This document shows positions 1 to 64,000 of a stretch of 64,000 nt of DNA, piece by piece; position 1 is the first letter of the stretch, and each line of letters starts with the position of its first letter. A program made the position numbers and the translations under genes. The notes below the pieces were generated by a model, which saw nothing but the letters and a program-made list of their open reading frames with translations, did not search any database and had not been told where the DNA came from. This stretch comes from an uncultured Rhizobiaceae group bacterium. GTDB taxonomy: Bacteria; Pseudomonadota; Alphaproteobacteria; Rhizobiales; Rhizobiaceae. The DNA lies in NCBI GenBank assembly GCA_947501445.1, contig CANMVS010000006.1, forward strand, positions 124,001 to 188,000. The letters are read 5' to 3'.

Positions 1-1
1 T

Positions 2-1909
2 GCTGCGATGGCCGATACAAAGGCGTTGCAGAAGACCCTCTTTGACGAGATGAAGGGGCGAATCAAGGAAGAAGACGCATCCATCCCCTCGCCTGACGGT
101 CCCTACGCCTATGGCACGTCCTTTGTAACGGGCGGTGAACAACCGCGTTTTTTCCGCGTGCCGCGCAATGGTGGTGAGGAAGAACTGCTGCTGGATGGCG
201 ACGCAGAAGCCAGTGGTTCGGGTTATTTTCGGATTTCTGCTGCCAACCATTCAGTCGATCATAAACAGTTGATCTGGGGATTTGACGACAAGGGATCGGA
301 ATATTTCAATTTGCGGGTGCGCGATATCGCCAGCGGACAGGACCTTGCCGATACCATTGAAAATACCGGTGGCGGCGGTGCATGGTCACCCGATGGCAAA
401 GGTTTCTTCTACTCGCTGCTGGATGAAAACCACCGTCCATCGAAGGTCTACTATCACGTGCTGGGCACAGATCAGAAGGATGACCGACTCATTTTTGAAG
501 AAAATGACCCCGGCTTTTTCATGGGTGTCGGCGGCAGCAAATTGAATGATTTCATCTTCATCAACGTGCATGATCATGAAACGTCTGAATACAGCATCAT
601 CCCGGCGAACGACCCGGATGCAACGCCAAGACTGGTTGCAGCCCGGCAGACCGGCGTGGAATATGACATGCACGAAGGTGGTGATGTCTTTTATATTCTG
701 ACCAACGCGGATGGTGCCAAGGATTTCAAGATCGTCGAGGCACCCATTGAAAATCCAGGAATGGAAAACTGGCGGGAAGTCGTTCCTCACAAGGCCGGTC
801 GACTGATCCTCAATCAGATGGTTTTCACCCGTTATCTCGTGTGGCTCGAACGGGACAACGGCCTCCCCAGAATCGTCATTCGGGAGCGTGAGAGCGGGCA
901 GGAACATTCGATTGAATTTGACGAAGATGCCTATGCACTGGGTCTGCAGGGATCTATGGAATATGACACCGAAATGATCCGGTTTTCCTATTCGTCGATG
1001 ACGACACCGTCGCAACAGTATGATTACAACATGCGCACCCGCGAACGTGTATTGCTCAAAACCCAGGAAGTACCTTCCGGTCATGACGCTGATGATTATG
1101 TCACGCGCCGTATCATGGCCCCTTCCCATGATGGAACACCAGTGCCTGTGACGCTGCTGTATCGAAAAGATACCGCGCTGGATGGATCAGCGCCCTGCCT
1201 GCTCTATGGCTATGGTGCCTATGGCATGACCATTCCAGCCTCGTTCAATACCAATTGTCTGTCGCTGGTTGATCGTGGTTTCGTCTATGCAATTGCCCAT
1301 ATCCGCGGTGGCAAGGACAAGGGATTTGCCTGGTACGAAGACGGCAAGCGTGAAAACAAGACCAACACCTTCCTGGATTTTATTGGTGCCGCAGAATTTC
1401 TGGCGGCAGAAAAATTCACCTCTTATGATCGTATAGTAGCGCAGGGTGGCTCCGCCGGTGGCATGCTAATGGGCGCTGTTGCGAATATGGCCGCTGACCA
1501 TTTTGGCGCCATTATCGCCGCCGTCCCCTTTGTGGATGTGCTGAACACGATGCTGGATGATACGTTGCCTTTGACACCGCCGGAATGGCCGGAGTGGGGC
1601 AACCCGATTGAATCCAAGACAGACTATGCCGGTATTGCGGCCTATTCACCCTATGACAATGTCAGCGCACAGGATTATCCGCCTATTTTGGCAGTTGCCG
1701 GATTGACTGATCCGCGTGTTACCTATTGGGAGCCGGCAAAATGGGTTTCAAAACTGCGTGATGTCAAAACCGGAGATGCGCCGGTCCTGTTTAAAACCAA
1801 TATGGAAGCTGGCCATGCCGGGGCTTCGGGGCGTTTTCAAAGACTTGAAGAGGTTGCCTTTGAATATGCATTCGCCCTGAAAACAGTTGCACCGGATACG
1901 CTGGGGTAA
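2..1909 (+). CDS. ptrB: Oligopeptidase B (S9 serine peptidase), 5'-truncated by window edge
   Basis: Prolyl-oligopeptidase-family serine peptidase that cleaves short peptides after basic residues, normally cytoplasmic. Visible are an N-terminal beta-propeller region and a C-terminal alpha/beta-hydrolase domain with the nucleophile motif GGSAGG, an aspartate in GLTDPRV and a histidine in EAGHAG. The frame stays open to the left edge. The first ATG (position 8) lies inside sequence that aligns with about residue 60 of typical ~690-residue family members, so the real start is upstream of the window. A weak hairpin (TGGCCCA/TGGGCCA, 1934-1955) follows the stop. Assignment to oligopeptidase B rather than prolyl endopeptidase is by overall resemblance. 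Confidence 0.9.
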   Translation, partial: AAMADTKALQKTLFDEMKGRIKEEDASIPSPDGPYAYGTSFVTGGEQPRFFRVPRNGGEEELLLDGDAEASGSGYFRISAANHSVDHKQLIWGFDDKGSEYFNLRVRDIASGQDLADTIENTGGGGAWSPDGKGFFYSLLDENHRPSKVYYHVLGTDQKDDRLIFEENDPGFFMGVGGSKLNDFIFINVHDHETSEYSIIPANDPDATPRLVAARQTGVEYDMHEGGDVFYILTNADGAKDFKIVEAPIENPGMENWREVVPHKAGRLILNQMVFTRYLVWLERDNGLPRIVIRERESGQEHSIEFDEDAYALGLQGSMEYDTEMIRFSYSSMTTPSQQYDYNMRTRERVLLKTQEVPSGHDADDYVTRRIMAPSHDGTPVPVTLLYRKDTALDGSAPCLLYGYGAYGMTIPASFNTNCLSLVDRGFVYAIAHIRGGKDKGFAWYEDGKRENKTNTFLDFIGAAEFLAAEKFTSYDRIVAQGGSAGGMLMGAVANMAADHFGAIIAAVPFVDVLNTMLDDTLPLTPPEWPEWGNPIESKTDYAGIAAYSPYDNVSAQDYPPILAVAGLTDPRVTYWEPAKWVSKLRDVKTGDAPVLFKTNMEAGHAGASGRFQRLEEVAFEYAFALKTVAPDTLG

Positions 1910-1933
1910 ACGCTACGTTCACAAGATTGGGGG

Positions 1934-1955
1934 TGGCCCATTTGAGTTTGGGCCA
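1934..1955 (+). terminator. Weak hairpin after ptrB
   Basis: A 7-bp perfect stem (TGGCCCA and TGGGCCA) encloses an 8-nt loop 24 nt after the ptrB stop. The downstream sequence is A/T-rich but has no uninterrupted T-run, so termination is only plausible. Confidence 0.35.
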
Positions 1956-2033
1956 TTATAACAAGACTTAAATAGTCAAGTTAAAATCAACCTGCTAAAA
2001 TGCAGGGCTGATTATACCCAGGAGCCAATCACA

Positions 2034-2837
2034 ATGATGAAACCCACAATCACGCCGAACCGCGGCAGGGCGACACGTGTTCTGGAAGTCAAGCACACCC
2101 GGCGCCTGACACCGACAATGCAGCGGGTCACGCTGACCGGCACTGATCTGGAGACATTTCCTGCAGGCCAGGAAAGCGCGCATATCAAGCTGATCATACC
2201 CTTGCCGCATCAAACACAAGCCGAATTTCGATCCGCACTGGAAAATGGTTCCAAGCTTGAACCAAGACGCACCTATACCGTTCGACATCACCGCGTTGAT
2301 GCCAATGAAATGGATGTGGATTTTGTGGTTCATGAGGGCGGCGGCCCGGCCTGCAACTGGGCGCTGGCAGCGCGAGCGGGTGATTTCATTGGTGTTGCAG
2401 GGCCGGGGCCGAAAAAAAAGCCTGATCACGGTGCATTGTGGTTTCTGTTCGGCGCCGATATGGCCGCCCTGCCCGCCGCCGCTGCAGCACTTGAAGACCT
2501 GCCCCATGATGCCGTCGGCCATGCCATCTTCGAAATTACGTCCGATGATGACATACAACCGGTTAATGCCCCCAAGGGCATGCAGATCCACTGGCTTGTT
2601 CACAATGAACCACATCAAAGCAGCAGCCAGCAGATCGAATTCTTCAGGTCGCTCGATTGGCCGGATGCATCACCCGGCATCTTCGTCGCTGGGGAGTCCG
2701 GTGCCGTGATTGCCCTGCGCAAGTATCTCATCGAAGAAAAGGGGCTGGATAAGCGGGCAGCCTATATCAGCGCCTATTGGAAAATCGGATTGGTTGAGGA
2801 CCAGCATCAGGCCATGAAACGCGCAGAAGCAGCCTGA
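2034..2837 (+). CDS. Siderophore-interacting protein (FAD-dependent ferric reductase family)
   Basis: Cytoplasmic flavoprotein of the ViuB/SIP family, which reduces ferric siderophores to release iron. The N-terminal half has the ferredoxin-reductase-like FAD domain with the RRTYTVR motif (near residues 81-87). The C-terminal half is the SIP NAD(P)H-binding domain. The length of 267 aa is normal. Two adjacent ATGs (2034 and 2037) follow an AGGAG at 2020-2024. It is a single-gene unit facing the convergent cytochrome gene, with no siderophore uptake genes next to it. I cannot identify a Fur or Irr box in its upstream region. Confidence 0.85.
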   Translation: MMKPTITPNRGRATRVLEVKHTRRLTPTMQRVTLTGTDLETFPAGQESAHIKLIIPLPHQTQAEFRSALENGSKLEPRRTYTVRHHRVDANEMDVDFVVHEGGGPACNWALAARAGDFIGVAGPGPKKKPDHGALWFLFGADMAALPAAAAALEDLPHDAVGHAIFEITSDDDIQPVNAPKGMQIHWLVHNEPHQSSSQQIEFFRSLDWPDASPGIFVAGESGAVIALRKYLIEEKGLDKRAAYISAYWKIGLVEDQHQAMKRAEAA

Positions 2838-2848
2838 TTGTCACCCGG

Positions 2849-3763
2849 TCAATAGCCGTTCCCGTGAGCGGGGATGGCTTTGAGATAGGCGGCAATTGCC
2901 TCCCGATCTGCGGCGGGTAACTTTGCCATATTTGCCTGTACAGATACCATCGAGCCACCAACTGAATCGAAATCGGGGGTGAAGCCACTTTCCAGATAAT
3001 AGGCGATGTCGCCAGCACTCCAGCTTTTGAGACCACCACCTGGGGTAATATTGGGAATAACACCTTCACCATCGGGATTTTTCGCCCCGGACAGCCAGAC
3101 ATCAAGCTTGAGACCACCAATCAGTGAACGCGGCGTGTGACACTCACCACAATGACCAGGCCCCTCAACAAGATACTGGCCACGCTGGATCGCCTCATCA
3201 CTTGAGGCGAAACGCACCACAGAACCGCTTTTGAGATAGAGCCTTTTCCACAGGCCCACAGCACGCCTGATATTGAAAGGAAATCCCAGTTCGTGCGCCG
3301 GTGCGACATTACTGCTTGCAGGCAGGGTCTTCATGTAGGCCCAAAGATCATTGAGGTCCTGCATGTCCATTCTTGTATAGGATGTATAGGGGAAGGCCGG
3401 ATACAGATGCTCGCCGTCGCGACCAACGCCCATCTTCATTGAATTGGCAAAATCAGAAAATGACCAATTGCCCAGACCCGCATCCTTGTCCGGCGAAATA
3501 TTCGGTGCATAGAAATCACCAAAGTCACTTTTAAGCGCCAGGCCACCCGCCATTACCAGTTTTTCATCACCCTTGGCGCCGGGAGCGGCATGGCATGAGT
3601 TGCACCCCCCCGCCCAGAACATTTCTTCTCCACGCGCCAGATCAGCATCAGGCAGATCGGCAAAGGCCGTTTGCGACAGTGTGGTTGGGGCGGAAAGGAA
3701 CCATGCCGCCACAGCGGCGACAATGGCAAGCAACACGGCTGTAATAAAAATGCGACGTATCAC
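2849..3763 (-). CDS. Membrane-anchored di-heme cytochrome c
   Basis: Periplasmic electron-transfer protein with two covalent haem sites, CNSCH (C54-H58) and CGECH (C205-H209), each within a cytochrome-c-type domain. Residues 5-23 form a hydrophobic segment likely to be an uncleaved anchor or signal. The architecture resembles the cytochrome subunits of quinoprotein or membrane alcohol/aldehyde dehydrogenases, but no dehydrogenase subunit is adjacent. The cytochrome c' gene lies 44 bp upstream on the same strand and may be co-transcribed. The electron donor and acceptor cannot be deduced. Confidence 0.8.
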   Translation of the reverse strand: MIRRIFITAVLLAIVAAVAAWFLSAPTTLSQTAFADLPDADLARGEEMFWAGGCNSCHAAPGAKGDEKLVMAGGLALKSDFGDFYAPNISPDKDAGLGNWSFSDFANSMKMGVGRDGEHLYPAFPYTSYTRMDMQDLNDLWAYMKTLPASSNVAPAHELGFPFNIRRAVGLWKRLYLKSGSVVRFASSDEAIQRGQYLVEGPGHCGECHTPRSLIGGLKLDVWLSGAKNPDGEGVIPNITPGGGLKSWSAGDIAYYLESGFTPDFDSVGGSMVSVQANMAKLPAADREAIAAYLKAIPAHGNGY

Positions 3764-3807
3764 GATATCTGCCTTTTCCTGGAATATCCGCCCCTGATCA
3801 GATCGGG

Positions 3808-4248
3808 CTAGTTTTTCTTCACGCGGTAGGCTTCATGACAGGTGCTACAGTTTTTCGCCACTTTGCCGAATTGCACCTTAAAGGCATCGAGATCCTGTGG
3901 GGCTGCCGCTACTGCATTTGATGTATCATTGCCAAATTTGTCGACGGCTGATTCAAATCCAGTGCGGTCACTCCAGATTTTCGGGCTGGCCTCGGTATCA
4001 TGACCGGTTTCCGTGCCTTCGGGAAATTTTTCAACGAAATTCTTTGTGGCGTCATTCATCGTCTGGAATGCTTTTGCCACCGCTGCTGCATCATAGTTGA
4101 TTTCACCCTTGGCTGTTTTTGCCAGTGTGCCCATCGCCTGCCCCACAGATTTCATGGTCAACTGTCGTTCTTCCTGTGGTGTGCCCGCGGCCAGAACCGG
4201 AGAGGCAACCAGAGCAGCGGCCAATGTCAACGCAACAGTGTATTTCAT
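3808..4248 (-). CDS. Cytochrome c' (c-prime)
   Basis: Small periplasmic high-spin cytochrome. It has a signal peptide ending near VLAAG (residue 21), an alpha-helical body, and the haem motif CSTCH at residues 134-138 at the C-terminus followed by EAYR, the class-defining arrangement. Family members bind NO and CO and are implicated in nitrosative-stress protection. Length 146 aa is typical. It is first in a probable two-gene unit with the di-heme cytochrome. A TAACTCCCG-type upstream sequence gives a modest ribosome site (GGGAGTTATCC before the ATG). Confidence 0.88.
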   Translation of the reverse strand: MKYTVALTLAAALVASPVLAAGTPQEERQLTMKSVGQAMGTLAKTAKGEINYDAAAVAKAFQTMNDATKNFVEKFPEGTETGHDTEASPKIWSDRTGFESAVDKFGNDTSNAVAAAPQDLDAFKVQFGKVAKNCSTCHEAYRVKKN

Positions 4249-4452
4249 GGATAACTCCCGATGATAAATTAGAACCTGTCTAACAATAGACAGGACAAAT
4301 GTGAAAACTCAAAGAAATAAAATCAAATAAATTGCAGCACATTTGATCTGCTCGGCAGATTCTAGGTAATCGGCACGGGAGAATGGCAAAATGACGGCGC
4401 AGGAGCCTGTCCGGACCCCGAGGAAACTGCGGCGCAACACATTATCCGCAAT

Positions 4453-4478
4453 AAAAAACCCCGGCGAATGCCGGGGTT
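4453..4478 (-). terminator. Intrinsic terminator of sodB
   Basis: On the minus strand, AACCCCGGC and GCCGGGGTT form a perfect 9-bp GC-rich stem around a 4-nt ATTC loop, followed directly by TTTT. It sits 28 nt after the sodB stop codon and is the clearest rho-independent terminator in the window. Confidence 0.93.
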
Positions 4479-4506
4479 CAGAGCGAAACCACAATGGTAT
4501 GCCCGA

Positions 4507-5103
4507 TTATGCAGCTTCGTACATTTCCAGCACGTAATCCCAATTGATGAGACTATCGACAAAGGCTTCCAGATATTTTGGACGCGCGTTGCGGTAATCA
4601 ATGTAATAGGAATGTTCCCACACATCGACACCAAGGATCGGCGAAGCGCCATGCACCAATGGGTTTTCACCATTGGGTGTTTTCATGATTTCAAGCTTAC
4701 CGCCTTTGACAGCAAGCCAGGCCCAACCGGAGCCGAATTGTGTCATGCCGGCAGCAACAAAATCTGCCTTGAATTTGTCATAGCCACCAAGATCGGAATC
4801 AATCGCTGCAGCCAGTTTTCCAGGAAGCGCAGTGCCACCGCCTCCCTTTTTCATCCAGTTCCAGAAATGAACATGGTTGTAATGCTGGGCAGCATTGTTG
4901 AAGAGGCCGGCGTTCTTGCCAAATGACTGGCGAACAACATCTTCCAGCGACAGGGCGTCCATGCCAGCTTCAGCAGCCAGCTTGTTGCCATTGTCGACAT
5001 AGGCCTTGTGATGCTTGTCGTGATGGAATTCGAGTGTCTCACGCGACATAAATGGCGCAAGTGCTTCATAATCGTAGGGAAGGTCTGGCAGTTCAAAAGC
5101 CAT
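4507..5103 (-). CDS. sodB: Superoxide dismutase, Fe/Mn family
   Basis: Converts superoxide to hydrogen peroxide and oxygen in the cytoplasm. Metal ligands lie in LEFHHDKHHKAYV (first His), AAQHYNHVHFWN (second His) and DVWEHSYYIDYRN (Asp and His). The AQHYNH signature favours the iron form, although Fe and Mn forms cannot be separated firmly by eye. I use the ATG at 5103 because GGAGAG lies just upstream and it gives the usual 198 residues beginning MAFELPDLPY. The upstream in-frame extension to 5178 lacks a ribosome site. It is monocistronic with a strong terminator. Confidence 0.95.
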   Translation of the reverse strand: MAFELPDLPYDYEALAPFMSRETLEFHHDKHHKAYVDNGNKLAAEAGMDALSLEDVVRQSFGKNAGLFNNAAQHYNHVHFWNWMKKGGGGTALPGKLAAAIDSDLGGYDKFKADFVAAGMTQFGSGWAWLAVKGGKLEIMKTPNGENPLVHGASPILGVDVWEHSYYIDYRNARPKYLEAFVDSLINWDYVLEMYEAA

Positions 5104-5232
5104 GTCGCTCTCCATTTCCGGCATATAGCCTATTGTGTCAATCGGGTGGAACATATTCGCGAGAACCGGACTCGGCAAGGTATTGTGTAGGGTTTATTTG
5201 CCGGTTACGGGATAAAACAATATCCAATACGG

Positions 5233-6111
5233 TTAAATCTTGCGACCTGCATGCGCCCAGTCCCAGTAGAGCGCACGTGCTTTGCGCGCAACGGGACCTG
5301 CCTGATAGGCACGATCCTCCACCCGGGTGATCGGCACGACCTTGGAATGATTACCCGTGGTGAACACTTCGTCCGCATTTAAAAAGTCTGCAACGTGCAG
5401 CTTCTGCTCAACCACATCATATCCCGCCTCAGTCAAAAGGTTCATTATGCGCGCCCTGGTAATGCCGGCCAGAAAGGTCCCATTGGCCGCCGGTGTAAAC
5501 ACCGTACCACCCTTGACCAGAAACACATTGGATGTGCCCGTTTCGGCAACATTGCCGAGCATGTCAAGGACCAGCGCATTATCGAACCCGCGAGATTTGG
5601 CCTCCATGATCGCCCGCCCGTTGTTTGGATAAAGACACCCGGATTTCGCATTGGTTGGCATCGTTTCGGGTGTCGGGCGGCGAAAGGGTGACACCGTTAC
5701 CGAAAAGCCATCCGAAGGGATCATCGGTGCTTCATACAGGCACAGGCAAAATCGCGTTGATTCGGGATCAGCAGGCACAGACATATAGCCGCCATGTTCT
5801 GCCCAATACATCGGTCTGATGTAAACTGCGGTATTGCCATCAAATTTCTTCAGGCCATCACAGGCCAGTGCTTCAATGGCCTCGGCTGTCATGGTTGCCT
5901 TCAACCCCAGGGCCGCAGCCGAATCATTGACCCGCTGGCTGTGAAGGTCGAGATCCGGTGCAACATGTTCAAACCAGCGTGCACCGTCGAAAACAGACGT
6001 GCCAAGCCACATGGCGTGCGATCGCGGCCCCAGCAACGGCACATTGCCTTCATGCCAATCGCCATCAACGAAAGTCCAGGTCGCGGTTTGGACGTCGGAA
6101 TGCACCGTCAT
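5233..6111 (-). CDS. Branched-chain-type class IV aminotransferase
   Basis: PLP-dependent fold-type IV aminotransferase. The likely role is transamination of branched-chain amino acids with 2-oxoglutarate (IlvE-like), in the cytoplasm. The Schiff-base lysine is K156 in TNAKSGCLYPNN, and the conserved glutamate and phosphate-binding loop appear in NVAETGTSNVF and GITRARI. Length 292 aa fits. It is divergent from the haloacid dehalogenase gene and is a single unit. Class IV also holds D-amino-acid aminotransferases and aminodeoxychorismate lyases. The NAKSG..YPNN sequence suits the subgroup usually annotated as branched-chain aminotransferase. Confidence 0.82.
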   Translation of the reverse strand: MTVHSDVQTATWTFVDGDWHEGNVPLLGPRSHAMWLGTSVFDGARWFEHVAPDLDLHSQRVNDSAAALGLKATMTAEAIEALACDGLKKFDGNTAVYIRPMYWAEHGGYMSVPADPESTRFCLCLYEAPMIPSDGFSVTVSPFRRPTPETMPTNAKSGCLYPNNGRAIMEAKSRGFDNALVLDMLGNVAETGTSNVFLVKGGTVFTPAANGTFLAGITRARIMNLLTEAGYDVVEQKLHVADFLNADEVFTTGNHSKVVPITRVEDRAYQAGPVARKARALYWDWAHAGRKI

Positions 6112-6280
6112 TTTTATATCCTCGGATTGCTGGTTGGCTCAACTGAGCATGTGTTGGCAGTCAAATTGATTGTGCCAGCAAGGTCAATGTCAAAGCAACA
6201 GGGGAAACTGGTCCTGTGCACCCTTGACGCAGGGGTTCAGCCAGAACATGCTGCAGTGCAAAATTGAAGGGACTGATATC

Positions 6281-6946
6281 ATGCCTCCGGCAAACCATTA
6301 CGCGGCTTATGTTTTTGATGCCTACGGCACTTTGTTTGACGTTCATGCTGCGGTTCGACGCCATGCGGATGCGGTCGGTCCTGATGGTCAGCTGCTATCG
6401 GAAATCTGGCGAAACAAACAACTTGAGTATTCCTGGGTGCGCGCATTGATGGGTGCCTATGTGGATTTTTGGCAGTTGACCGAACAGGCGCTGGATTTTG
6501 CCATCCAGAAAGTACCGTCCGTTGACGCTTCCCACCGTGATGCGTTGCTGGAGGCCTATTGGGAGCTGGACTGCTACGAGGAAGTGCCAACAGTCCTCAA
6601 GGCGTTGAAAGATCACGGCGCAAAAATCGCAATCCTGTCCAACGGATCCAGAAAAATGCTTGAATCAGCAGTGCGCAATGCAGCACTTGAAACTGTCCTC
6701 GACGATGTGTTTTCCGTCGAAGACCTGCAGACATTCAAAACCACACCATCCGTTTATGAAATGGTAACAACGGCGTATCGGCTTTATCCCGATGCCGTGT
6801 CGTTCCAATCTTCCAATCGCTGGGATGTCGCCGGCGCGCAAAAATTTGGTTTTCGTACCGTGTGGATCAATCGGACAGCCAATCCTGATGAATACAAAGA
6901 CTATTCGCCGGACGTGGTGCTGCCCAATCTGAAACTGTTGTCCTAA
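6281..6946 (+). CDS. Haloacid dehalogenase, type II (HAD superfamily)
   Basis: Cytosolic hydrolase that replaces the halogen of L-2-haloacids with hydroxyl. The nucleophile is D13 in VFDAYGTLFDVHAA. HAD motif II is SNGS, and the family signature SSNRWDVAGAQKFGFRTVWINR is near the C-terminus. The motif III region reads FKTTPSVYEMV instead of the usual YKPDPRVY, but the lysine is kept. I place the start at 6281 (GAAGGG about 10 nt upstream, 221 aa, normal length). Natural substrates could be non-halogenated in this organism. Confidence 0.85.
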   Translation: MPPANHYAAYVFDAYGTLFDVHAAVRRHADAVGPDGQLLSEIWRNKQLEYSWVRALMGAYVDFWQLTEQALDFAIQKVPSVDASHRDALLEAYWELDCYEEVPTVLKALKDHGAKIAILSNGSRKMLESAVRNAALETVLDDVFSVEDLQTFKTTPSVYEMVTTAYRLYPDAVSFQSSNRWDVAGAQKFGFRTVWINRTANPDEYKDYSPDVVLPNLKLLS

Positions 6947-6960
6947 CACACAGCAGCCTG

Positions 6961-7578
6961 CTAGGCGGCAGAGCAACGCCTGAGATGATCAAGGGGCGCT
7001 GCGCTGCCGCCGGACGCTTTTTGCAATGTCCTGCGCAAATCCACACGCTGCTGCAATGGAAAATAGTCACTGGTTTCAACGGTTTTGAGGAAGGTGCTCA
7101 CCGGGATCGCACCTTCAGGTAAAGGGCGCGTTGAACAAGCGGTAATGCCGATGCCAAGGGAGCCCTTGCCGCCGCCATTTGTTTCCCGGTCCTGACGGAT
7201 TTTATTCTGCATTTGTTCAAACCGCCTGGCATCTTCATCTGACAGCCGTGCCGACCATGCCTGCTCTGCCATCTTGACATAGGCGGCCATAGCCTTTGAC
7301 CCGGCTTGTGGCTGAACAATCGGCAAAAACTGCTGAGCGACCTTCCATCGCCCATTTTTGGAAACATAATCGAGACTGACGATTACATCACCCGTCGCCA
7401 CCTGCAGGTATTCAGGGGTAATCACACCGAAACGTATCTGTGAAGGATCAGCCTCCATCGGGCTGATACGTGCAAGTTTGATCAGACTGGCCGGCGATGT
7501 GGTCGTACAGCCCTGGATTAAAACCAAAGCAACCATCGCCAGGACGGAAAACACAAAACAGCGCATGACAGAATACAT
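6961..7578 (-). CDS. Uncharacterised lipoprotein
   Basis: I do not recognise the family. Residues 6-20 are hydrophobic and end in a lipobox LIQGC (C24), so the product should be a membrane-attached lipoprotein of about 180 residues. The ATG at 7578 has GAGG about 9 nt upstream; a second ATG at 7566 is possible. The body contains short alternating beta and helical stretches and no catalytic motif that I can name. The gene converges with the dehalogenase, 14 bp from its stop, and has a long A/T-rich upstream region. Confidence 0.65.
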   Translation of the reverse strand: MYSVMRCFVFSVLAMVALVLIQGCTTTSPASLIKLARISPMEADPSQIRFGVITPEYLQVATGDVIVSLDYVSKNGRWKVAQQFLPIVQPQAGSKAMAAYVKMAEQAWSARLSDEDARRFEQMQNKIRQDRETNGGGKGSLGIGITACSTRPLPEGAIPVSTFLKTVETSDYFPLQQRVDLRRTLQKASGGSAAPLDHLRRCSAA

Positions 7579-7952
7579 CAAAAAACCTCAAAATCGTTTC
7601 AATTCGAGGAATATTTAATGTTTTACGATAAATTATTCAAGTTTTTTTATATTTAATCATCAAATAACATGTGGCCACGCTGATAATCAGATACCCACCC
7701 CCAATAGAGCAATTCATGTTTTGACGGAATCGGCAAAACCTGAATGCATCAACAAAATCAAAGGCCGACACCGTTGTCCCGTTTCTGACAAAACGTGAAA
7801 CGGTCTAGGCTGCCCTGCTGTGCGAAACTGATTCAATGCGCCGTCTCATCCACCTGAAAGAGCTTGTTTTATCGCCACCGGATTTCAATTGCCGGACGCA
7901 GTGCTCCAGTGATTGAATTCTGACAACTCAGGCAGTTTGAAAGCGGATGACG
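7579..7952. other. Intergenic region with one dispersed-repeat copy
   Basis: About 370 bp without a gene. The first ~100 bp is A/T-rich and probably holds the promoter of the lipoprotein gene on the minus strand. Repeat copy A occupies 7706-7807. The remaining 145 bp before the convergent-side ddaH stop shows no hairpin with a T-run and no open frame of note. Confidence 0.7.
7706..7807 (-). repeat. Dispersed two-hairpin repeat, copy A
   Basis: Full-length copy of the window's ~102-bp repeat family, in reverse orientation relative to copies B, C and F. It contains both hairpins: CCGTTTC/GAAACGG and the longer ATTCAGGTTTTG-type arm. Unlike copies B-E it does not abut a stop codon: it lies 128 bp from the lipoprotein start and 146 bp from the ddaH stop. 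Confidence 0.9.
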
Positions 7953-8735
7953 TTAAAACCGCAATGATAGGCACGACATGCCACCGTCAAGTTTGGCGCA
8001 TTCGCTATTGTTGATCTCACGCACCTCAAATCCATGACCACGCAAAGTTGCCGCTGTTTTGGGAAAACCGGCAGGCATCAATACGAACTGATTAAAACGG
8101 ATCGAATTGGCTGCGGCCTCTTCACCCAATGCAGTATGCAGCACGCGATAACCTTCAAAACATCCCGAAGCATCAAGTCGCTGTGTCGACAAAATGGTAT
8201 TGCCATCAAGAAGAGAACAATCTGTTTTGAAGTGCAGAACGCCCTTGGGTGTATGAACTTCACGCAATGTGTAGCCCCAGGTGCCGACCAGATCTTTTAG
8301 TTCAGCCACCCCTTGTGCATCCGTGCGTTCAGAGCGACCAACGAGGATCTCTTGGGACGTCACCAGAATATCGCCGCCCTCAACAAAGCCGGGTCCTTGC
8401 ATTTCGAGCACGTTGTCAAAATGATCTTCAATGGCTGGTCGCATTTCAGCCACTTCCCCGGCACGCGAGGCCGCCCCGGGCCGCATCATGATTGCCCCTT
8501 GCGGCAGGCAAAGGGCAGTATCCTCGACAAAGACTGAATCGGGATAGGCGTCCAGCGCTGGCAATTCGACAATTTTCGCCCCGGTTTCACGCAAGGTCGC
8601 CACATATGCGCCATGGTCCCTTTGCATTTGTTCAAGATCAGGCGCGCCGATATCCATTGCCCGCAGGCCTGAAGTGATGCTTGCAGATGGCCGGCGGGTG
8701 ATGGCCCGGGTAAATTCGATGGTTGGGTCTGTCAT
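7953..8735 (-). CDS. ddaH: Dimethylarginine dimethylaminohydrolase-like guanidino hydrolase
   Basis: Guanidino-group-modifying enzyme. The DDAH reaction converts N-omega-methylated arginines to citrulline and methylamines. The 260-residue product carries the triad E119 (VEGGD), H168 (VLHFKTD) and C255 (GGMSCLS). The spacing matches the known Pseudomonas aeruginosa enzyme (E114, H162, C249). Start at 8735 is supported by GAGGAAA directly upstream and by the 7-bp gap to the aruI-like stop. It is the last gene of a three-gene unit with aruI- and aruH-like genes. Methylarginine specificity is inferred from family; arginine deiminase or another guanidine substrate is possible. Confidence 0.85.
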   Translation of the reverse strand: MTDPTIEFTRAITRRPSASITSGLRAMDIGAPDLEQMQRDHGAYVATLRETGAKIVELPALDAYPDSVFVEDTALCLPQGAIMMRPGAASRAGEVAEMRPAIEDHFDNVLEMQGPGFVEGGDILVTSQEILVGRSERTDAQGVAELKDLVGTWGYTLREVHTPKGVLHFKTDCSLLDGNTILSTQRLDASGCFEGYRVLHTALGEEAAANSIRFNQFVLMPAGFPKTAATLRGHGFEVREINNSECAKLDGGMSCLSLRF

Positions 8736-8742
8736 ATTTTCC

Positions 8743-10365
8743 TCACTTGCCGCCAGCTTTCGTACTGCTGGATTTGGGCATTTCAATTTCGACCATGACC
8801 GGGCCTGTCAACGAGCCTGATCGTTCGATAGCTTCACGCAGGGCCTGCGCACTCATTTCACAACGGCTGAAGGGAATGCCACAGGCGGCTGCAATCAGGC
8901 TGAAATCCGGTGGTGTCGGATCACAACCGACAACATCAACACCTGCTGCCATCATTGACGTTTCGATTTCCTGATAGCCCCGGTTGTTCCACACCAGAAA
9001 TAATATCGGCAGTTTCTCATCGACCGCTGTCATCAGCTCCGGCAGCGTAAACTGCGCGCCACCATCTCCGGTGATGCACACGATCGTTTCAGTTGGGGCG
9101 GCAAGCGATGCACCAATTGACGCGGGTATTGCATAGCCAAGAGCACCAAAACCGGTGGCAGCATTGAACCAGCCACCCGGGCGATCATGGTCATAATAAA
9201 GATTGCCCGCATAGATGGGCTGGGTGGAATCACCCACCATGATGGCATTGGGCAATGTGTCGCGCAGGGTATCCAACAACGCCAGCTGCGCCCGCATATC
9301 TGGTCCAATTTCCGCCAGACAGGCCTGCCGGGTTAAACGCGCACGCTCAGCACCATCACCGGCTGTCGATGATTGACCCAGCCTTGACAGCAAAGCAGGC
9401 ACCACAATCTCAACCCGATCATGAATGAGCAGGCTGGAGGAATGACGGGCCAATTGATCACTGCTGATATCCACGCGGATGAGGTTGTTCAGGTCAGGCA
9501 ATTGTCCATCGGAATAGACATCATAATCCGTTGGTCCAAGTTCGCTCCCCAGCGCCAGAATTACATCTGCTTCCCGTATCATCTGCCTCACGGCACCAAG
9601 GCTTGGGCTGGCGGGAACGCACAGGGGATGCGCATGCAAAAGGCCACGTGCATTGGCTGTCAAAACAACCGGCGCGTCCAAACGCTCTGCCAGTTTTGTG
9701 ATCTCAACGTCACACCAACGGGCACCACCACCGGCCAGAATGATTGGCTTTCTGCCAGCATTCAGTCTGTCTGCCGCCGCTTTTATGACGTCAACATCGG
9801 CTTGCGGTGTCTTTGCTGCTGTGACATCAGTTTCCGGCTGCCCACCAGTTTCACTATGCGACATGGGCATGACATCAATCGGAATTTCGATATGTACGGG
9901 ACCGCCGCGGCAATTTTCAAACAGATTGAACGCGTGTGCCAGAGCCGGGACAAGGTCTTCACCTGATGTAATTTGGCGCGCGTATAAAGCAAGGTTTTGT
10001 GTCAGTGCAAGCTGATTGGGCAGTTCGTGCAAATGGCCGAGGCCGCGTCCAAGATCGGGTCTGTCATTCACCCCGGAAATCACCAGCATTGGAACACTGT
10101 CTGCTCGGGCCTGTGCCATTGGCGTCAATGTATTGGTCAAACCGGGGCCGGTGATGACAAAGGCAACACCCGGCTTGCCACTGACCCTTGCATAGCCGTC
10201 TGCCATGAACCCCGCACCCTGCTCATGGCGCGGTGTCACGTGCCTGATCGTGGAGGCGGAGAGCCCGCGATAAAGTTCGACCGTGTGAACACCCGGAATA
10301 CCAAATACCACGGATACATCACGATCCTGCAATTGTTGAACCAGTGCTTCGCCAATATTCATCAT
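8743..10365 (-). CDS. aruI: ThDP-dependent decarboxylase, AruI-like (5-guanidino-2-oxopentanoate decarboxylase)
   Basis: Acetolactate-synthase-fold enzyme expected to decarboxylate 2-ketoarginine to 4-guanidinobutyraldehyde. The three expected domains are present: N-terminal Pyr domain with the catalytic glutamate in RHEQGAGFMADGYAR, central domain, and C-terminal PP domain with GDGGAQFTLPEL and the Mg-binding WNNRGYQEIE. Its start ATG overlaps the stop of the aruH-like gene (ATGA, 10365-10362), implying translational coupling. The AruI call depends on neighbourhood (an AruH-like transaminase) and overall likeness. Generic acetolactate synthase large subunit is unlikely because no small subunit is present. 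Confidence 0.78.
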   Translation of the reverse strand: MMNIGEALVQQLQDRDVSVVFGIPGVHTVELYRGLSASTIRHVTPRHEQGAGFMADGYARVSGKPGVAFVITGPGLTNTLTPMAQARADSVPMLVISGVNDRPDLGRGLGHLHELPNQLALTQNLALYARQITSGEDLVPALAHAFNLFENCRGGPVHIEIPIDVMPMSHSETGGQPETDVTAAKTPQADVDVIKAAADRLNAGRKPIILAGGGARWCDVEITKLAERLDAPVVLTANARGLLHAHPLCVPASPSLGAVRQMIREADVILALGSELGPTDYDVYSDGQLPDLNNLIRVDISSDQLARHSSSLLIHDRVEIVVPALLSRLGQSSTAGDGAERARLTRQACLAEIGPDMRAQLALLDTLRDTLPNAIMVGDSTQPIYAGNLYYDHDRPGGWFNAATGFGALGYAIPASIGASLAAPTETIVCITGDGGAQFTLPELMTAVDEKLPILFLVWNNRGYQEIETSMMAAGVDVVGCDPTPPDFSLIAAACGIPFSRCEMSAQALREAIERSGSLTGPVMVEIEMPKSSSTKAGGK

Positions 10366-11555
10366 GATGCAGCCTTGAGTGCGCGGGCGGTACCGGCGTG
10401 GTCTGCAATACGCGTTGCAGCCTCCATCAGATCGCTATCCCCAACTGTTAACGCGACCCGGACCCAATCGCGCAAAGCGTCCCCGAAGGCTGAACCCGGC
10501 ATGACGGCAACACCGGTATTATCCAGAAGATTCAAAGCGTAATCACGGGCGGATAAACCTGTTGATGCGATGTTGATCAAAGCGAACATGCCAGCCTGCG
10601 GCCGGTGTACAGCAAGGCCCGATACACCATTCAGCATCTCATGCAAAATCTCTGCGCGTGCGGCATAGCGTGCGCGCATGCCGGGTGCGACCAATGAGGG
10701 AGCGGAGACGGCAGCCGCCGTCATATCCGCTATGAACGGCTGATTACCAAACAGGATCGTTTCGGACAGGGGCAAAAGACGCCGGGTGAATTCAGCCGGT
10801 CCAACGCACCACCCACTTCTGAATCCTGGTGCCGCATGGGATTTCGAAATCGATGAAACAACGATGACACGGTCTGCATATTCAGCATCGCACAGCGGTG
10901 ACACAAAGGTTTCACCATCAAATACCAACTCATCATAGACCTCATCGCTGATGATCCACAAATCGTGCTGCTGGGCAAGCGTACAGATTTGCATGATATC
11001 ATCCGCTGTCAAAATGGCCCCGGTCGGATTGTGCGGCGTATTGAGCAGGATTGCCCGCGACTTCGGCGTAATTCTGGCAGCAATGTCTTCCGCACTGATG
11101 CGAAAACCGGCACCCGGCTTCAACGGCACCGCAACAGGCTTTGCACCACTTGCAGCAATGACGCCTTCGTAGGTTGCATACATGGGGTCGCCGACAAGGA
11201 TTTCGTCACCAGCATCACACAGTCCCATGACAACGGCATAGAGGGACGTCTGGGTACCGGGGAAACACAATATCTGATCTGTGGTTACTGGTCGGCCAAG
11301 GCTGTGACTATAGCGACCGGCCAGCGCTTCCAGCAGGTTCGATTCTCCGCGCCCGTCCGAATAGCCGGTACGGCCGTTTTTCATGGAATCAATTGCGACG
11401 TCCATCAGTGCCGATGGCGTGGCCACATCGGGCTCGCCGATCGTCAGCTCGATCACCGCCTTCCCGTTTGATTTCATCCTGCGCGCCAGCGCATGAACTT
11501 CCCACTTTTCCCCGCCCAGGTCAGCAAGTCGGTCAGTTACAGAACCATATTTCAT
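10362..11555 (-). CDS. aruH: Aminotransferase class I/II, AruH-like (arginine:pyruvate transaminase)
   Basis: Fold-type I PLP aminotransferase. The PLP lysine is K238 in SSISKSHAAPGFRSGW. NTPHNPTGA and the aspartate/tyrosine pair of SDEVYDELVF are intact. C-terminal GLSARDYALNLLDNTGVAVMPGSAFG strongly resembles AruH of the arginine transaminase pathway. The ATG at 11555 has GAGG 7 nt upstream; 397 aa is normal. It is first in the unit aruH-aruI-ddaH, divergent from a TetR-flanked ABC importer. The proposed role is transamination of arginine, or of a product made from methylated arginine, to the 2-oxo acid. Confidence 0.8.
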   Translation of the reverse strand: MKYGSVTDRLADLGGEKWEVHALARRMKSNGKAVIELTIGEPDVATPSALMDVAIDSMKNGRTGYSDGRGESNLLEALAGRYSHSLGRPVTTDQILCFPGTQTSLYAVVMGLCDAGDEILVGDPMYATYEGVIAASGAKPVAVPLKPGAGFRISAEDIAARITPKSRAILLNTPHNPTGAILTADDIMQICTLAQQHDLWIISDEVYDELVFDGETFVSPLCDAEYADRVIVVSSISKSHAAPGFRSGWCVGPAEFTRRLLPLSETILFGNQPFIADMTAAAVSAPSLVAPGMRARYAARAEILHEMLNGVSGLAVHRPQAGMFALINIASTGLSARDYALNLLDNTGVAVMPGSAFGDALRDWVRVALTVGDSDLMEAATRIADHAGTARALKAAS

Positions 11556-11629
11556 CAAAGCCTCGCCAATTCACAAACAACATCGCTCGGGTATTCAACA
11601 CCCGGCCTGGTGTTTTGTTGCTATCCAAA

Positions 11630-12292
11630 TCAAGTTTCTTTCAACGTCAGACAGTCGCGAAAATGCATTAGATCCAAACCGAGAATCGAGCTGATTGACT
11701 GCATCCCCACATCAGATAATTCATCCGTTTCAAATGAATCCGGCAGCGCGCCACCTTCCATCCACAGGCCGTCAATCACCGCATTGCAGGCAATCGCATA
11801 ACGCCTCAATGTTGTTTCATCAGCAGCGTGGCCGGCCTCACTGAGTGCTTCCTGGATCAACATCTGCAAACCATCGCGAAACGAGTAGTACGTCTTCTCA
11901 TGGGTTGCACGCATGCCTGCATCACGTTGGACCGTGTGAATGAAACCCGCCCAAAGCGCCATGGCTTTCGGATCAACTACCGGCGGTGTCAGGGACGAGA
12001 TGACAAATGCTGCCAACCGGGCCGCTGCATTGGGAAATTCCCTGTCAAGAACTGCAGCCGTGGCATCCGTCATCGCATTCATGTGATGCTCATAGGCCGC
12101 GCGGACCAACTCTTCCTTGGTGGAAAAATAGTGCCTGATCAATCCCTGTGTAACACCGGCTTCCTGCGCAATTGAGCGCACAGTCGCAGCCTCAGGACCG
12201 CCCCTTGATATCAAAGCAAGTGTTGCCTGTATCAATGCGTCCTGACGTTGGTCCAGTGTCTGCCTGGAAAACCTGCGCCGTGTCTCGCTCAT
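11630..12292 (-). CDS. TetR-family transcriptional regulator of the guanidino locus
   Basis: Repressor-type regulator of 220 aa. An N-terminal helix-turn-helix is visible at about residues 38-58 (VRSIAQEAGVTQGLIRHYFSTKEEL), followed by a helical ligand domain of the BetI/AcrR sort. It stands between aruH (same strand, 75 bp downstream) and the divergent ABC importer (start 96 bp away), the classic position for a local regulator of both units. No perfect palindrome was found in the 12293-12387 promoter region, which is strongly A/T-rich. The inducer is probably the imported amino acid (inference). Confidence 0.85.
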   Translation of the reverse strand: MSETRRRFSRQTLDQRQDALIQATLALISRGGPEAATVRSIAQEAGVTQGLIRHYFSTKEELVRAAYEHHMNAMTDATAAVLDREFPNAAARLAAFVISSLTPPVVDPKAMALWAGFIHTVQRDAGMRATHEKTYYSFRDGLQMLIQEALSEAGHAADETTLRRYAIACNAVIDGLWMEGGALPDSFETDELSDVGMQSISSILGLDLMHFRDCLTLKET

Positions 12293-12387
12293 TAAGCCTC
12301 CCGCATCATATATTCGTTATTATACACTTGCATAATTTCAAATTTTCAGACTAAATGCAATCTCAACGTTGGAGGGCACCAACAAAA

Positions 12388-13182
12388 ATGCAATCTGAAG
12401 ACGACAACACCCCTGATCGTGCGACGGGTGCGGATGAGGCAATCCGTGTCGAAGATCTGCATAAGTCATTTGCCAGCCTTGAAGTCTTGAAAGGTGTTTC
12501 ACTGACCGCGCGCAAGGGCGATGTTGTGGCGATAATTGGCGGCAGTGGTTCCGGCAAATCGACCTTCCTGCGCTGTGTCAATTTTTTGGAATATCCAACC
12601 GCCGGCCGCATATTTGTGGCAGGCGAAGAGATCAGAATGAAACCAGGTGGCGCACCGGCGGATCGTCGCCAGATTGAACGCATCCGCACCCGTCTGGGGA
12701 TGGTGTTTCAGTCATTCAACCTGTGGTCTCACCGCACGCTGCTTGAAAATGTAATCGAGGTGCCAGTGCACGTATTGGGCATCCCAAAGGCCGATGCCAT
12801 CAAGCGGGCAGAAACACTTCTTGCCCGTGTTGGCCTTTCTGAAAAGGCATCCACCTATCCGGCTTTCCTTTCGGGCGGCCAGCAACAAAGAGCCGCTATT
12901 GCGCGTGCACTCGCCATTGATCCGGCGGTGATGTTGTTTGACGAACCCACCAGTGCTCTTGATCCGGAACTGGTTGGCGAAGTCCTGTCCGTCATTCGAG
13001 ATCTTGCCCGTGAAGGCCGCACGATGCTGCTTGTTACCCATGAAATGAAATTTGCGCGGGAAGTGGCGAGCCATGTCATCTACCTGCACAATGGTGCCAT
13101 TGAAGAACAGGGCCCGCCAGAGGTCGTATTCGGTGCACCCAATTCCGAGAGACTGAAACAGTTTCTGAAAACCGTTGCCTGA
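12388..13182 (+). CDS. Polar amino acid ABC transporter ATP-binding protein (HisP/GlnQ type)
   Basis: Energises the adjacent importer at the inner membrane. Walker A GGSGSGKST (residues 51-59), Q-loop VFQSFNLW, signature LSGGQQQR and Walker B VMLFDEPTSALD are all present, with the H-loop in LVTHEM. I choose ATG 12388 because GGAGGG (12371-12376) precedes it; the in-frame ATG 12355 has no ribosome site. It is first of four same-strand genes (ATPase, binding protein, two permeases). Confidence 0.92.
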   Translation: MQSEDDNTPDRATGADEAIRVEDLHKSFASLEVLKGVSLTARKGDVVAIIGGSGSGKSTFLRCVNFLEYPTAGRIFVAGEEIRMKPGGAPADRRQIERIRTRLGMVFQSFNLWSHRTLLENVIEVPVHVLGIPKADAIKRAETLLARVGLSEKASTYPAFLSGGQQQRAAIARALAIDPAVMLFDEPTSALDPELVGEVLSVIRDLAREGRTMLLVTHEMKFAREVASHVIYLHNGAIEEQGPPEVVFGAPNSERLKQFLKTVA

Positions 13183-13213
13183 ACGACGGACAAACCAGAA
13201 GAGAGGACACAAA

Positions 13214-13987
13214 ATGAATATCAAGAAAATCCTGGCGGCCAGCCTTGCGGCTTTGGCACTGACTGCAGGCGCGGCAGCAGCACAGGAAGTCAAAATCGGT
13301 ATCGCAGCAGAACCATATCCCCCTTTTGCATCTCCTGATGCAGCCGGCAACTGGATTGGCTGGGAAGTTGAGATTATTGATGCGGTGTGCACAGCGGCCA
13401 AACTTGATTGCGTTATTACACCGGTGGCCTGGGACGGTATCATCCCTTCTTTGACCGGCCAGCAGATTGACGCAATCATGGCATCCATGTCCATTACAGC
13501 AGAACGCATGCAGACCATCGATTTCACTGATGCCTATTACAATACACCGGCTGTCATTGTTGCAGAAAAATCAATGGATATCGCGCCGACCAAAGATGGC
13601 CTTGCGGGTAAAATTCTGGGTGTTCAGTCATCGACAACGCACCAGGCCTATGCGCAGAAACATTTTGAGGGCAGCAGCGAACTCAAGAACTATCAGACGC
13701 AGGATGAAGCCAATCAGGATCTGATTGCCGGTCGGGTTGATGCCATTCAGGCAGACAGTATTGCGATGGCCGATTTTGTTGGCAGCGAAGCAGGTGCCTG
13801 TTGCGAAATCAAGGGTGCGGTGCCATCGGATACGGAGGTGCTCGGCCTTGGTGTCGGTGCTGGCGTACGCAAGGGCGATGACGCATTGCGCGACAAGTTG
13901 AATGCCGGAATTGCGGCCATTCTTGCTGACGGCACCCATGATGCCATCACCCAGAAGTATTTCACCACCAGTATTTACAGCAAATAA
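13214..13987 (+). CDS. Periplasmic amino-acid-binding protein (lysine/arginine/ornithine type)
   Basis: Solute receptor of the cationic/polar amino-acid importer. It has a signal peptide MNIKKILAASLAALALTAG with cleavage likely after AAAA-Q, then the bilobal SBP_bac_3 fold beginning VKIGIAAEPYPPFASPDAAGN, a family hallmark. Start at 13214 is supported by GAGAGGA. Mature length is about 233 aa. Substrate cannot be read off, but DDAH and AruH/AruI-like enzymes next door suggest arginine or a methylated arginine (inference). Confidence 0.92.
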   Translation: MNIKKILAASLAALALTAGAAAAQEVKIGIAAEPYPPFASPDAAGNWIGWEVEIIDAVCTAAKLDCVITPVAWDGIIPSLTGQQIDAIMASMSITAERMQTIDFTDAYYNTPAVIVAEKSMDIAPTKDGLAGKILGVQSSTTHQAYAQKHFEGSSELKNYQTQDEANQDLIAGRVDAIQADSIAMADFVGSEAGACCEIKGAVPSDTEVLGLGVGAGVRKGDDALRDKLNAGIAAILADGTHDAITQKYFTTSIYSK

Positions 13988-13996
13988 GACTGGTCA

Positions 13997-14749
13997 GTGA
14001 ATACGCTCGTTGAGGCGCTGGGCCTCAGCCATACTGTAGAACTTCTGTCGCTTTCTCCCCCTGGATGGGGGGGGAATTTGCTGCGTGGTCTGGCTCATTC
14101 GCTTGAGATTGCCATTGGCGCCTATGCATTCGGGCTGATCATTGGCCTGTTCGGCGCTTATGGCAAGCTCAATGGCGGCCCTGTTGTGCGTGACCTGCTG
14201 GGTGTCTACACAACCGTTGTGCGCGCTGTGCCCGAGCTGGTGCTGATTCTCATTTTGTATTTTGTCGGCACAGACCTGTTGAACCGGGTTGTAACGGGTT
14301 TTGGCTATGAGCGGGTTGAAATCAGTGGCGTCGCTGCCGGCATCTGGGTGCTTGGCATTGTGCAGGGTGCCTATGCGACCGAGGTGTTGCGCGGGGCCAT
14401 CCTGGCCGTTCCAGTGGGCCAGATCGAGGCGGCACGCGCTTATGGCATGTCCCCTTTGCTGACGATGCGCCGCGTGACCATTCCGGCAATGATGTCCTTT
14501 GCCATACCCGGGCTGGCAAATCTCTGGCTGATTGCCACCAAGGACACTGCCCTGCTTGCAATCGTGGGTTTTCATGAGCTGACTTTGGAAACGAAACAGG
14601 CGGCGAGCAGTACACGGGCCTATTTCACATTTTTTCTGGCGGCTGGCGGGCTCTACCTTTGTGTAACGCTGCTATCGGGCGTTGTGTTCAAGCGCGTTGA
14701 GCGCTGGGCGCGAAAGGGACAAAGATCATTGCGGGAGGCGGGCTCTTGA
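13997..14749 (+). CDS. Amino acid ABC transporter permease (HisQ type)
   Basis: Inner-membrane permease with about five hydrophobic segments and the cytoplasmic EAA loop (QIEAARAYGMSPLLTMRRVTIP) that docks the ATPase. The start is a GTG at 13997, nine nt after the binding-protein stop; no strong ribosome site precedes it, so coupling to the upstream gene is likely. The stop overlaps the next permease start. 250 aa, a little longer than typical HisQ. Confidence 0.9.
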   Translation: MNTLVEALGLSHTVELLSLSPPGWGGNLLRGLAHSLEIAIGAYAFGLIIGLFGAYGKLNGGPVVRDLLGVYTTVVRAVPELVLILILYFVGTDLLNRVVTGFGYERVEISGVAAGIWVLGIVQGAYATEVLRGAILAVPVGQIEAARAYGMSPLLTMRRVTIPAMMSFAIPGLANLWLIATKDTALLAIVGFHELTLETKQAASSTRAYFTFFLAAGGLYLCVTLLSGVVFKRVERWARKGQRSLREAGS

Positions 14750-15525
14750 GCGCTTTTCGTGCGGCACTGCTGCCCCATCGCATTGTCATGATCCTTCTGA
14801 CTTTGGCTCTGGTTGCATGGTGTGCCTATTCCATGCGCTGGGACTGGATACCAAAATATGCCGACCTTGCGCTTGAAGGCCTGTGGCGCACGATCTGGAT
14901 ATTGATTGTCACAACAATATTGGGGTTTCTTCTGGCCATCCCGCTGGGGTTGGCGCAAGCTGTTGGCCCCTGGTATCTTTCGGCGCCTGCCAAGGCCTTT
15001 TGCACCATTATCCGTGGCACACCATTGCTCCTGCAGATTTGGTTGCTGTATTTTGGACTGGGCTCACTATTTCCCCAATTTCCGTGGATTCGAGAGAGCG
15101 AGTTGTGGCCCTACCTTCGTCAGGCCTGGCCCTATGCGGTCCTGGCGCTCTCTCTTTCCTATGCGGGCTATGAGGGAGAAGTGATGCGCGGCGCATTTTC
15201 CGGTGTCGCCAAAGGACAGATCGAGGCAGCCAAGGCGTTTGGTATGTCGCGCTTTACCATATTCCGTCGGATCTGGCTGCCGCAGGCAATCCAGAACGCA
15301 TTGCCGACACTGGGCGGCGAGACAATCCTGCAGCTCAAGGCAACACCGTTGGTCGCATCAATCACCATCATTGACATTTATGCCGTGGCATCCCGGGTGC
15401 GCCAGGATACTTTCATCGTCTATGAACCGCTATTGTTGCTTGCGGTTATCTATATGGCGATAGCCGGTATCATCGCCCTGTTTTTCAAATGGCTTGAAGG
15501 CCGCGTGCCGGTCAAGGCCCGCTAA
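14746..15525 (+). CDS. Amino acid ABC transporter permease (HisM type)
   Basis: Second permease of the importer. It has hydrophobic segments throughout and an EAA loop (QIEAAKAFGMSRFTIFRRIWLP). It starts with TTG at 14746 overlapping the TGA of the preceding gene (TTGA), with GGGAGGCGGG as ribosome site. It pairs with the HisQ-type subunit as the heteromeric channel. It is last gene of the importer unit; repeat copy B begins 27 bp after the stop. Confidence 0.9.
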   Translation: MSAFRAALLPHRIVMILLTLALVAWCAYSMRWDWIPKYADLALEGLWRTIWILIVTTILGFLLAIPLGLAQAVGPWYLSAPAKAFCTIIRGTPLLLQIWLLYFGLGSLFPQFPWIRESELWPYLRQAWPYAVLALSLSYAGYEGEVMRGAFSGVAKGQIEAAKAFGMSRFTIFRRIWLPQAIQNALPTLGGETILQLKATPLVASITIIDIYAVASRVRQDTFIVYEPLLLLAVIYMAIAGIIALFFKWLEGRVPVKAR

Positions 15526-15552
15526 GTGGATTGATCATACCTGCGTAGCCAC

Positions 15553-15655
15553 TAGGCCGTTTCACGTTTTGTCAGAAACGGGACAACGGTGTCGGCCTTT
15601 GATTTTGTTGATGCATTCAGGTTTTGCCGATTCCGTCAAAACATGAATTGCTCTA
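15553..15655 (+). repeat. Dispersed two-hairpin repeat, copy B
   Basis: Full-length forward copy lying between the convergent hisM-like and VOC genes. Its right end supplies the TAG stop (15655-15653) of the minus-strand VOC gene: read into the element the sequence is TAGAGCAATTCATG. Confidence 0.9.
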
Positions 15656-16280
15656 AGACGAGCAGAAAAAATTCAATTTGTTGCCATCAGGGTCGCGAAA
15701 ATAACCTCCATAGAAATTTTTACCCCTTGAACCGGGGGCACCCTCATCCGCACCACCCAGTTCCATCGCTTTGGCGTGCATCTCATCCACCTTTGCCGGC
15801 GTTTCAACACTCAAGGCAACCATCGTCCCGTTTCCTGTTGTTGCCGGTTGCCCATCATGGGGCAGTGTAATGGCCAGCATGGTCGTGCCCTTGCCAAAGC
15901 TCCACACTACCATCCTGTCCGTATTGAACGCTCTGCTGCCGCCGACCGCGATCAACAGTGCATCATAGAATTTGGTCGAAATCTCCAAATCATTCGTGCC
16001 TAGTGGATTGATCGAGACAGATGGTACCCATAGATCCAATATCCCGGGTTCTGGGTAGGAGAGGTTTCGCAGTCGATGCGGGCCATCTGCAAGAAAGCTC
16101 GACGCATCCAGAACCCGCGATATTGGACCCGAAGGGCGGGTTTACAGGCCCACCGGATGCGTTGCGCGATGTTTGTGATGAAAATCACGGCACATCACGC
16201 GCCTACCCGGATGAACCTGCAAATCCGTCTATGGGCATCATCTGTCTCGATCAAACCACTAGCATAAGGTAATTGATCAT
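15653..16280 (-). pseudogene. VOC/glyoxalase-family gene split by a MITE-like insertion
   Basis: The 3' part (15653-15999) encodes a vicinal-oxygen-chelate protein from GTNDLEISTKFYDALL to DPDGNKLNFFCSS. Its native start lies beyond the insertion: from 16280 the minus strand reads M-I-N-Y-L-M-L, and removing the 255-bp element plus one CTAG restores a continuous frame ...YLMLGTNDLE, a typical start for this family (122 aa in all). Reading from 16280 into the element meets TGA after nine codons. A TTG at 16039 inside the element could in principle start a chimeric product, but it has no ribosome site. Its metal-dependent function (isomerase, dioxygenase or resistance) is unknown. Confidence 0.85.
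16004..16258. mobile_element. MITE-like non-coding insertion with 31-bp terminal inverted repeats
   Basis: A 255-bp segment bounded by inverted repeats (16004-16034 and 16228-16258, three mismatches) that start TGGATTGATCGAGACAGATG at the left end and TGGTTTGATCGAGACAGATG at the other. It is flanked on both sides by CTAG (16000-16003 and 16259-16262), consistent with a 4-bp target duplication. A second inverted repeat lies inside (16035-16054 with 16108-16127, one mismatch). There is no transposase frame. CTAG fits the YTAR targets of the IS5 group, but the parent family is not identified. Confidence 0.85.
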
Positions 16281-16550
16281 TCCCGGTTTCCGTTCGTTGA
16301 GAGAAGCTGTTCAAATGGAACCGCGATATTTCGACCGCGCCCAATGGCCGTGTTTCTAGCAGCAAACAGCAGGGAATAACCATCGCCCGTCTGTCAGAAA
16401 TTCAAATCGAGATCATCGGATGTTTTACCTGACTGAAATTTTGCTTTACCAAAGGTGCGGGCGCACTGACAGTGGGATGGCGGCAAACCCTATTTTACGG
16501 CAGAAATACGCACATTACTTTGTGCGCATATCCATTTTCAGAGGTCGCAC
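16281..16550. promoter_or_regulatory. Upstream region of VOC gene and TetR gene
   Basis: About 270 bp between the divergent native VOC start and the TetR gene. A short inverted repeat GCACA/TGTGC (around 16511-16526) lies just ahead of the TetR start and could be an autoregulatory site. I see nothing else that I can name. Confidence 0.35.
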
Positions 16551-17129
16551 GTGGTTCGGGCAAAAGACGAAGAAAAACGCTTGGCAATCCGCAATGCGGT
16601 CATTGCAGAAGTCATTGAGGGCGGGCTGGCAGGTGCTTCCGTGGCCCGTATTGCCAAACGGGCAGCGGTTTCCGCCGGGACGATCTATCTCTATTTCCCC
16701 AACAAGGAAGCACTTTTGCAGCAGGTCTATCTGGAAATCAAAACCGATTTTCATGCGCAGATGATGACGGCGCTAAGTGATTCCCGGCCTTCGGATGTCA
16801 ATCTGCGCGCCATGTGGTTTTCCATGTTTAGCTATCTTTGCGCGCACCCCAATGATTTTCTGTTTTCGGAATATGTTGGTGCTGCGCAAGTGCTGGATAC
16901 GGACAGCCAGGCAGAAGTCACCCGTATGTCAGCGCAGATTTCTGAAGTTATCGGCAAGGCAATCCAGGACGGTACACTTGCTCCGGCGCCGATCGATTCA
17001 ATTCTGGCATTGCTGGTCTCACCGGTCATCTATCTGGTTCGCAAATCAATTGTCATGGGTAAACCTGTTGGTCGCAAAACGCTGACCTTGACCTATGATA
17101 TGATTTGGAAAGCAATCGCCGCCTCTTGA
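16551..17129 (+). CDS. TetR/AcrR-family transcriptional regulator
   Basis: 192-aa regulator. The helix-turn-helix is ASVARIAKRAAVSAGTIYLYFPNKEALL (about residues 28-55), followed by a helical effector domain. It starts with GTG at 16551 preceded by AGAGG. It lies immediately upstream of a SnoaL-like/SDR pair, and a perfect 14-bp palindrome sits between its stop and those genes, indicating that it controls them. Small hydrophobic ligands are usual for this family. Confidence 0.88.
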   Translation: MVRAKDEEKRLAIRNAVIAEVIEGGLAGASVARIAKRAAVSAGTIYLYFPNKEALLQQVYLEIKTDFHAQMMTALSDSRPSDVNLRAMWFSMFSYLCAHPNDFLFSEYVGAAQVLDTDSQAEVTRMSAQISEVIGKAIQDGTLAPAPIDSILALLVSPVIYLVRKSIVMGKPVGRKTLTLTYDMIWKAIAAS

Positions 17130-17135
17130 TAAATG

Positions 17136-17149
17136 AATGAATATTCATT
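17136..17149. promoter_or_regulatory. Perfect palindrome, probable TetR operator
   Basis: AATGAATATTCATT is a 14-bp perfect palindrome, 7 bp after the TetR stop and 40 bp before the next start. Its size and symmetry suit a TetR-type operator; a TGAATGAAT...ATTCATT core is common for AcrR-like regulators of oxidoreductase genes. Confidence 0.65.
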
Positions 17150-17188
17150 ACTGAGCGAACTCTACGCATCCAACAGCGGAGTTCAAAC

Positions 17189-18106
17189 ATGTCAAAATTC
17201 ATAGCGGGGCTTATCGTTGCCCTCAGCACGTCCCTCCCTGTATTGGCCATCAGTGCCGACCCGGGCAGAATAGAACAGGGTTACATCAACCATGCGGCCC
17301 TGGCTCAGTTGTACCGGTGGTACCAGCTTTACGAAAACCCCGATGTCCCCATTGAAAACCAACTGGATATTCTGGACCCGGATGTAACAGTCACGTCATC
17401 GCTCGGCACGGCCACTGGACATGACAACTACAAGGAGCGGGTTGGCCAGATTCCGCAAAGCTGGAAAAATGCCCATTTTGTCTCAAATCCCCAAACGACG
17501 ATTGCCCGGGACGGCACAATCTCTCTAAGCGCTGATGTGGCCTACAGCAATCAGGGCATGCTGGCCGATGGACAGATTCGCACCGCAGAACTGACCTATT
17601 CAACAACACTTGCACCCGGTGACGGGATCCTGCCAAAATTCACCCGGATCACCATCACACCGAAGTCAGATGGAACGACCACAGAATATTCCTCTGCCTA
17701 CGGCGAAAATCGGCTGCTCAGTCTGGTGCATTATTGGCTGGCGCTGATTGAAGACCCATCGCGCAATCCCGAGCCGGTTGCAGAAATTCTGGCCGATGAA
17801 TTCAGTCTCAATTTTTCAAGCGGCCCGATAACCGATTTTGAGGATTTCAAGGCATGGCTTGCCGGGCCTGCTTCGCAGGTCAGTGCAAGCACACATGATG
17901 TGAAAAATTTCGAATATGAATCCCGTGGCAACGATCAATACACCTTGAGTGTTGACTTCGACTGGGAGGGCATATTGCCCAATGGCACAGTACTGGAGGC
18001 AGAAACACGTCACAAATGGACGGTATTGGATAATCCGGCAGAACGCTTTGCGCGGGTTAAATCAATGGATGTGGAAATCCTCAAACCCTTCCAACCGAAA
18101 CAATAG
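17189..18106 (+). CDS. Exported protein with two SnoaL-like (NTF2-fold) halves
   Basis: No named function. Residues 1-21 form a signal peptide (FIAGLIVALSTSLPVLAISA). The remainder looks like a duplicated NTF2/SnoaL-like fold: each half opens with a helix (ALAQLYRWYQLYENPD and SLVHYWLALIEDPSRNPEP), followed by a strand-rich region about 100 residues long. Such folds bind or isomerise small hydrophobic molecules. It is followed 13 bp later by an SDR gene and is likely controlled by the TetR upstream. Periplasmic location is unusual for a SnoaL-type domain. Confidence 0.6.
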   Translation: MSKFIAGLIVALSTSLPVLAISADPGRIEQGYINHAALAQLYRWYQLYENPDVPIENQLDILDPDVTVTSSLGTATGHDNYKERVGQIPQSWKNAHFVSNPQTTIARDGTISLSADVAYSNQGMLADGQIRTAELTYSTTLAPGDGILPKFTRITITPKSDGTTTEYSSAYGENRLLSLVHYWLALIEDPSRNPEPVAEILADEFSLNFSSGPITDFEDFKAWLAGPASQVSASTHDVKNFEYESRGNDQYTLSVDFDWEGILPNGTVLEAETRHKWTVLDNPAERFARVKSMDVEILKPFQPKQ

Positions 18107-18119
18107 GAAAGGTTGCCTC

Positions 18120-18998
18120 ATGCAAAGAACATTACTGTTAACGGGCGCTTCTACCGGCCTTGGTGTCGGTATCGCGGTACAAGCAGCGCGAGCCGGCTAC
18201 AAGGTCTATGCAACGATGCGAGACATCAAGCGGCGCGAGACACTGGATGCCGCATTGAAGCAGGCAGAGGTGACCGCGCAGGTATTGACGCTTGACGTAT
18301 GTGACAATGAAACGATTGAAGCAGCCGTTGCCGAAATTATCGATACCGACGGTCAGATTGACGTTCTGGTCAACAACGCCGGTGTCGGCTTTGCACGCAC
18401 AACAGAACAGGCGCTCCAGTCGGACATCGACTGGGTGATGGATGTCAATTTCAACGGTGTTGTTCGATGCACCAAGGCCGTTTTGCCGCATATGCGGGCA
18501 CGGCGTTCCGGCCGCATCGTCGCCATAACATCTGTCGGCGGTCTGGTCGGACAACCGTTCAATGAGATTTACTGTGCATCAAAATTCGCAGTCGAAGGCT
18601 ACATGGAAGGATTGGCAAGTTACGTTGGTCCATCTTTCGGGCTTGACTTCACCGTCGTTGAACCCGCTGGCATCGTGTCCGAATTTGCCAATCGGGCGCT
18701 CGAGCATTTTGCTGCAACAGGTGGGATGCTTGAAGACGAATACCTGCCGATCATCGAAAAATATCTTGCAGGCTTTCGCGGGCGCAGTGGCAGTGAGGGT
18801 GTGTATCAGACAGCCGAGGAAGTCGCCGACGTTGTGATAAAATGCCTGATCATGGAAAACCCGCCCATACGTATCCGCACATCTGATTGGGGTGAACAGT
18901 TCTGTGACCTGAAAACCAGAGCCGACCCTGACGGCAAACGACAGCAAAAAGCAGTTGTTGACGCGCTGCTGGGTGGTTGGCCGGAACGCGCGCGATAG
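18120..18998 (+). CDS. Short-chain dehydrogenase/reductase
   Basis: Classical SDR of 292 aa. The NAD(P) motif TGASTGLG (residues 9-16), the NNAG motif, the catalytic Ser in AITSVGG and YCASK (Tyr and Lys) are all intact. ATG 18120 follows GGAAAGG; upstream in-frame sequence overlaps the previous gene and is not used. The pattern resembles SDRs acting on steroids or long-chain alcohols. It is probably an operon with the SnoaL-like gene under TetR control. The substrate is unknown. Confidence 0.85.
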   Translation: MQRTLLLTGASTGLGVGIAVQAARAGYKVYATMRDIKRRETLDAALKQAEVTAQVLTLDVCDNETIEAAVAEIIDTDGQIDVLVNNAGVGFARTTEQALQSDIDWVMDVNFNGVVRCTKAVLPHMRARRSGRIVAITSVGGLVGQPFNEIYCASKFAVEGYMEGLASYVGPSFGLDFTVVEPAGIVSEFANRALEHFAATGGMLEDEYLPIIEKYLAGFRGRSGSEGVYQTAEEVADVVIKCLIMENPPIRIRTSDWGEQFCDLKTRADPDGKRQQKAVVDALLGGWPERAR

Positions 18999-19066
18999 GA
19001 CGCATCAACCTGGCGCAAGCTTGCTTTGCCAATATGGCCCATCACAACGCAATTGATTTGGGCACG

Positions 19067-19786
19067 ATGGCAAAGCAGGCAGAACAATATACCCACAATA
19101 CATTGGCTGCAGTCGCGTCACGCCGAGCTTTTCTGAGAATGACTGGAACGATCAGTCTTCTGGGACTTTCCGGCTGCCTCAATCGCCAATCGCCAGATGG
19201 TTTTGGGCAACAGACCGCGCCTTCCCGCCAGCTCAATGCACCAATAGAACCCTACAAACTCATGTTCGCGGGCATACACGACCATGGCTACAAAATTGCC
19301 CCAGTCCCCTATCGTCAACTGAAGCCGGACTTTCTTCGCCAGATTGTGCCCAACCCGACAATCAAGCGTGCCGGTACGATCATTGTCGACCGGAAGCACT
19401 GTTATCTCTTGCTGGTTTTATCGCCGTACAATGCGCTGCGTTACGGGATTGCGATAGGACCTCAAAGCACATCCTACAAAGGCGCCGGAACCGTAACCAG
19501 CCGTGAAACCTGGCCGGTCTGGTATCCGGATGGCGCTGACATCAGGCGTAAGCGTTCACTGGAAATCTGGAAAAAGGGCCAGCCGCCAGGCGTCCATAAC
19601 GTCCTTGGTGCCCGGGCGTTATATGTGTCCTGCGATGCACTTCACGCACCCATTGTTATCCATGGCACAAGCCAATGGAAACAAATTGGCAAGCCAATCG
19701 AGACAGGCCAATTCGCCATGCTAAACCAGGACATTATCGACCTTTATCAACGAACGAAATTGGGCGCGCCTGTCCTGATAATTTAG
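19067..19786 (+). CDS. L,D-transpeptidase (YkuD) homologue lacking the catalytic cysteine
   Basis: The YkuD fold covers residues ~100-239: TIIVDRKHCYLLLVL, YGIAIGP, TSRETWPVWYPD, LGARALYV and HGT (199-201) match peptidoglycan L,D-transpeptidases. The active-site block, normally SGCIRM, reads TGQFAM (213-218), so Cys becomes Gln and Arg becomes Ala. The protein should therefore be unable to form the acyl-enzyme. The N-terminus has a twin-arginine-type SRRAFLRM followed by a lipobox-like GLSGC (C37), so a lipid-anchored periplasmic form is likely. Start is uncertain: ATG 19067 or ATG 19034. Confidence 0.8.
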   Translation: MAKQAEQYTHNTLAAVASRRAFLRMTGTISLLGLSGCLNRQSPDGFGQQTAPSRQLNAPIEPYKLMFAGIHDHGYKIAPVPYRQLKPDFLRQIVPNPTIKRAGTIIVDRKHCYLLLVLSPYNALRYGIAIGPQSTSYKGAGTVTSRETWPVWYPDGADIRRKRSLEIWKKGQPPGVHNVLGARALYVSCDALHAPIVIHGTSQWKQIGKPIETGQFAMLNQDIIDLYQRTKLGAPVLII

Positions 19787-19810
19787 CGGGTTGTCGGGGT
19801 AATTTGAAAA

Positions 19811-21409
19811 TCAGAACCCCTTTTTCAAACTACCCAGAATACCGCGCACCAACGCGCGACCAAGCGAACTTGCGACAGAGCGGGCGGCTGATTTCATTGC
19901 TGCTTCCGCCACAGACTGCCGCCGGCGGCCCGAGCGAGCGCGCGTCGGCTTTTTGCGGCGGGATGATTTTCTGCGGCCTCGGGTGTCAACATCATCGTCA
20001 TCATCTTCATCGCCAAACCCCGGCAGGGTCCAGCGTCTGCTTTCCTGTAGTTCTTCACCCTGATCTTCCTCTTCGCGGCGCTTGGCCTCTTCTGCCTCTG
20101 CTGCGTCTTCAGCCCGTTTTTGCAGAATTTCAAAAGCGGAATTCCGGTCAAGGTCTTCATCATAAAGATCAGCAACCGGACTGACAGCGACTGCCTTGCG
20201 TCTTTCACCATCCTTGAGAGGGCCAAGCCGTGAAGCCGGTGGCCGGATCAGCGTGCGTTCCACCACTGATGGCACACCCTTGGATGCCAGCGTGGACACC
20301 AGAGCTTCGCCGACGCCGAGCTGGGTGATGGCTTCAAAACAGTCAAATTCGGGATTTGCGCGGAATGTTTCAGCCGCCGTTTTGACGGCCTTTTGCTCTC
20401 TGGGGGTATAGGCGCGCAGCGCGTGCTGAATACGATTGCCCAATTGCGAAAGTACGGTTTCAGGAACGTCCAGCGGATTTTGTGTTACGAAATACACCCC
20501 GACGCCTTTTGAACGGATCAAACGGACAACCTGCTCCACACGCTCAATCAGTGCTTTGGGCGCGTCATTGAACAGCAAATGCGCTTCATCAAAAAAGAAT
20601 ACGAGACGCGGTTTTTCCGGATCACCGATTTCAGGCAGCTCTTCAAACAATTCAGAGAGCAACCACAACAGGAAAGTCCCATAAAGGCGCGGGTTCATCA
20701 TCAATTTGTCTGCAGCAAGTACACTGATCGCCCCGCGTCCATCAGCCGTTGTGCGCATGATATCCTTGATATCCAAGGCCGGTTCGCCAAAAAACATCTC
20801 GGCGTTTTGTTGCTCCAGCACCAGCAGATCGCGCTGGATGGCACCAACAGACTGCTTTGAAATATTGCCATAAAGTCCGGACAGTTCTTTGGAATGTTCG
20901 GCCAGATAGGCCAGCATGGCCTGCAGGTCTTTCATATCCAGCAATGGCAGACCATTCTCATCAGCGATCTTGAAGGCGATATTCAGCACGCCCTCCTGCG
21001 CATCCGACATATCCATCAGGCGCGAAAGCAAAAGCGGACCCATTTCCGTCAGCGTCGTGCGTATTCGGTGGCCCTTTTCACCAAACAGATCCCAGAAAAT
21101 AACCGGGAATTCCTGAAACTCATAAGGGTCCAGACCAATATCCGAGGCACGTTTTTCCAGAAAATCCTTATATTCGCCAATGGCAGCAATGCCGGACAAG
21201 TCGCCTTTGACGTCCGCACAGAAAACTGGCACGCCGGCGTTTGAGAAACTCTCGGCAAGTATCTGCAGTGTAACCGTTTTTCCGGTTCCGGTTGCGCCTG
21301 TAATCAACCCATGGCGATTGGCATAGCCCAAATCCAGATATTCGCCCTTGTTGATTGAATCATCCGGCTTACGACTTGTTCCGAGATAAAGTTTTCCGTC
21401 CTGAAGCAT
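19811..21409 (-). CDS. YjgR/HerA-like ATPase (DUF853)
   Basis: P-loop ATPase of the HerA/FtsK-like group. Walker A is GATGTGKT (residues 38-45), Walker [14 protein letters not shown], with an arginine-finger-like region near [18 protein letters not shown]. After about residue 430 comes a charged tail (acidic then Arg/Lys-rich) that ends in a small amphipathic segment. 532 aa. Family members are widespread in Proteobacteria and of unknown role. It is a single gene convergent with the YkuD homologue. Confidence 0.85.
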
Positions 21410-21678
21410 AATACTGCACGGCCCCCTGTGTTCCTGGCGTTATTTATAGGGGCCAAGTGTGCATCAAACAATTACCGATTGGTTCAACAGGAGATTTAGT
21501 TTGTATTTTGTCGGGGTCGTCCATTTGTATTCGGACAAATCGATTCACATAAAGCGGTTATCGCGTTGTAAATTCATTCTTTTGAAGTTTTCACACATCC
21601 GCGTCTGCGCCCATGACTTGACTTGCCGCGACGCCTCATCATCATTTTAACAAGAATAGCCATAGGAGGCACAATAAT

Positions 21679-22068
21679 ATGGAAAAGGTTCTTGGCATCG
21701 GTGGATTCTTTTTTCGTTCCAGCGACCCGGGAAAGCTGGCTGACTGGTACAGCCAGCACCTGGGAATTGACGTCAGCCCAAAAGATTATGACACAGCCGC
21801 CTGGCGACAATCCGGCGGTACAACCGTATTCGCCCCATTTGCCCAGGATACAAAATATTTTGGCGATCCATCGCAACAATGGATGATTAATTTTCGCGTA
21901 AGCGACCTGGATGCAATGGCCCGTCAATTGGAGGCCGCAGGGATCACAGTCGATATAGACAGTGAAACCTATCCAAATGGTCGTTTCGCGCAAATTTCCG
22001 ACCCGGAAGGAAATCCGATCCAACTGTGGCAGCCGATTGGTATCGATGTGGATCGGGAGGAACACTGA
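21679..22068 (+). CDS. VOC/glyoxalase-family protein
   Basis: 129-aa single-module vicinal oxygen chelate protein: FFFRSSDPGKLADWYSQHLGI at the start and ISDPEGNPIQLWQP at the end, which holds the usual glutamine/glutamate metal or substrate region. AGGAGG (21664-21669) precedes the ATG. It is alone between divergent and parallel genes. Function could be lyase, isomerase or antibiotic-binding; the sequence does not decide. Confidence 0.8.
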   Translation: MEKVLGIGGFFFRSSDPGKLADWYSQHLGIDVSPKDYDTAAWRQSGGTTVFAPFAQDTKYFGDPSQQWMINFRVSDLDAMARQLEAAGITVDIDSETYPNGRFAQISDPEGNPIQLWQPIGIDVDREEH

Positions 22069-22285
22069 TGTGAAACAGGGTCACCCTTTGCGCGAGGACG
22101 CCGCACACAACAGCAAGGTCTGGTTCTGACCGGGATTCGGTGTGGTCCATATTCTGTTTACACCGTCTTGTTATGATCCAGCCGCAAGCCTGTTTTGTTT
22201 GAATGGATACATTTGAACAGGACAGGCGTTGGAACACAAAGAACACAATTCTGGTCCCGGGCGACCCTAACTCATGGGTGATGAA

Positions 22286-23662
22286 ATGAGCATGACAACA
22301 CGACGAACCCTGTTGGCGGCCACACTCGGCACTGCCCTCGCGCCAATCGTTGGATCAGTCTCTTCAATGAATGCCGCACATGCATCAACCGGCCTGTCTG
22401 GAATGGTGGATGCGGTCGGTCAGGGTATGCGGCCCGGCGCCACGTCAGATCAGGGCGCAATACTGAACCGGATCCTGAAAGCTGCTTCGGTTGAGCGCAA
22501 ACCGGTTTTCCTTGCCCCCGGCGCCTATCTTGTTTCAAACATTGATCTACCTGATTTTGTCCATTTGCACGGCATCGAAGGCCTGACCCGCTTGCGATAT
22601 GGCGGCACCGGTCATCTTATGCGGGCCGAAAACGCCAGCGATGTTCACCTGCAGGGCCTGGTGCTGGATGGCAGGAACCGACCAGTGGGAAGCTATGTCA
22701 GTGGTTTGCTGCAGACCCGAAACACATCCGCACTGATCGTGCGCAATTGCAGGGTGACGGACAGCGCAAAGCATGGGCTCTCGCTTGAAACAACAGGCGG
22801 CAGCATCGTCCGCTCCAAATTTTCCAATGCCCAGCAATCGGCTATTTACAGTGTGCAAAGTTCGGGCATACGCATAGCGGAGAATGATGTTTCAAATTGC
22901 GCTAATGGTGGCATTCTCGTTCACCGCTGGGAAGCGGGAATGGATGGCTCGACCATTCATGGAAACCGGATCAGGAACATCCGGGCGCAGGACGGCGGAA
23001 CCGGACAGAACGGCAACGGCATCAATGTGTTTCGCGCAAATAATGTTATGGTTGCAAACAATTGGGTGACCAATTGTGCCTTCTCCGCAATTCGCTCCAA
23101 TAGTGGATCAAATGTTCAGATCATCGGCAATCAATGTTTGTCGAGTGGAGAAACAGCCATCTATTCAGAGTTCTCCTTTGAGGGCGCCATCGTCAGCAAC
23201 AACCTGGTCGACGGTGCTGCCAATGGCATTTCGATTGCCAATTTGGATCAACGGGGGCGTCTGGCCATTGTCAGCGATAATCTGATCCGCAATCTGTCAC
23301 CCGATGGTCCCTACGAAGGGCAATTGGCCGAATTTGGATTCGGTATTGGCGTAGAGGCCGATACCGTCGTCACCGGTAATGTTATCGAAGCAGCACCCAC
23401 TTTTGGTATCCTGATTGGATGGGGCCCATACCTGCGTGGCATCATCGCAAGCAACAACTTCATTCGGGACAGTGCAGTTGGTATTGCCGTATCCGTGGTT
23501 GAAGGAGCCAGTGGCGTTCAGATCAGCAATAATGTCTTTCAGAACATCCGGGACGGTGCCATTGTCGGCTATCGCTGGAATGAGGCAACAACCAATGATC
23601 TGGTCAAAAACAATGCCGATAGATTCGACCATCTGACCATCAGCCAGAACACCGTCATGTAA
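22286..23662 (+). CDS. Tat-exported repetitive beta-helix protein (TIGR03808 type)
   Basis: Begins with the twin-arginine signal MTTRRTLLAATLGTALAP and an apparent cleavage near AHA-S. The body has about ten short repeats of the N-x-I/V-x-N/G-N type (for example ALIVRNCRVTDSAKHGLSLE and VMVANNWVTNCAFSAIRSN), the layout of a right-handed parallel beta-helix. The family is known mainly from Rhizobiales and has no assigned activity; related folds are polysaccharide lyases. The start could also be 22274 or 22292; 22286 has GGGTGA upstream. Repeat copy C begins 6 bp after the stop. Confidence 0.82.
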   Translation: MSMTTRRTLLAATLGTALAPIVGSVSSMNAAHASTGLSGMVDAVGQGMRPGATSDQGAILNRILKAASVERKPVFLAPGAYLVSNIDLPDFVHLHGIEGLTRLRYGGTGHLMRAENASDVHLQGLVLDGRNRPVGSYVSGLLQTRNTSALIVRNCRVTDSAKHGLSLETTGGSIVRSKFSNAQQSAIYSVQSSGIRIAENDVSNCANGGILVHRWEAGMDGSTIHGNRIRNIRAQDGGTGQNGNGINVFRANNVMVANNWVTNCAFSAIRSNSGSNVQIIGNQCLSSGETAIYSEFSFEGAIVSNNLVDGAANGISIANLDQRGRLAIVSDNLIRNLSPDGPYEGQLAEFGFGIGVEADTVVTGNVIEAAPTFGILIGWGPYLRGIIASNNFIRDSAVGIAVSVVEGASGVQISNNVFQNIRDGAIVGYRWNEATTNDLVKNNADRFDHLTISQNTVM

Positions 23663-23668
23663 ACGGAT

Positions 23669-23772
23669 TGGGCCGTTTCACGCTTTGTCAGAATCGGGAC
23701 AACGGTGTCGGCCTTGGGTTTTATTGATGCATTCAGGTTTTGCCGATTCCCGTCAAAACCTGGATTGTCTTA
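23669..23772 (+). repeat. Dispersed two-hairpin repeat, copy C
   Basis: Forward copy, the most diverged full-length one, with one extra C in the second hairpin. It fills the gap between two convergent genes. Its right end (read inward TAAGACAATCCAGG) supplies the TAA stop of the asparaginase gene. Confidence 0.88.
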
Positions 23773-24774
23773 AACAAGAGCCTGCGTAACGCCGATGGTG
23801 CCCACATCCATTGCATTCCAATTGCGCAAATTACGGTTGGCCTGTTGGTGCAGCTTGTGCCGCACCTCATCTCCGGCTTTCAGAAAACGCCCGCAAAGAG
23901 CTGCAACCATCGCCTCTGCCGCGCGGGTTGTGCCATCATCACATTTCAGCGCTATGGCAAGTCCCTCGTCGGGCAGTACCGCACAAAATACACCCTCGGC
24001 ACCGGTCTTGGCGAATAATCTGCCGGGCGCCGTTTTCATCAACCGTGTACACGCACGTCCTGACCCGGCGACAAATTCCGGTGCGTTCATGCAGGCTGAA
24101 ATGATGCGTTTTGAAGCCTGGGCCCGGATCGGTTGCAGTCCATTACCCGTCGCCATTCTTGCAAAACCGTGCGCAATTGCAGGTAGCGGCACCGCATAGG
24201 TGGGGATGGAACATCCATCCGTGCCGCAGTTATCAACGGCAAAATGTGCACCGGTCAATTCGCCCATAGTATCACGGATCATGGTCTGAATTGCATGATC
24301 ATAGTTGATATAACCGCTTGGATTGATGCCGAGATGACAAGCCGTACAGACAAATCCGGCATGTTTGCCGGAACAATTATTATATAAAGACGTCGGTTCC
24401 TGCCCTGACTTTGCCAATGCAATCGTTGCTTTTTGATCCATGGGCCATTGGCACCCGCACTCCAGCGCGGTGAGATCGCACCCTGCAGATGCGAGCATCG
24501 TTTCAGCCAATTGCGCATGGCGTTGCTCACCCGAATGGGAAGCACAGGCCAGTGCCAGTTCGCGATCACCAAACCCAAGCGCATCAGCGGCGCCGCTTTC
24601 GACCAGTGGCAATGCCTGCATGGCTTTAACGGCAGATCTGGGAAAAACAGGCACATCAACGTCGCCGATGCTGAATAATGTTTTTCCATCGCCATCAACC
24701 ACAACGGCCGAACCGCGATGGCGGCTCTCCACCCGTCCACCACGGGACACTTCCACCACAATCGGATTGGTCAT
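23770..24774 (-). CDS. Asparaginase, rhizobial ReAV-like class
   Basis: Hydrolyses L-asparagine to aspartate and ammonia in the cytoplasm. It belongs to the asparaginase group typified by Rhizobium etli, unrelated to E. coli AnsA/AnsB. Residues S47 and K50 (FPRSAVK), C134 and K137 (NNCSGKH) and C188 (DGCSIP) match, one position shifted, the catalytic Ser48/Lys51 and the metal-site Cys135/Lys138/Cys189 of that enzyme. 334 aa is normal. Single gene; its TAA stop is the first codon of repeat copy C. Confidence 0.92.
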   Translation of the reverse strand: MTNPIVVEVSRGGRVESRHRGSAVVVDGDGKTLFSIGDVDVPVFPRSAVKAMQALPLVESGAADALGFGDRELALACASHSGEQRHAQLAETMLASAGCDLTALECGCQWPMDQKATIALAKSGQEPTSLYNNCSGKHAGFVCTACHLGINPSGYINYDHAIQTMIRDTMGELTGAHFAVDNCGTDGCSIPTYAVPLPAIAHGFARMATGNGLQPIRAQASKRIISACMNAPEFVAGSGRACTRLMKTAPGRLFAKTGAEGVFCAVLPDEGLAIALKCDDGTTRAAEAMVAALCGRFLKAGDEVRHKLHQQANRNLRNWNAMDVGTIGVTQALV

Positions 24775-24909
24775 TTCACTGCCTTTTCAATACTGAATGC
24801 ACCCCATAACGTGTGTCATCCGCCAATGCAATCGACTGGCCGTGCCAGGGTCTGTTGAAGATCAGTCAATTGTCGCGCTGGCAGACCGGCTCATGTTCGT
24901 TTGGAATAA

Positions 24910-25902
24910 TCAGATATTATTGCGCCGGTCCAAAGTATCTTCCCAGCGCAAGGCATGCTTTACAATCAGTTCAAGATCGTCATAGCGCGGCTGCCAATTG
25001 AGCTGATTTTTAAGCAGATCGGCGTTGGCCACAATGCTTACCGCATCGCCCGGTCGTCTTGGCGAAACAGCCACAGGGAAATCTGATCCACTTACCCGTT
25101 TGACCATATCAATGACTTCAAGCACTGAGTGACCATGCCCATAACCGCAGTTGGCGGTCAGGTTCTGCTTTTCTGTGCGCATATGCTGCAATGCGAGATA
25201 ATGTGCCTCTACAAGGTCGCTCACGTGAATATAATCCCGCACACAGGTTCCGTCCGGTGTGGGATAGTCGGACCCAAATACCTGCATATCAGGACGTTTC
25301 GACAGTGCCGTCTGTGTGGCAACTTTTATCAGATGTGTTGCATTCTGGGTCGATTGCCCCGTGCGTCCCAGCGGGTCTGCCCCTGCAACATTAAAATAAC
25401 GCAGGCACGCATGGTGCATCGGGTGTGCTGCCGACACATCGCGCAGCATCATCTCTGTCATCAATTTGGAATTCCCGTAGGGTGATTCCGGACGCAACGA
25501 GGCGGTTTCACTGACCGGATCCATCGCATCGGGTGTGCCATAAACCGCTGCGGTTGATGAGAATACAAACTCCTGCACGCCGCTTTGAACACACGCTGCG
25601 ATGAGAGATCGGGAATTTACTGTATTATTCAGATAGTATCCCAGTGGATCGCTGACCGATTCAGGCACAACGATTGAACCGGCAAAATGAAAGACGGAAC
25701 GTATTTCATTGCTGCGAAGCAGTTCTTCCACAAAGGTCTGATCGCCGATATCGCCGATGACCAGATTGGCTTCGGATGGCACTGCCCAGTCAAAGCCCGT
25801 TGACAGGCGATCCACAACAACCACTTTTTCACCTGCATCCAGCAAACGCCAAACCATGTGGCTGCCAATATAGCCCGCTCCACCCGTTACCAGCACTGTC
25901 AT
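24910..25902 (-). CDS. galE: UDP-glucose 4-epimerase
   Basis: Interconverts UDP-glucose and UDP-galactose. NAD-binding GGAGYIG (residues 7-13), catalytic Ser/Thr in FSSTAAVYG and Tyr/Lys in SPYGNSK are intact. PDGTCVRDYIHVSDL is the diagnostic block. 330 aa. The upstream 146 bp to the thiolase stop holds an inverted repeat at 25997-26022. No other galactose or polysaccharide genes are adjacent. Confidence 0.95.
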   Translation of the reverse strand: MTVLVTGGAGYIGSHMVWRLLDAGEKVVVVDRLSTGFDWAVPSEANLVIGDIGDQTFVEELLRSNEIRSVFHFAGSIVVPESVSDPLGYYLNNTVNSRSLIAACVQSGVQEFVFSSTAAVYGTPDAMDPVSETASLRPESPYGNSKLMTEMMLRDVSAAHPMHHACLRYFNVAGADPLGRTGQSTQNATHLIKVATQTALSKRPDMQVFGSDYPTPDGTCVRDYIHVSDLVEAHYLALQHMRTEKQNLTANCGYGHGHSVLEVIDMVKRVSGSDFPVAVSPRRPGDAVSIVANADLLKNQLNWQPRYDDLELIVKHALRWEDTLDRRNNI

Positions 25903-25996
25903 TTACACGATCCCACCGTTTTCCCGGGGCAGCCCTTTGTTAAGGGCAGTTTCGCCAAATGGCCCCTTGAAAACTGACATAACGCAATTCTTTGGC

Positions 25997-26022
25997 AATT
26001 GGCACATGAAAATATGCCAATT
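25997..26022. promoter_or_regulatory. Inverted repeat upstream of galE
   Basis: AATTGGCA and TGCCAATT form perfect 8-bp arms with a 10-nt spacer, between the thiolase stop and the galE start, both minus strand. No T-run follows, so an operator or mRNA hairpin is more likely than an intrinsic terminator. Confidence 0.4.
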
Positions 26023-26048
26023 ACCTTTCTGGCTTACCCAGCGCGGTC

Positions 26049-27215
26049 TTAGCGAAGGCGTTCCATGATCGAGACATAATTGGCAACTGCCGCCCCGCCC
26101 ATATTGAATATGCCGCCGAGCTTGGCGTCCTTAACCTGGATATCACCAGCCTCACCACAGAGCTGCATGGCGGTCAAAGCATGCATGGATACGCCGGTGG
26201 CACCGATGGGATGTCCCTTGGCTTTCAGTCCTCCCGACGGATTGATCGGAAGGCGGCCATCCTTGGCGGTTTCTCCGGAAAGGGCAAGTGCGCCACCCTG
26301 CCCGCGCTTTGCAAGGCCCATGGCCTCATATTCGATCAACTCAGCAATCGTGAAACAGTCGTGAGTTTCAACAAAGGACAGATCATCAAGACCAACCCCG
26401 GCACTTTTCAAGGCGCGCAACCAACCTTCTTCGCATCCTTCAAATAGAAGAATATCGCGTTTTGACATGGGCAGAAAATCCTGAACATGCTCGGCGGCGC
26501 GAAACATGACAGCACGGGGTGCCTGCATGGCCGCGCCCAGCTCTGTCAGCACGATGGCCGCTGCGCCGTCTGATACAAGAGAGCAATCGGTGCGTTTCAA
26601 AGGTCCGGCGACAAAGGGATTCTTTTCACTTTCGTTGCGACAGAAGTCATACCCCAGGTCTTTGCGCATCTGCGCATAGGGATTGCTGACACCGTTTTTG
26701 TGATTTTTGGAAGCCAGCATGGCCAGGGCATCGGACTGATCACCGTGGCGCTGGAAATAGGCATCGGCAATCTGGCCGAAGACACCGGCAAAGCCTGCCG
26801 GGATGTCATCATCTTCTGGCAGGTAAGAGGCTTTTTTCAGGTTTTCGCCTATCTGGGGACCAGGCGTTGTGGTCATTTGCTCAACGCCGACAACCAGAAC
26901 ATTGCGGGCGCTGCCTGCACCAATGGCCTTCAAACCCTGATGGATGGCCGCCGAACCGGTTGCACAGGCATTTTCAACCCGCGTTGCCGGTTTAAAACGC
27001 AGGCGATCGTCTGCCTGGAGCACGAGACTGGCGGTAAAATCCTGCCTGCTGAACCCGGCATTGAAATGACCAAGTACGATTTCGTCGACATCGCCCGGCT
27101 CCAACCCGGCATGCGCAATCGCCTGCGTTGCCACGCCGACGATCAGGCTTTCGACGGTTTCGTCCTGATGCTTGCCAAATTTAGAGTGGGCCCAACCGGT
27201 AATACAGGCAGTCAT
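26049..27215 (-). CDS. Thiolase-family acetyl-CoA acetyltransferase (SCP2-like subgroup)
   Basis: 388-aa thiolase-fold protein. The nucleophile is C84 in VENACATGSAA. GGLKAKGHPIGATG carries the catalytic histidine and ETHDCFT the second-subgroup signature. The last block NMGGAAVANY replaces the usual CGGG cysteine loop, as in SCP-2/non-specific thiolases. ATG 27215 has GGAG upstream. No OB-fold partner protein (DUF35) is adjacent, unlike many members. It may act on acyl-CoAs from amino-acid or aromatic catabolism, but the context does not specify. Confidence 0.82.
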   Translation of the reverse strand: MTACITGWAHSKFGKHQDETVESLIVGVATQAIAHAGLEPGDVDEIVLGHFNAGFSRQDFTASLVLQADDRLRFKPATRVENACATGSAAIHQGLKAIGAGSARNVLVVGVEQMTTTPGPQIGENLKKASYLPEDDDIPAGFAGVFGQIADAYFQRHGDQSDALAMLASKNHKNGVSNPYAQMRKDLGYDFCRNESEKNPFVAGPLKRTDCSLVSDGAAAIVLTELGAAMQAPRAVMFRAAEHVQDFLPMSKRDILLFEGCEEGWLRALKSAGVGLDDLSFVETHDCFTIAELIEYEAMGLAKRGQGGALALSGETAKDGRLPINPSGGLKAKGHPIGATGVSMHALTAMQLCGEAGDIQVKDAKLGGIFNMGGAAVANYVSIMERLR

Positions 27216-27517
27216 ACTACAATCTCCGCGGTGCACCGGCAGCGCTTGGCCCGGTGTTGTTGATCATTGTCTCTCCGCGCCCTCTCCAACATCCGGGCAC
27301 AGATCGTCATTCCAATAGATAACGCATGGCCATTGTTTTGCCAGACGAAAGTTGTTCAACCCTTAACAATATACGCAGGTGGATGCAACATTCTTGTTGC
27401 ACCGCAAACAAATGTGGCCACACGCAATTGCGGTGGCCACTTTTCAATGTGCAATTTTTTGTCCCGGATGACCAAAACTGATCAGGCCGCCATCGCAATC
27501 ATATTCTTCAACGGAAC
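27216..27517. other. Intergenic region with palindromic elements
   Basis: About 300 bp between the aldehyde dehydrogenase stop and the thiolase start. It contains a TGCAACA/TGTTGCA hairpin with a 4-nt loop (27384-27401) and a nested palindrome: two GTGGCCAC boxes (27414-27421 and 27433-27440) around CGCAATTGCG. These could serve as terminator and operator. No gene is seen. Confidence 0.5.
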
Positions 27518-28945
27518 CTAGTAGCCACTGATAGCCTTTACCTCGAGGAAATCCTCCAGTCCCCAGCGACCGCCTTCGCGTCCATTACCGGACTGTTTAT
27601 AACCGCCAAACGGGCTACCCGCCGGACGGCTGGCGCCGTTGATCAGAACCATTCCGGCACGCAAATTCTTGGCGACTCGCCGCGCCTTGGCCTGATCACC
27701 ACTTTGTATGTAAGCGGCCAGACCATATGGGGTGTCATTAGCAATGGCCACAGCCTCTTCCTCGGTATCAAACGGAATCATTGCCAATACCGGGCCAAAG
27801 ACTTCTTCGCGTGCGATGGTCATGTCATTGTTGATATCGGCAAATATGGTTGGTTTGACAAAATAACCGCGATTGAGCCCATCCGGGCGGCCTGGACCAC
27901 CGGCAACAACACGGGCGCCTTCTTCAATGGCAACATTGATCAGGCCCTGGACCTTGTTGTATTGGGCTTCACTGACAAGTGGCCCGATGTGACGCCCTTC
28001 TTGTGCCGGATCGCCAACCTTCACTTTTTCAGCAGTCGCCGCCGCCAGAGCAATGGCATCTTCATAGACAGAGCGTTGAACCAGCATTCGGGTGGGTGCA
28101 TTGCACGATTGCCCGGTATTGCCGAAACAGCCAATTACGCCGCGTTTTATTGCTGCCGGCAAATCAACATCGTCAAACACGATATTGGGCGACTTGCCGC
28201 CAAGTTCCAGGGTGACACGTTTGACCGATTCTGCAGCCGCCTTTGTCACCGCTGCGCCCGCCCGGGTCGATCCGGTGAAAGACATCATATCAATATCAGG
28301 ATGGCGTGACATGGCTTCACCCACCACCGGCCCTTCACCATTGACCAGATTGAAAACCCCAGGAGGGAACCCGGCCTCATCCAGCATTTCGGCAAAGACA
28401 ATCGCCGAAAGCGGCGCGATTTCACTGGGCTTCAGCACACAGGTGCAGCCAACGGCCAGAGCCGGAACCACTTTCAAGGCAATCTGGTTGACAGGCCAGT
28501 TCCAGGGCGTGATCAGTCCGCAAACACCAATTGGCTCGTGGACGATATGTTCTCCGGCACCATTGTAGTCCTCTTCAAACTGATAGGCGGACAAGGCTTC
28601 GATAAATCCCTGTACGTGGAAAGGACCGGAGCCAGCCTGCGCGGTTCGTGCAAGCGAGATGGGCGCCCCCATTTCAGCCGATACTGCCTGTGCCATATCT
28701 TCGTTGCGCCGTTCCATGACCGCAAGCAATTTATTGATGAGTGCCAGGCGTTCTTCCCGACTGGTCAGGCTGAATGTTTCGAATGCATTCTTCGCCGCAC
28801 TGACCGCACGATCCACGTCGGCCTCAGAACCGAGTGAGATAACCGCGCAGGCCTCTTCTGTTGCCGGGTTGATGACATCACAATCGTTGGGCACGACCGG
28901 TGCCACCCATTCGCCGTCTATGTAGAAATTGGTCTTGTTCAACAT
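27518..28945 (-). CDS. NAD(P)-dependent aldehyde dehydrogenase
   Basis: 475-aa ALDH-superfamily enzyme. Cofactor motif FTGSTRAG, the general base in LELGGKSPN, the catalytic cysteine in GNTGQSCNAPTRM and the C-terminal PFGGYKQSGNGREGG are complete. It closely resembles broad-range aldehyde dehydrogenases of alphaproteobacteria. It is divergent from betC with a 394-bp shared promoter region, but is itself not a typical BetB, which is encoded separately at 30869. The substrate is not determinable. Confidence 0.9.
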   Translation of the reverse strand: MLNKTNFYIDGEWVAPVVPNDCDVINPATEEACAVISLGSEADVDRAVSAAKNAFETFSLTSREERLALINKLLAVMERRNEDMAQAVSAEMGAPISLARTAQAGSGPFHVQGFIEALSAYQFEEDYNGAGEHIVHEPIGVCGLITPWNWPVNQIALKVVPALAVGCTCVLKPSEIAPLSAIVFAEMLDEAGFPPGVFNLVNGEGPVVGEAMSRHPDIDMMSFTGSTRAGAAVTKAAAESVKRVTLELGGKSPNIVFDDVDLPAAIKRGVIGCFGNTGQSCNAPTRMLVQRSVYEDAIALAAATAEKVKVGDPAQEGRHIGPLVSEAQYNKVQGLINVAIEEGARVVAGGPGRPDGLNRGYFVKPTIFADINNDMTIAREEVFGPVLAMIPFDTEEEAVAIANDTPYGLAAYIQSGDQAKARRVAKNLRAGMVLINGASRPAGSPFGGYKQSGNGREGGRWGLEDFLEVKAISGY

Positions 28946-29339
28946 GGTGCACCTCGTTGGCTCTATGGAATGCGAAATTCATATAGGCTTTGACCGTAAA
29001 ATCAAACAAATTCAGTTTGGCCTTAGACCCATTTGGTCTAATTCTTTTTTCCTCAAGACACTTAACTGCGTCAACCTGTTTTGCCTCGCCGGTCAATGGT
29101 TTCTCTATCAAAACAGGCCATGCGGCCAGTATGATCTGCGGGTTGAATTTTTTTTCTTGAATGAACGACCAATAAAAAATATTTATAAGATTAACTCCAC
29201 CCGAAAGCCTGTGCATTTGCACGCGCTCCTTTGAGGCGGAAACAGGGCCTGGTCTAACCTAGTCGACCCAATTAGTGGATTTGGCGGATCAATACAGATG
29301 GTGCATCGCTGCCATGCAGCCAAACTGAAGGACGCCACA
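28946..29339. promoter_or_regulatory. Divergent promoter region of ALDH and betCBA
   Basis: A 394-bp A/T-rich region without a gene. It holds the inverted repeat TTAGACC-N5-GGTCTAA (29023-29041) and another GGTCTAA at 29251-29257 inside a looser GGTC/GACC dyad. The shared GGTCTAA unit suggests sites for one regulator, perhaps BetI-like, although no betI gene is present in the window. Confidence 0.5.
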
Positions 29340-30866
29340 ATGCGTGCAAATCCCAATGTATTGATCATTATGGTCGATCAGCTGAATGGTACGCTGTTTC
29401 CTGATGGGCCGGCGCAATGGCTCCATGCGCCGCATTTGAAGGCGCTGGCCGCGCGCTCATGCCTGTTTGCCAATAATTACACTGCCTCACCGCTTTGCGC
29501 TCCGGGCCGCGCGTCATTCATGTCCGGACAATTACCAAGCCGAACCCGTGTCTACGACAATGCAGCAGAATTTGGTTCAGATATTCCAACCTATGCCCAC
29601 CATTTGCGCAGGCAAGGTTATTATACGTGTCTGTCCGGTAAAATGCATTTTGTCGGCCCAGACCAGCTGCACGGATTTGAAGAGCGCCTGACCACTGACA
29701 TTTACCCTGCAGATTTTGGCTGGACACCCGACTATCGCAAACCGGGTGAACGTATTGACTGGTGGTATCACAATCTTGGATCGGTGACGGGTGCTGGCGT
29801 TGCAGAAACCTCAAATCAAATGGAATATGACGACGAAGTTGCGTTTCACGGCATGCAGAAACTTTACCAGCTTGCCCGTCTGTCCGACGATGTGGAGGCA
29901 AGGCCATGGTGCCTGACCGTGTCATTCACCCATCCGCATGACCCCTATGTGGCACGCAGGAAATACTGGGATCTTTATGAGGATTGCGCCCATCTGGAAC
30001 CGGAGACTGATCCTATTTCCTTCGATGAGCAGGACCCCCATTCCCAGCGCCTCTATCTGGCCAATGATTACCGCAAATTCGACATTACCGGGGACAACGT
30101 GCGGCAGGCCCGCCGTGGCTACTTTGCCAATATTTCCTATCTGGATGACAAGGTCGGCGAATTGATGCGCGTACTTGAAGACACACGCATGCTTGACGAA
30201 ACCATCATCGTCTTTTGTTCCGATCACGGCGACATGCTGGGAGAGCGCGGGCTCTGGTTCAAAATGAGCTTTTTCGAAGGTTCTTCCCGTGTCCCACTGA
30301 TGATAAGTGGACCGGATATAAAGCCACAATGTATCGAAACACCGGTTTCCAATCTGGACATCAATCCGACACTTGCGGATCTGGCCGGCATATCACTGGA
30401 TGCGGTCCAACCATGGACAGATGGCGAGAGCTTGCTACCGCTGATCAACGGGGTTGAACGTACCACACCTGTCTTGATGGAGTATGCTGCCGAAGGCTCC
30501 TATGCCCCGCTCGTTTGCATCCGCCAGCACCAATATAAATATGTTGAATGCACGCTGGACCCACCGCAACTTTTTGATCTGAAGAACGATCCGCTGGAGC
30601 GCAACAACCTTGCCGGCGACCCGGATAGCGCTGCCACTCTTGCGACGTTTGCAGCAATTTCCAGGGACCGCTGGAATCTTGATCAATTTGATTCAGGCGT
30701 GCGTGAGAGCCAGGCCCGTCGCTGGGTCGTTTATGAAGCACTACGCAATGGCTCCTACTACCCGTGGGATTACCAACCACTGCAAAAAGCCTCCGAGCGC
30801 TACATGCGCAACCATATGGACCTGAACATTCTGGAGGAAAGCAAACGCTTTCCCCGTGGAGAATAA
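29340..30866 (+). CDS. betC: Choline-sulfatase
   Basis: Hydrolyses choline-O-sulfate to choline and sulfate, the first step of glycine betaine synthesis from choline sulfate. The formylglycine motif C53-A-P-G-R57 ([13 protein letters not shown]), the metal aspartates at the N-terminus (IIMVDQLNG) and [15 protein letters not shown] are present. ATG 29340 follows AAGGA. 508 aa matches Sinorhizobium BetC, whose catalytic Cys is at 54. It is first gene of betC-betB-betA. Confidence 0.93.
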
Positions 30867-30868
30867 TT

Positions 30869-32341
30869 GTGACAAAACTCAAAGCACAACCAACTGCCTC
30901 GCATTTTATCAACGGTGAATTCGTCGAGGACAAAAACGGCGCTGTGATTGAATGCATATATCCTGCCACCGGTGAGATCATCGCCCAATTGCATTCCGCC
31001 ACCCCATCGATCATTGAAAAAGCCGTCAGTGCAGCGGTAGCAGGTCAAAAAATCTGGGCCAGAATGTCAGGAACCGAACGCGGCCGCGTTCTGCGCCGGG
31101 CTGCCGATATGATTCGCGATCGCAATCAGGCCCTGTCGGCGCTTGAAACCCTGGACACGGGCAAGCCAATGCAGGAAACACTGGTTGCCGATGCCACATC
31201 AGGTGCTGATGCATTGGAGTATTTTGGCGGGTTGGCGGCCACAATCAATGGCGAACACATCGATCTTGGCGGCGATTTTGTCTATACCCGTCGCGAACCG
31301 CTGGGTGTATGCGTTGGCATTGGCGCCTGGAACTATCCAACGCAAATCGCCTGCTGGAAGGGCGCGCCTGCGCTTGCCTGCGGCAATGCAATGATCTTCA
31401 AACCATCCGAGACAACGCCGCTTTGCGCCCTTGAGGTTGCTAAAATACTCCATGAGGCCGGGCTTCCAGCCGGTGTTTATAATGTGGTTCAGGGGTATGG
31501 CGATGTTGGTGCGGCGCTCACCACCCATGACGATGTCGACAAGGTTTCACTGACCGGATCGGTTCCCACAGGCAAGAAAGTCATGGCGGCCGCTGCTGCA
31601 GGTATTCGCCACGTCACCATGGAACTGGGTGGAAAGTCGCCCATTATCGTTTTTGAAGATGCTGATATAGACGACGCGATCGGAGGCGCCTTGCTCGGCA
31701 ACTTTTATTCAAGTGGTCAGGTCTGCTCCAACGGAACGCGGGTCTTTGTTCACAGCTCCCGCATGGCTGAATTTCTTGAAAAATTAACTGCCCGCACACA
31801 GGCAATCACCATTGGTGATCCGGCCAATGAGGCCACACAGATGGGCCCTGTGGTCAGCGCTGCGCAGCGTGACAAAGTGATGGACTATGTGGCGATTGGA
31901 AAGGCCGAGGGTGCCCGGCTTGTCACGGGTGGCAACACATTGCGTATCGAAGGCATGGAGAACGGCTTTTTTGTTGAACCGACGGTATTTGCCGATGTGA
32001 CGGATACCATGCGCATTGCGAAGGAGGAAATCTTCGGTCCGGTCATGAGCGTACTTTCATTTGATGAGGAAGATGACGTTGTTGCCCGCGCCAATGACAC
32101 CGAATTCGGCCTGTCGGCTGGTATCTTTACAAAAGACCTGACGCGGGCACACCGGGTGATTGCCGAACTCAAGGCTGGAAGCTGCTGGATCAATACCTAT
32201 AATCTGGCACCGGTTGAGGCGCCCTTTGGCGGCTACAAGCGCTCGGGCGTCGGGCGCGAGAATTCACGCGCAGCACTAGAATATTACAGTCAGATCAAGA
32301 GTGTTTATGTGGCTAGTGGCCCCGTTGACTGCCCCTACTGA
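30869..32341 (+). CDS. betB: Betaine aldehyde dehydrogenase
   Basis: Oxidises betaine aldehyde to glycine betaine. It starts with GTG at 30869, two bases after the betC stop, with GTGGAGAA as ribosome site. ALDH landmarks are [42 protein letters not shown] and the cysteine of [14 protein letters not shown], the last being characteristic of BetB. 490 aa. It lies between betC and betA in one operon. Confidence 0.95.
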
Positions 32342-32398
32342 CAATTCCTTTGGCGCGGGCAAAACGACCCGAGTGCCCATGTTGAGGTTCGAACGAAC

Positions 32399-34048
32399 AT
32401 GAACGCAGATTATATAATCATTGGCTCCGGATCAGCAGGGTCAGCAATGGCCAGCCGCCTTTCGGAAGACGGCAAACATTCGGTCATTGTGCTTGAGTAT
32501 GGCGGAAGTGATATTGGTCCATTCATTCAGATGCCAGCCGCCCTGTCCTACCCCATGAATATGGGAATCTACGACTGGGGCTACCATACCGAACCTGAAC
32601 CGCATCTTGGCGGCCGAAAACTCGCGGCACCTCGCGGCAAGGTCATCGGCGGTTCATCTTCCATCAACGGCATGGTCTACGTGCGCGGACATGCCGAAGA
32701 TTTCAACGGATGGGAAGAGGCTGGCGCGCAAGGCTGGTCTTACGCCGATGTTCTGCCCTATTTCCAACGCCTTGAAACCTCACACGGCGGGCAGGATCGC
32801 TGGCGCGGCACCGATGGCCCCTTGCACGTGCGGCGTGGTGGCAGCAAAAATCCGTTGTTTGAATGCTTCATTGAAGCTGGCAGACAGGCAGGCTTTGAAA
32901 CGACCGCTGACTATAATGGTGAAAAACAGGAAGGTTTCGGCCAGATGGAGCAGACAATCCATCGCGGCAAACGATGGTCTACTGCCAATGCCTATTTGAA
33001 ACCGGCGCTGAAACGACCCAACTTGACTCTGGTCAAATGTCTCGCTCGACGCATTATCATCGAAAACGGCCAGGCCACTGGTGTTGAAATCCAGCGCGGC
33101 AATAAAATTGAGATCGTGCGCGCTGATCGGGAAGTGATTCTGGCCGCATCCGCATTCAATTCTCCAAAATTGCTGATGCTTTCGGGTATTGGACCGGCAG
33201 CGCAGCTGCGGGATCTGGGTATCGACGTTGTGGCAGACAGGCCCGGCGTTGGGGCCAATCTGCAGGACCATCTGGAACTCTATGTGCAACAGGAATGCAC
33301 GCAGCCCATCACACTGTATTCGAAGCTCAATTTGATTTCCAAAGGTCTGATCGGCGCAGAATGGCTGTTCCTCAAATCCGGCCTTGGCACAAGCAATCAC
33401 TTCGAAGCGGCAGCTTTCGTGCGTTCGCGTGCCGGCATCCGTTATCCGGACATCCAATACCACTTTCTGCCCGTCGCAATCCGCTATGATGGAACGGCAG
33501 CGGCAAAGGCACACGGTTTCCAGGCCCATGTCGGCCCCATGCGATCCGCATCGCGCGGCCAGGTCACGCTGAAATCGTCGGACCCCAATGCTGCGCCATC
33601 CATTCAGTTCAACTATATGAGTGCTCAATCAGACTGGGAAGAATTTCGCCATTGCATTCGCCTTACCCGGGAGATCATTGGTCAGGAGGCTTTTGACGCC
33701 TATCGCGGCAAAGAAATTGCACCGGGAGATTCCGTGCAGACAGATGCTCAGCTCGATGCCTTTATTGCTGAACATGTGGAAAGTGCCTACCATCCCTGCG
33801 GTACATGCAAAATGGGTCATGCGGATGATCCAATGAGTGTCGTAGATCCACAATGCCGTGTCATTGGTGTCGATGGTTTGCGGGTCGCAGATTCCTCCAT
33901 CTTCCCGAACATTACCAACGGCAATCTCAATGGCCCGTCCATCATGGTCGGCGAAAAGGCATCGGATATGATTCTTGACAAGGCGCCATTGCCCCGATCC
34001 AATCTGGAACCGTGGATACATCCGCAGTGGGAGAAATCAGACAGATAG
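32399..34048 (+). CDS. betA: Choline dehydrogenase
   Basis: FAD-dependent GMC oxidoreductase that oxidises choline to betaine aldehyde, membrane-associated in related bacteria. The N-terminal [15 protein letters not shown] dinucleotide motif, [25 protein letters not shown] and the catalytic histidine of HPCGTCKMG are all intact. 549 aa. It starts 57 bp after betB. The operon order C-B-A is the rhizobial arrangement, but betI is missing. Confidence 0.94.
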
Positions 34049-34530
34049 CAACAGGCACCTGTTGTTCGAATCTGGTGGCGCGACGAAAGTGCAATGGTCA
34101 GGCAGAAATTGACAGAGGGCAATGCAGGAGCATGACGAGGGCCAATTTTGCTTCGTTGTGCGGTGTACCGTGCGTTGTTGTCCGGGTCCCCCAAAGGTAA
34201 TTTGCATTTGCTGCTCCAAAGCAACAATATTTCGTCACACAGCGCTTGATATTTTATCCGGAAATGCTAAGTGCAGGGTCCGGTCAGACAAACACACACT
34301 GATCATGATGGGGCGTAGCCAAGCGGTAAGGCAGCGGTTTTTGGTATCGCCATGCGCTGGTTCGAATCCAGCCGCCCCAGCCACCTTTCAATTCCCTCGA
34401 CACACGGCAATCACAGGTCAATTTCCGGCGTCGGACAAATCAGGTTTTGGCGGAATCGGCAAAGCCTGAATGCGTCAACACAATCAAAGGCCGACACCGT
34501 TGTCCCGTTGCTGACAAAACGTGAAACGGT
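34049..34530. other. Intergenic region holding tRNA-Gln and repeat copy D
   Basis: The first 260 bp after betA show no gene or clear terminator. tRNA-Gln (34309-34383) follows and repeat copy D fills the space up to the lysR stop. Confidence 0.7.
34309..34383 (+). tRNA. tRNA-Gln (anticodon TTG)
   Basis: Acceptor stem TGGGGCG (34309-34315) pairs with CGCCCCA (34373-34379), discriminator G and an encoded CCA follow. The anticodon stem GCGGT/ATCGC encloses the loop TTTTGGT, giving anticodon TTG. The T-arm has GGTTCGAATCC. 75 nt including CCA. Confidence 0.97.
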
Positions 34531-34533
34531 CTA
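34436..34533 (-). repeat. Dispersed two-hairpin repeat, copy D
   Basis: Reverse-orientation copy just downstream of tRNA-Gln. Its end at 34533 (read inward TAGACCGTTTCACG) supplies the TAG stop of the lysR gene, here through the opposite terminus to that used in copies B, C and E. The distal terminus is slightly degraded. Confidence 0.88.
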
Positions 34534-35439
34534 ATCAGGTACTGCCTTCTGCTCCCAATAGGGTGGTTTTCCATATTTTGTTTGCAGGAAATCAATCAGT
34601 ACCGCAACTTTTGGCGGCGTTATCCTGGCCGGTGGATAGACAGCCCAAATGTCACCACTGCGAGTGATCGGATAATCCTTCATGACTGCAACCAGAGACC
34701 CCCTGTGAAGATCTTCCCAGACATGGGCCACAGATTTGACGGAAAGGCCCAGGCCAAGTAAAGCCGCATCATAGGCATAGTCACCATTATCGCCGGTTAT
34801 GGTCGAAGAAACAGTGTGACTGATTTCACCCTTGGGACCTTGAAAATGCCACACCGGCAATGAGCTCATGCCGATGCAATCGTGTTGTGCCAGGTCAGAG
34901 GGCGTTTTAGGTTCACCACGCCGCGCAATATAGTTCGGGGAGGCACATAAAACCCTGCGGTTGCTGCCCAAACGACGCGCCATCAAAGTGGAATCAGGCA
35001 ATGGGGCGTTTCTTATCGCCAAATCAAATCCATCACCAATGATGTCAACAAGCCTGTCCGTGAAACTCATATCAATGCGTACCAGCGGGTAAAGCGCCAT
35101 GAATTCATTCAGGTAAGGCAGTATGTGGATACGGCCAAAGAAGCTATTGCTGGATATGCGTAATTGCCCGCGCGGCACATCTGATCTTGCATCAAGCGCA
35201 TCAAAGGCCATGTCCATTTCATCAAGCGCATTTTGTGCGTGATTGCGCAGCAAACGACCGGCTTCGGTAAGGGTCATTTGACGCGTTGATCTGGCCATAA
35301 GCTGTGCGCCAATTGCCTTTTCGAGTGTCGTCAAACGCGCACTTGAAGCGGATGGGGACAAACCAAATTGCCGCCCGGCCTCAGACAGGTTTCCAAGGTC
35401 TGCTACACGAACAAAAAACCGTAAATCATCAAGTCTCAT
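34531..35439 (-). CDS. LysR-family transcriptional regulator
   Basis: 302-aa LTTR: N-terminal winged helix (DLRFFVRVADLGNLSEAGRQFGLSPSASSARLTTLEKAIG) and a periplasmic-binding-like effector domain beginning GQLRISSNSFFGR. The sequence falls in the large group next to CrbR/DmlR-type regulators. No divergent target gene is evident: upstream is the 3' end of the GntR gene on the same strand. Its stop codon is the first codon of repeat copy D. Confidence 0.9.
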   Translation of the reverse strand: MRLDDLRFFVRVADLGNLSEAGRQFGLSPSASSARLTTLEKAIGAQLMARSTRQMTLTEAGRLLRNHAQNALDEMDMAFDALDARSDVPRGQLRISSNSFFGRIHILPYLNEFMALYPLVRIDMSFTDRLVDIIGDGFDLAIRNAPLPDSTLMARRLGSNRRVLCASPNYIARRGEPKTPSDLAQHDCIGMSSLPVWHFQGPKGEISHTVSSTITGDNGDYAYDAALLGLGLSVKSVAHVWEDLHRGSLVAVMKDYPITRSGDIWAVYPPARITPPKVAVLIDFLQTKYGKPPYWEQKAVPD

Positions 35440-35708
35440 CTTGCCAAAACTTCGAAAGGTTATGTGAATACAACCCTAATTATACCGACATTTGGCATGT
35501 GCGATAGTGTGTGTAGAGAAAGGATATGAACATGATGCATTCACATGACCATTACGAGACACGCGCCAGAGCATTGCGTCACCAGGCGATCTCATCAACT
35601 TTGCGGTCGTTTCGTCGCTGGATTGGCAGGCAAGCCATTCGCCGCCCATAATCATTGCCTGAAGTGCAGCCGGGGATAATTGTACGGGCGCGTTGTTAGG
35701 GCTTTTGT

Positions 35709-35730
35709 AAAAAATCCGGTATTTAACCGG
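35709..35730 (-). terminator. Intrinsic terminator of the GntR gene
   Basis: On the minus strand CCGGT-TAAAT-ACCGG is followed by ATTTTTT, 37 nt after the GntR stop. The stem is short (5 bp) but GC-rich and the T-run is good. Confidence 0.7.
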
Positions 35731-35766
35731 CGCGCCTGGTATCTCACTATCAGGCACAGGCGTGCC

Positions 35767-36456
35767 TCAGTCCTCGAAAAACTCCGGCCGGGCGCTGCGG
35801 GCAGTTTCAACCGTGCTGTCCAACCGTGTGAGGTGCTGGCGCAGCAGGTTCACCAGGCCGGCTTCGTATTTTGCTTTCAGGTGTTCATAGATACCCAAAT
35901 GGTCCTCATAAATTTCCGCAAGTCCTTCGCGCGAAGACAGGCTGATCATGCAAAGCCGATCGACATGAGCCTTATTCTGCGAAATGGTTTCAAAGGCGAA
36001 TTCACATTGCGCGGAGGCACAAATCAGATGATGGAACACATAGTCAAGCGCATGAAAATCCACCGCATTCAGCCCATCGACTGAACGCTTTTGCTGTTCA
36101 AGATTTTGCTCAAATGCTTCCGCATACTGCCCATCATAAACACCGCAAGCCCGGCGAACGACTTCGGTTTCAACAGCAGTTCGAATAAAACGGGAATTGA
36201 GAATTTCGCTTTTGGATATTTTGCGTATCAGGGTTGCCCGTTGAGGGCGAATCTCGAGCAACCGCATATTGCCAAGCCGGATAAATGCTTCGCGAACCGG
36301 TTGACGCGACACCTGGAATTGACCGGCAACATCCACCTCTGACAATTTGGTTCCCGGTGCCAACCGGAGCGAAATAATTTCGTTGTGCAATTGATCGAAG
36401 ACATCATCAACTGCTGATCGTCTCGGCGTGCTCACTTGAATAGACTGCATACCCAT
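35767..36456 (-). CDS. GntR-family regulator (FCD/FadR subfamily)
   Basis: 229-aa regulator. The N-terminal winged helix has SEVDVAGQFQVSRQPVREAFIRLGNMRLLEIRPQRATLI (about residues 37-75), then an all-helical FCD domain with the metal-binding Asp/His pattern (DFHALDYVFHHLI and the later DHLGIYEHLKA). Start at ATG 36456 has GAGGG 6 nt upstream. It is divergent from a TRAP importer and most likely its repressor, sensing a sugar acid or related metabolite (inference). A repeated TACCATAC element lies in the shared region. Confidence 0.9.
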   Translation of the reverse strand: MGMQSIQVSTPRRSAVDDVFDQLHNEIISLRLAPGTKLSEVDVAGQFQVSRQPVREAFIRLGNMRLLEIRPQRATLIRKISKSEILNSRFIRTAVETEVVRRACGVYDGQYAEAFEQNLEQQKRSVDGLNAVDFHALDYVFHHLICASAQCEFAFETISQNKAHVDRLCMISLSSREGLAEIYEDHLGIYEHLKAKYEAGLVNLLRQHLTRLDSTVETARSARPEFFED

Positions 36457-36837
36457 TTCACCCTCGCTACAGCTGCGGCATCTACCATACCAGGTTGGAC
36501 CTGAATAGTGCGTTTCCGCCAGACGCTCATCGTATCTCGTCATGCCCGACTATATTGCAGCACTTCCGACACGCCTTGAATCATCAATCAAAGCAACCTG
36601 AATATCGGACATCTATCGACGTTCTGCCATGCCTTCGGCCCTGGCAAGTTCCGACACATCTGCCGGTTTACCCCCCCTTGCCCAATCATGTTATACGTCC
36701 GAATGATGGATTACCATACTAGTCGACATTTTTCTTGACCTGTCTGCGATTCGGTGATTAATACGCCTTCATGTCTCACGGGAGGAGATGCTGGAAATGC
36801 GTTTTGGCATCGCCGCAGAGACCAAGGGAGAATTCAG
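36457..36837. promoter_or_regulatory. Divergent regulatory region gntR / dctPQM
   Basis: 381 bp without a gene. TACCATAC followed by CAG or TAG occurs at 36483-36490 and 36712-36719, one near each promoter, and is a candidate binding element for the GntR regulator. Confidence 0.45.
36735..36764 (+). promoter_or_regulatory. Candidate sigma-70 promoter of the TRAP operon
   Basis: TTGACC and TAATAC separated by 18 nt, about 74 bp before the dctP start and just downstream of the second TACCATAC element. Confidence 0.4.
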
Positions 36838-37839
36838 ATGAATGTACTGACCAACACGAAAAACCTGTTCCGGGGCGCTGCGCTTGCTGGCTTATTGACC
36901 CTGTCAGCCACCGCCTCTCAAGCGGCAGATCAGACACTGCGCGCAGCCAGTCTCTTCGACGGCGACCATGCCTACAGCAAGACACTTGCGCTCTTCGGTG
37001 ATCTGGTTAACGAGTATTATGATGGTGATGTCGAAATCGACATTCGCGGCAACAGCGAACTGGGCATTGAAAAAGACTATATTAATTTTCTCAACCAGGG
37101 CGTAGCAATTGATTACGCGATCGCGGCACCTTCCAACCTGGCGCGCTTTGCTCCTTCAGTGCCCCTCATGGACATGCCTTTTGTGTTTCGCGATCTCGAT
37201 CACTGGAATGCTGTCCTGTCGAGTGATGTCCTCAAGCCACTCGAAGATGAATTGCTTGAAAAGGCTGACATCATGGTCATTGGCTATGCTGGCGGTGGAA
37301 CACGCAACCTGATTTCCAACAAGAAGATCTCCGAGATGGGTGAGCTTGAAGGCCACAAAATGCGGGTCATGGGTGCACCGATACAAGCGAGAATATTTGA
37401 TGCGATCAGCGCAAACCCATCAGCAATTGCCTACTCGGAAGTCTATAACGCCATACAGACAGGCCTCGTCGACGGGCTTGAAAATGAATCCGCCAGTTTG
37501 CTGCAGTACAAGTTTTTCGAAGTGGCTCCACATGTGACGCTCACACAGCATTCCATTACGGTGCGCCCCTTGCTCTTCAGCGGCAAAAGTTTTCGCAAGC
37601 TGCCCGAAGATCTGCAGCAGGCGATCTTGAAGGCGGGCAAGGAAGCGGGCGAATTTGGCCGCAAGCTTGAGTCGGAACAGGATGCTGAAAAGCTCAAACA
37701 GATGGCTGATGCCAAGCAGATTGAAGTGCATCCCTTTGAAGGCCGTGAGCAACTACTTGAGCTTGTTGTTCCTGTACAGGACGCCTATGCGCAGGAGCTG
37801 GGTGCCGAAGACCTGCTCCAGTCCATTCGTTCCAAGTAA
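36838..37839 (+). CDS. dctP: TRAP transporter solute-binding protein (DctP)
   Basis: Periplasmic receptor of a TRAP importer, 333 aa. Signal peptide through ASQA-ADQ. The DctP fold shows the conserved carboxylate-binding arginine region (GHKMRVMGAPIQARIFDAISANP) and SEVYNAIQTGLVDGLENE. ATG 36838 follows AGGGAG. With the sugar enzymes downstream, a sugar acid or related hydroxy acid is a reasonable ligand guess, but the sequence does not fix it. Confidence 0.92.
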   Translation: MNVLTNTKNLFRGAALAGLLTLSATASQAADQTLRAASLFDGDHAYSKTLALFGDLVNEYYDGDVEIDIRGNSELGIEKDYINFLNQGVAIDYAIAAPSNLARFAPSVPLMDMPFVFRDLDHWNAVLSSDVLKPLEDELLEKADIMVIGYAGGGTRNLISNKKISEMGELEGHKMRVMGAPIQARIFDAISANPSAIAYSEVYNAIQTGLVDGLENESASLLQYKFFEVAPHVTLTQHSITVRPLLFSGKSFRKLPEDLQQAILKAGKEAGEFGRKLESEQDAEKLKQMADAKQIEVHPFEGREQLLELVVPVQDAYAQELGAEDLLQSIRSK

Positions 37840-37850
37840 GAATGCCGGTT

Positions 37851-37882
37851 CGGCACTGCAATCCACCAGGATCGCAGTGCCG
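37851..37882 (+). promoter_or_regulatory. Intercistronic hairpin dctP-dctQ
   Basis: CGGCACTGC pairs with GCAGTGCCG, continuing after one unpaired base each side into ATCC/GGAT around an ACCA loop. It lies 12 bp after the dctP stop, with no T-run. It could protect the dctP message end and so raise receptor level over the membrane subunits. Confidence 0.6.
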
Positions 37883-38006
37883 TGCCAATGACTGTTGAGG
37901 CACAAATCGCATTGCAGTAAAGCCGCGGAGCGTCAACAATTTCAGCAGCATGGCGGCCGTTCTTCCATTTCTGATTCAGGGAAAACGCTTTGCTGACACC
38001 ACGCCA

Positions 38007-38513
38007 ATGGATCGAACCATGATAAAACGCATTCTTGAATATTTCTGTCAGGTACTGCGCATTCTTGTTGGCGGGCTTGTCGCCGCGCTTCTTGTGCCTG
38101 TTGCGATGCAGGTGATCGCCCGATACACGGGTCTTATCCCTGTCTATCTGTGGACCGAAGAAGTTGCCACTTTCATCTTTGTATGGATTGTCATGCTGGG
38201 CTCGATGATTGCGGTTTGGGAAGGCACCCATTTTGAAGTGCATGTGACAGCCGACGCAAAAACGCCTCTGGGCCGGCTGCTTCAAAAGGGCATTGTGCTG
38301 GCTCTCGTATCGACTTTCGCCTTGCTGTTCGCTTGGTACGGGATTGGCTATGCGAAATTTGGCTCAATCCAGCAATCGGTGATGATGCAGGTCAATCTCA
38401 TCGTCATCTACGCTTCTGTGCCGATTGCCGGTGCTGGATGGGCCGCCTTTGCCCTCTACCGTCTCTACGAGGCTTTCGCAGAATTTGCTGATACACGGGG
38501 GGCACCATCATGA
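38007..38513 (+). CDS. dctQ: TRAP transporter small permease (DctQ)
   Basis: Four hydrophobic segments (for example ILVGGLVAALLVPVAMQVIA and FIFVWIVMLGSMIAVWEG) and the DctQ family region LWTEEVATFIFVW. 168 aa from ATG 38007; ATG 38019 is also possible and neither has a strong ribosome site. Its stop overlaps the dctM start. Confidence 0.88.
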   Translation: MDRTMIKRILEYFCQVLRILVGGLVAALLVPVAMQVIARYTGLIPVYLWTEEVATFIFVWIVMLGSMIAVWEGTHFEVHVTADAKTPLGRLLQKGIVLALVSTFALLFAWYGIGYAKFGSIQQSVMMQVNLIVIYASVPIAGAGWAAFALYRLYEAFAEFADTRGAPS

Positions 38514-39820
38514 TTGTCACAACGCTTCACGCCTGCCTTTTGCTGGTCGGCAGTTTTGTACTGCTCGTCGGCATTAGGGTGCCGGTCGCTTTTGCACTCG
38601 GCCTTGCAACAATTCCTGTTGTTGTGCTGGATCTTCGCCTGACACCATTTTTGATCATGGATCGGATGTTCCAGTCCTACAATTCATTCATTCTGCTGGC
38701 CGTACCGTTCTTTTTACTTGCCGCCAATCTCATGAATGCCGGAAAAACGACAGATCGGTTGATCGCCTTCGCCCGGGTTCTGACCGGTTGGCTTCCGGGC
38801 GGCCTTGGTCAGGTGAATGTTGCTGTTTCAATGCTGTTTGCAGGCATCTCCGGTTCATCCACGGCAGACGCGGCCGGATGCGGAAAAATTCTGATCCCGG
38901 CCATGGTCAAGGAAGGTTATGACAAACGATTTGCCGTGGCGATTACCGCCTGCTCATCGGTGATGGGCGTCATCATCCCGCCGAGCATCCTGATGATTGT
39001 CTGGGGTGGCGTCATGTCAGTTTCGGTCGGGGCGTTGTTCCTTGCCGGGGCCATACCCGGTCTGATGATCGCCGCAGCCCTGATGGCCACGGTTTATGTT
39101 TATGCCAAGATTTATGACTACCCGACGGTTGGCAGACCAACCTTCGGCACATTCTGGGTGGCGTTCAAAGGGGCAGCCCTTGCTCTACTCACCCCTGTGC
39201 TCGTCATCGGCGGCATTGTTGGCGGCATTGTCACACCAACTGAAAGCGCCATCATAGCGGCATTTTACTCTTTCATCCTTGGATTTTTTGTCTACCGAAC
39301 CATAACAGCGCGTGAACTTGTACACGTGCTCTATGACACGGGACGGTTTGCCTCCATTTCGCTGTTTGCCATTGGAACAGCCTCGGTCTTTGGCTGGATG
39401 CTGGCTTTCTACAATGTGCCCCGCCTGCTCATCGAGGTGATGAGCGGGCTTCAATTTGGCACTTTTGGCACGTCGCTGGTCATTGCCGGCCTGTTTTTAC
39501 TGTTCGGATTGTTCATCGATGCCATTCCCGCCATCATCATTTTGGGAACGGTTCTGTTTCCGGTGGCCAGCGCAGCAGGTATTCATCCGGTCGTCTTTGC
39601 GATTATTGGCATTGTCTCACTCGCTTTCGGCCTCGTCACGCCACCCTATGGGCTGTGCTTGCTCATTTCGGCCGCCATTGGCAACCTCAACGTGGTGCAG
39701 GTCTTGCGCGATGTGGTTATCATCCTGGTACCGATGCTGCTCATCCTGTTGCTGATAATCCTGTTTCCCCAAATCGCGCTTTGGTTGCCAGGACTGCTGA
39801 TGCCTGGCTCTTTTCAGTAA
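38510..39820 (+). CDS. dctM: TRAP transporter large permease (DctM)
   Basis: 436-aa sodium-coupled membrane subunit with about 12 hydrophobic segments. Diagnostic blocks are MLFAGISGSSTADAAGCGKILIPAM and GVIIPPSILMIVWGG. Overlaps dctQ by ATGA, so translation is coupled. Confidence 0.93.
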   Translation: MIVTTLHACLLLVGSFVLLVGIRVPVAFALGLATIPVVVLDLRLTPFLIMDRMFQSYNSFILLAVPFFLLAANLMNAGKTTDRLIAFARVLTGWLPGGLGQVNVAVSMLFAGISGSSTADAAGCGKILIPAMVKEGYDKRFAVAITACSSVMGVIIPPSILMIVWGGVMSVSVGALFLAGAIPGLMIAAALMATVYVYAKIYDYPTVGRPTFGTFWVAFKGAALALLTPVLVIGGIVGGIVTPTESAIIAAFYSFILGFFVYRTITARELVHVLYDTGRFASISLFAIGTASVFGWMLAFYNVPRLLIEVMSGLQFGTFGTSLVIAGLFLLFGLFIDAIPAIIILGTVLFPVASAAGIHPVVFAIIGIVSLAFGLVTPPYGLCLLISAAIGNLNVVQVLRDVVIILVPMLLILLLIILFPQIALWLPGLLMPGSFQ

Positions 39821-39908
39821 GCGCGCATTAAATCAAACGAACATCAATCCACACCATCCATGGCCCGCCAAATGAGCACCCGCCATCGAACATTGTCAGG
39901 AGACAGGA

Positions 39909-40658
39909 ATGAACATGAAAGACAAAACAGTCATCGTCACAGGTGGCGGTCGTGACATTGGTCGCGCCTGTGTCCTTGGCCTGGCGGCGCAGGGGGCGAG
40001 GGTCGCAATCAATTATCACTCCAGCGGCACCGGCGCCCAATCTGCTGTAGAGGAGATATCTGCCAGCGGCGGTGCCGCTTTTGCTCTGCAGGGAGACATG
40101 ACCAGTCAGGCCGATGTCAAGAAATTGGTGTCAGAAACACAAAAACATTTTGGCGCAGATATTCACGCGCTGGTCCACGTCACCGGCGGCCTGGTTGCCC
40201 GTAAAACAATTGAGGAAATGGACCTCGAGCACTGGCACACGGTCATGAACCTCAACACCACATCAATGTTCCTGACGGTCAAGGAAGTGGAACCCCACAT
40301 GCCTGAAGGAAGTGCCATCGTCGCATTTTCATCACAGGCCGGACGCGATGGTGGCGGTCCGGGTGCCGTTGCCTATGCAACCTCCAAGGGCGCGATGATG
40401 ACCATGACGCGCGGTCTTGCCAAGGAACTGGGTCCGCGTATACGGGTGAACGCGATTTGCCCTGGCATGATTGATACCGATTTTCACAACGTGTTTACGG
40501 CAGACACGGTGCGCGCCCATGTTGCAAACGTCAGCCCGGTCAAGCGGGAAGGAACGCCTGATGACACCGCAAATCTGGCTGTTTTTCTCGCCAGTGACCA
40601 ATCAGCTTTCATGACGGGTGCATGCGTTGATATCAACGGCGGCATGCTGTTTTCCTAG
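39909..40658 (+). CDS. SDR-family oxidoreductase
   Basis: 249-aa short-chain dehydrogenase. Nucleotide motif TGGGRDIG (residues 12-19), active-site Ser in AFSSQAG and YATSK are intact. The usual NNAG is HVTGG, a variant seen in one SDR branch. Located 88 bp after dctM with AGGAGACAGG upstream, so probably the fourth gene of the TRAP operon and acting on the imported compound. The TAG stop is the first codon of repeat copy E. Confidence 0.85.
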   Translation: MNMKDKTVIVTGGGRDIGRACVLGLAAQGARVAINYHSSGTGAQSAVEEISASGGAAFALQGDMTSQADVKKLVSETQKHFGADIHALVHVTGGLVARKTIEEMDLEHWHTVMNLNTTSMFLTVKEVEPHMPEGSAIVAFSSQAGRDGGGPGAVAYATSKGAMMTMTRGLAKELGPRIRVNAICPGMIDTDFHNVFTADTVRAHVANVSPVKREGTPDDTANLAVFLASDQSAFMTGACVDINGGMLFS

Positions 40659-40713
40659 AGCAACTCAGGTTTTGGCGGAACCGGCGAAACCTGAATGCAT
40701 CAACAAAATCAAA
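40656..40713 (-). repeat. Dispersed repeat, copy E (half element)
   Basis: Only the long-hairpin half is present: TAGAGCAACTCAGG through CAACAAAATCAAA, then unrelated sequence. It contributes the TAG stop of the upstream SDR gene. The CAGGTTTTGGCGG/CCGGCGAAACCTG arms differ from other copies by several paired changes. Confidence 0.82.
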
Positions 40714-40769
40714 CAATGATCCATCCCGTCATCTGAAGGTGCGACGGGACGGAGGTGGATTTTGAAAGC

Positions 40770-41693
40770 CTATGCAAGCTCGTGCAACCAGGGTGGATTT
40801 GCTCCGGCACGCGATACGGTAATCGAGGCGACGGAGGCGGCAAGTTTCAACGCAGATTCCAATTCCTCATTGGTTATGCCTGCAATGGATTGCCTTTCAA
40901 GGCGTCCAACCCGCTCGAGGCCCGCCAAAAGCCCCGCATCAAAACTATCGCCGGCACCTACAGTATCCACCACTGAAACGCTTTGGGCCGGCACATCAAT
41001 CGAACCGTTACGTGTCGTTGCAGAAGCGCCCTCTGCCCCCTTGGTAACAACGACGATCAAAGCGCCTGTATCAATCCAGGACCTGATGACTTCGGCACTG
41101 TTTTTTTCCGGTTCCAGCCAGTCCAGATCTTCGTCCGAAACTTTGATAATATGGCTTTTGGCAACCATGCGTCTGATCCGCGCGCGATGGCCATCGGCAT
41201 CCGGAATGAAGTTGGCGCGAATATTGGGGTCAAGACTGATAATTCTTTTGTCAGCTTCGCGCATCAACAGAGCTTCATACGAAGCGCCGCACGGTTCGGG
41301 TATCAGACTGATCGCACCAAAATGCAAAGCCTTTACCCGCGCATCGAATGTCGGCAGATCATCAGCCGTTATCATGCGCCCGGCAGTCTGCTCATCGTAA
41401 AATACGTAGCGGGCCTGCCCATTCAAAAGCTCGACAAACGCCAGCGTTGTGGGGCGATCACTACGGGGGCAAAAGGAACTGTCCACTTTGGACTTTTGCA
41501 GCGTTTCTGCAAGCTGTTTGCCAAACATATCATTGGACAGACCGCAGAAAAATCCAGCATCAATACCAAGTCGCCCAAGCGCTATGGCTGTATTGAACAC
41601 CGCACCGCCCGCAACAGGCAGCAATACTGCCTCACCATCCGGCAAGGTGCGGGGCAACATATCGATCAGTGCTTCACCACAACAAACGATCAT
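40770..41693 (-). CDS. PfkB-family sugar kinase (fructokinase-like)
   Basis: 307-aa ribokinase-superfamily enzyme. N-terminal GGAVFNTAIALGRLG sugar-binding region and C-terminal DTVGAGDSFDAGLLAGL with the catalytic aspartate are present. It starts at ATG 41693, overlapping the isomerase stop (ATGA). Next to a D-lyxose/D-mannose isomerase it would phosphorylate the ketose product, D-fructose or D-xylulose (inference). Confidence 0.88.
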   Translation of the reverse strand: MIVCCGEALIDMLPRTLPDGEAVLLPVAGGAVFNTAIALGRLGIDAGFFCGLSNDMFGKQLAETLQKSKVDSSFCPRSDRPTTLAFVELLNGQARYVFYDEQTAGRMITADDLPTFDARVKALHFGAISLIPEPCGASYEALLMREADKRIISLDPNIRANFIPDADGHRARIRRMVAKSHIIKVSDEDLDWLEPEKNSAEVIRSWIDTGALIVVVTKGAEGASATTRNGSIDVPAQSVSVVDTVGAGDSFDAGLLAGLERVGRLERQSIAGITNEELESALKLAASVASITVSRAGANPPWLHELA

Positions 41694-42376
41694 GAGAGCC
41701 ATCCCTTATAATCCGATACCAGCAGATGGCGCGGATCGGCATCTTCTTCCACATTGGAAAAACGACCGATCGGTTCATGGAAGATATTGTCCGTCATATC
41801 ATCATTGACCGTGGACACCTCGCCAATGAGCACATCACCGCCCTCACCCCAAAAGGCGTGCCAGTTGCCGGGCCGAAGTGTTACGCTTTCTCCTGGCTCC
41901 AGGATGAGTGTATCTCCCGCTGGCAGGGTTCGAGGGACACCATCACACACAACCGGGACATTGGCATTTTTATTCAGGGCACCATCAGCATCCGATTCAT
42001 ACATCTTAATCGCCAGTTTTGCGCCACCACGATTGATAATGTCTTCCGTTTTTACGATGTGGCGGTGCATTGGCGAGAGTTGATTTTGCCGCGATATCAT
42101 AATCTTTTCGGCATAACACATGCCGCCGCCATTCTTCATTTCTTCCAGCGAACCATTGCGTAAGGTAAACAAGAAAAGACCCATTTCATCAAAACGTTCT
42201 TCGCCGTAATCGGTGATATCCCACCCCATCCCGGCATTAATGACGCCTGCCAGTTCAGCACCGCGCTGTTTCATTTCCTGCGGTGAGAAATAGGCAAAGG
42301 GCGGCAGCCTGAACCCAAAAGAGCGCATGAAGTCATCTGCGTTCTGCAGGATTTCGTTGATACGTGAGCGTTTCAT
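41690..42376 (-). CDS. D-lyxose/D-mannose ketol-isomerase
   Basis: Cupin-fold isomerase of the D-lyxose isomerase family, which converts D-lyxose to D-xylulose and D-mannose to D-fructose. Metal ligands are visible in SPMHRHIVKTEDI (two His and Glu) and the later LRPGNWHAFWGEGG (His). The ATG at 42376 has AGGAAAG upstream; the extension to 42403 would need TTG. 228 aa matches the family. Translationally coupled to the PfkB kinase. Confidence 0.88.
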   Translation of the reverse strand: MKRSRINEILQNADDFMRSFGFRLPPFAYFSPQEMKQRGAELAGVINAGMGWDITDYGEERFDEMGLFLFTLRNGSLEEMKNGGGMCYAEKIMISRQNQLSPMHRHIVKTEDIINRGGAKLAIKMYESDADGALNKNANVPVVCDGVPRTLPAGDTLILEPGESVTLRPGNWHAFWGEGGDVLIGEVSTVNDDMTDNIFHEPIGRFSNVEEDADPRHLLVSDYKGWLS

Positions 42377-42465
42377 TTCGTGTGAACTTTCCTGAATATT
42401 CAATATGCCCGTCCCGGGCAGTATTATTGTTGTCTTGTATAGAGTCGCAGCAGATAATGTTGTCT

Positions 42466-43365
42466 TCAGATGCGGTCCTGTATATCGGCTGCGGTTTGGG
42501 GCAGATAGATATTATCCAATGCCGCCTGCACAGCGACAGGCAAGGGTGATCGCATCGGTACATGTGCTATCGTCTGAACCTGCGCGGGACTGGAACAGCT
42601 GGCAAGCACGGCGGTGACCGCACGATGATCAAGAATCCACCGCACACTGGAATCTGCAAAATTCCATTGTCCGGATTCAAAGCCGGCCGGATCATGCGCC
42701 GGGTCCGGTAGTGCGCGCGCAGTTTCCTCCGATACGACAGGCCTACCGACGTGTGTGTCCGCATCAACGCGAACCAGAATGCCGATACATGCTGCAGCGG
42801 CATCTTCAAACAATTGCCACGCAGATTGCTGCTGCAGCATGGACATTTGAACCTGCAGGGACGCGATGTCACACTGCTGCAGACATAGTCTGGCATCGTC
42901 AACAGTTTGTGCAACAACACCCCAGGCATGGCAAAGTCCTTCGCGCCGAAAGTCTGCCATAATCTGAAACAGGGTACCCTCGCGCAAAACGTCTGTTGGC
43001 ACATCCTGCAGCTGAATGAGGTCAACGGCATCAACGCCCAGACTGCCTATCGATTTCTCAATGGCCGCGCGCAAATGCGCGTTGGAATGATCGGTGTTGG
43101 CGCCAGCCAGTGAACCAGGCAATCTGATGGCAATGAGTGGCGTTGCACCGCTCTCATAAAGATATTCGCTTACCAGCCGCGGACCGCGACCGCCAAGGCC
43201 ATTTTCATCCATATCGAAGAAACAAACACCGGCGCGCGTCGCCTCGGCCATTGTTTCAACGACAACATCATCGCTGACAGTATGAAATTCATCGCCGAAA
43301 CGCCCGCAGTCCAAGCCAATTTCCGAAATACAAAGGCTCGAGTTACCCAATTGTCTGTACTTCAT
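42466..43365 (-). CDS. Aldo-keto reductase homologue lacking catalytic Tyr, Lys and His
   Basis: The (beta/alpha)8 AKR fold is recognisable: MKYRQLGNSSLCISEIGLDC, RAGVCFFDMDENG, SIGSLGVDAVDLIQLQDVP, RREGLCHAWGV and DSSVRWILDHRAVTAVL. Of the catalytic tetrad only the aspartate (D51) remains. The tyrosine position is N55, the lysine of the ATK motif is R81 and the histidine of LQLHD is Q120. Classical carbonyl reduction is therefore unlikely. It is the first gene upstream of the isomerase and kinase. A sensor, scaffold or different chemistry is possible. Confidence 0.8.
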   Translation of the reverse strand: MKYRQLGNSSLCISEIGLDCGRFGDEFHTVSDDVVVETMAEATRAGVCFFDMDENGLGGRGPRLVSEYLYESGATPLIAIRLPGSLAGANTDHSNAHLRAAIEKSIGSLGVDAVDLIQLQDVPTDVLREGTLFQIMADFRREGLCHAWGVVAQTVDDARLCLQQCDIASLQVQMSMLQQQSAWQLFEDAAAACIGILVRVDADTHVGRPVVSEETARALPDPAHDPAGFESGQWNFADSSVRWILDHRAVTAVLASCSSPAQVQTIAHVPMRSPLPVAVQAALDNIYLPQTAADIQDRI

Positions 43366-43538
43366 CCGGTTTACGCCCCAGTTTGGAAACTGCTTTCACT
43401 CTGGCACCAGATCGCATGGAAAGCGTTTGCTGCTTTGCCCAATCGCGATCAGTTTCAATTCTGAAAATATCTCCACCCGCTGAGACAGGCGTCAGAATAA
43501 AGCAATTTAAATCGATTACAACTGCCCAAAGTCGACGT

Positions 43539-43565
43539 TTGCGTTACTTTTTGTGCACAACGCAA
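43539..43565. promoter_or_regulatory. Inverted repeat upstream of the AKR-isomerase-kinase unit
   Basis: TTGCGTT and AACGCAA (7-bp arms, 13-nt spacer containing GTGCAC) in the 239-bp gap between AKR start and the MauG-like stop. It could be an operator for this sugar unit. Confidence 0.35.
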
Positions 43566-43604
43566 CTTACGGTCAGCACCCGTCAAACACCATAATTCAC
43601 CAAC

Positions 43605-44762
43605 TTATTGTGTAGAAGGTGCGCCGCTCAGACTGTGCAGAAAGGCGATCAGGTCGGAGACGTCATCATCAGACAAGCCCAGTGGCTGCAAAAGAGATTC
43701 GCCGTTTATGTGCAAGCGTTCAAGATCCATTGTTGAATAGTGGTCGATCACCGCATTGAGGTCTTGCAAGGAACCGTTGTGCATATAGGGCGCTGTGTTG
43801 GTGACATTGCGCAATGATGGCACGCGGAACTCTCCCCAGTTTCGGTGCTGCAGTTGTACAAATTGCCCCGGGGCCTTTTGTGCTGTTTCAGGCCGCTCAT
43901 CGCTATATTTTCCAGCGCGTGTAAACGGCGTGTCCTGAAAAGTCTGGATACCGGCGTAGCGACCACTGTCGACCCGGCCGTCCTCAATGAAGTAAGACAG
44001 GCCAATATCGTGAAATTCACCATTGGTGAAGTTTGGCCCAAAGTGGCAAATCGAGCATTTTGCCTTGCCGACAAACAGCTTCAGTCCGCGCTGGGCTGAG
44101 AGCGAAAAACCGGTCGGATAGTCCGTACCGCCAACAGCCATGACATCGCGAAACTGATCAAACACAGTGCGCGGTGTTTTCAAAGTCTCCTGCCAGGCGG
44201 CCAATGCCTTGCCCACATTGGCCATAACCAGTTCTGGCTCATGATCAAAAACGCCAGCGCCGAAAGCCTGCGCGTAATCACCCAGCAGTGTTTCATCTTC
44301 TGCAATGCGTTCCACCAGCACGTCAGGCGTCAGATTATGCTCTTTCTCATCCTGCAACGGTCGAACGCTTTGCCCCCACAATGTATCGGCCCCACCACTC
44401 CAACCGAACCATCTGTTCAGCCTCAGATTGGCAAGCGATGGGGTGTTTCGGTCTACAGTGTTTCTTCCCACGCTGCGTGCCATTCCGTCTGCAAAAGACT
44501 GAGAAGATTTATGGCAGGTTGCACAGGACAGGTCTCGCTCAGAAGACAGCCGCGTGTCGTTAAACAGACGTTGGCCAAAGGCAATTGCCACATCAGAGCC
44601 TGAGTAGCGGTTGCTTGAATCAGGTTCCATCGCCAGCGGCCATGGACCGTGGGCCACAATCATCTGCTTTTCCTGCAGGGTGAATTCCACAGGTTTTTCA
44701 TCACCGGCGCTGGCTTTGATGGCCGTCAGGCAGAGGATCGCCAATGCAAGAAACAGCTTCAT
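43605..44762 (-). CDS. Di-heme cytochrome c peroxidase, MauG-like
   Basis: 385-aa periplasmic protein with signal peptide (FLALAILCLTAIKASA) and two haem motifs, CATCH (C80-H84) and CSICH (C236-H240), in two cytochrome domains; FRVPSLRNVTNTAPYMHNGSL is the family block. MauG/CCP enzymes reduce peroxide or oxidise protein side chains. It is third gene of an overlapping trio with a YtkA-like protein and an exported amidohydrolase, so it may act on a product of theirs (inference). Confidence 0.9.
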   Translation of the reverse strand: MKLFLALAILCLTAIKASAGDEKPVEFTLQEKQMIVAHGPWPLAMEPDSSNRYSGSDVAIAFGQRLFNDTRLSSERDLSCATCHKSSQSFADGMARSVGRNTVDRNTPSLANLRLNRWFGWSGGADTLWGQSVRPLQDEKEHNLTPDVLVERIAEDETLLGDYAQAFGAGVFDHEPELVMANVGKALAAWQETLKTPRTVFDQFRDVMAVGGTDYPTGFSLSAQRGLKLFVGKAKCSICHFGPNFTNGEFHDIGLSYFIEDGRVDSGRYAGIQTFQDTPFTRAGKYSDERPETAQKAPGQFVQLQHRNWGEFRVPSLRNVTNTAPYMHNGSLQDLNAVIDHYSTMDLERLHINGESLLQPLGLSDDDVSDLIAFLHSLSGAPSTQ

Positions 44763-45163
44763 GGCAAAACACTTATTCCCTTGCGCAATTTAACCCGCTC
44801 ACCGTCTTTTTCAGCGTCAATCATCAGTTCCCAGGTGCCGGGCATATGGAACAGGAAACCCTCTGCCAGATACTGCCCCTGTGCTGTGCGGGTCAAGGTC
44901 GGCTGATAGTTCATCCCATGTCCATGCGCGGGCATGCGGGCATCGATCGAGCGTATTTTCTCTATGCCCTCACAAGCCAACAGCTCAATGGCAAATTGCG
45001 CACCAATTTTGATCTGTTTCGCCACAAGGCTGGTCACAATTTTACTGCCGTTCTCCTCAATAACAATGGTGGCATTGGCGGGAGAAACACACGTAACCCC
45101 GGCCATGGCGTTCGACTGCAAAACAACCGGCATCAACAGAGAAAGGCAAAGCTGCTTAATCAT
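44759..45163 (-). CDS. Exported YtkA/FixH-like protein
   Basis: 134 aa with a signal peptide (LCLSLLMPVVLQSNAMA). The C-terminal half has the YtkA-like beta-sandwich pattern: ARMPAHGHGMNYQP then YLAEGFLFHMPGTWELMI. The histidine/methionine-rich MPAHGHGM could bind copper. Start 45163 overlaps the amidohydrolase by 8 bp and the stop overlaps the peroxidase start by 4 bp. It is probably an accessory or chaperone of the di-heme peroxidase (inference). Confidence 0.7.
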   Translation of the reverse strand: MIKQLCLSLLMPVVLQSNAMAGVTCVSPANATIVIEENGSKIVTSLVAKQIKIGAQFAIELLACEGIEKIRSIDARMPAHGHGMNYQPTLTRTAQGQYLAEGFLFHMPGTWELMIDAEKDGERVKLRKGISVLP

Positions 45164-45998
45164 CGGTTTTCCTGCGGGCCTGCAACAGGTTTTCAGCATT
45201 TTCCCAGGCAATTTTTTGCGCCACATCTGCAGGCAAATCATCCAGCCAGCCGCGTGACCACGCGGCCTGAGCCACGACATAGGGCCAGCGCTCAGGCGTA
45301 TAGGTGTCAGTTCCAATCATCATCCTGTCGGGATATTTTTCAAAAAGCACCCGCCAATCATCATCCACCTTGCCATTTCCTGCATGGTCTGTCCGAAAGG
45401 CCAAATCCGCCCAGAGATTATCGTGTTTTTCCAGCATGACCATCACATCTTCCGGATCGTCAAATCCGGAGTGAGCCCAAAGCACCCGTGCTGTTGGATC
45501 CTGTTCAAAGATGAGGTCAACTGCTTCGGCGTCCGAATGGGCGTGCAGGAACAGATCATGCTCCTTGGCCAGGGCGATAACACCACGTAATACGTCGGTG
45601 TTGATATCATCACCATAGGCATGAAATTCACCAATACCGCGGTGCAGGCCCGGCTGAAGGCGGGTTTTCACATTTTCCAGACTGGCCGGATCGTGCATCC
45701 AGGTACGCAGTTCACCGCGGCGACGGTACGGTCGCAATACCGGCACAATAAAATCAGGGGCCTGTGCATGCAGCATCATTGTTCCGTCATCGTTCGAGCT
45801 GGAAACAAATGCTTTCTTCAACCCGGCCTGACGCAAGAGTGCGATGGCTTTGGCAGGAGGAAATATCTCCCAGGCATCATGGCTGTAGTGAATATGCGTA
45901 TCAATGATCGGGCTTTTTTGCTGCGCGTATGAATTGCCGACCAACACCGCGAACCCGCTCAGAATAAACAGTGGTAATCCAATTTGTCTCAAATTCAT
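45156..45998 (-). CDS. Exported metal-dependent amidohydrolase
   Basis: 280 aa. An N-terminal signal peptide (LPLFILSGFAVLVGNSYA) precedes an amidohydrolase-2 TIM barrel with DTHIHYS, LHAHSDA, WAHSGFD and GTDTYTPER, the expected histidine and aspartate metal ligands. Export is uncommon in this superfamily. It is first gene of the overlapping trio with the YtkA-like and MauG-like genes. Substrate unknown; a decarboxylase or lactonase role is equally possible. Confidence 0.82.
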   Translation of the reverse strand: MNLRQIGLPLFILSGFAVLVGNSYAQQKSPIIDTHIHYSHDAWEIFPPAKAIALLRQAGLKKAFVSSSNDDGTMMLHAQAPDFIVPVLRPYRRRGELRTWMHDPASLENVKTRLQPGLHRGIGEFHAYGDDINTDVLRGVIALAKEHDLFLHAHSDAEAVDLIFEQDPTARVLWAHSGFDDPEDVMVMLEKHDNLWADLAFRTDHAGNGKVDDDWRVLFEKYPDRMMIGTDTYTPERWPYVVAQAAWSRGWLDDLPADVAQKIAWENAENLLQARRKTDD

Positions 45999-46028
45999 CG
46001 TCCCAATACCCGCTCAATGCACTCATCA

Positions 46029-46046
46029 AAAAATATCGATATTTTT
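46029..46046. promoter_or_regulatory. 18-bp perfect palindrome upstream of the amidohydrolase trio
   Basis: AAAAATATCGATATTTTT is perfectly self-complementary. It lies 31 bp before the amidohydrolase start and repeats the ATCGATATTTTTA unit of the second dyad 50 bp further upstream. Probable operator of this operon. Confidence 0.55.
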
Positions 46047-46081
46047 ATACAAACAGCTAGTTATTAATTGTCAAACAAATT

Positions 46082-46100
46082 ATATCGATTAAATCGATAT
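46082..46100. promoter_or_regulatory. Second ATCGAT dyad upstream of the amidohydrolase trio
   Basis: ATATCGAT and ATCGATAT separated by three bases. It shares the sequence of the palindrome at 46029-46046, so the two look like paired sites of one regulator. Confidence 0.5.
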
Positions 46101-46145
46101 TTTTAAAACCACGGGTTGTCTGTGCCATAAACCAGCCCTCCGTCA

Positions 46146-47381
46146 CTATTCACGCAACCAGTCCGCAGCATAGTCAACCGTTTGACAACCGGCAAACCGG
46201 GCGACACGTGCAAGCTCAGCCTCCAGACGCTGCAACCGGCCCTTGCTGGCCCGCACGCCGGGTTCCAGCCACAAAGCGGCTACATTCAAAATACCCGTGT
46301 CGCGCTGACACTTCATATCCACACGTCCGATCAGGTTACGCCCCTCCAGCAACGGAAATACATAGTAGCCGTATTGCCTTTTGGGCGCAGGCACAAACAC
46401 TTCAATGCGGTAACGGTAGCCGAACAAACGCTCGGTTCGTTTTCTGTCACGGATCGCCGGATCAAAGGGGCTCAATACCCGAATGCGCCCTGGCGGCTCC
46501 GGGGCTGCAGCCGCCTGATCGACAAGATCAGGCCGGGCAAAAGCCCTCCAGGGACGTTGCCCCCGGGCCCCCTCTATCTCCACCTCAATGAGATTGTCAC
46601 CAAGGTTGGCCGCACACCATTTTTTGGCCTCACCCGCCTTTGCAGTTTCCCAAAAGGCGGCCAATTCACCGGATGTTGCAAACCCCAGCCGATCAAGGGC
46701 GCTTGTGCAGGCCCAGTCTATTGTTTGTTTTTCGTCCGGCGTTTGTGCGCGGTGCTCTTGCGCAATGACCCGCTCTGTCAGATCATAGACCTTTTGAAAT
46801 CCTTCGCGGCGGCAAACGGCAATTTCTCCGGTCCTCCAAAGGTATTCAAGCGCCGTTTTGGAAGGATGCCAGTCCCACCAACCACCGTTGCTTTTCTTTT
46901 CCCCTTCCCCCATATCGCGAGACATGGCTGGACCATGTTGATGAATGTGTTTGCGAATATCATCGAATTTTTCTTCAAACCCATCGCGCCGCCATTCGCG
47001 CCAGCGTTCTTTCAACCGATCAGCGCTGCGCTCAAATCGTAGGTTCCAATAGGGATAAAACCGGCTTGGAATGATAGAGGCATCATGGGTCCAATGCTCA
47101 AAAAGCGCACGTTTATTCTCCAGAAGCTCAGTCAGTTGCCGGGGATTGTAGCATTGTCGCCGTGAAAACAGGATCATATGGTGGGCGCGCTCTACCGTAT
47201 TGATACTGTCCACCTGAACAAATCCGAGCCGCTCGATCAATTTGAGCAGTTCTGCCCCACTCACCTGCCTTGAAGGGTCTTCTGCGAGCGCATGGCGTTG
47301 CAGGAAGAGCCGGCGAGCCGCCGGGTTGGAAAGCCGCAAAAGACCATCATTGCCTGAGGACGCGTTCAATCGTATCACCAC
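46146..47381 (-). CDS. YcaQ/AlkX-family DNA glycosylase (winged-helix)
   Basis: 411-aa protein of the HTH_42 family, whose members excise alkylated bases and unhook interstrand cross-links. The catalytic Q-x-D motif is QVD (about residues 56-58) in FVQVDSINTVERAHHMILFSR, which matches the E. coli YcaQ layout. Tandem winged-helix regions and the C-terminal PFDPAIRDRKRTERLFGYRYRIEVFVPAPKRQYGYYVFP block are intact. The start is a GTG (47381) with a weak ribosome site. Single gene. Confidence 0.87.
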   Translation of the reverse strand: MVIRLNASSGNDGLLRLSNPAARRLFLQRHALAEDPSRQVSGAELLKLIERLGFVQVDSINTVERAHHMILFSRRQCYNPRQLTELLENKRALFEHWTHDASIIPSRFYPYWNLRFERSADRLKERWREWRRDGFEEKFDDIRKHIHQHGPAMSRDMGEGEKKSNGGWWDWHPSKTALEYLWRTGEIAVCRREGFQKVYDLTERVIAQEHRAQTPDEKQTIDWACTSALDRLGFATSGELAAFWETAKAGEAKKWCAANLGDNLIEVEIEGARGQRPWRAFARPDLVDQAAAAPEPPGRIRVLSPFDPAIRDRKRTERLFGYRYRIEVFVPAPKRQYGYYVFPLLEGRNLIGRVDMKCQRDTGILNVAALWLEPGVRASKGRLQRLEAELARVARFAGCQTVDYAADWLRE

Positions 47382-47534
47382 CCATATGAGAACAAAACAA
47401 AAACAACACTATGGGGAGCGGCGCCAAAATGCACCAGCCCGCGCATGATACTCCACCGAAATCTTCTGATTATTTCAAAGGGGGTGCTCAATGGCACTGG
47501 CAATAGGTACCAACAACCAACGCCATGCTGTCAA

Positions 47535-47999
47535 TCACAACTCAAGGTTAGCCAGTTCGTCAAGCAAATCCAGAAGCTGGTCCATTTTTTCCACTCCAAA
47601 GCGCGATTCCAACGTTGCATAGATTTCATTGCTGAGCGGTGCATTGCGATCAATCAGTGCCCTGCCCTCATCGGTAATCTCCACCAAAAGACGTCGCCCA
47701 TCGGTCTCGTGTCTGGTACGGGTGATCTTCCCGTCCTCTTCCAGAAAACGCAAGATCCGCGTCAGGCTGGGCAGCAACAGACATGAGCGCTCTGCTATAT
47801 CAGTGGGGTCCATCCCTCCTTCCACGCTCAAGACACGCAAAACCCGCCATTGCTGCTCTGTCACCCCAGCCTGCGCCAGCATCGGACGGATTTGAGCCAT
47901 GGTTTTTTCACGGGCACGCAACAGGGCGATCGGCAAGGCCCGCGAGGTCGCGCGCAATTTGCGATCCGCATTCGGCTTGTTGCTCTTGGTACTTAACAT
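47535..47999 (-). CDS. hpaR: MarR-family repressor HpaR
   Basis: 154-aa winged-helix regulator: ALLRAREKTMAQIRPMLAQAGVTEQQWRVLRVL with DPTDIAERSCLLLPSLTRILRFLEEDGKITR, the sequence style of the homoprotocatechuate-degradation repressor HpaR/HpcR. It is divergent from hpaFEDGHI. A TTAACATGTT palindrome overlaps its own start codon and a perfect TTAACATGTTAA lies before hpaF, implying autoregulation and control of the catabolic genes. Confidence 0.9.
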   Translation of the reverse strand: MLSTKSNKPNADRKLRATSRALPIALLRAREKTMAQIRPMLAQAGVTEQQWRVLRVLSVEGGMDPTDIAERSCLLLPSLTRILRFLEEDGKITRTRHETDGRRLLVEITDEGRALIDRNAPLSNEIYATLESRFGVEKMDQLLDLLDELANLEL

Positions 48000-48002
48000 G
48001 TT
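47995..48002. promoter_or_regulatory. HpaR operator candidate 1
   Basis: AACATGTT core (in TTAACATGTTTT, 47993-48004) overlapping the hpaR start codon; matches operator 2 at ten consecutive bases. Confidence 0.6.
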
Positions 48003-48017
48003 TTCTTATTGCCGATC

Positions 48018-48083
48018 TTGCGACGCTTCGCAAGCCGCTATGGGGTGTCCAACAGGACGACCGGGTCGTCCGATTGGACGACC
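48018..48083. promoter_or_regulatory. Structured hpaR-hpaF spacer
   Basis: A CTTGCGA/TCGCAAG hairpin (48018-48035) is followed by GGACGACC-G-GGTCGTCC (48055-48071), a perfect dyad, and a third GGACGACC at 48076-48083. These elements differ from the TTAACATGTTAA boxes and could bind a second regulator. Confidence 0.5.
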
Positions 48084-48110
48084 GGGTTGACACCGGCGCA
48101 ACCAATATGC

Positions 48111-48122
48111 TTAACATGTTAA
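48111..48122. promoter_or_regulatory. HpaR operator candidate 2
   Basis: Perfect 12-bp palindrome TTAACATGTTAA, 28 bp upstream of the hpaF start. Confidence 0.65.
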
Positions 48123-48149
48123 TTATAAATAACCGATGGAGCCGCAACG

Positions 48150-48536
48150 ATGCCCCATATAGTTTTTGAATATTCGGCGAATATGGAGAGCCATGTTGAT
48201 ATCAGCGCTCTGTGTGAACAATTGCGCGTCGCCGGACTGGAAACGGGCATTTTCCCACTCGCCGGATTAAGGGTGCGGGCGTTAAGGTGCGAGCATTACG
48301 CAATCGCTGACGGCAATCCGGACTACGGATTTATTGACATCTCGGTACGCCTGCGCGCCGGGCGATCGCTGGAGGCGCGCAAAACGGCCACTGCGCATAT
48401 TTTTGCAGCGGCCGAAGATTTTCTTGGCGAAATACTGGAATCACAGCCCCTCGCCCTGTCGCTGGAAATGCGCGACATCGATGCCGAGTTAAGCCCCAAA
48501 CGCAATTCCATCCGCAATTTTCTCAAAGACAACTGA
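48150..48536 (+). CDS. hpaF: 5-carboxymethyl-2-hydroxymuconate delta-isomerase
   Basis: 128-aa tautomerase-superfamily enzyme of the homoprotocatechuate meta pathway. The catalytic N-terminal proline follows the initiator Met (MPHIVFEYSANM). The typical block YGFIDISVRLRAGRS is present. GGAG precedes the ATG. First gene of hpaFEDGHI. Confidence 0.92.
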   Translation: MPHIVFEYSANMESHVDISALCEQLRVAGLETGIFPLAGLRVRALRCEHYAIADGNPDYGFIDISVRLRAGRSLEARKTATAHIFAAAEDFLGEILESQPLALSLEMRDIDAELSPKRNSIRNFLKDN

Positions 48537-48554
48537 GATAAAAGGACCCAGATC

Positions 48555-50078
48555 ATGACAGACAGGCAAACCGCCCTTGCGGGCAATATTGATAAGCTTG
48601 AAAAGCATCTGGCGCGGTTCAGATCACACGGTATTGCCAATCTGATTGATGGCCAAAGTGTGCAGGCCCACGCGGGCATGTCGTTTGAAACCCACTCCCC
48701 CGTGGATGAAACACTCATCTGTCGTGTGGCTAAAAGTGACGCTGCCGATATAGACGCCGCCGCGCAGGCTGCCAAAAAGGCTTTTCCGGCGTGGCGTGAC
48801 ATGAAAGCAACCGAGCGCAAAGCCATTTTGCATCGCATCGCCGATGGGATTACAGCGCGGGCGGAAGAAATCGCGTTGTGTGAATGCTGGGACACTGGCC
48901 AGGCGCTGCGTTTCATGTCCAAGGCCGCATTGCGCGGCGCCGAGAACTTTCGTTTTTTCGCCGATAAGGCAACATCAGCCCGTGACGGACAAACGTTGCC
49001 CTCACCCACCCTGATGAACATAACCACCCGGGTGCCTATTGGACCGGTTGGCATCATCACGCCGTGGAACACGCCTTTCATGCTCTCCACCTGGAAAATT
49101 GCGCCCGCGCTGGCGGCCGGTTGTACCATCGTGCACAAGCCTGCAGAATTTTCACCTTTGACGGCACGCATACTGGCTGAAATAGCCCATGAGGCAGGTC
49201 TGCCTGACGGGGTATGGAACCTTGTCAATGGATATGGCGAAGATGCCGGCAAGGCCCTGACTGAACATCCGGCCATCAAGGCAATAGCCTTTGTTGGCGA
49301 AAGCCGAACCGGCTCAATGATCATGAAACAGGGCGCCGACACGCTTAAGCGCGTTCACTTTGAGCTGGGTGGCAAAAATCCGGTTGTGGTATTCGATGAT
49401 GCCGATTTGAACCGGGCGCTGGATGCCGCTATTTTCATGATCTATTCGCTGAATGGTGAGCGCTGCACCTCATCAAGCCGCCTGTTGATCCAACGCAGCA
49501 TCGCCGATGAATTTTTGACAAAACTCAAACAGCGCGTTGACAATATTCGTGTCGGTCATCCGCTTGACCCGGCAACTGAAATGGGTCCGCTCATCCATAG
49601 TATCCACCACGAAAAAGTCACCTCCTATTTTGATATCGCCCGGGAAGAAGGTGCAACAATCGCTGCCGGTGGAACCGTGCCCGAGGGGCCTGGCCACTAT
49701 GTCAGACCGACACTCTTCACCAATGCCCGTCCCAACATGCGCATTGCACAGGAAGAGATATTTGGCCCCGTGCTCACGGCCATAGCTTTTGACAGTGAAG
49801 AAGAGGCCCTGACCATTGCCAATGGCATAGAATATGGTCTGACGGGCTATATCTGGACCAACGACCTGTCGCGATCCTTGCGGTTTGCCAACCAGCTTGA
49901 AGCCGGGATGATCTGGGTGAATTCTGAAAACGTCCGCCACCTGCCGACGCCCTTTGGTGGCGTAAAGGCCAGCGGCATTGGTCGTGACGGGGGCGACTGG
50001 TCCTTTGACTTTTATATGGAACAAAAACACATCGGCCTTGCGCTGGGTCAACACGCCATTCCCCAACTTGGTGCCTGA
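48555..50078 (+). CDS. hpaE: 5-carboxymethyl-2-hydroxymuconate semialdehyde dehydrogenase
   Basis: 507-aa ALDH-superfamily enzyme that oxidises the ring-cleavage semialdehyde. GIITPWNTPFMLSTWKIAPALAAGC, FVGESRTGS, ELGGKNPVVVFDDADL and the cysteine in NGERCTSSSRLL are intact; these agree with HpaE rather than generic ALDH. It starts 18 bp after hpaF. Confidence 0.95.
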   Translation: MTDRQTALAGNIDKLEKHLARFRSHGIANLIDGQSVQAHAGMSFETHSPVDETLICRVAKSDAADIDAAAQAAKKAFPAWRDMKATERKAILHRIADGITARAEEIALCECWDTGQALRFMSKAALRGAENFRFFADKATSARDGQTLPSPTLMNITTRVPIGPVGIITPWNTPFMLSTWKIAPALAAGCTIVHKPAEFSPLTARILAEIAHEAGLPDGVWNLVNGYGEDAGKALTEHPAIKAIAFVGESRTGSMIMKQGADTLKRVHFELGGKNPVVVFDDADLNRALDAAIFMIYSLNGERCTSSSRLLIQRSIADEFLTKLKQRVDNIRVGHPLDPATEMGPLIHSIHHEKVTSYFDIAREEGATIAAGGTVPEGPGHYVRPTLFTNARPNMRIAQEEIFGPVLTAIAFDSEEEALTIANGIEYGLTGYIWTNDLSRSLRFANQLEAGMIWVNSENVRHLPTPFGGVKASGIGRDGGDWSFDFYMEQKHIGLALGQHAIPQLGA

Positions 50079-50113
50079 TAGACCCGCGAACCTAACTTTT
50101 GGAGGACCTCTTC

Positions 50114-51094
50114 ATGCCTGTACCTGCTTCGGTTTTATACCCGCCCTTCAATATCGTTCGGCTGAGTCATGTGGAATTCGCCGTCACCGATCTTGCCGCC
50201 TCACGGGCGTTCTATGTGGACACACTTGGTTTGCAGATAACCTATGAAGACGACTCCCGCATCTATATGCGGGCGCTGGAAGAGCGCGGTCATCATTGCA
50301 TAGCATTGGTCAAGTCAGATGTGGCCGTTGCCAATGTTTTGGGGTTCAAACTCTATAATGAACCTGATCTGGAAAAAGCGAAGGCCTTTTTTGACAGCAA
50401 GGGCCTGCCGACTGCGTGGGTGGAACGACCCTATATGGGCAAAACCCTGCGCACGCGTGACCCCTTTGGCACACCGCTGGAATTCTACGTGAAAATGGAT
50501 CGGCTGGCACCCATTCACCAGCAATACAGCCTTTACAAGGGGGTAAAGCCTCTGCGCATTGACCACTTCAACTGTTTTTCCGCCGATGTCGATGGTGCCG
50601 TGGATTTCTATAATGAAATCGGTTTTCGCACGACCGAGTATACCCAGGATGAGGAAACAGGTCACATCTGGGCTGCATGGATGCACCGCAAGGGCGGCGT
50701 TCATGATATTGCCTTTACCAATGGTGTTGGCCCGCGCCTGCACCATACTGCCTTTTGGGTGCCCAACCCGCTGGTCATCATTGACCTTCTGGACCTGATG
50801 TCGACAACAGGATATCTGGCCAATATAGAACGCGGTCCGGGCAGACATGGCATATCAAATGCCTTTTTTCTCTACGTGCTGGACCCGGATGGTAATCGCA
50901 TAGAGATTTACAACTCGGATTATCAAACTGTTGATCCCGATCTGGAGCCGATAAAATGGGACCTCAAGGACCCACAGCGCCAAACACTATGGGGTGCACC
51001 TGCGCCGCGTTCCTGGTTTGAAGAGGGAACATTGTTTGCCGATTGCGAAACCCGTGAAAGCGCCCTCAAGGCACAACCGATCATTGCCCCTTAG
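50114..51094 (+). CDS. hpaD: 3,4-dihydroxyphenylacetate 2,3-dioxygenase (type I extradiol)
   Basis: Ring-cleaving enzyme with two VOC modules. The likely metal ligands are H151 (LRIDHFN), H210 or H211 (RLHHTAFW) and E264 (NRIEIYN), close to H155/H214/E267 of the Brevibacterium and Arthrobacter homologues. GGAGG (50100-50104) supports ATG 50114. 326 aa. This is the VOC-type enzyme, not the unrelated LigB-type HpaD of E. coli. Confidence 0.93.
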   Translation: MPVPASVLYPPFNIVRLSHVEFAVTDLAASRAFYVDTLGLQITYEDDSRIYMRALEERGHHCIALVKSDVAVANVLGFKLYNEPDLEKAKAFFDSKGLPTAWVERPYMGKTLRTRDPFGTPLEFYVKMDRLAPIHQQYSLYKGVKPLRIDHFNCFSADVDGAVDFYNEIGFRTTEYTQDEETGHIWAAWMHRKGGVHDIAFTNGVGPRLHHTAFWVPNPLVIIDLLDLMSTTGYLANIERGPGRHGISNAFFLYVLDPDGNRIEIYNSDYQTVDPDLEPIKWDLKDPQRQTLWGAPAPRSWFEEGTLFADCETRESALKAQPIIAP

Positions 51095-51115
51095 AATCTG
51101 GAGCCGACGCAGAAA

Positions 51116-51979
51116 ATGACCCATAAATTCGCAAGCTATCGCGTCAATGATACCGACCTTTACGGGGCGGTCAGTGAAAATGGCATGATCGCTCTATCAC
51201 CCGACTTTCCTGCCTGGCCAACGCTGCAAAGCGTCATAGAAGCAAATGGTCTGGATCAGCTCGAAGCGATAGCTGACCAGCGTGCGGTCACCCATCCCAA
51301 TGGCACATTCTCCTACCAGATACCTGTGACCAAACCGGAAAAGATCATTTGCGTCGGTGTCAATTTTCCGGATCGCAATGCCGAATATAAGGACGGCAAG
51401 GAACTGCCGGCGAACATGTCGCTCTTTATTCGTTTCGCCCGTTCCTTTACCGGCCATGAGCAACCGCTTATTCGGCCTAAAGCATCAGACAAACTCGATT
51501 ATGAAGGCGAAATTGCCATCATAATCGGCAAGCAGGGCAGGCATATTTCTCAAACAGACGCCTTTGATCATATCGCTGCAATCAGCCTGTGTAATGAAGG
51601 CACATTGCGCGATTGGGTGCGGCACGCCAAATTCAATGTCACGCAGGGCAAGAATTTCGATCAATCCGGCGCTCTTGGCCCATGGATTGTGCCATTCAGG
51701 GACCGTGCACAGCTTGACGATATTCGTCTGACAACGCGGGTTAACGGCGAGCTGCGACAGGATGATCGTACAAGCCGGATGATATTCCCGATTTCCCGCC
51801 AGATTGAATATATTTCCACATTTACGACACTGGTGCCCGGCGACATCATTATCACCGGCACCCCAACGGGCGCAGGTGCACGATTTGACCCACCCCGGTT
51901 TTTGAAACCGGGCGATGTAATCGAAGTTGAGGCAGAAGGCATCGGCCTGTTGCGCAACAGTGTTGAGGATGAGAAATGA
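51116..51979 (+). CDS. hpaG: FAH-family 2-hydroxyhepta-2,4-diene-1,7-dioate isomerase/decarboxylase
   Basis: 287-aa fumarylacetoacetase-fold enzyme. Metal ligands are in LDYEGEIAIIIG, and GTPTGAGARFDPPRFLKPGDVIEVEAEGIG closes the domain. In E. coli HpaG is a fused double domain that performs decarboxylation and isomerisation. Only a single-domain copy exists here. The stop overlaps the hpaH start (ATGA). Confidence 0.88.
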   Translation: MTHKFASYRVNDTDLYGAVSENGMIALSPDFPAWPTLQSVIEANGLDQLEAIADQRAVTHPNGTFSYQIPVTKPEKIICVGVNFPDRNAEYKDGKELPANMSLFIRFARSFTGHEQPLIRPKASDKLDYEGEIAIIIGKQGRHISQTDAFDHIAAISLCNEGTLRDWVRHAKFNVTQGKNFDQSGALGPWIVPFRDRAQLDDIRLTTRVNGELRQDDRTSRMIFPISRQIEYISTFTTLVPGDIIITGTPTGAGARFDPPRFLKPGDVIEVEAEGIGLLRNSVEDEK

Positions 51980-52782
51980 CACTCGACCGCGAACAGATAT
52001 CAACGGCAGCAAGGGCGCTGCTGGATGCCGAACGCACCGGCGTTCAAACCGGCCTGCTTTCGCGCCTGCACCCGGATATGACGATGGATGATGCCTATGC
52101 TGTTCAGGATGCACTGGTGGCACAAAAGCAGGATAGTGGACGCAACATCATCGGCTGGAAAATCGGCCTGACCTCGAAAGCCATGCAGGATGCGTTGAAG
52201 ATCGATATTCCCGATAGCGGTGTGCTGTTTGATAATATGCTGTTTGAATCGGGCGCAACTGTTCCGGCAGGTCGTTTCATCCAACCGCGCATTGAAGCAG
52301 AAATTGCCTTCGTCATGAGCAAGCCCCTGTCGGGCGCAAATGTCACGCGTGAAGCGGTCCTTGATGCGACGGATTATGTGGTTCCCTCACTCGAGATACT
52401 CGACACGCGTATCCTGCGCACTGATCCTGAAACCGGGCAGGCTCGAACGATTGTCGATACGATTGCCGACAACGCAGCCAATGCCGGGCTGGTGCTGGGC
52501 AAGGAACGCCACAACGTTGCTGCATTCGATCTGCGCTGGGTCGGGGCGATTGTCACCCGCAATGGCACCGTCGAGGAAACGGGGCTTGGAGCTGGCGTTC
52601 TGAATGATCCGGTCGCGGGCATTGTCTGGCTGGTACAAAGACTGGCAGCCTATGATCAGTCGGTGCGTGCCGGTGATATTGTTCTTTCCGGCTCGTTCAT
52701 TCGTCCAATTGAAGCACGCACTGGTGACAATATTTTTGCTGACTTTGGACCATTTGGCACCGTGAGCCAATCATTTGCCTGA
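51976..52782 (+). CDS. hpaH: 2-oxo-hept-4-ene-1,7-dioate hydratase
   Basis: 268-aa FAH-fold hydratase. The sequence GWKIGLTSKAMQ, IEAEIAFVMSKPL, VVPSLEILDTRI and VLSGSFIRPIEARTGDNIFADFGPFGTVS matches HpaH. Fourth enzyme of the pathway, coupled to hpaG. Confidence 0.94.
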   Translation: MTLDREQISTAARALLDAERTGVQTGLLSRLHPDMTMDDAYAVQDALVAQKQDSGRNIIGWKIGLTSKAMQDALKIDIPDSGVLFDNMLFESGATVPAGRFIQPRIEAEIAFVMSKPLSGANVTREAVLDATDYVVPSLEILDTRILRTDPETGQARTIVDTIADNAANAGLVLGKERHNVAAFDLRWVGAIVTRNGTVEETGLGAGVLNDPVAGIVWLVQRLAAYDQSVRAGDIVLSGSFIRPIEARTGDNIFADFGPFGTVSQSFA

Positions 52783-52854
52783 CAGGGTTGTGTTCAAAAC
52801 AGATTCCACCCAAAAGCTCAAAGCACACCCAGCATTGCCGACAGGAACCAATTG

Positions 52855-53634
52855 ATGCCAGCTCCCAAAAACCCATTCAAAGCCGCCCTTAAAAACAAGC
52901 AACTTCAAATTGGCTGCTGGCTGGCCATGGCAGAACAATATCCGGCGGAAATTGCATCAACGGCCCATTTTGACTGGCTGTTGGTTGATGGTGAACACGG
53001 ACCGAACGATCTGCGTTCAACCCTTGGACAATTGCAGATCCTGGAGGGATCCAAATCGCATCCGGTTGTCCGCCTGCCAGTGGGCGAGGTCTGGATGATC
53101 AAACAGATGCTGGACGCCGGCGCGCAATCCCTGCTGATTCCGATCGTCGAATCGCGCGAGCAAGCAGAACTTCTGGTGCGGGCCGTGCGCTATCCGCCAA
53201 ATGGCATACGCGGCGTTGGCTCATCCCTGGCACGGGCAAGCAAATTCGGCGCTATCAAGGATTATCTGACCACTGCCGATGATGAAATATGCCTGTTGGT
53301 GCAGGTTGAAAACCGCGCAGGCATGGATGCACTGGATGAAATTCTGACTGTCGACGGCATTGACGGTGTCTTTATCGGCCCCGCCGATCTGGCAGCCGAT
53401 ATGGGCCATCTCGGCAATGCAGCGGCACCACAAGTCCAGAGCGCCATCCGCGACGCCCTCACCCGCATCGCTGCGAGCGGCAAAGCCGCTGGCATTCTGG
53501 CACCAGACCCGGCATTTGCCGCATTATGTGTCGATCTGGGGGCGACATTTGTAGCGGTTGGTCTGGACGTCACGATCTTTGCCAATGCAATGCGAACCGC
53601 TGCCATAGATGCCGAGGCGCTCAAGGTTAGATAG
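52855..53634 (+). CDS. hpaI: 4-hydroxy-2-oxoheptanedioate aldolase
   Basis: 259-aa class II pyruvate aldolase that yields pyruvate and succinic semialdehyde. WLLVDGEHGPND carries the base histidine, VVRLPVG the arginine, PIVESREQAE the metal glutamate and GIDGVFIGPADLAADMG the metal aspartate. ATG 52855 is preceded by AGGAA. Last gene of hpaFEDGHI; the 4-hydroxyphenylacetate monooxygenase hpaBC is not in the window. Confidence 0.94.
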   Translation: MPAPKNPFKAALKNKQLQIGCWLAMAEQYPAEIASTAHFDWLLVDGEHGPNDLRSTLGQLQILEGSKSHPVVRLPVGEVWMIKQMLDAGAQSLLIPIVESREQAELLVRAVRYPPNGIRGVGSSLARASKFGAIKDYLTTADDEICLLVQVENRAGMDALDEILTVDGIDGVFIGPADLAADMGHLGNAAAPQVQSAIRDALTRIAASGKAAGILAPDPAFAALCVDLGATFVAVGLDVTIFANAMRTAAIDAEALKVR

Positions 53635-53727
53635 CGGCCAGGCAAATGATGAATTGAATGCTGGTCATTTTGGCGGTCGGCTGGCTTTCTCATGAGGTCA
53701 TAGGCTGGCGATGGTTCACCGACGTTT

Positions 53728-53829
53728 TAGTCCGTTTCACGTTTTGTCAGAAACGGGACAACGGTGTCAGCCTTTGATTTTGTTGGTGCATTCAGGTTTT
53801 GACGATTCCGTCAAAACCTGAATTGCCCT
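53728..53829 (+). repeat. Dispersed two-hairpin repeat, copy F
   Basis: Forward copy between convergent hpaI and amidohydrolase genes. Its second hairpin is perfect: ATTCAGGTTTTGACG (53790-53804) pairs over 15 bp with the CGTCAAAACCTGAAT arm (53809-53823) around a 4-nt loop. It begins 3 nt from the amidohydrolase stop but does not supply it. Confidence 0.92.
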
Positions 53830-53831
53830 GG

Positions 53832-54761
53832 TCAGTTGCTGTCAAAACGCCCGGGAAACAGCTTTTCAGCGTTGCCCCGGTTCACGGCCTGATGATCAAT
53901 TGCAAAATAGGCGTCAAGCTCAGCAAGAAACTCATTGGTACGCTCCAATGAGGCAAACGGAAAATCTGTTCCGAGCAATAGTTTGGCCGGATCGGCAAAT
54001 GCCGATATGCTGGGCAAAGAGGTTGGTGAGCTCGACAGCGACATATCCATATAGAAGCGACGCATCAGCCTTTGACCATCCTCAGATGTTTGCAAAGGCG
54101 ATACACCCGCCGCTATTCGGCTGGCAACAAATGGCAGGAACCCTCCGGCATGCGACAGGATCACTTTGATATTCGCGTAGCAATCCATCGCACCGCTCCG
54201 CATCAGACTGATCGCGCCACGCACGGTGTCGAGGAGAAAATCAGCCATATAAGCCGGAATGTCGGGGGCCGCGCCGTTTGGCAACTCGGACGGATGCAGC
54301 AGAACGACTGCACTTCTTCGGTTTAATTCATCCAGAACAGGTGCAAACCCGGCATCTCCAATGTACAAACCATCAACATGAGGACGCAGAATGACCCCGT
54401 CAGCCTTTAGTACATCAAACGCATAGGCAATTTCATTCAATGATGCGCTGACATCCTGCTGCGGCAGCAGCGCAAAAAACCCAAAACGGTTCGGTGCGCC
54501 ATCCACAGTTTCCGCAGAGTGGTTATTAAGGCGTCGTGCCATGTTTGTCGCCTCTGCACCGGTAGCAAAATCCACTCCCGGCGCAGATATCGAAAGGATC
54601 GCGGCCTGTATTCCAGCCTGATCCATGAACGATATCGACCGCTCCTGGCTCCACTCGGGCATTTTGAGGTTATCCGTGTCAAGGCGATTATCAAGACACC
54701 AGTTCCTGTAGAATTCCGGAACAATATGTGCGTGCACATCAATTCGTGCAGGAATTTTCAT
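53832..54761 (-). CDS. Amidohydrolase-2 family protein (ACMSD-like)
   Basis: 309-aa TIM-barrel hydrolase/decarboxylase. Metal ligands appear as DVHAHIVP (HxH), VLLHPSELP, ILSHAGGFLP and the aspartate of LLGTDFPF, the layout of alpha-amino-carboxymuconate-semialdehyde decarboxylase and gamma-resorcylate decarboxylase. Start 54761 follows AAGGAATT. Last gene of the minus-strand aromatic unit; it may decarboxylate a ring-cleavage product or the aromatic acid itself (inference). Confidence 0.85.
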   Translation of the reverse strand: MKIPARIDVHAHIVPEFYRNWCLDNRLDTDNLKMPEWSQERSISFMDQAGIQAAILSISAPGVDFATGAEATNMARRLNNHSAETVDGAPNRFGFFALLPQQDVSASLNEIAYAFDVLKADGVILRPHVDGLYIGDAGFAPVLDELNRRSAVVLLHPSELPNGAAPDIPAYMADFLLDTVRGAISLMRSGAMDCYANIKVILSHAGGFLPFVASRIAAGVSPLQTSEDGQRLMRRFYMDMSLSSSPTSLPSISAFADPAKLLLGTDFPFASLERTNEFLAELDAYFAIDHQAVNRGNAEKLFPGRFDSN

Positions 54762-54826
54762 AGCGAATTCCTTCGATAGTTCGAAGTCCCATGCGGACAA
54801 TAAATGAATAGTTCCAACGCAGGTTC

Positions 54827-56413
54827 TCAGCCACTCAACATTTCGCTGTAGATCCGCAGGCCTGTATCCAGATTGACCGACGAGAAGGCAGCTGCACAGT
54901 AACGATCCGCACGGATCAACAATATCTGATCGCGATGCGCGCGCAGTGATTTGCCGCGTCCGTCCAGAACAGTTGCGGCCGGTGTGCTGCCTGCTGCCAG
55001 TCCCGCGCCGAAATCCAGGACAAGTCTGGTTAGTGGCAACCCGCCAAGGTGCGTCTCAGTCGTCCTGCCCAACGCGTCGGCGCCCACTTGATCCTGTGCG
55101 ATAAGCGAAAATCCGTTACCCAGCAGTGCATCAAGTTTACAGGTTCCATTTGCCGTTTTCACATTGGGCTGCGCGATCATTTCACCAACGATTGAACCTT
55201 CAAACGGCTGATCATCAAGATTGAGAAACAAACCCTTGTCGCATCTGGGACGCGGCTTGAACTTCATTTTCAGAAGATAGTCCTGAACACCTGGAAACGG
55301 TATCAGGGACTTCATCAGGTGGTCACGAAAAGCGATCTGCTCTTTATCGATTGGCATGATGATGTTGCCCATGACAACCGCAAGCTGGATCATGGCCCAG
55401 GCTGGATCACGCCGCTCGTCAAAATAGCTATCAAGGATCTCGTCACATGCCCCTCCTTTGATGACAGCAGCTAATTTCCAGGAAAGATTGCTGGCGTCAC
55501 GCAATCCGGCATTCATCCCCTGCCCTGCAAATGGGGGTGTGAGGTGCGCGGCGTCTCCGGCCAGGAAAATGCGGCCGGAACGAAACTGGTCTGCAATCCT
55601 TGCGTGGAACGTGTAGATCGTATTGCGGACAATGTCCTTTGTTTCGATGGGACGAAAGGGCGCAAGCAACGCCCGCACTGAATCCAGCTGCAACACCTCT
55701 TCGTGAGTTTCACCCGGCAACAGCATGAACTCATAGCGGCGCCCTCCATCCGGTGCAGGAACAGAAACATGGGGTCGTTCGCTGGAACAGAAAAACTTGG
55801 TATGGGGTGCCCTGTCGGGATCGTTCAGCGTGTCAATAACAATCCAGTCCTGGGCGTAGGTCGAACCGGACATCTCGATGCGCAGTTCTTCACGAACCGA
55901 ACTGCGTCCGCCATCCGCAGCCACCATATATTGCGCTTGAATTCGGTGGGAATCTCCATTCGGATCCTCGACATCCAAAACGACTTCAGAACCAGCGTCG
56001 CAGAACGAAGTCATAGTACAGCCACAATGCACATTGCATAATGGGGTGGCAGATATGCGTTCATGCAGCGCCAGTTCCATTTCCGGCTGATTGACAAAGT
56101 GGCGTTTGGCGAATCCATAGGTCTGTGCACCGCTGCCTACACGAGCGAAAGTCACGCCGCTGTCGTCGATGTACTCGGCACCTTCACCCTCAATTGTGCC
56201 ATGAACATAGCTTTTGTCTGCACCAAAGCTCTGTAACGTACGCGCGCCTTCGTCATCCAAGACAATAGCTCGCGGTATATCCATTGGCATTGAATTTCGC
56301 TCAACAATGATGGATTCGATACCATACTCAGCCAGTAGCAAACCGGTAGTCAGGCCCGTGGGACCGGCGCCAACAATGATAACGGGGATTTGCGGCGATT
56401 TGAATTGCGTCAT
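54827..56413 (-). CDS. FAD-dependent aromatic monooxygenase (MhpA/PheA class A)
   Basis: 528-aa flavoprotein hydroxylase that converts a phenolic acid to a catechol. Motifs in order are the Rossmann VGAGPTGLTTGLLLAEYGI (residues 14-32), the DG motif VAADGGRSSVREEL and the FAD ribityl block GRIFLAGDAAHLTPPFAGQGMNAGLRDA. A C-terminal thioredoxin-like domain ends in RADRYCAAAF. It resembles 3-(3-hydroxyphenyl)propionate hydroxylases. The extradiol dioxygenase of the same cluster would cleave the product. Confidence 0.9.
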   Translation of the reverse strand: MTQFKSPQIPVIIVGAGPTGLTTGLLLAEYGIESIIVERNSMPMDIPRAIVLDDEGARTLQSFGADKSYVHGTIEGEGAEYIDDSGVTFARVGSGAQTYGFAKRHFVNQPEMELALHERISATPLCNVHCGCTMTSFCDAGSEVVLDVEDPNGDSHRIQAQYMVAADGGRSSVREELRIEMSGSTYAQDWIVIDTLNDPDRAPHTKFFCSSERPHVSVPAPDGGRRYEFMLLPGETHEEVLQLDSVRALLAPFRPIETKDIVRNTIYTFHARIADQFRSGRIFLAGDAAHLTPPFAGQGMNAGLRDASNLSWKLAAVIKGGACDEILDSYFDERRDPAWAMIQLAVVMGNIIMPIDKEQIAFRDHLMKSLIPFPGVQDYLLKMKFKPRPRCDKGLFLNLDDQPFEGSIVGEMIAQPNVKTANGTCKLDALLGNGFSLIAQDQVGADALGRTTETHLGGLPLTRLVLDFGAGLAAGSTPAATVLDGRGKSLRAHRDQILLIRADRYCAAAFSSVNLDTGLRIYSEMLSG

Positions 56414-56459
56414 CGTTCTCTTTTATCCGGTTCACAGGTTTTTCTGATTGTGTGGATTG

Positions 56460-57440
56460 CTACGTCACAAGAAGCACAATCTTTCCAAGATGTTTGCCGT
56501 CTTCCATCATGCGATGGGCTTCGGCTGCTTCTCCCAATGGCACAGCCGCGTGAACATGTGGGCGCAGCCTGCCCTCAGCAATCAGCGGCAAAACGTCCTG
56601 TCGCAATTTTTCAGCGATGAGAGCCTTTCTGGCCGGTTGCAACGGGCGCAGTGTCGACCCGGAAAGCGTCAGACGCCGTCGAAGAACCGGGTTCAGATTG
56701 ATTTCAACATCACGACCACCCTGCAAAGAGATCAACGCATAACGCCCGTCATCAGCAAGACAGTTCAGATTGCGGTTGGTGTAGCTTCCTGCAACCATGT
56801 CAAGAACAACATTGACGCCTTTGCCGGCAGTCAAGGCAATGACCTGCTCCTCCCAATCGGTGGTGCGGTAATTGAGAGCGTGTTCTGCGCCTTGTGAAAG
56901 GCAGAAGGCGCATTTCTCATCTGTTCCGGCTGTTACGATCGGCACGGCACCAAATGAACGCGCCCTTGCAATTGCATGGCTGCCAATGCCACTGGAGCCA
57001 CCATGGATCAGCACGGTTTCGCCCGCACAAAGCCCTGCACGCATCACCATGTTGAATTCGACGGTGAACGCAACCTCCGGCAAAGCCGCAGCTTCAACAA
57101 AATCCAGTCCATTCGGAATCCGCAAAGCGTGGCGCGCATCCACCACACAATATTCCGCATAACCTCCACCATGAGTAAGGGCCATAACAGCATCCCCAAC
57201 CTCAAAACCGCTAACGTCCTCACCGATGGTCTCTATGATCCCGGATATTTCCAAGCCAGGGAGCGGGTTGGCATCAGGCGGAACTGGATAGAAACCCAGC
57301 CGTTGCGCAATATCAGGTCGGTTAACACCCGCCGCGCGTACAGCGACAAGGATTTCCCCGGGTCCCGCCACCGGCCTTTCCACTTCGGTCATTTCAAGAA
57401 CATCAGGACCGCCGGGCTCGCGAATGGCAATTGCTTTCAT
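56460..57440 (-). CDS. NADPH:quinone oxidoreductase family (MDR, zinc-independent)
   Basis: 326-aa medium-chain reductase. MKAIAIREPGGPDVLEMTEVERP is the family opening, with VLIHGGSSGIGSHAIARARSFGA as the NADPH Rossmann motif. No zinc ligands. I use ATG 57440, which follows the FAH stop by 4 bp and has GAGG upstream; the longer frame overlaps the previous gene. It probably reduces a quinone or enone intermediate of the aromatic route. Confidence 0.88.
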   Translation of the reverse strand: MKAIAIREPGGPDVLEMTEVERPVAGPGEILVAVRAAGVNRPDIAQRLGFYPVPPDANPLPGLEISGIIETIGEDVSGFEVGDAVMALTHGGGYAEYCVVDARHALRIPNGLDFVEAAALPEVAFTVEFNMVMRAGLCAGETVLIHGGSSGIGSHAIARARSFGAVPIVTAGTDEKCAFCLSQGAEHALNYRTTDWEEQVIALTAGKGVNVVLDMVAGSYTNRNLNCLADDGRYALISLQGGRDVEINLNPVLRRRLTLSGSTLRPLQPARKALIAEKLRQDVLPLIAEGRLRPHVHAAVPLGEAAEAHRMMEDGKHLGKIVLLVT

Positions 57441-57444
57441 AGCC

Positions 57445-58296
57445 TCAAACCTCGTCTTCAATGGTATTTCGCAAGGTTCCAAGGTCGGTGATCTCAACCT
57501 CGACGGTGTCACCCGGTTTCATCCATAGCTGCGGCTCCCGGAACAGGCCAACGCCAGATGGCGTTCCGGTGGCGATGACATCGCCCGGCAAAAGGGTGAT
57601 CACTGTCGATAGGTAAGCAATAATCTCAGGTACACTGAATGCGAGATCGCCAATCGACGTAGATTGAACCTGCTCACCGTTGAGACGGGTTTCAAGCATC
57701 AGGTGATCAAGCTGTCCGACGTCGTCGGGCGTTACCAGCCAAGGTCCCATCGACCCGCTGTCCTGAAAACTCTTGCCGGCCCAGAATTGTGAGGTATGAC
57801 GCTGGAAGTCGCGTATCGAGCCGTCGTTAAAGCAGCTGTATCCTGCTACAAATCCAAGTGCATCGTCCGCAGAAATGTGCCGCGCCGGCTTTCCGATCAC
57901 AACGGCGAGTTCGCCCTCGAAATCGAACTTGTCAGAGACCTTTGGACGCAGCAGTGTCGCACCCTGGCCGAGAACGGAATCGGGATACCTTGTGAATATC
58001 GACGGATACTTCGGCTTTTCACGACCCGTCTCCTTGATATGGCTCATGTAGTTCAGACCAATGCAAATGATCTTGTCCGGCCGCGTTATCGGTGGAAGCA
58101 TCGTGATCGAAGCGGCATCCAATATTGTGGAACCGCCGGTGGTGATCTCCAACTCTTTTAAGGCGTTTGCTGCCAACACATCGCGAAGTGTCGGGTACCG
58201 TCCTTTCAATGAATCGCTTACATCACGAATCCCATTGTCCGTGGCAACACCATACGAAGCCTCGCCGTTTTCCAATAGATATGAACATGTGCGCAT
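57445..58296 (-). CDS. Fumarylacetoacetate hydrolase-family protein
   Basis: 283-aa FAH-fold enzyme. FDFEGELAVVIG carries metal ligands, SCFNDGSIRDFQRHTSQFWAGKSFQDSGSMGPW is the mid block and GTPSGVGLFREPQLWMKPGDTVEVEI the end. The likely role is hydrolysis or isomerisation of the acyl-pyruvate or oxo-dienoate made after extradiol cleavage. It lies between the dioxygenase and the quinone oxidoreductase, in one transcription unit. Confidence 0.88.
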   Translation of the reverse strand: MRTCSYLLENGEASYGVATDNGIRDVSDSLKGRYPTLRDVLAANALKELEITTGGSTILDAASITMLPPITRPDKIICIGLNYMSHIKETGREKPKYPSIFTRYPDSVLGQGATLLRPKVSDKFDFEGELAVVIGKPARHISADDALGFVAGYSCFNDGSIRDFQRHTSQFWAGKSFQDSGSMGPWLVTPDDVGQLDHLMLETRLNGEQVQSTSIGDLAFSVPEIIAYLSTVITLLPGDVIATGTPSGVGLFREPQLWMKPGDTVEVEITDLGTLRNTIEDEV

Positions 58297-58351
58297 TCAG
58301 TGCTCCTGATCTGTTTTTTACATTCTGAAATTTGGATAAAGCGGGTCGCTG

Positions 58352-59329
58352 TCAACGTCCTGCGACAATACTGTCAAGCCAGGGACAACCTGTCGGATCT
58401 GGCGCCCTGAGCCCTCGTCGGGCGGCATCCAGCGCCATTTCCCGCAGGTGAATACGGGTCTCAGAGTCCTCAGGCAGATACAGCCGATCGTGCCCCCAAT
58501 ATGACGGACCATCGAAAGTTTCGTGCGGTTCCCAGGTGTCCGGGTCAATAACCAGGCCACCCCAGCCGTATTCGACAAAAAAACCGGAGGGCGAATTTGA
58601 ATAAAATGAGGTTATGTGGTCGTTTGAATGCCGCCCCATTGTATAGGCCAGCAATTCCTGCTGCTGTAGTACAACATCGTAACCCTGACCGACATCATCC
58701 AGCGAACACAACTCAACCATGAAATGGTGCATTCCCTGGCGGCCGCTGCCGACCATCGCAAAGGAATGGTGACGACCATTCAGATGAAAGAAGTACAACT
58801 TGTAGGGCCTGGTACCATAATCTGATACTTTGAATCCGAGCAGATCGCGGTAAAAGGGCAGCATAAGATCGACATTCACGGCGTGAAGCACCGCATGTCC
58901 CATTCCCATCGCGCCGGTTTTGAACCCTGAAATTGGGCGGCCAGGTTGAAATGGGTCTGTTGCCACTTCCGGATCGCAAAACACTTCGATCTGATTTCCT
59001 TCCGGATCCTGGAAGGATATCAGCCGCGCGACATGCCGTTGTCCAGCCAGTGCACCTCCTTCCAGGGTAACCGCGACTCCGGCGTTTTCCAGACGGTGGG
59101 CCAGTTGCTCCAGGTCGTCCGAAGAAGCCACCTCCCAGCCCATGAACGCCAGGCCTTCGTTGTTGTCTTTCGATATAATCAGGCGCTGTTTACGGTCATC
59201 CATCCGGAATGCGCGCTGCGAAGCAGCGTTATCCACCTTCTGCATACCCAGAATTCTGGTCGCGAATTCTGTCCAATCATTTGCATGAGAGGACTGGATG
59301 CCAATGTACCCAAGAGATGTCAGCGTCAT
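58352..59329 (-). CDS. Type I extradiol dioxygenase (BphC-like)
   Basis: 325-aa two-module VOC dioxygenase. Iron ligands are H145 (GMGHAVLH), H201 or H202 (GMHHFMVE) and E253 (GFFVEYGWGG), which match H146/H210/E260 of BphC. The active-site HITSFYS is also kept, so it should be functional. It cleaves a 2,3-dihydroxylated ring. Distinct from HpaD, so the window encodes two different meta-cleavage routes. Confidence 0.92.
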   Translation of the reverse strand: MTLTSLGYIGIQSSHANDWTEFATRILGMQKVDNAASQRAFRMDDRKQRLIISKDNNEGLAFMGWEVASSDDLEQLAHRLENAGVAVTLEGGALAGQRHVARLISFQDPEGNQIEVFCDPEVATDPFQPGRPISGFKTGAMGMGHAVLHAVNVDLMLPFYRDLLGFKVSDYGTRPYKLYFFHLNGRHHSFAMVGSGRQGMHHFMVELCSLDDVGQGYDVVLQQQELLAYTMGRHSNDHITSFYSNSPSGFFVEYGWGGLVIDPDTWEPHETFDGPSYWGHDRLYLPEDSETRIHLREMALDAARRGLRAPDPTGCPWLDSIVAGR

Positions 59330-59349
59330 TTGATATGCCTCATCGTTTG

Positions 59350-59372
59350 TTTCCCCGAAAATCCCGGGGAAA
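59350..59372 (-). promoter_or_regulatory. Intercistronic hairpin between dctP and dioxygenase
   Basis: TTTCCCCG and CGGGGAAA form an 8-bp stem with a 7-nt loop, 17 nt after the dctP stop. No T-run follows in the minus direction, so partial termination or message stabilisation is likelier than full termination. Confidence 0.5.
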
Positions 59373-59389
59373 TCTGATCGAAGTTTTGC

Positions 59390-60403
59390 TCAAAGAGCAC
59401 CCGGGTACGCGCTCAGCTGACCCTTAAAGGCATCAAAGATTTCTTGACCGTTTGGCGTGGAAGCAATCCACTCGTCAGTTGAGATTCTGACTGCATCGCG
59501 CCACTCGGCCGTCAAATCCGCATCCGGAGTGATAACGGTAACACCGCTGCGGGTCGTCTCTATTTTCTCTGCGGCTGCGACATTGCCATCAAACGCTTTG
59601 CCAAAAAGGTCTGAAAATCCGGCTCCCGAATGCGCGTCGATGGCAGCCCGTGCCTCTTCCGGCAGGCTTTCATACTTGTCTTTATTCATAACCACGAGCA
59701 TTGCCGTGGCTCCGAGCGGAAGCTCAAGATAGTGGTTGGCAACTTCGCCAATTCGGAATGTGTTGATTGCACCCCATTGCGACAATGTTCCATCGATCAG
59801 GCCGCGGCTCATGCTTTCGGCAATCGTTGGGCCTGTGATACCTCCCACGGGCACGGCGCCAAGCGATTTCAGCGCGTTCAGAAGCGTCGGTCCCGGTGCA
59901 CGGAAATTCAATCCCTTCATGTCACCGGGGGTTGTCACCGGTTTGGTAGAAACGATGAAATTGGGAAAGCTCGTAAAAATCCCGATCATCTTCAATTTCT
60001 GATAATCACCCTGAAGCAGACCATCCTCGTAGAGCTTCCACATAGCGTTCGATCCGGCTTCCGAACTTTGCACAAGGAACGGAAGTTCGCCGACGGTACC
60101 TTCCTCGAAACGGCCCGGTGTATAGCCAGGAATGATCCATGCAATGTCAGCCACACCGTCTTCGACGAGTTTGAGTTGTCCCGCCGGGCTGCGCCCCAAT
60201 GTTCCGCCCGGGAACATTTTTATGTTGATTGTATCGTTGGACGCAGCACTGACCCTGGCAGCCCACGGCGTGAACACGTTTTTTGTCAAAAAGGCGACGG
60301 GCGGCTCAAAACTGGCAAACCGTAAAGTTGTTTCAGCAAAAGATGGATTAGTGGCAAGCACCGACAGTGCAGCTCCGATGAACACGTTCTTCAAATAGCG
60401 CAT
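59390..60403 (-). CDS. dctP: TRAP transporter solute-binding protein (DctP), aromatic-locus
   Basis: 337-aa periplasmic receptor. Signal peptide FIGAALSVLATNPSFA-E. TTLRFASFEPP opening, ADIAWIIPGYTPGRF, MKGLNFRAPGPTLLNALKSLGAVPVGG and RGLIDGTLSQWGA match DctP. Separated from dctQM by a 391-bp gap with its own IclR-type operator. It stands first ahead of the dioxygenase genes, so an aromatic acid is the probable ligand. Confidence 0.9.
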   Translation of the reverse strand: MRYLKNVFIGAALSVLATNPSFAETTLRFASFEPPVAFLTKNVFTPWAARVSAASNDTINIKMFPGGTLGRSPAGQLKLVEDGVADIAWIIPGYTPGRFEEGTVGELPFLVQSSEAGSNAMWKLYEDGLLQGDYQKLKMIGIFTSFPNFIVSTKPVTTPGDMKGLNFRAPGPTLLNALKSLGAVPVGGITGPTIAESMSRGLIDGTLSQWGAINTFRIGEVANHYLELPLGATAMLVVMNKDKYESLPEEARAAIDAHSGAGFSDLFGKAFDGNVAAAEKIETTRSGVTVITPDADLTAEWRDAVRISTDEWIASTPNGQEIFDAFKGQLSAYPGAL

Positions 60404-60480
60404 GTTTCCTCCCAGGAATTCGATTTGGTAGGACGGTTTTATTGGCTATGGGCATCAGGTCCTAGTCTTCCTGTCATTTT

Positions 60481-60495
60481 GTTCACGTGGTGAAC
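60481..60495. promoter_or_regulatory. IclR-type operator candidate 1
   Basis: GTTCACGTGGTGAAC, 6-bp inverted arms with a 3-nt centre. It is almost identical to the box before iclR/dctQ (62762-62776). Confidence 0.75.
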
Positions 60496-60707
60496 ACTAC
60501 GACAAAAAAGCCGCTTAACCAGCTGTAATAACAGCGTTAAATATCTTCGGCACTCATCGGTAGTTTGGGTGATTTGGTATTGAGGATGCTTGCAGCAGGA
60601 CGCAGGGGGTTCATTGTTTTTTGCTCAACGGCTTAAGCAGGTCAAACTCAACCTGAAATCGCTGTCTGTTCGCCAGTCGCCTTATCCAACAGTATCCCGT
60701 GAATCAA

Positions 60708-60733
60708 AACCCTCCAGCACATGCCAGAGGGTT
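60708..60733 (-). terminator. Possible terminator after dctM
   Basis: AACCCTC and GAGGGTT form a 7-bp stem with a 12-nt loop followed by TTTTGATT on the minus strand, about 60 nt after the dctM stop. Weak. Confidence 0.45.
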
Positions 60734-60794
60734 GATGACAGTTTGAAGCCGTCCACTTGGCCAGCTTCAATGCAATTCCGCCTGTTTGATGTAT

Positions 60795-62096
60795 CTACCG
60801 AAGGATTGTCGGCAGCCAGAGTGTCAACGATGGAAAAAGGGTCAACAACATCAAACGGACAATATCCGCACAGAAAAATGGCAAAATACCCCGATAGATT
60901 GTCTTTAGGCCGATACCGGGATTCATGCTGTTCAGCAGCATGACATTGATGCCGATCGGGGGAGAGAGCATCCCGATCCCAATGACCACAACGTTGATGA
61001 TCCCCCACCAAACCAGATCATACCCAAGGTCCTGTATGACCGGCAACACAAAAGGCAAAGTGATGACCATTGCGGCCACTTCATCGAAAAACGCACCAAG
61101 GACGATGTAAAGCAGAAGAATTAGACCGATTATGACCATCGGAGGGACATTCAACGCGCCTATTGCGCTGACAATGAAGTCTGCACCACCGGTAACGGAA
61201 ATGAAGTAGGAAAAGATGGTCGCGCCAAAGATCATAATATAGATCATGGCTGTGCTGGAACTGGCATCGCCCAGTACGTTCAGGAATTCCTTGAACCCGA
61301 GACGCCGGCGCACCAGGGCGAACAGAAAAGCAACCACAACGCCAACCGCAGCGGCTTCGTGAACGGTAAAAACGCCCGAGTAGATGCCTCCCAGGACGAC
61401 CGTTGCCAGCACAAACACCCCCCAACCCTGGCGTAAAGAGCGGATACGTTCTCTTACCGACAACCGCTCGCCCCGGGGCCCGGAAGACGGATCCAGACGA
61501 ACCTGAACCTGTATCGTCAGGACATAGAGGGCCACCGCGATGGCGGCCGGTATGAGAGCCGCTGTGAACAATTGCAAAACAGATTGCTCTGTCAGAACAG
61601 CGTAGAGGATCATCATGCTTGAGGGTGGAACAATAATTCCCAGTGTTCCGCCTGCGGCCACCGAGCCTGTCGCCAGGCCCGGAGCGTATTTTCGCTTGAT
61701 CATTTCAGGCAGCGCCACTTTGCCAAAGGTAGCAGTGGTGGCAAGTCCGGAGCCACAGACTGCGCCAAATCCTGCGCAGGCAACAACAGTCGTGGTGGCC
61801 AGTCCGCCACGCCGGTGACCGACCAGGGCGTAAGAGACCTCATAGATATCCGTTCCAAGCCCTCCGACGGTGGCCAAACTGCCCATCAGCATAAATAGTG
61901 GGATGACCGCTATATCCAGGTTGGACATCGCAGATGCCGGCTCAGATGCCATCAGAGAAATCGCCGGCCCCCAGCCTGCGACTTCAGCAAACCCGACAAC
62001 GCCGACAAGAGCCATTGCCACGCCGAGGGGGACATGAAGAATTATGAGTATGAACATCGCCAGGCAGCCAATCACTGCCAGTGTAAGCGGATCCAT
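60795..62096 (-). CDS. dctM: TRAP transporter large permease (DctM), aromatic-locus
   Basis: 433-aa polytopic protein with about 12 hydrophobic segments. Diagnostic blocks are CGSGLATTATFGKVALPEMIKRKY and LGIIVPPSSMMILYAVL, with GMLSPPIGINVMLLN near the end. 41 bp after dctQ on the same strand. It forms the sodium-driven channel with the DctQ and DctP nearby. Confidence 0.92.
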   Translation of the reverse strand: MDPLTLAVIGCLAMFILIILHVPLGVAMALVGVVGFAEVAGWGPAISLMASEPASAMSNLDIAVIPLFMLMGSLATVGGLGTDIYEVSYALVGHRRGGLATTTVVACAGFGAVCGSGLATTATFGKVALPEMIKRKYAPGLATGSVAAGGTLGIIVPPSSMMILYAVLTEQSVLQLFTAALIPAAIAVALYVLTIQVQVRLDPSSGPRGERLSVRERIRSLRQGWGVFVLATVVLGGIYSGVFTVHEAAAVGVVVAFLFALVRRRLGFKEFLNVLGDASSSTAMIYIMIFGATIFSYFISVTGGADFIVSAIGALNVPPMVIIGLILLLYIVLGAFFDEVAAMVITLPFVLPVIQDLGYDLVWWGIINVVVIGIGMLSPPIGINVMLLNSMNPGIGLKTIYRGILPFFCADIVRLMLLTLFPSLTLWLPTILR

Positions 62097-62137
62097 CAGA
62101 TTTCCTTTCGAATGAGAAATGCATTGGCCCGCTATGC

Positions 62138-62674
62138 TCAGGACCTGTAATCGTCGGCCTGTGGTGGCTCTGCTGTTCGTCCTCTGACGGCCAATCCAAT
62201 ATCAACCAGCAATACGAAAACCTGAACGACCGCTGCCAGGCAGATACTGCCTGTCGCAAACCACCACCATGGCCAGACTGGCCAGGCCAGGACCCAGGTC
62301 CGCTGTCCCGTGTCATACAGATCGGCGGCAAATGGAATGAATTGCCATGCCATCATCACGATGAATGCTGTGGTGCAAAGGCTTGCAAAGGCCTCGAGTA
62401 TGAGGCGGCTTCTTCGCCCCAGAGCTGATCCCAGCACGTCAACCGAGATGCTTTGTTTGTTGGCCAGATTCAAAGGGATGCAGGCGGCGATTACGACCGC
62501 CATGACAACCGAGCTGACATCATTGACGCCGTTGATGGGGTTGGAAAAGCCCCAACGCAGAACGACATCCAGTGTTGTTAGAATTGCCAAGACCAATAGT
62601 CCTGCAAAACCGACAAGTGCCAGAATACGCGCCACAGAAAACAGGTGTTTGAATATTCTTTCTTCTCGCACCAT
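62138..62674 (-). CDS. dctQ: TRAP transporter small permease (DctQ), aromatic-locus
   Basis: 178 aa with four hydrophobic segments (ILALVGFAGLLVLAILTTLDVVLR onwards). The ATG at 62674 has AGGGGGAAA upstream; the alternative GTG at 62701 lacks a site. It lies divergent from iclR with an IclR-type operator 88 bp upstream. Confidence 0.85.
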   Translation of the reverse strand: MVREERIFKHLFSVARILALVGFAGLLVLAILTTLDVVLRWGFSNPINGVNDVSSVVMAVVIAACIPLNLANKQSISVDVLGSALGRRSRLILEAFASLCTTAFIVMMAWQFIPFAADLYDTGQRTWVLAWPVWPWWWFATGSICLAAVVQVFVLLVDIGLAVRGRTAEPPQADDYRS

Positions 62675-62761
62675 TGTGGATTTCCCCCTGTTCGCTGACA
62701 CATGTCATAATGGGCAAATGTTGACCCCTACCCTGATTGATGCAACAAAGGCATGCCATGT

Positions 62762-62776
62762 GTTCACCAGGTGAAC
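62762..62776. promoter_or_regulatory. IclR-type operator candidate 2
   Basis: GTTCACCAGGTGAAC, in the divergent iclR-dctQ region, 22 bp before the iclR start. Together with the box at 60481 it defines GTTCAC-N3-GTGAAC. Confidence 0.75.
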
Positions 62777-62798
62777 GCAATTGTGACTGGTAGGGATA

Positions 62799-63578
62799 AT
62801 GACGTTCAAGAAAATCAGGGCTGTAGAACGAGGGCTGGATGTCCTCATGGCCGTCAATCAGAATAATGCCGCAAGTATTTCGGAATTAGCCGTCGCAACG
62901 CGCATTCCACGTCCAACAATTTATCGCATACTTGAAACCCTGCAGGACCAGGGGTTCGTTACGCGAAGTTCAACCGGTGACTGCTGGCGCGCGACCCTCA
63001 AGACAAAGTCTCTGAGTTCAGGCTTTCGCGAGGAGGATTGGGTTGCACAACACGCCGTTCCTCATATGATTCGCCTCGGGAAAACGATCCTCTGGCCGCT
63101 TGATCTGGTGACGTTTCAAGATTTTGAGATGGTGGTTCGGGAGTCTACTCATAGCATCAGCCCATTCTCGATCGACCATGGAGTTGTTGGCCAAAGTCTG
63201 CCACTTTTGGAGACGTCCGGTGGCCGCTGCTACCTGGCATTTTGTAGCGATTCTGAACGCAAACTGATCCTTGACGGAATCAAAAAGACCAACCGCCTGA
63301 AATCAGGTTATCTGCAGAGCACAACTAATCTCAACTTCATGCTCGGCCAGATAAGGGAGCTTGGCATGGGGTTTAGAACAGAGGGATTTCGCAAACACAC
63401 GATGAGCTTATCCGCGCCTATCTGGGCAGAAGACCGGGTCATCGCCTGTCTCACGTTGATCTGGATTGCTTCTGCCATGTCGTTCGAAACAGCCTTGAAG
63501 GAACACTCTGCCAACCTGCTTGATTCAGCAGCACGGATTTCCGGGGAAATATCGTCACGTCAGGCGCAGCCAGGCTGA
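62799..63578 (+). CDS. IclR-family transcriptional regulator
   Basis: 259 aa. N-terminal winged helix (RAVERGLDVLMAVNQNNAASISELAVATRIPRPTIYRILETLQDQGFV) and the C-terminal effector domain (GRCYLAFCSDSERKLIL, MSLSAPIW). Many such regulators control aromatic-acid catabolism (PobR, MhpR). Ribosome site TAGGGA. Probable regulator of dctQM and of dctP-dioxygenase-monooxygenase genes through the two GTTCAC-N3-GTGAAC boxes. Confidence 0.9.
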   Translation: MTFKKIRAVERGLDVLMAVNQNNAASISELAVATRIPRPTIYRILETLQDQGFVTRSSTGDCWRATLKTKSLSSGFREEDWVAQHAVPHMIRLGKTILWPLDLVTFQDFEMVVRESTHSISPFSIDHGVVGQSLPLLETSGGRCYLAFCSDSERKLILDGIKKTNRLKSGYLQSTTNLNFMLGQIRELGMGFRTEGFRKHTMSLSAPIWAEDRVIACLTLIWIASAMSFETALKEHSANLLDSAARISGEISSRQAQPG

Positions 63579-63612
63579 CGATCCGCCCCTATGCACTGAA
63601 GCCTCATTATGT

Positions 63613-64000
63613 TTATGGACTATCAAATGCACGGCGAACCGCCGGACGTCTGTGCATCCTGGCAAGAAAACTGGTCAGGTTTGGCGCGAGAGACAGCCCC
63701 TCTCTCTCAGCCCACCGTAAAACATAAAACAGCGCAGCATCGGCTATGCCGAAGTTTCCAAGCAGGTAGGGAGCATCGCCCAACATGCCTGATAGTTCCG
63801 CAAGACCCTTTTCAACCTCCAAATGCCCAAACCTGCGTAAATCACTGGTGCCCTGTTCGTTCAACTGAAATTTCTGAGGCACTTTTACCAGTGTAAACCC
63901 ACGCATGTGTACTGATCCGACAATGAAATCCAGCGCTTCAAGGGTCCTGCTTTGTGTTTCAAGCCTGTCAGGCCATAAACCCGCCGCCTCGAAGCGGCGC
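63613..64000 (-). CDS. Glutathione S-transferase, C-terminal part (cut by window edge)
   Basis: The minus-strand frame is open from 63613 to the window end, about 129 codons. It encodes the all-helical GST C-terminal domain, with the folding-module block YLLGNFGIADAALFYVLRW and HRRPAVRRAF near the end. The N-terminal thioredoxin fold lies beyond 64000. A GST could detoxify or isomerise intermediates of the adjacent aromatic route (maleylacetoacetate isomerase-like enzymes are GSTs), but the rest of the gene is not visible. Confidence 0.8.
   Translation of the reverse strand, partial: RRFEAAGLWPDRLETQSRTLEALDFIVGSVHMRGFTLVKVPQKFQLNEQGTSDLRRFGHLEVEKGLAELSGMLGDAPYLLGNFGIADAALFYVLRWAEREGLSLAPNLTSFLARMHRRPAVRRAFDSP

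Follow-up and report, generated by a model that had tools for sequence, protein, structure and literature searches.

The question raised by this locus is how four of its genes came to end in the first codon of a short repeat, and what became of the proteins they encode. The window, that is, the whole stretch of DNA analyzed, comprises 64,000 nt (contig CANMVS010000006.1, positions 124,001-188,000; coordinates of copies and genes are window positions). The copies of the repeat and the genes ending in them were as follows:

Copy A, 7705..7807, plus strand: complete (TA...TA); no stop codon within 100 nt.
Copy B, 15553..15655, minus strand: complete; the glyoxalase/VOC-family gene stops at its left-end TAG (15655-15653); far flank TA|G.
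Glyoxalase/VOC-family gene (PF00903), 15653..16039, minus strand: ends in copy B.
Copy C, 23669..23772, minus strand: complete, diverged; the asparaginase II gene stops at its left-end TAA (23772-23770); far flank CA|A.
L-asparaginase II gene (PF06089), 23770..24774, minus strand: ends in copy C.
Copy D, 34431..34533, plus strand: left end decayed; the LysR gene stops at its right-end TAG, as read on the minus strand (34533-34531).
LysR-family regulator gene (PF00126, PF03466), 34531..35439, minus strand: ends in copy D.
Copy E, 40656..40715, plus strand: right part and far end missing; the SDR gene stops at its left-end TAG (40656-40658).
Short-chain dehydrogenase (SDR) gene (PF13561), 39909..40658, plus strand: ends in copy E.
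Copy F, 53728..53830, minus strand: complete, although its left TA has become CA.

The preliminary description had reported that genes stop on the terminal codon of copies B to E and that both termini are used, and all four stops (TAG, TAA, TAG and TAG) were confirmed. At copy F, the adjoining amidohydrolase gene (PF04909) has a TGA stop 4 nt before the decayed terminus. The repeat consensus measures 103 bp including the TA at each end (TAGAG...GGTCTA), its ends reading TAGAGCAATTC and TAGACCGTTTC; the base after the terminal TA is G at both ends, giving TAG inward from either one. The terminal inverted repeats (inner 17 nt, GAGCAATTCAGGTTTTG and GACCGTTTCACGTTTTG) are imperfect, with 13/17 positions identical when the consensus was inspected by eye. 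A second repeat, at L071:111-235, did not by eye have a TA-bounded look.

Distance and frame of the neighboring stop codon were tabulated in 1.664 of the 6.82 Mb of the same genome (the window together with the initial 400 kb of each of contigs C1-C4), with gene calls from our own hexamer caller in place of an annotation. A first look had listed 644 candidate copies. This survey yielded 173 copies, three of which had no intact end and were left out (n = 170). A neighboring stop lay exactly at the terminal TA in 45/170 copies (approximately 26%), and in 41/164 outside the window. The expected share was 5.3% with copies spread evenly over non-coding TAs, 10.8% after weighting by target preference, and 11.6% when preferences were taken from copies away from stops only. 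Offset 0 was recorded at 28/148 intact left ends and 18/148 intact right ends, while every non-zero offset from -30 on occurred at most three times per end. The same position was occupied by stops at 24/50 copies (48%) in a congener, and at 14/40 in four genomes of three other genera. The proposal of the preliminary description that the repeat inserts at the 3' ends of genes is supported. Four of six copies had also been judged hard to attribute to chance: the excess is genuine, yet the rate is near 26% rather than 67% and the window was a lucky draw; by simple arithmetic, at least four of six would arise about 4% of the time at a rate of 25%.

Of the 49 genes that enter a copy in the survey, 46 have their stop at offset 0, a single one at -1 and two at +16/+17; entry in any frame was rejected, as random truncation would spread the ends over three frames. 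The stop-serving triplets were TAG (40), TAA (5) and TGA (1). No gene in the survey read through a decayed frame-0 stop, and only 18/34 far ends of stop-serving copies were still TA. In five cases across the surveyed genome, the congener and the other genera (C4:208187, L212, L247, L261 and L263) both ends of one copy serve as stops, and the flanks, by eye, give a YTAR able to serve both genes.

This pattern is most likely explained by a TA-targeting miniature element that splits the TA|R of stop codons and rebuilds TAG, leaving the protein unchanged. Copies away from stops displayed the corresponding preference: Y-TA-R was found at 72/91 of them, versus 15% of intergenic TAs, with A or G at +1 in 87/91 and C or T at -1 in 76/91. 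The repeat would insert into TA, preferably within Y-TA-R and presumably with duplication of the TA. Insertions into coding sequence would be purged, and the survivors would be intergenic and mostly located soon after gene ends; no copy out of 173 lay within a called gene. Stop codons would be targeted because TAA and TAG are TA-R sites, placed at the edge of the tolerated intergenic space. An insertion there would separate TA from R, and the gene would regain TAG because G continues TA at both repeat ends; the original A or G would be pushed to the far flank. For tail-to-tail genes with a common YTAR, a single insertion could provide each gene with its own stop. Afterwards, selection would probably maintain the TA that serves as stop and the other ends would decay, and the stops do appear to be selectively maintained once the repeat is in place. 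A stronger reading, which we consider improbable, is that a "self-healing safe site" has evolved, with a Y-TA-R target that is the signature of stops, G at both ends, and gene ends as the natural niche; any insertion in a stop codon, including one shared tail to tail, would then rebuild the stop in both directions.

It is also unlikely that retention of the repeat at gene ends is due to its hairpins acting as 3' mRNA ends (terminator or stabilizer), the stop overlap being a consequence. This is favored by the strong consensus fold (z -4.55), with its two hairpin arms and the linker between them, by 46 double changes at paired positions vs. 27.7 expected, 24 of them compensatory, and by the higher number of copies per site between convergent genes. 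However, the RNAalifold consensus of 63 copies was near zero (-1.23 kcal/mol), and copies sitting at stops had the same sequence identity (0.923, n = 35) as the others (0.911, n = 91; p 0.42). A conserved RNA fold, considered as such, came out weak. A selected function as GANTC methylation site was unsupported: the GAATC in the hairpin loop of the consensus was intact in 71/126 copies, a conservation no better than that of neighboring positions.

An element that restores the stop it enters would leave the C-terminus in place, whereas the preliminary description had anticipated trimming or replacement of native C-termini. When proteins were compared with orthologues from relatives lacking the repeat, 15/35 orthologues had exactly the same C-terminal end and 28/35 ended within 2 residues, that is, mostly native ends. 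In the window, three of six asparaginase II orthologues shared the end residue and the other three were within 2; two orthologues of the LysR gene were shorter by 3 and 5 residues, and the single one compared for the SDR gene (from G003) shared the end residue and had a TAA stop. For the glyoxalase/VOC gene, a clear orthologue was absent from the six congeners searched. A small effect is possible: exact matches amounted to 19/39 at-stop pairs vs. 58/77 control pairs, and matches within 2 residues to 32/39 vs. 67/77 (pairwise p = 0.015 for at-stop vs. control, the pairs not being independent).

The codon present before insertion can be read from the far-flank base. This base was A or G, corresponding to a native TAA or TAG, at 33/36 ends in the surveyed genome (20/20 with the far TA intact) and at 22/23 in the congener (11/12 with the far TA intact); at copy D it is C, but at a decayed end, and so gives no firm codon. 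Since A or G was about as common at copies away from stops, the result is to be taken site by site and not as an enrichment. The native TAA or TAG is deduced from this base because base-level empty sites were not found among the relatives compared, which were mostly ~65-80% identical in DNA and whose orthologues used TGA in 19/35 cases. A search of L107 gave just one short match near an at-stop site, that of L068 nothing matching near its at-stop sites, and L077 a usable orthologue at one of two at-stop sites. Selection for in-frame entry into TAG, one of the causes suggested previously, is not supported in view of these pre-insertion codons.

The same data bear on truncation, by which the repeat would land in the 3'-terminal part of a coding region, only frames meeting TAG immediately would survive, and the C-terminus would be trimmed. 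For three of 11 at-stop genes, the orthologues exceeded the protein by a median of 4-10 residues, above the 2-residue limit exceeded by none of 14 control genes, and the lower share of exact matches points the same way. Nevertheless, truncation is very unlikely given that 28/35 orthologue ends fall within 2 residues, that pre-insertion TAA or TAG was deduced at 33/36 ends, among them the three sites whose orthologues are longest, and that hardly any gene enters in the other two frames. Trimming as the rule was accordingly rejected, with a small residue (3/11 genes), and proteins at stop-overlapping copies were most likely left largely unharmed.

The offset-0 excess looks to have a simpler cause than recognition of the stop codon, namely the Y-TA-R preference. 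The preference for stop codons put forward previously holds in that the target takes in stops, but a special preference for stops as such was not supported. Copies per 100 weighted TA sites were 87 at convergent stops vs. 89 at 1-30 nt downstream, and 21 vs. 27 for tandem stops (46 stop copies were counted by this script vs. 45 in the survey, and 16 copies fell in an undecided class). With preferences derived from copies away from stops, stops had 0.41 copies per weighted site, compared with 0.53 for the 1-30 nt that follow and 0.12 for other sites. The congener leaned the other way, with 24 copies per 8.6 weighted stop sites vs. 4 per 2.8 near-downstream sites, although sites were few and came from 35 loci only, while copies came from all loci. 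Steering by a transposase or co-factor that recognizes stops or gene ends as such (through termination, RNA or terminator structure) would accord with the shares of copies at stops (26% and 48%), with the surveyed genome having ~3.5-4.5 times as many copies per site at stops and up to 30 nt from them as at the remaining intergenic sites, and with the congener, but it is unlikely, because Y-TA-R-weighted stops in the surveyed genome were no denser than the following 30 nt and 3' enrichment is expected anyway from purged coding and promoter insertions; stop-specific targeting is unneeded there.

The Y-TA-R reading offers a simple reason why small TA-bounded repeats often "encode" stops: TAA and TAG, two stop codons out of three, open with TA, and the first base of the repeat after TA completes one. 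For annotators, it is a caution that genes stopping in such repeats need not be truncated. It also describes nearly neutral insertion sites as a class, among them those at which one insertion separates two genes with a common stop.

Repeats that supply stop codons have already been published. In Streptococcus pneumoniae, 36 CDSs have their extreme 3' end and stop codon in a BOX repeat, with truncation lacking strong evidence (Croucher 2011, PMC3049150); the phenomenon is the same and the repeat different, and the parts of that paper drawn on here offer no target-site explanation for BOX stop codons. Termini of GTAG REPs often give flanking ORFs a TAG stop (Di Nocera 2013, PMC3733652). These are 20-40 bp palindromes with GTAG at one end, hypothesized to be mobilized by RAYT tyrosine transposases (Di Nocera 2013, PMC3733652); the present repeat, with 103 bp and TAG at both ends, was excluded from that group. 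Insertion of ERIC (RU-1) may abolish a stop and lengthen the protein (Delihas 2007, PMC2759123), unlike the surveyed copies, where no frame-0 extension was seen. RUP, ERIC and Correia MITEs, of ~100-200 bp, have TA termini and target duplication and are mainly intergenic and non-autonomous (Delihas 2007, PMC2229807), features shared here in size class, termini, location and lack of autonomy, with TA duplication presumed. With TA-target MITEs mobilized by an IS630/Tc1-mariner-type transposase the repeat shares terminal inverted repeats, and its TA at both ends and Y-TA-R preference would suit a duplicated TA target; an autonomous DDE_3 partner (PF13358) was absent from the same genome, the only one searched by profile (0 matches at E ≤ 0.001). 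CIR, the CcrM-associated intergenic repeats of Caulobacter, are alphaproteobacterial elements of ~110 bp with terminal TAs, two hairpin arms plus linker, and GANTC in the loop (Delihas 2007, PMC2229807). A GANTC in one hairpin loop is common to both, though here it is intact in 71/126 copies only and no better kept than its neighbors; as described there, they are also alike in length, terminal TAs, two-armed consensus fold (weak over the 63 copies), strictly intergenic position and alphaproteobacterial host. The present repeat resembles CIR/MITE repeats and is most likely a non-autonomous miniature transposable element.

The window held six copies (A to F) of a TA-bounded, 103-bp repeat (consensus TAGAGCAATTCAGGTTTTGACGGAATCGGCAAAACCTGAATGCATCAACAAAATCAAAGGCCGACACCGTTGTCCCGTTTCTGACAAAACGTGAAACGGTCTA), and a first look at the 6.8-Mb source genome, G000, yielded 644 candidates, 40 of which were scored. 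In a survey set of 1.664 Mb (the first 400 kb of each of the contigs C1 to C4, plus the window), 173 copies were detected by profile, none of them inside a called gene, gene-based counts being limited by the purpose-written hexamer ORF caller used. An offset was taken for each element end, namely how far the stop codon of the approaching gene lay from the terminal TA. Of the 148 left and 148 right ends that were intact, 28 and 18, respectively, had the stop codon exactly at the terminal TA (offset 0), and any other offset from -30 on occurred at most three times per end. Copies located at a stop amounted to 45 of the 170 with at least one intact end (three of the 173 were left out), or 41 of 164 without the window. 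The excess of stop codons at the element boundary, proposed in a preliminary description of the window, therefore extended to the genome survey; the four coincidences on which it was based (copies B, C, D and E) were all correct, yet four of six exceeds the true rate. The triplets found at element ends were TAG (40), TAA (5) and TGA (1), vs. 377, 320 and 674, respectively, over all called genes.

Since G directly follows TA at both element ends, a stop at the insertion site would be rebuilt as TAG, sparing the protein: insertion would split TA from the following purine, creating TAG on the gene side and leaving the purine on the far side. In G000, 33 of the 36 at-stop ends had A or G as the base beyond the opposite end (far flank), including 20/20 with the far TA intact; in the congener G002 the count was 22 of 23 (11/12). 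Within the window, copies B and C follow this pattern, the far end of D being decayed with C and E lacking one; as these bases were about equally frequent at non-stop copies, the counts are a site-by-site reading and not an enrichment.

Elements were flanked by C or T before the left TA and by A or G after the right TA, and both flank bases of this Y-TA-R target were present in 72 of 91 complete non-stop copies, vs. 15% of intergenic TAs. A TAA or TAG stop is by definition a TA-R site. When TA sites were weighted by the preferences of non-stop copies only, G000 showed 0.41 copies per weighted site at stops, compared with 0.53 over the next 1-30 nt and 0.12 at other sites, and therefore stops were not favoured beyond their neighbourhood. 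The suggested target preference for stop codons is thus retained in so far as Y-TA-R covers TA-R stops, but not, in G000, as a preference for stops over adjacent sequence. At-stop copies would be common because stop codons fit the target and mark the edge of the sequence where insertions are tolerated. With preferences taken from all copies, density near gene ends was several-fold higher in convergent regions (87 copies per 100 weighted sites at stops, 89 at 1-30 nt) than in tandem ones (21 and 27), and lowest between divergent genes (5).

The element was also present in number in G002, where 64 profile hits, picked by consensus similarity and not by position (the pattern locus L179 was without the element), were reduced to 50 after dropping duplicates and copies near a locus end. 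Stops coincided with 24 of the 50 copies (left ends 14/43, right ends 11/46). The weighted sites of G002, taken from 35 loci, numbered 8.6 at stops, 2.8 just downstream and 21.7 elsewhere, for 24, 4 and 22 copies, respectively, taken from every locus; the balance leans more towards stops than in G000. Within the genus, the element was numerous in two of eight genomes, with 644 and 230 candidates at first look, and six gave no match. When up to 13 candidates per genome were scored with a covariance model under strict filters, 12 of 297 family genomes matched, G000 included, in a patchy spread over 9 of 109 genera, own genus included; together, the genus and family figures would point to independent bursts or to losses. 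Four matching genomes from three other genera had 14 of 40 copies at a stop (covering 40 of the 41 listed matches):
G138, 6 of 13 copies at a stop
G157, 2 of 11 copies at a stop
G224, 5 of 9 copies at a stop
G020, 1 of 7 copies at a stop

The trimming or replacement of native C-termini, also put forward in the preliminary description, was evaluated against orthologues from six congeners (G001, G003-G007) in which a DNA search gave no copy of the element. At 10 at-stop sites, the C-terminus was identical in 15 of 35 orthologues and at most two residues apart in 28. In a wider comparison, exact and within-two-residue matches were 19 and 32 of 39 pairs for at-stop genes (11 genes), 58 and 67 of 77 for control genes (14 genes), and 7 and 8 of 9 for genes just upstream of the element (2 genes). 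Orthologues were longer by a median of more than two residues in 3 of 11 at-stop genes vs. 0 of 14 controls, and shorter in 1 of 11 vs. 2 of 14. Judged from this comparison, insertion at stops would not be perfectly neutral, and the fewer exact matches and longer orthologues could indicate that the element trims a few residues in some genes. This is the less likely reading, given the far flanks of the three genes with longer orthologues, identified by matching C-terminal offsets:
C3:69398, far flank restores TAG, TA intact
C3:125721, far flank restores TAG, TA intact
C1:156477, far flank restores TAA, TA intact
Because a stop appears to have preceded insertion at all three, an older shift of the stop position would be the simplest reading. 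Random truncation would give another pattern than the one observed, in which 46 of 49 genes running into an element ended at offset 0, one at -1 and two at +16/+17.

Far ends of at-stop copies were still TA in 18 of 34 cases, and ends of non-stop copies in 76 of 182. No gene reading through a decayed frame-0 stop was found in the G000 survey, and a younger age of at-stop copies was not measurable by sequence identity (0.923 vs. 0.911 in other copies, p 0.42); selection therefore probably holds the stop-serving TA. Five copies (C4:208187 and loci L212, L247, L261 and L263) had a stop at both ends, with flanks that by eye give CTAA or TTAG before insertion; two convergent genes would have had one TA in common, and each of the two is now ended by a separate stop. 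Decayed ends in G000 read left TG/right CA (8), left CA/right TG (8), TG/TG (1) and CA/CA (1), tending to match as inverted and not direct repeats (shuffle p 0.009), which may reflect pairing of the two ends or correction of one templated by the other. In G002 no such matching was found (among 39, CA/CA 2, TG/TG 1, TG/CA and CA/TG 0). Examples of the decayed pattern in G000 are:
L055:18405-18507, termini with decayed dinucleotides
L040:241-343, termini with decayed dinucleotides

A different hairpin repeat (TCCGAAAAGTG...CGGTTTTCGGA) was located directly after a TAA stop in the congeners G001 and G004, behind the orthologue of the C3:5522 gene, which carries the 103-bp element in G000; a second repeat family may thus occupy the same gene-end niche:
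L150:490-631, hairpin repeat, three units
L151:743-769, hairpin repeat
At locus L169 of the congener G007, a short stretch near the orthologous gene end (TAGACCGTTTCATGG) resembled the right end of the element and is possibly an old relic, despite the DNA search of G007 giving no copy.

The consensus transcript folded into two arms (z -4.55), with GAATC in a loop. Support for the fold across 63 copies was little, double changes at paired positions were in modest excess among 126 copies (46 vs. 27.7 expected; 24 compensatory), and GANTC, preserved in 71 of the 126, was conserved no more strongly than the adjacent positions. The only Rfam match in the window at gathering thresholds was a tRNA, with none to the repeat, and the G000 genome search found no DDE_3 transposase. 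In the open-licence literature, no earlier account was found of the 103-bp element, of the Y-TA-R explanation with a weighted control or of two-gene cases, and the term "stop codon" was absent from the available part of the text of a 2024 MITE review (PMC10969869). The two arms, TA ends and intergenic position fit CIR repeats as described in Delihas 2007 (PMC2229807), to which the repeat is likened by description, and the GAATC of the consensus loop may do so too. The supply of stop codons by repeats is a known kind of finding: 36 genes are reported with their stop inside BOX repeats, truncation not being strongly evidenced (Croucher 2011, PMC3049150), and GTAG REP termini often supply TAG stops (Di Nocera 2013, PMC3733652).
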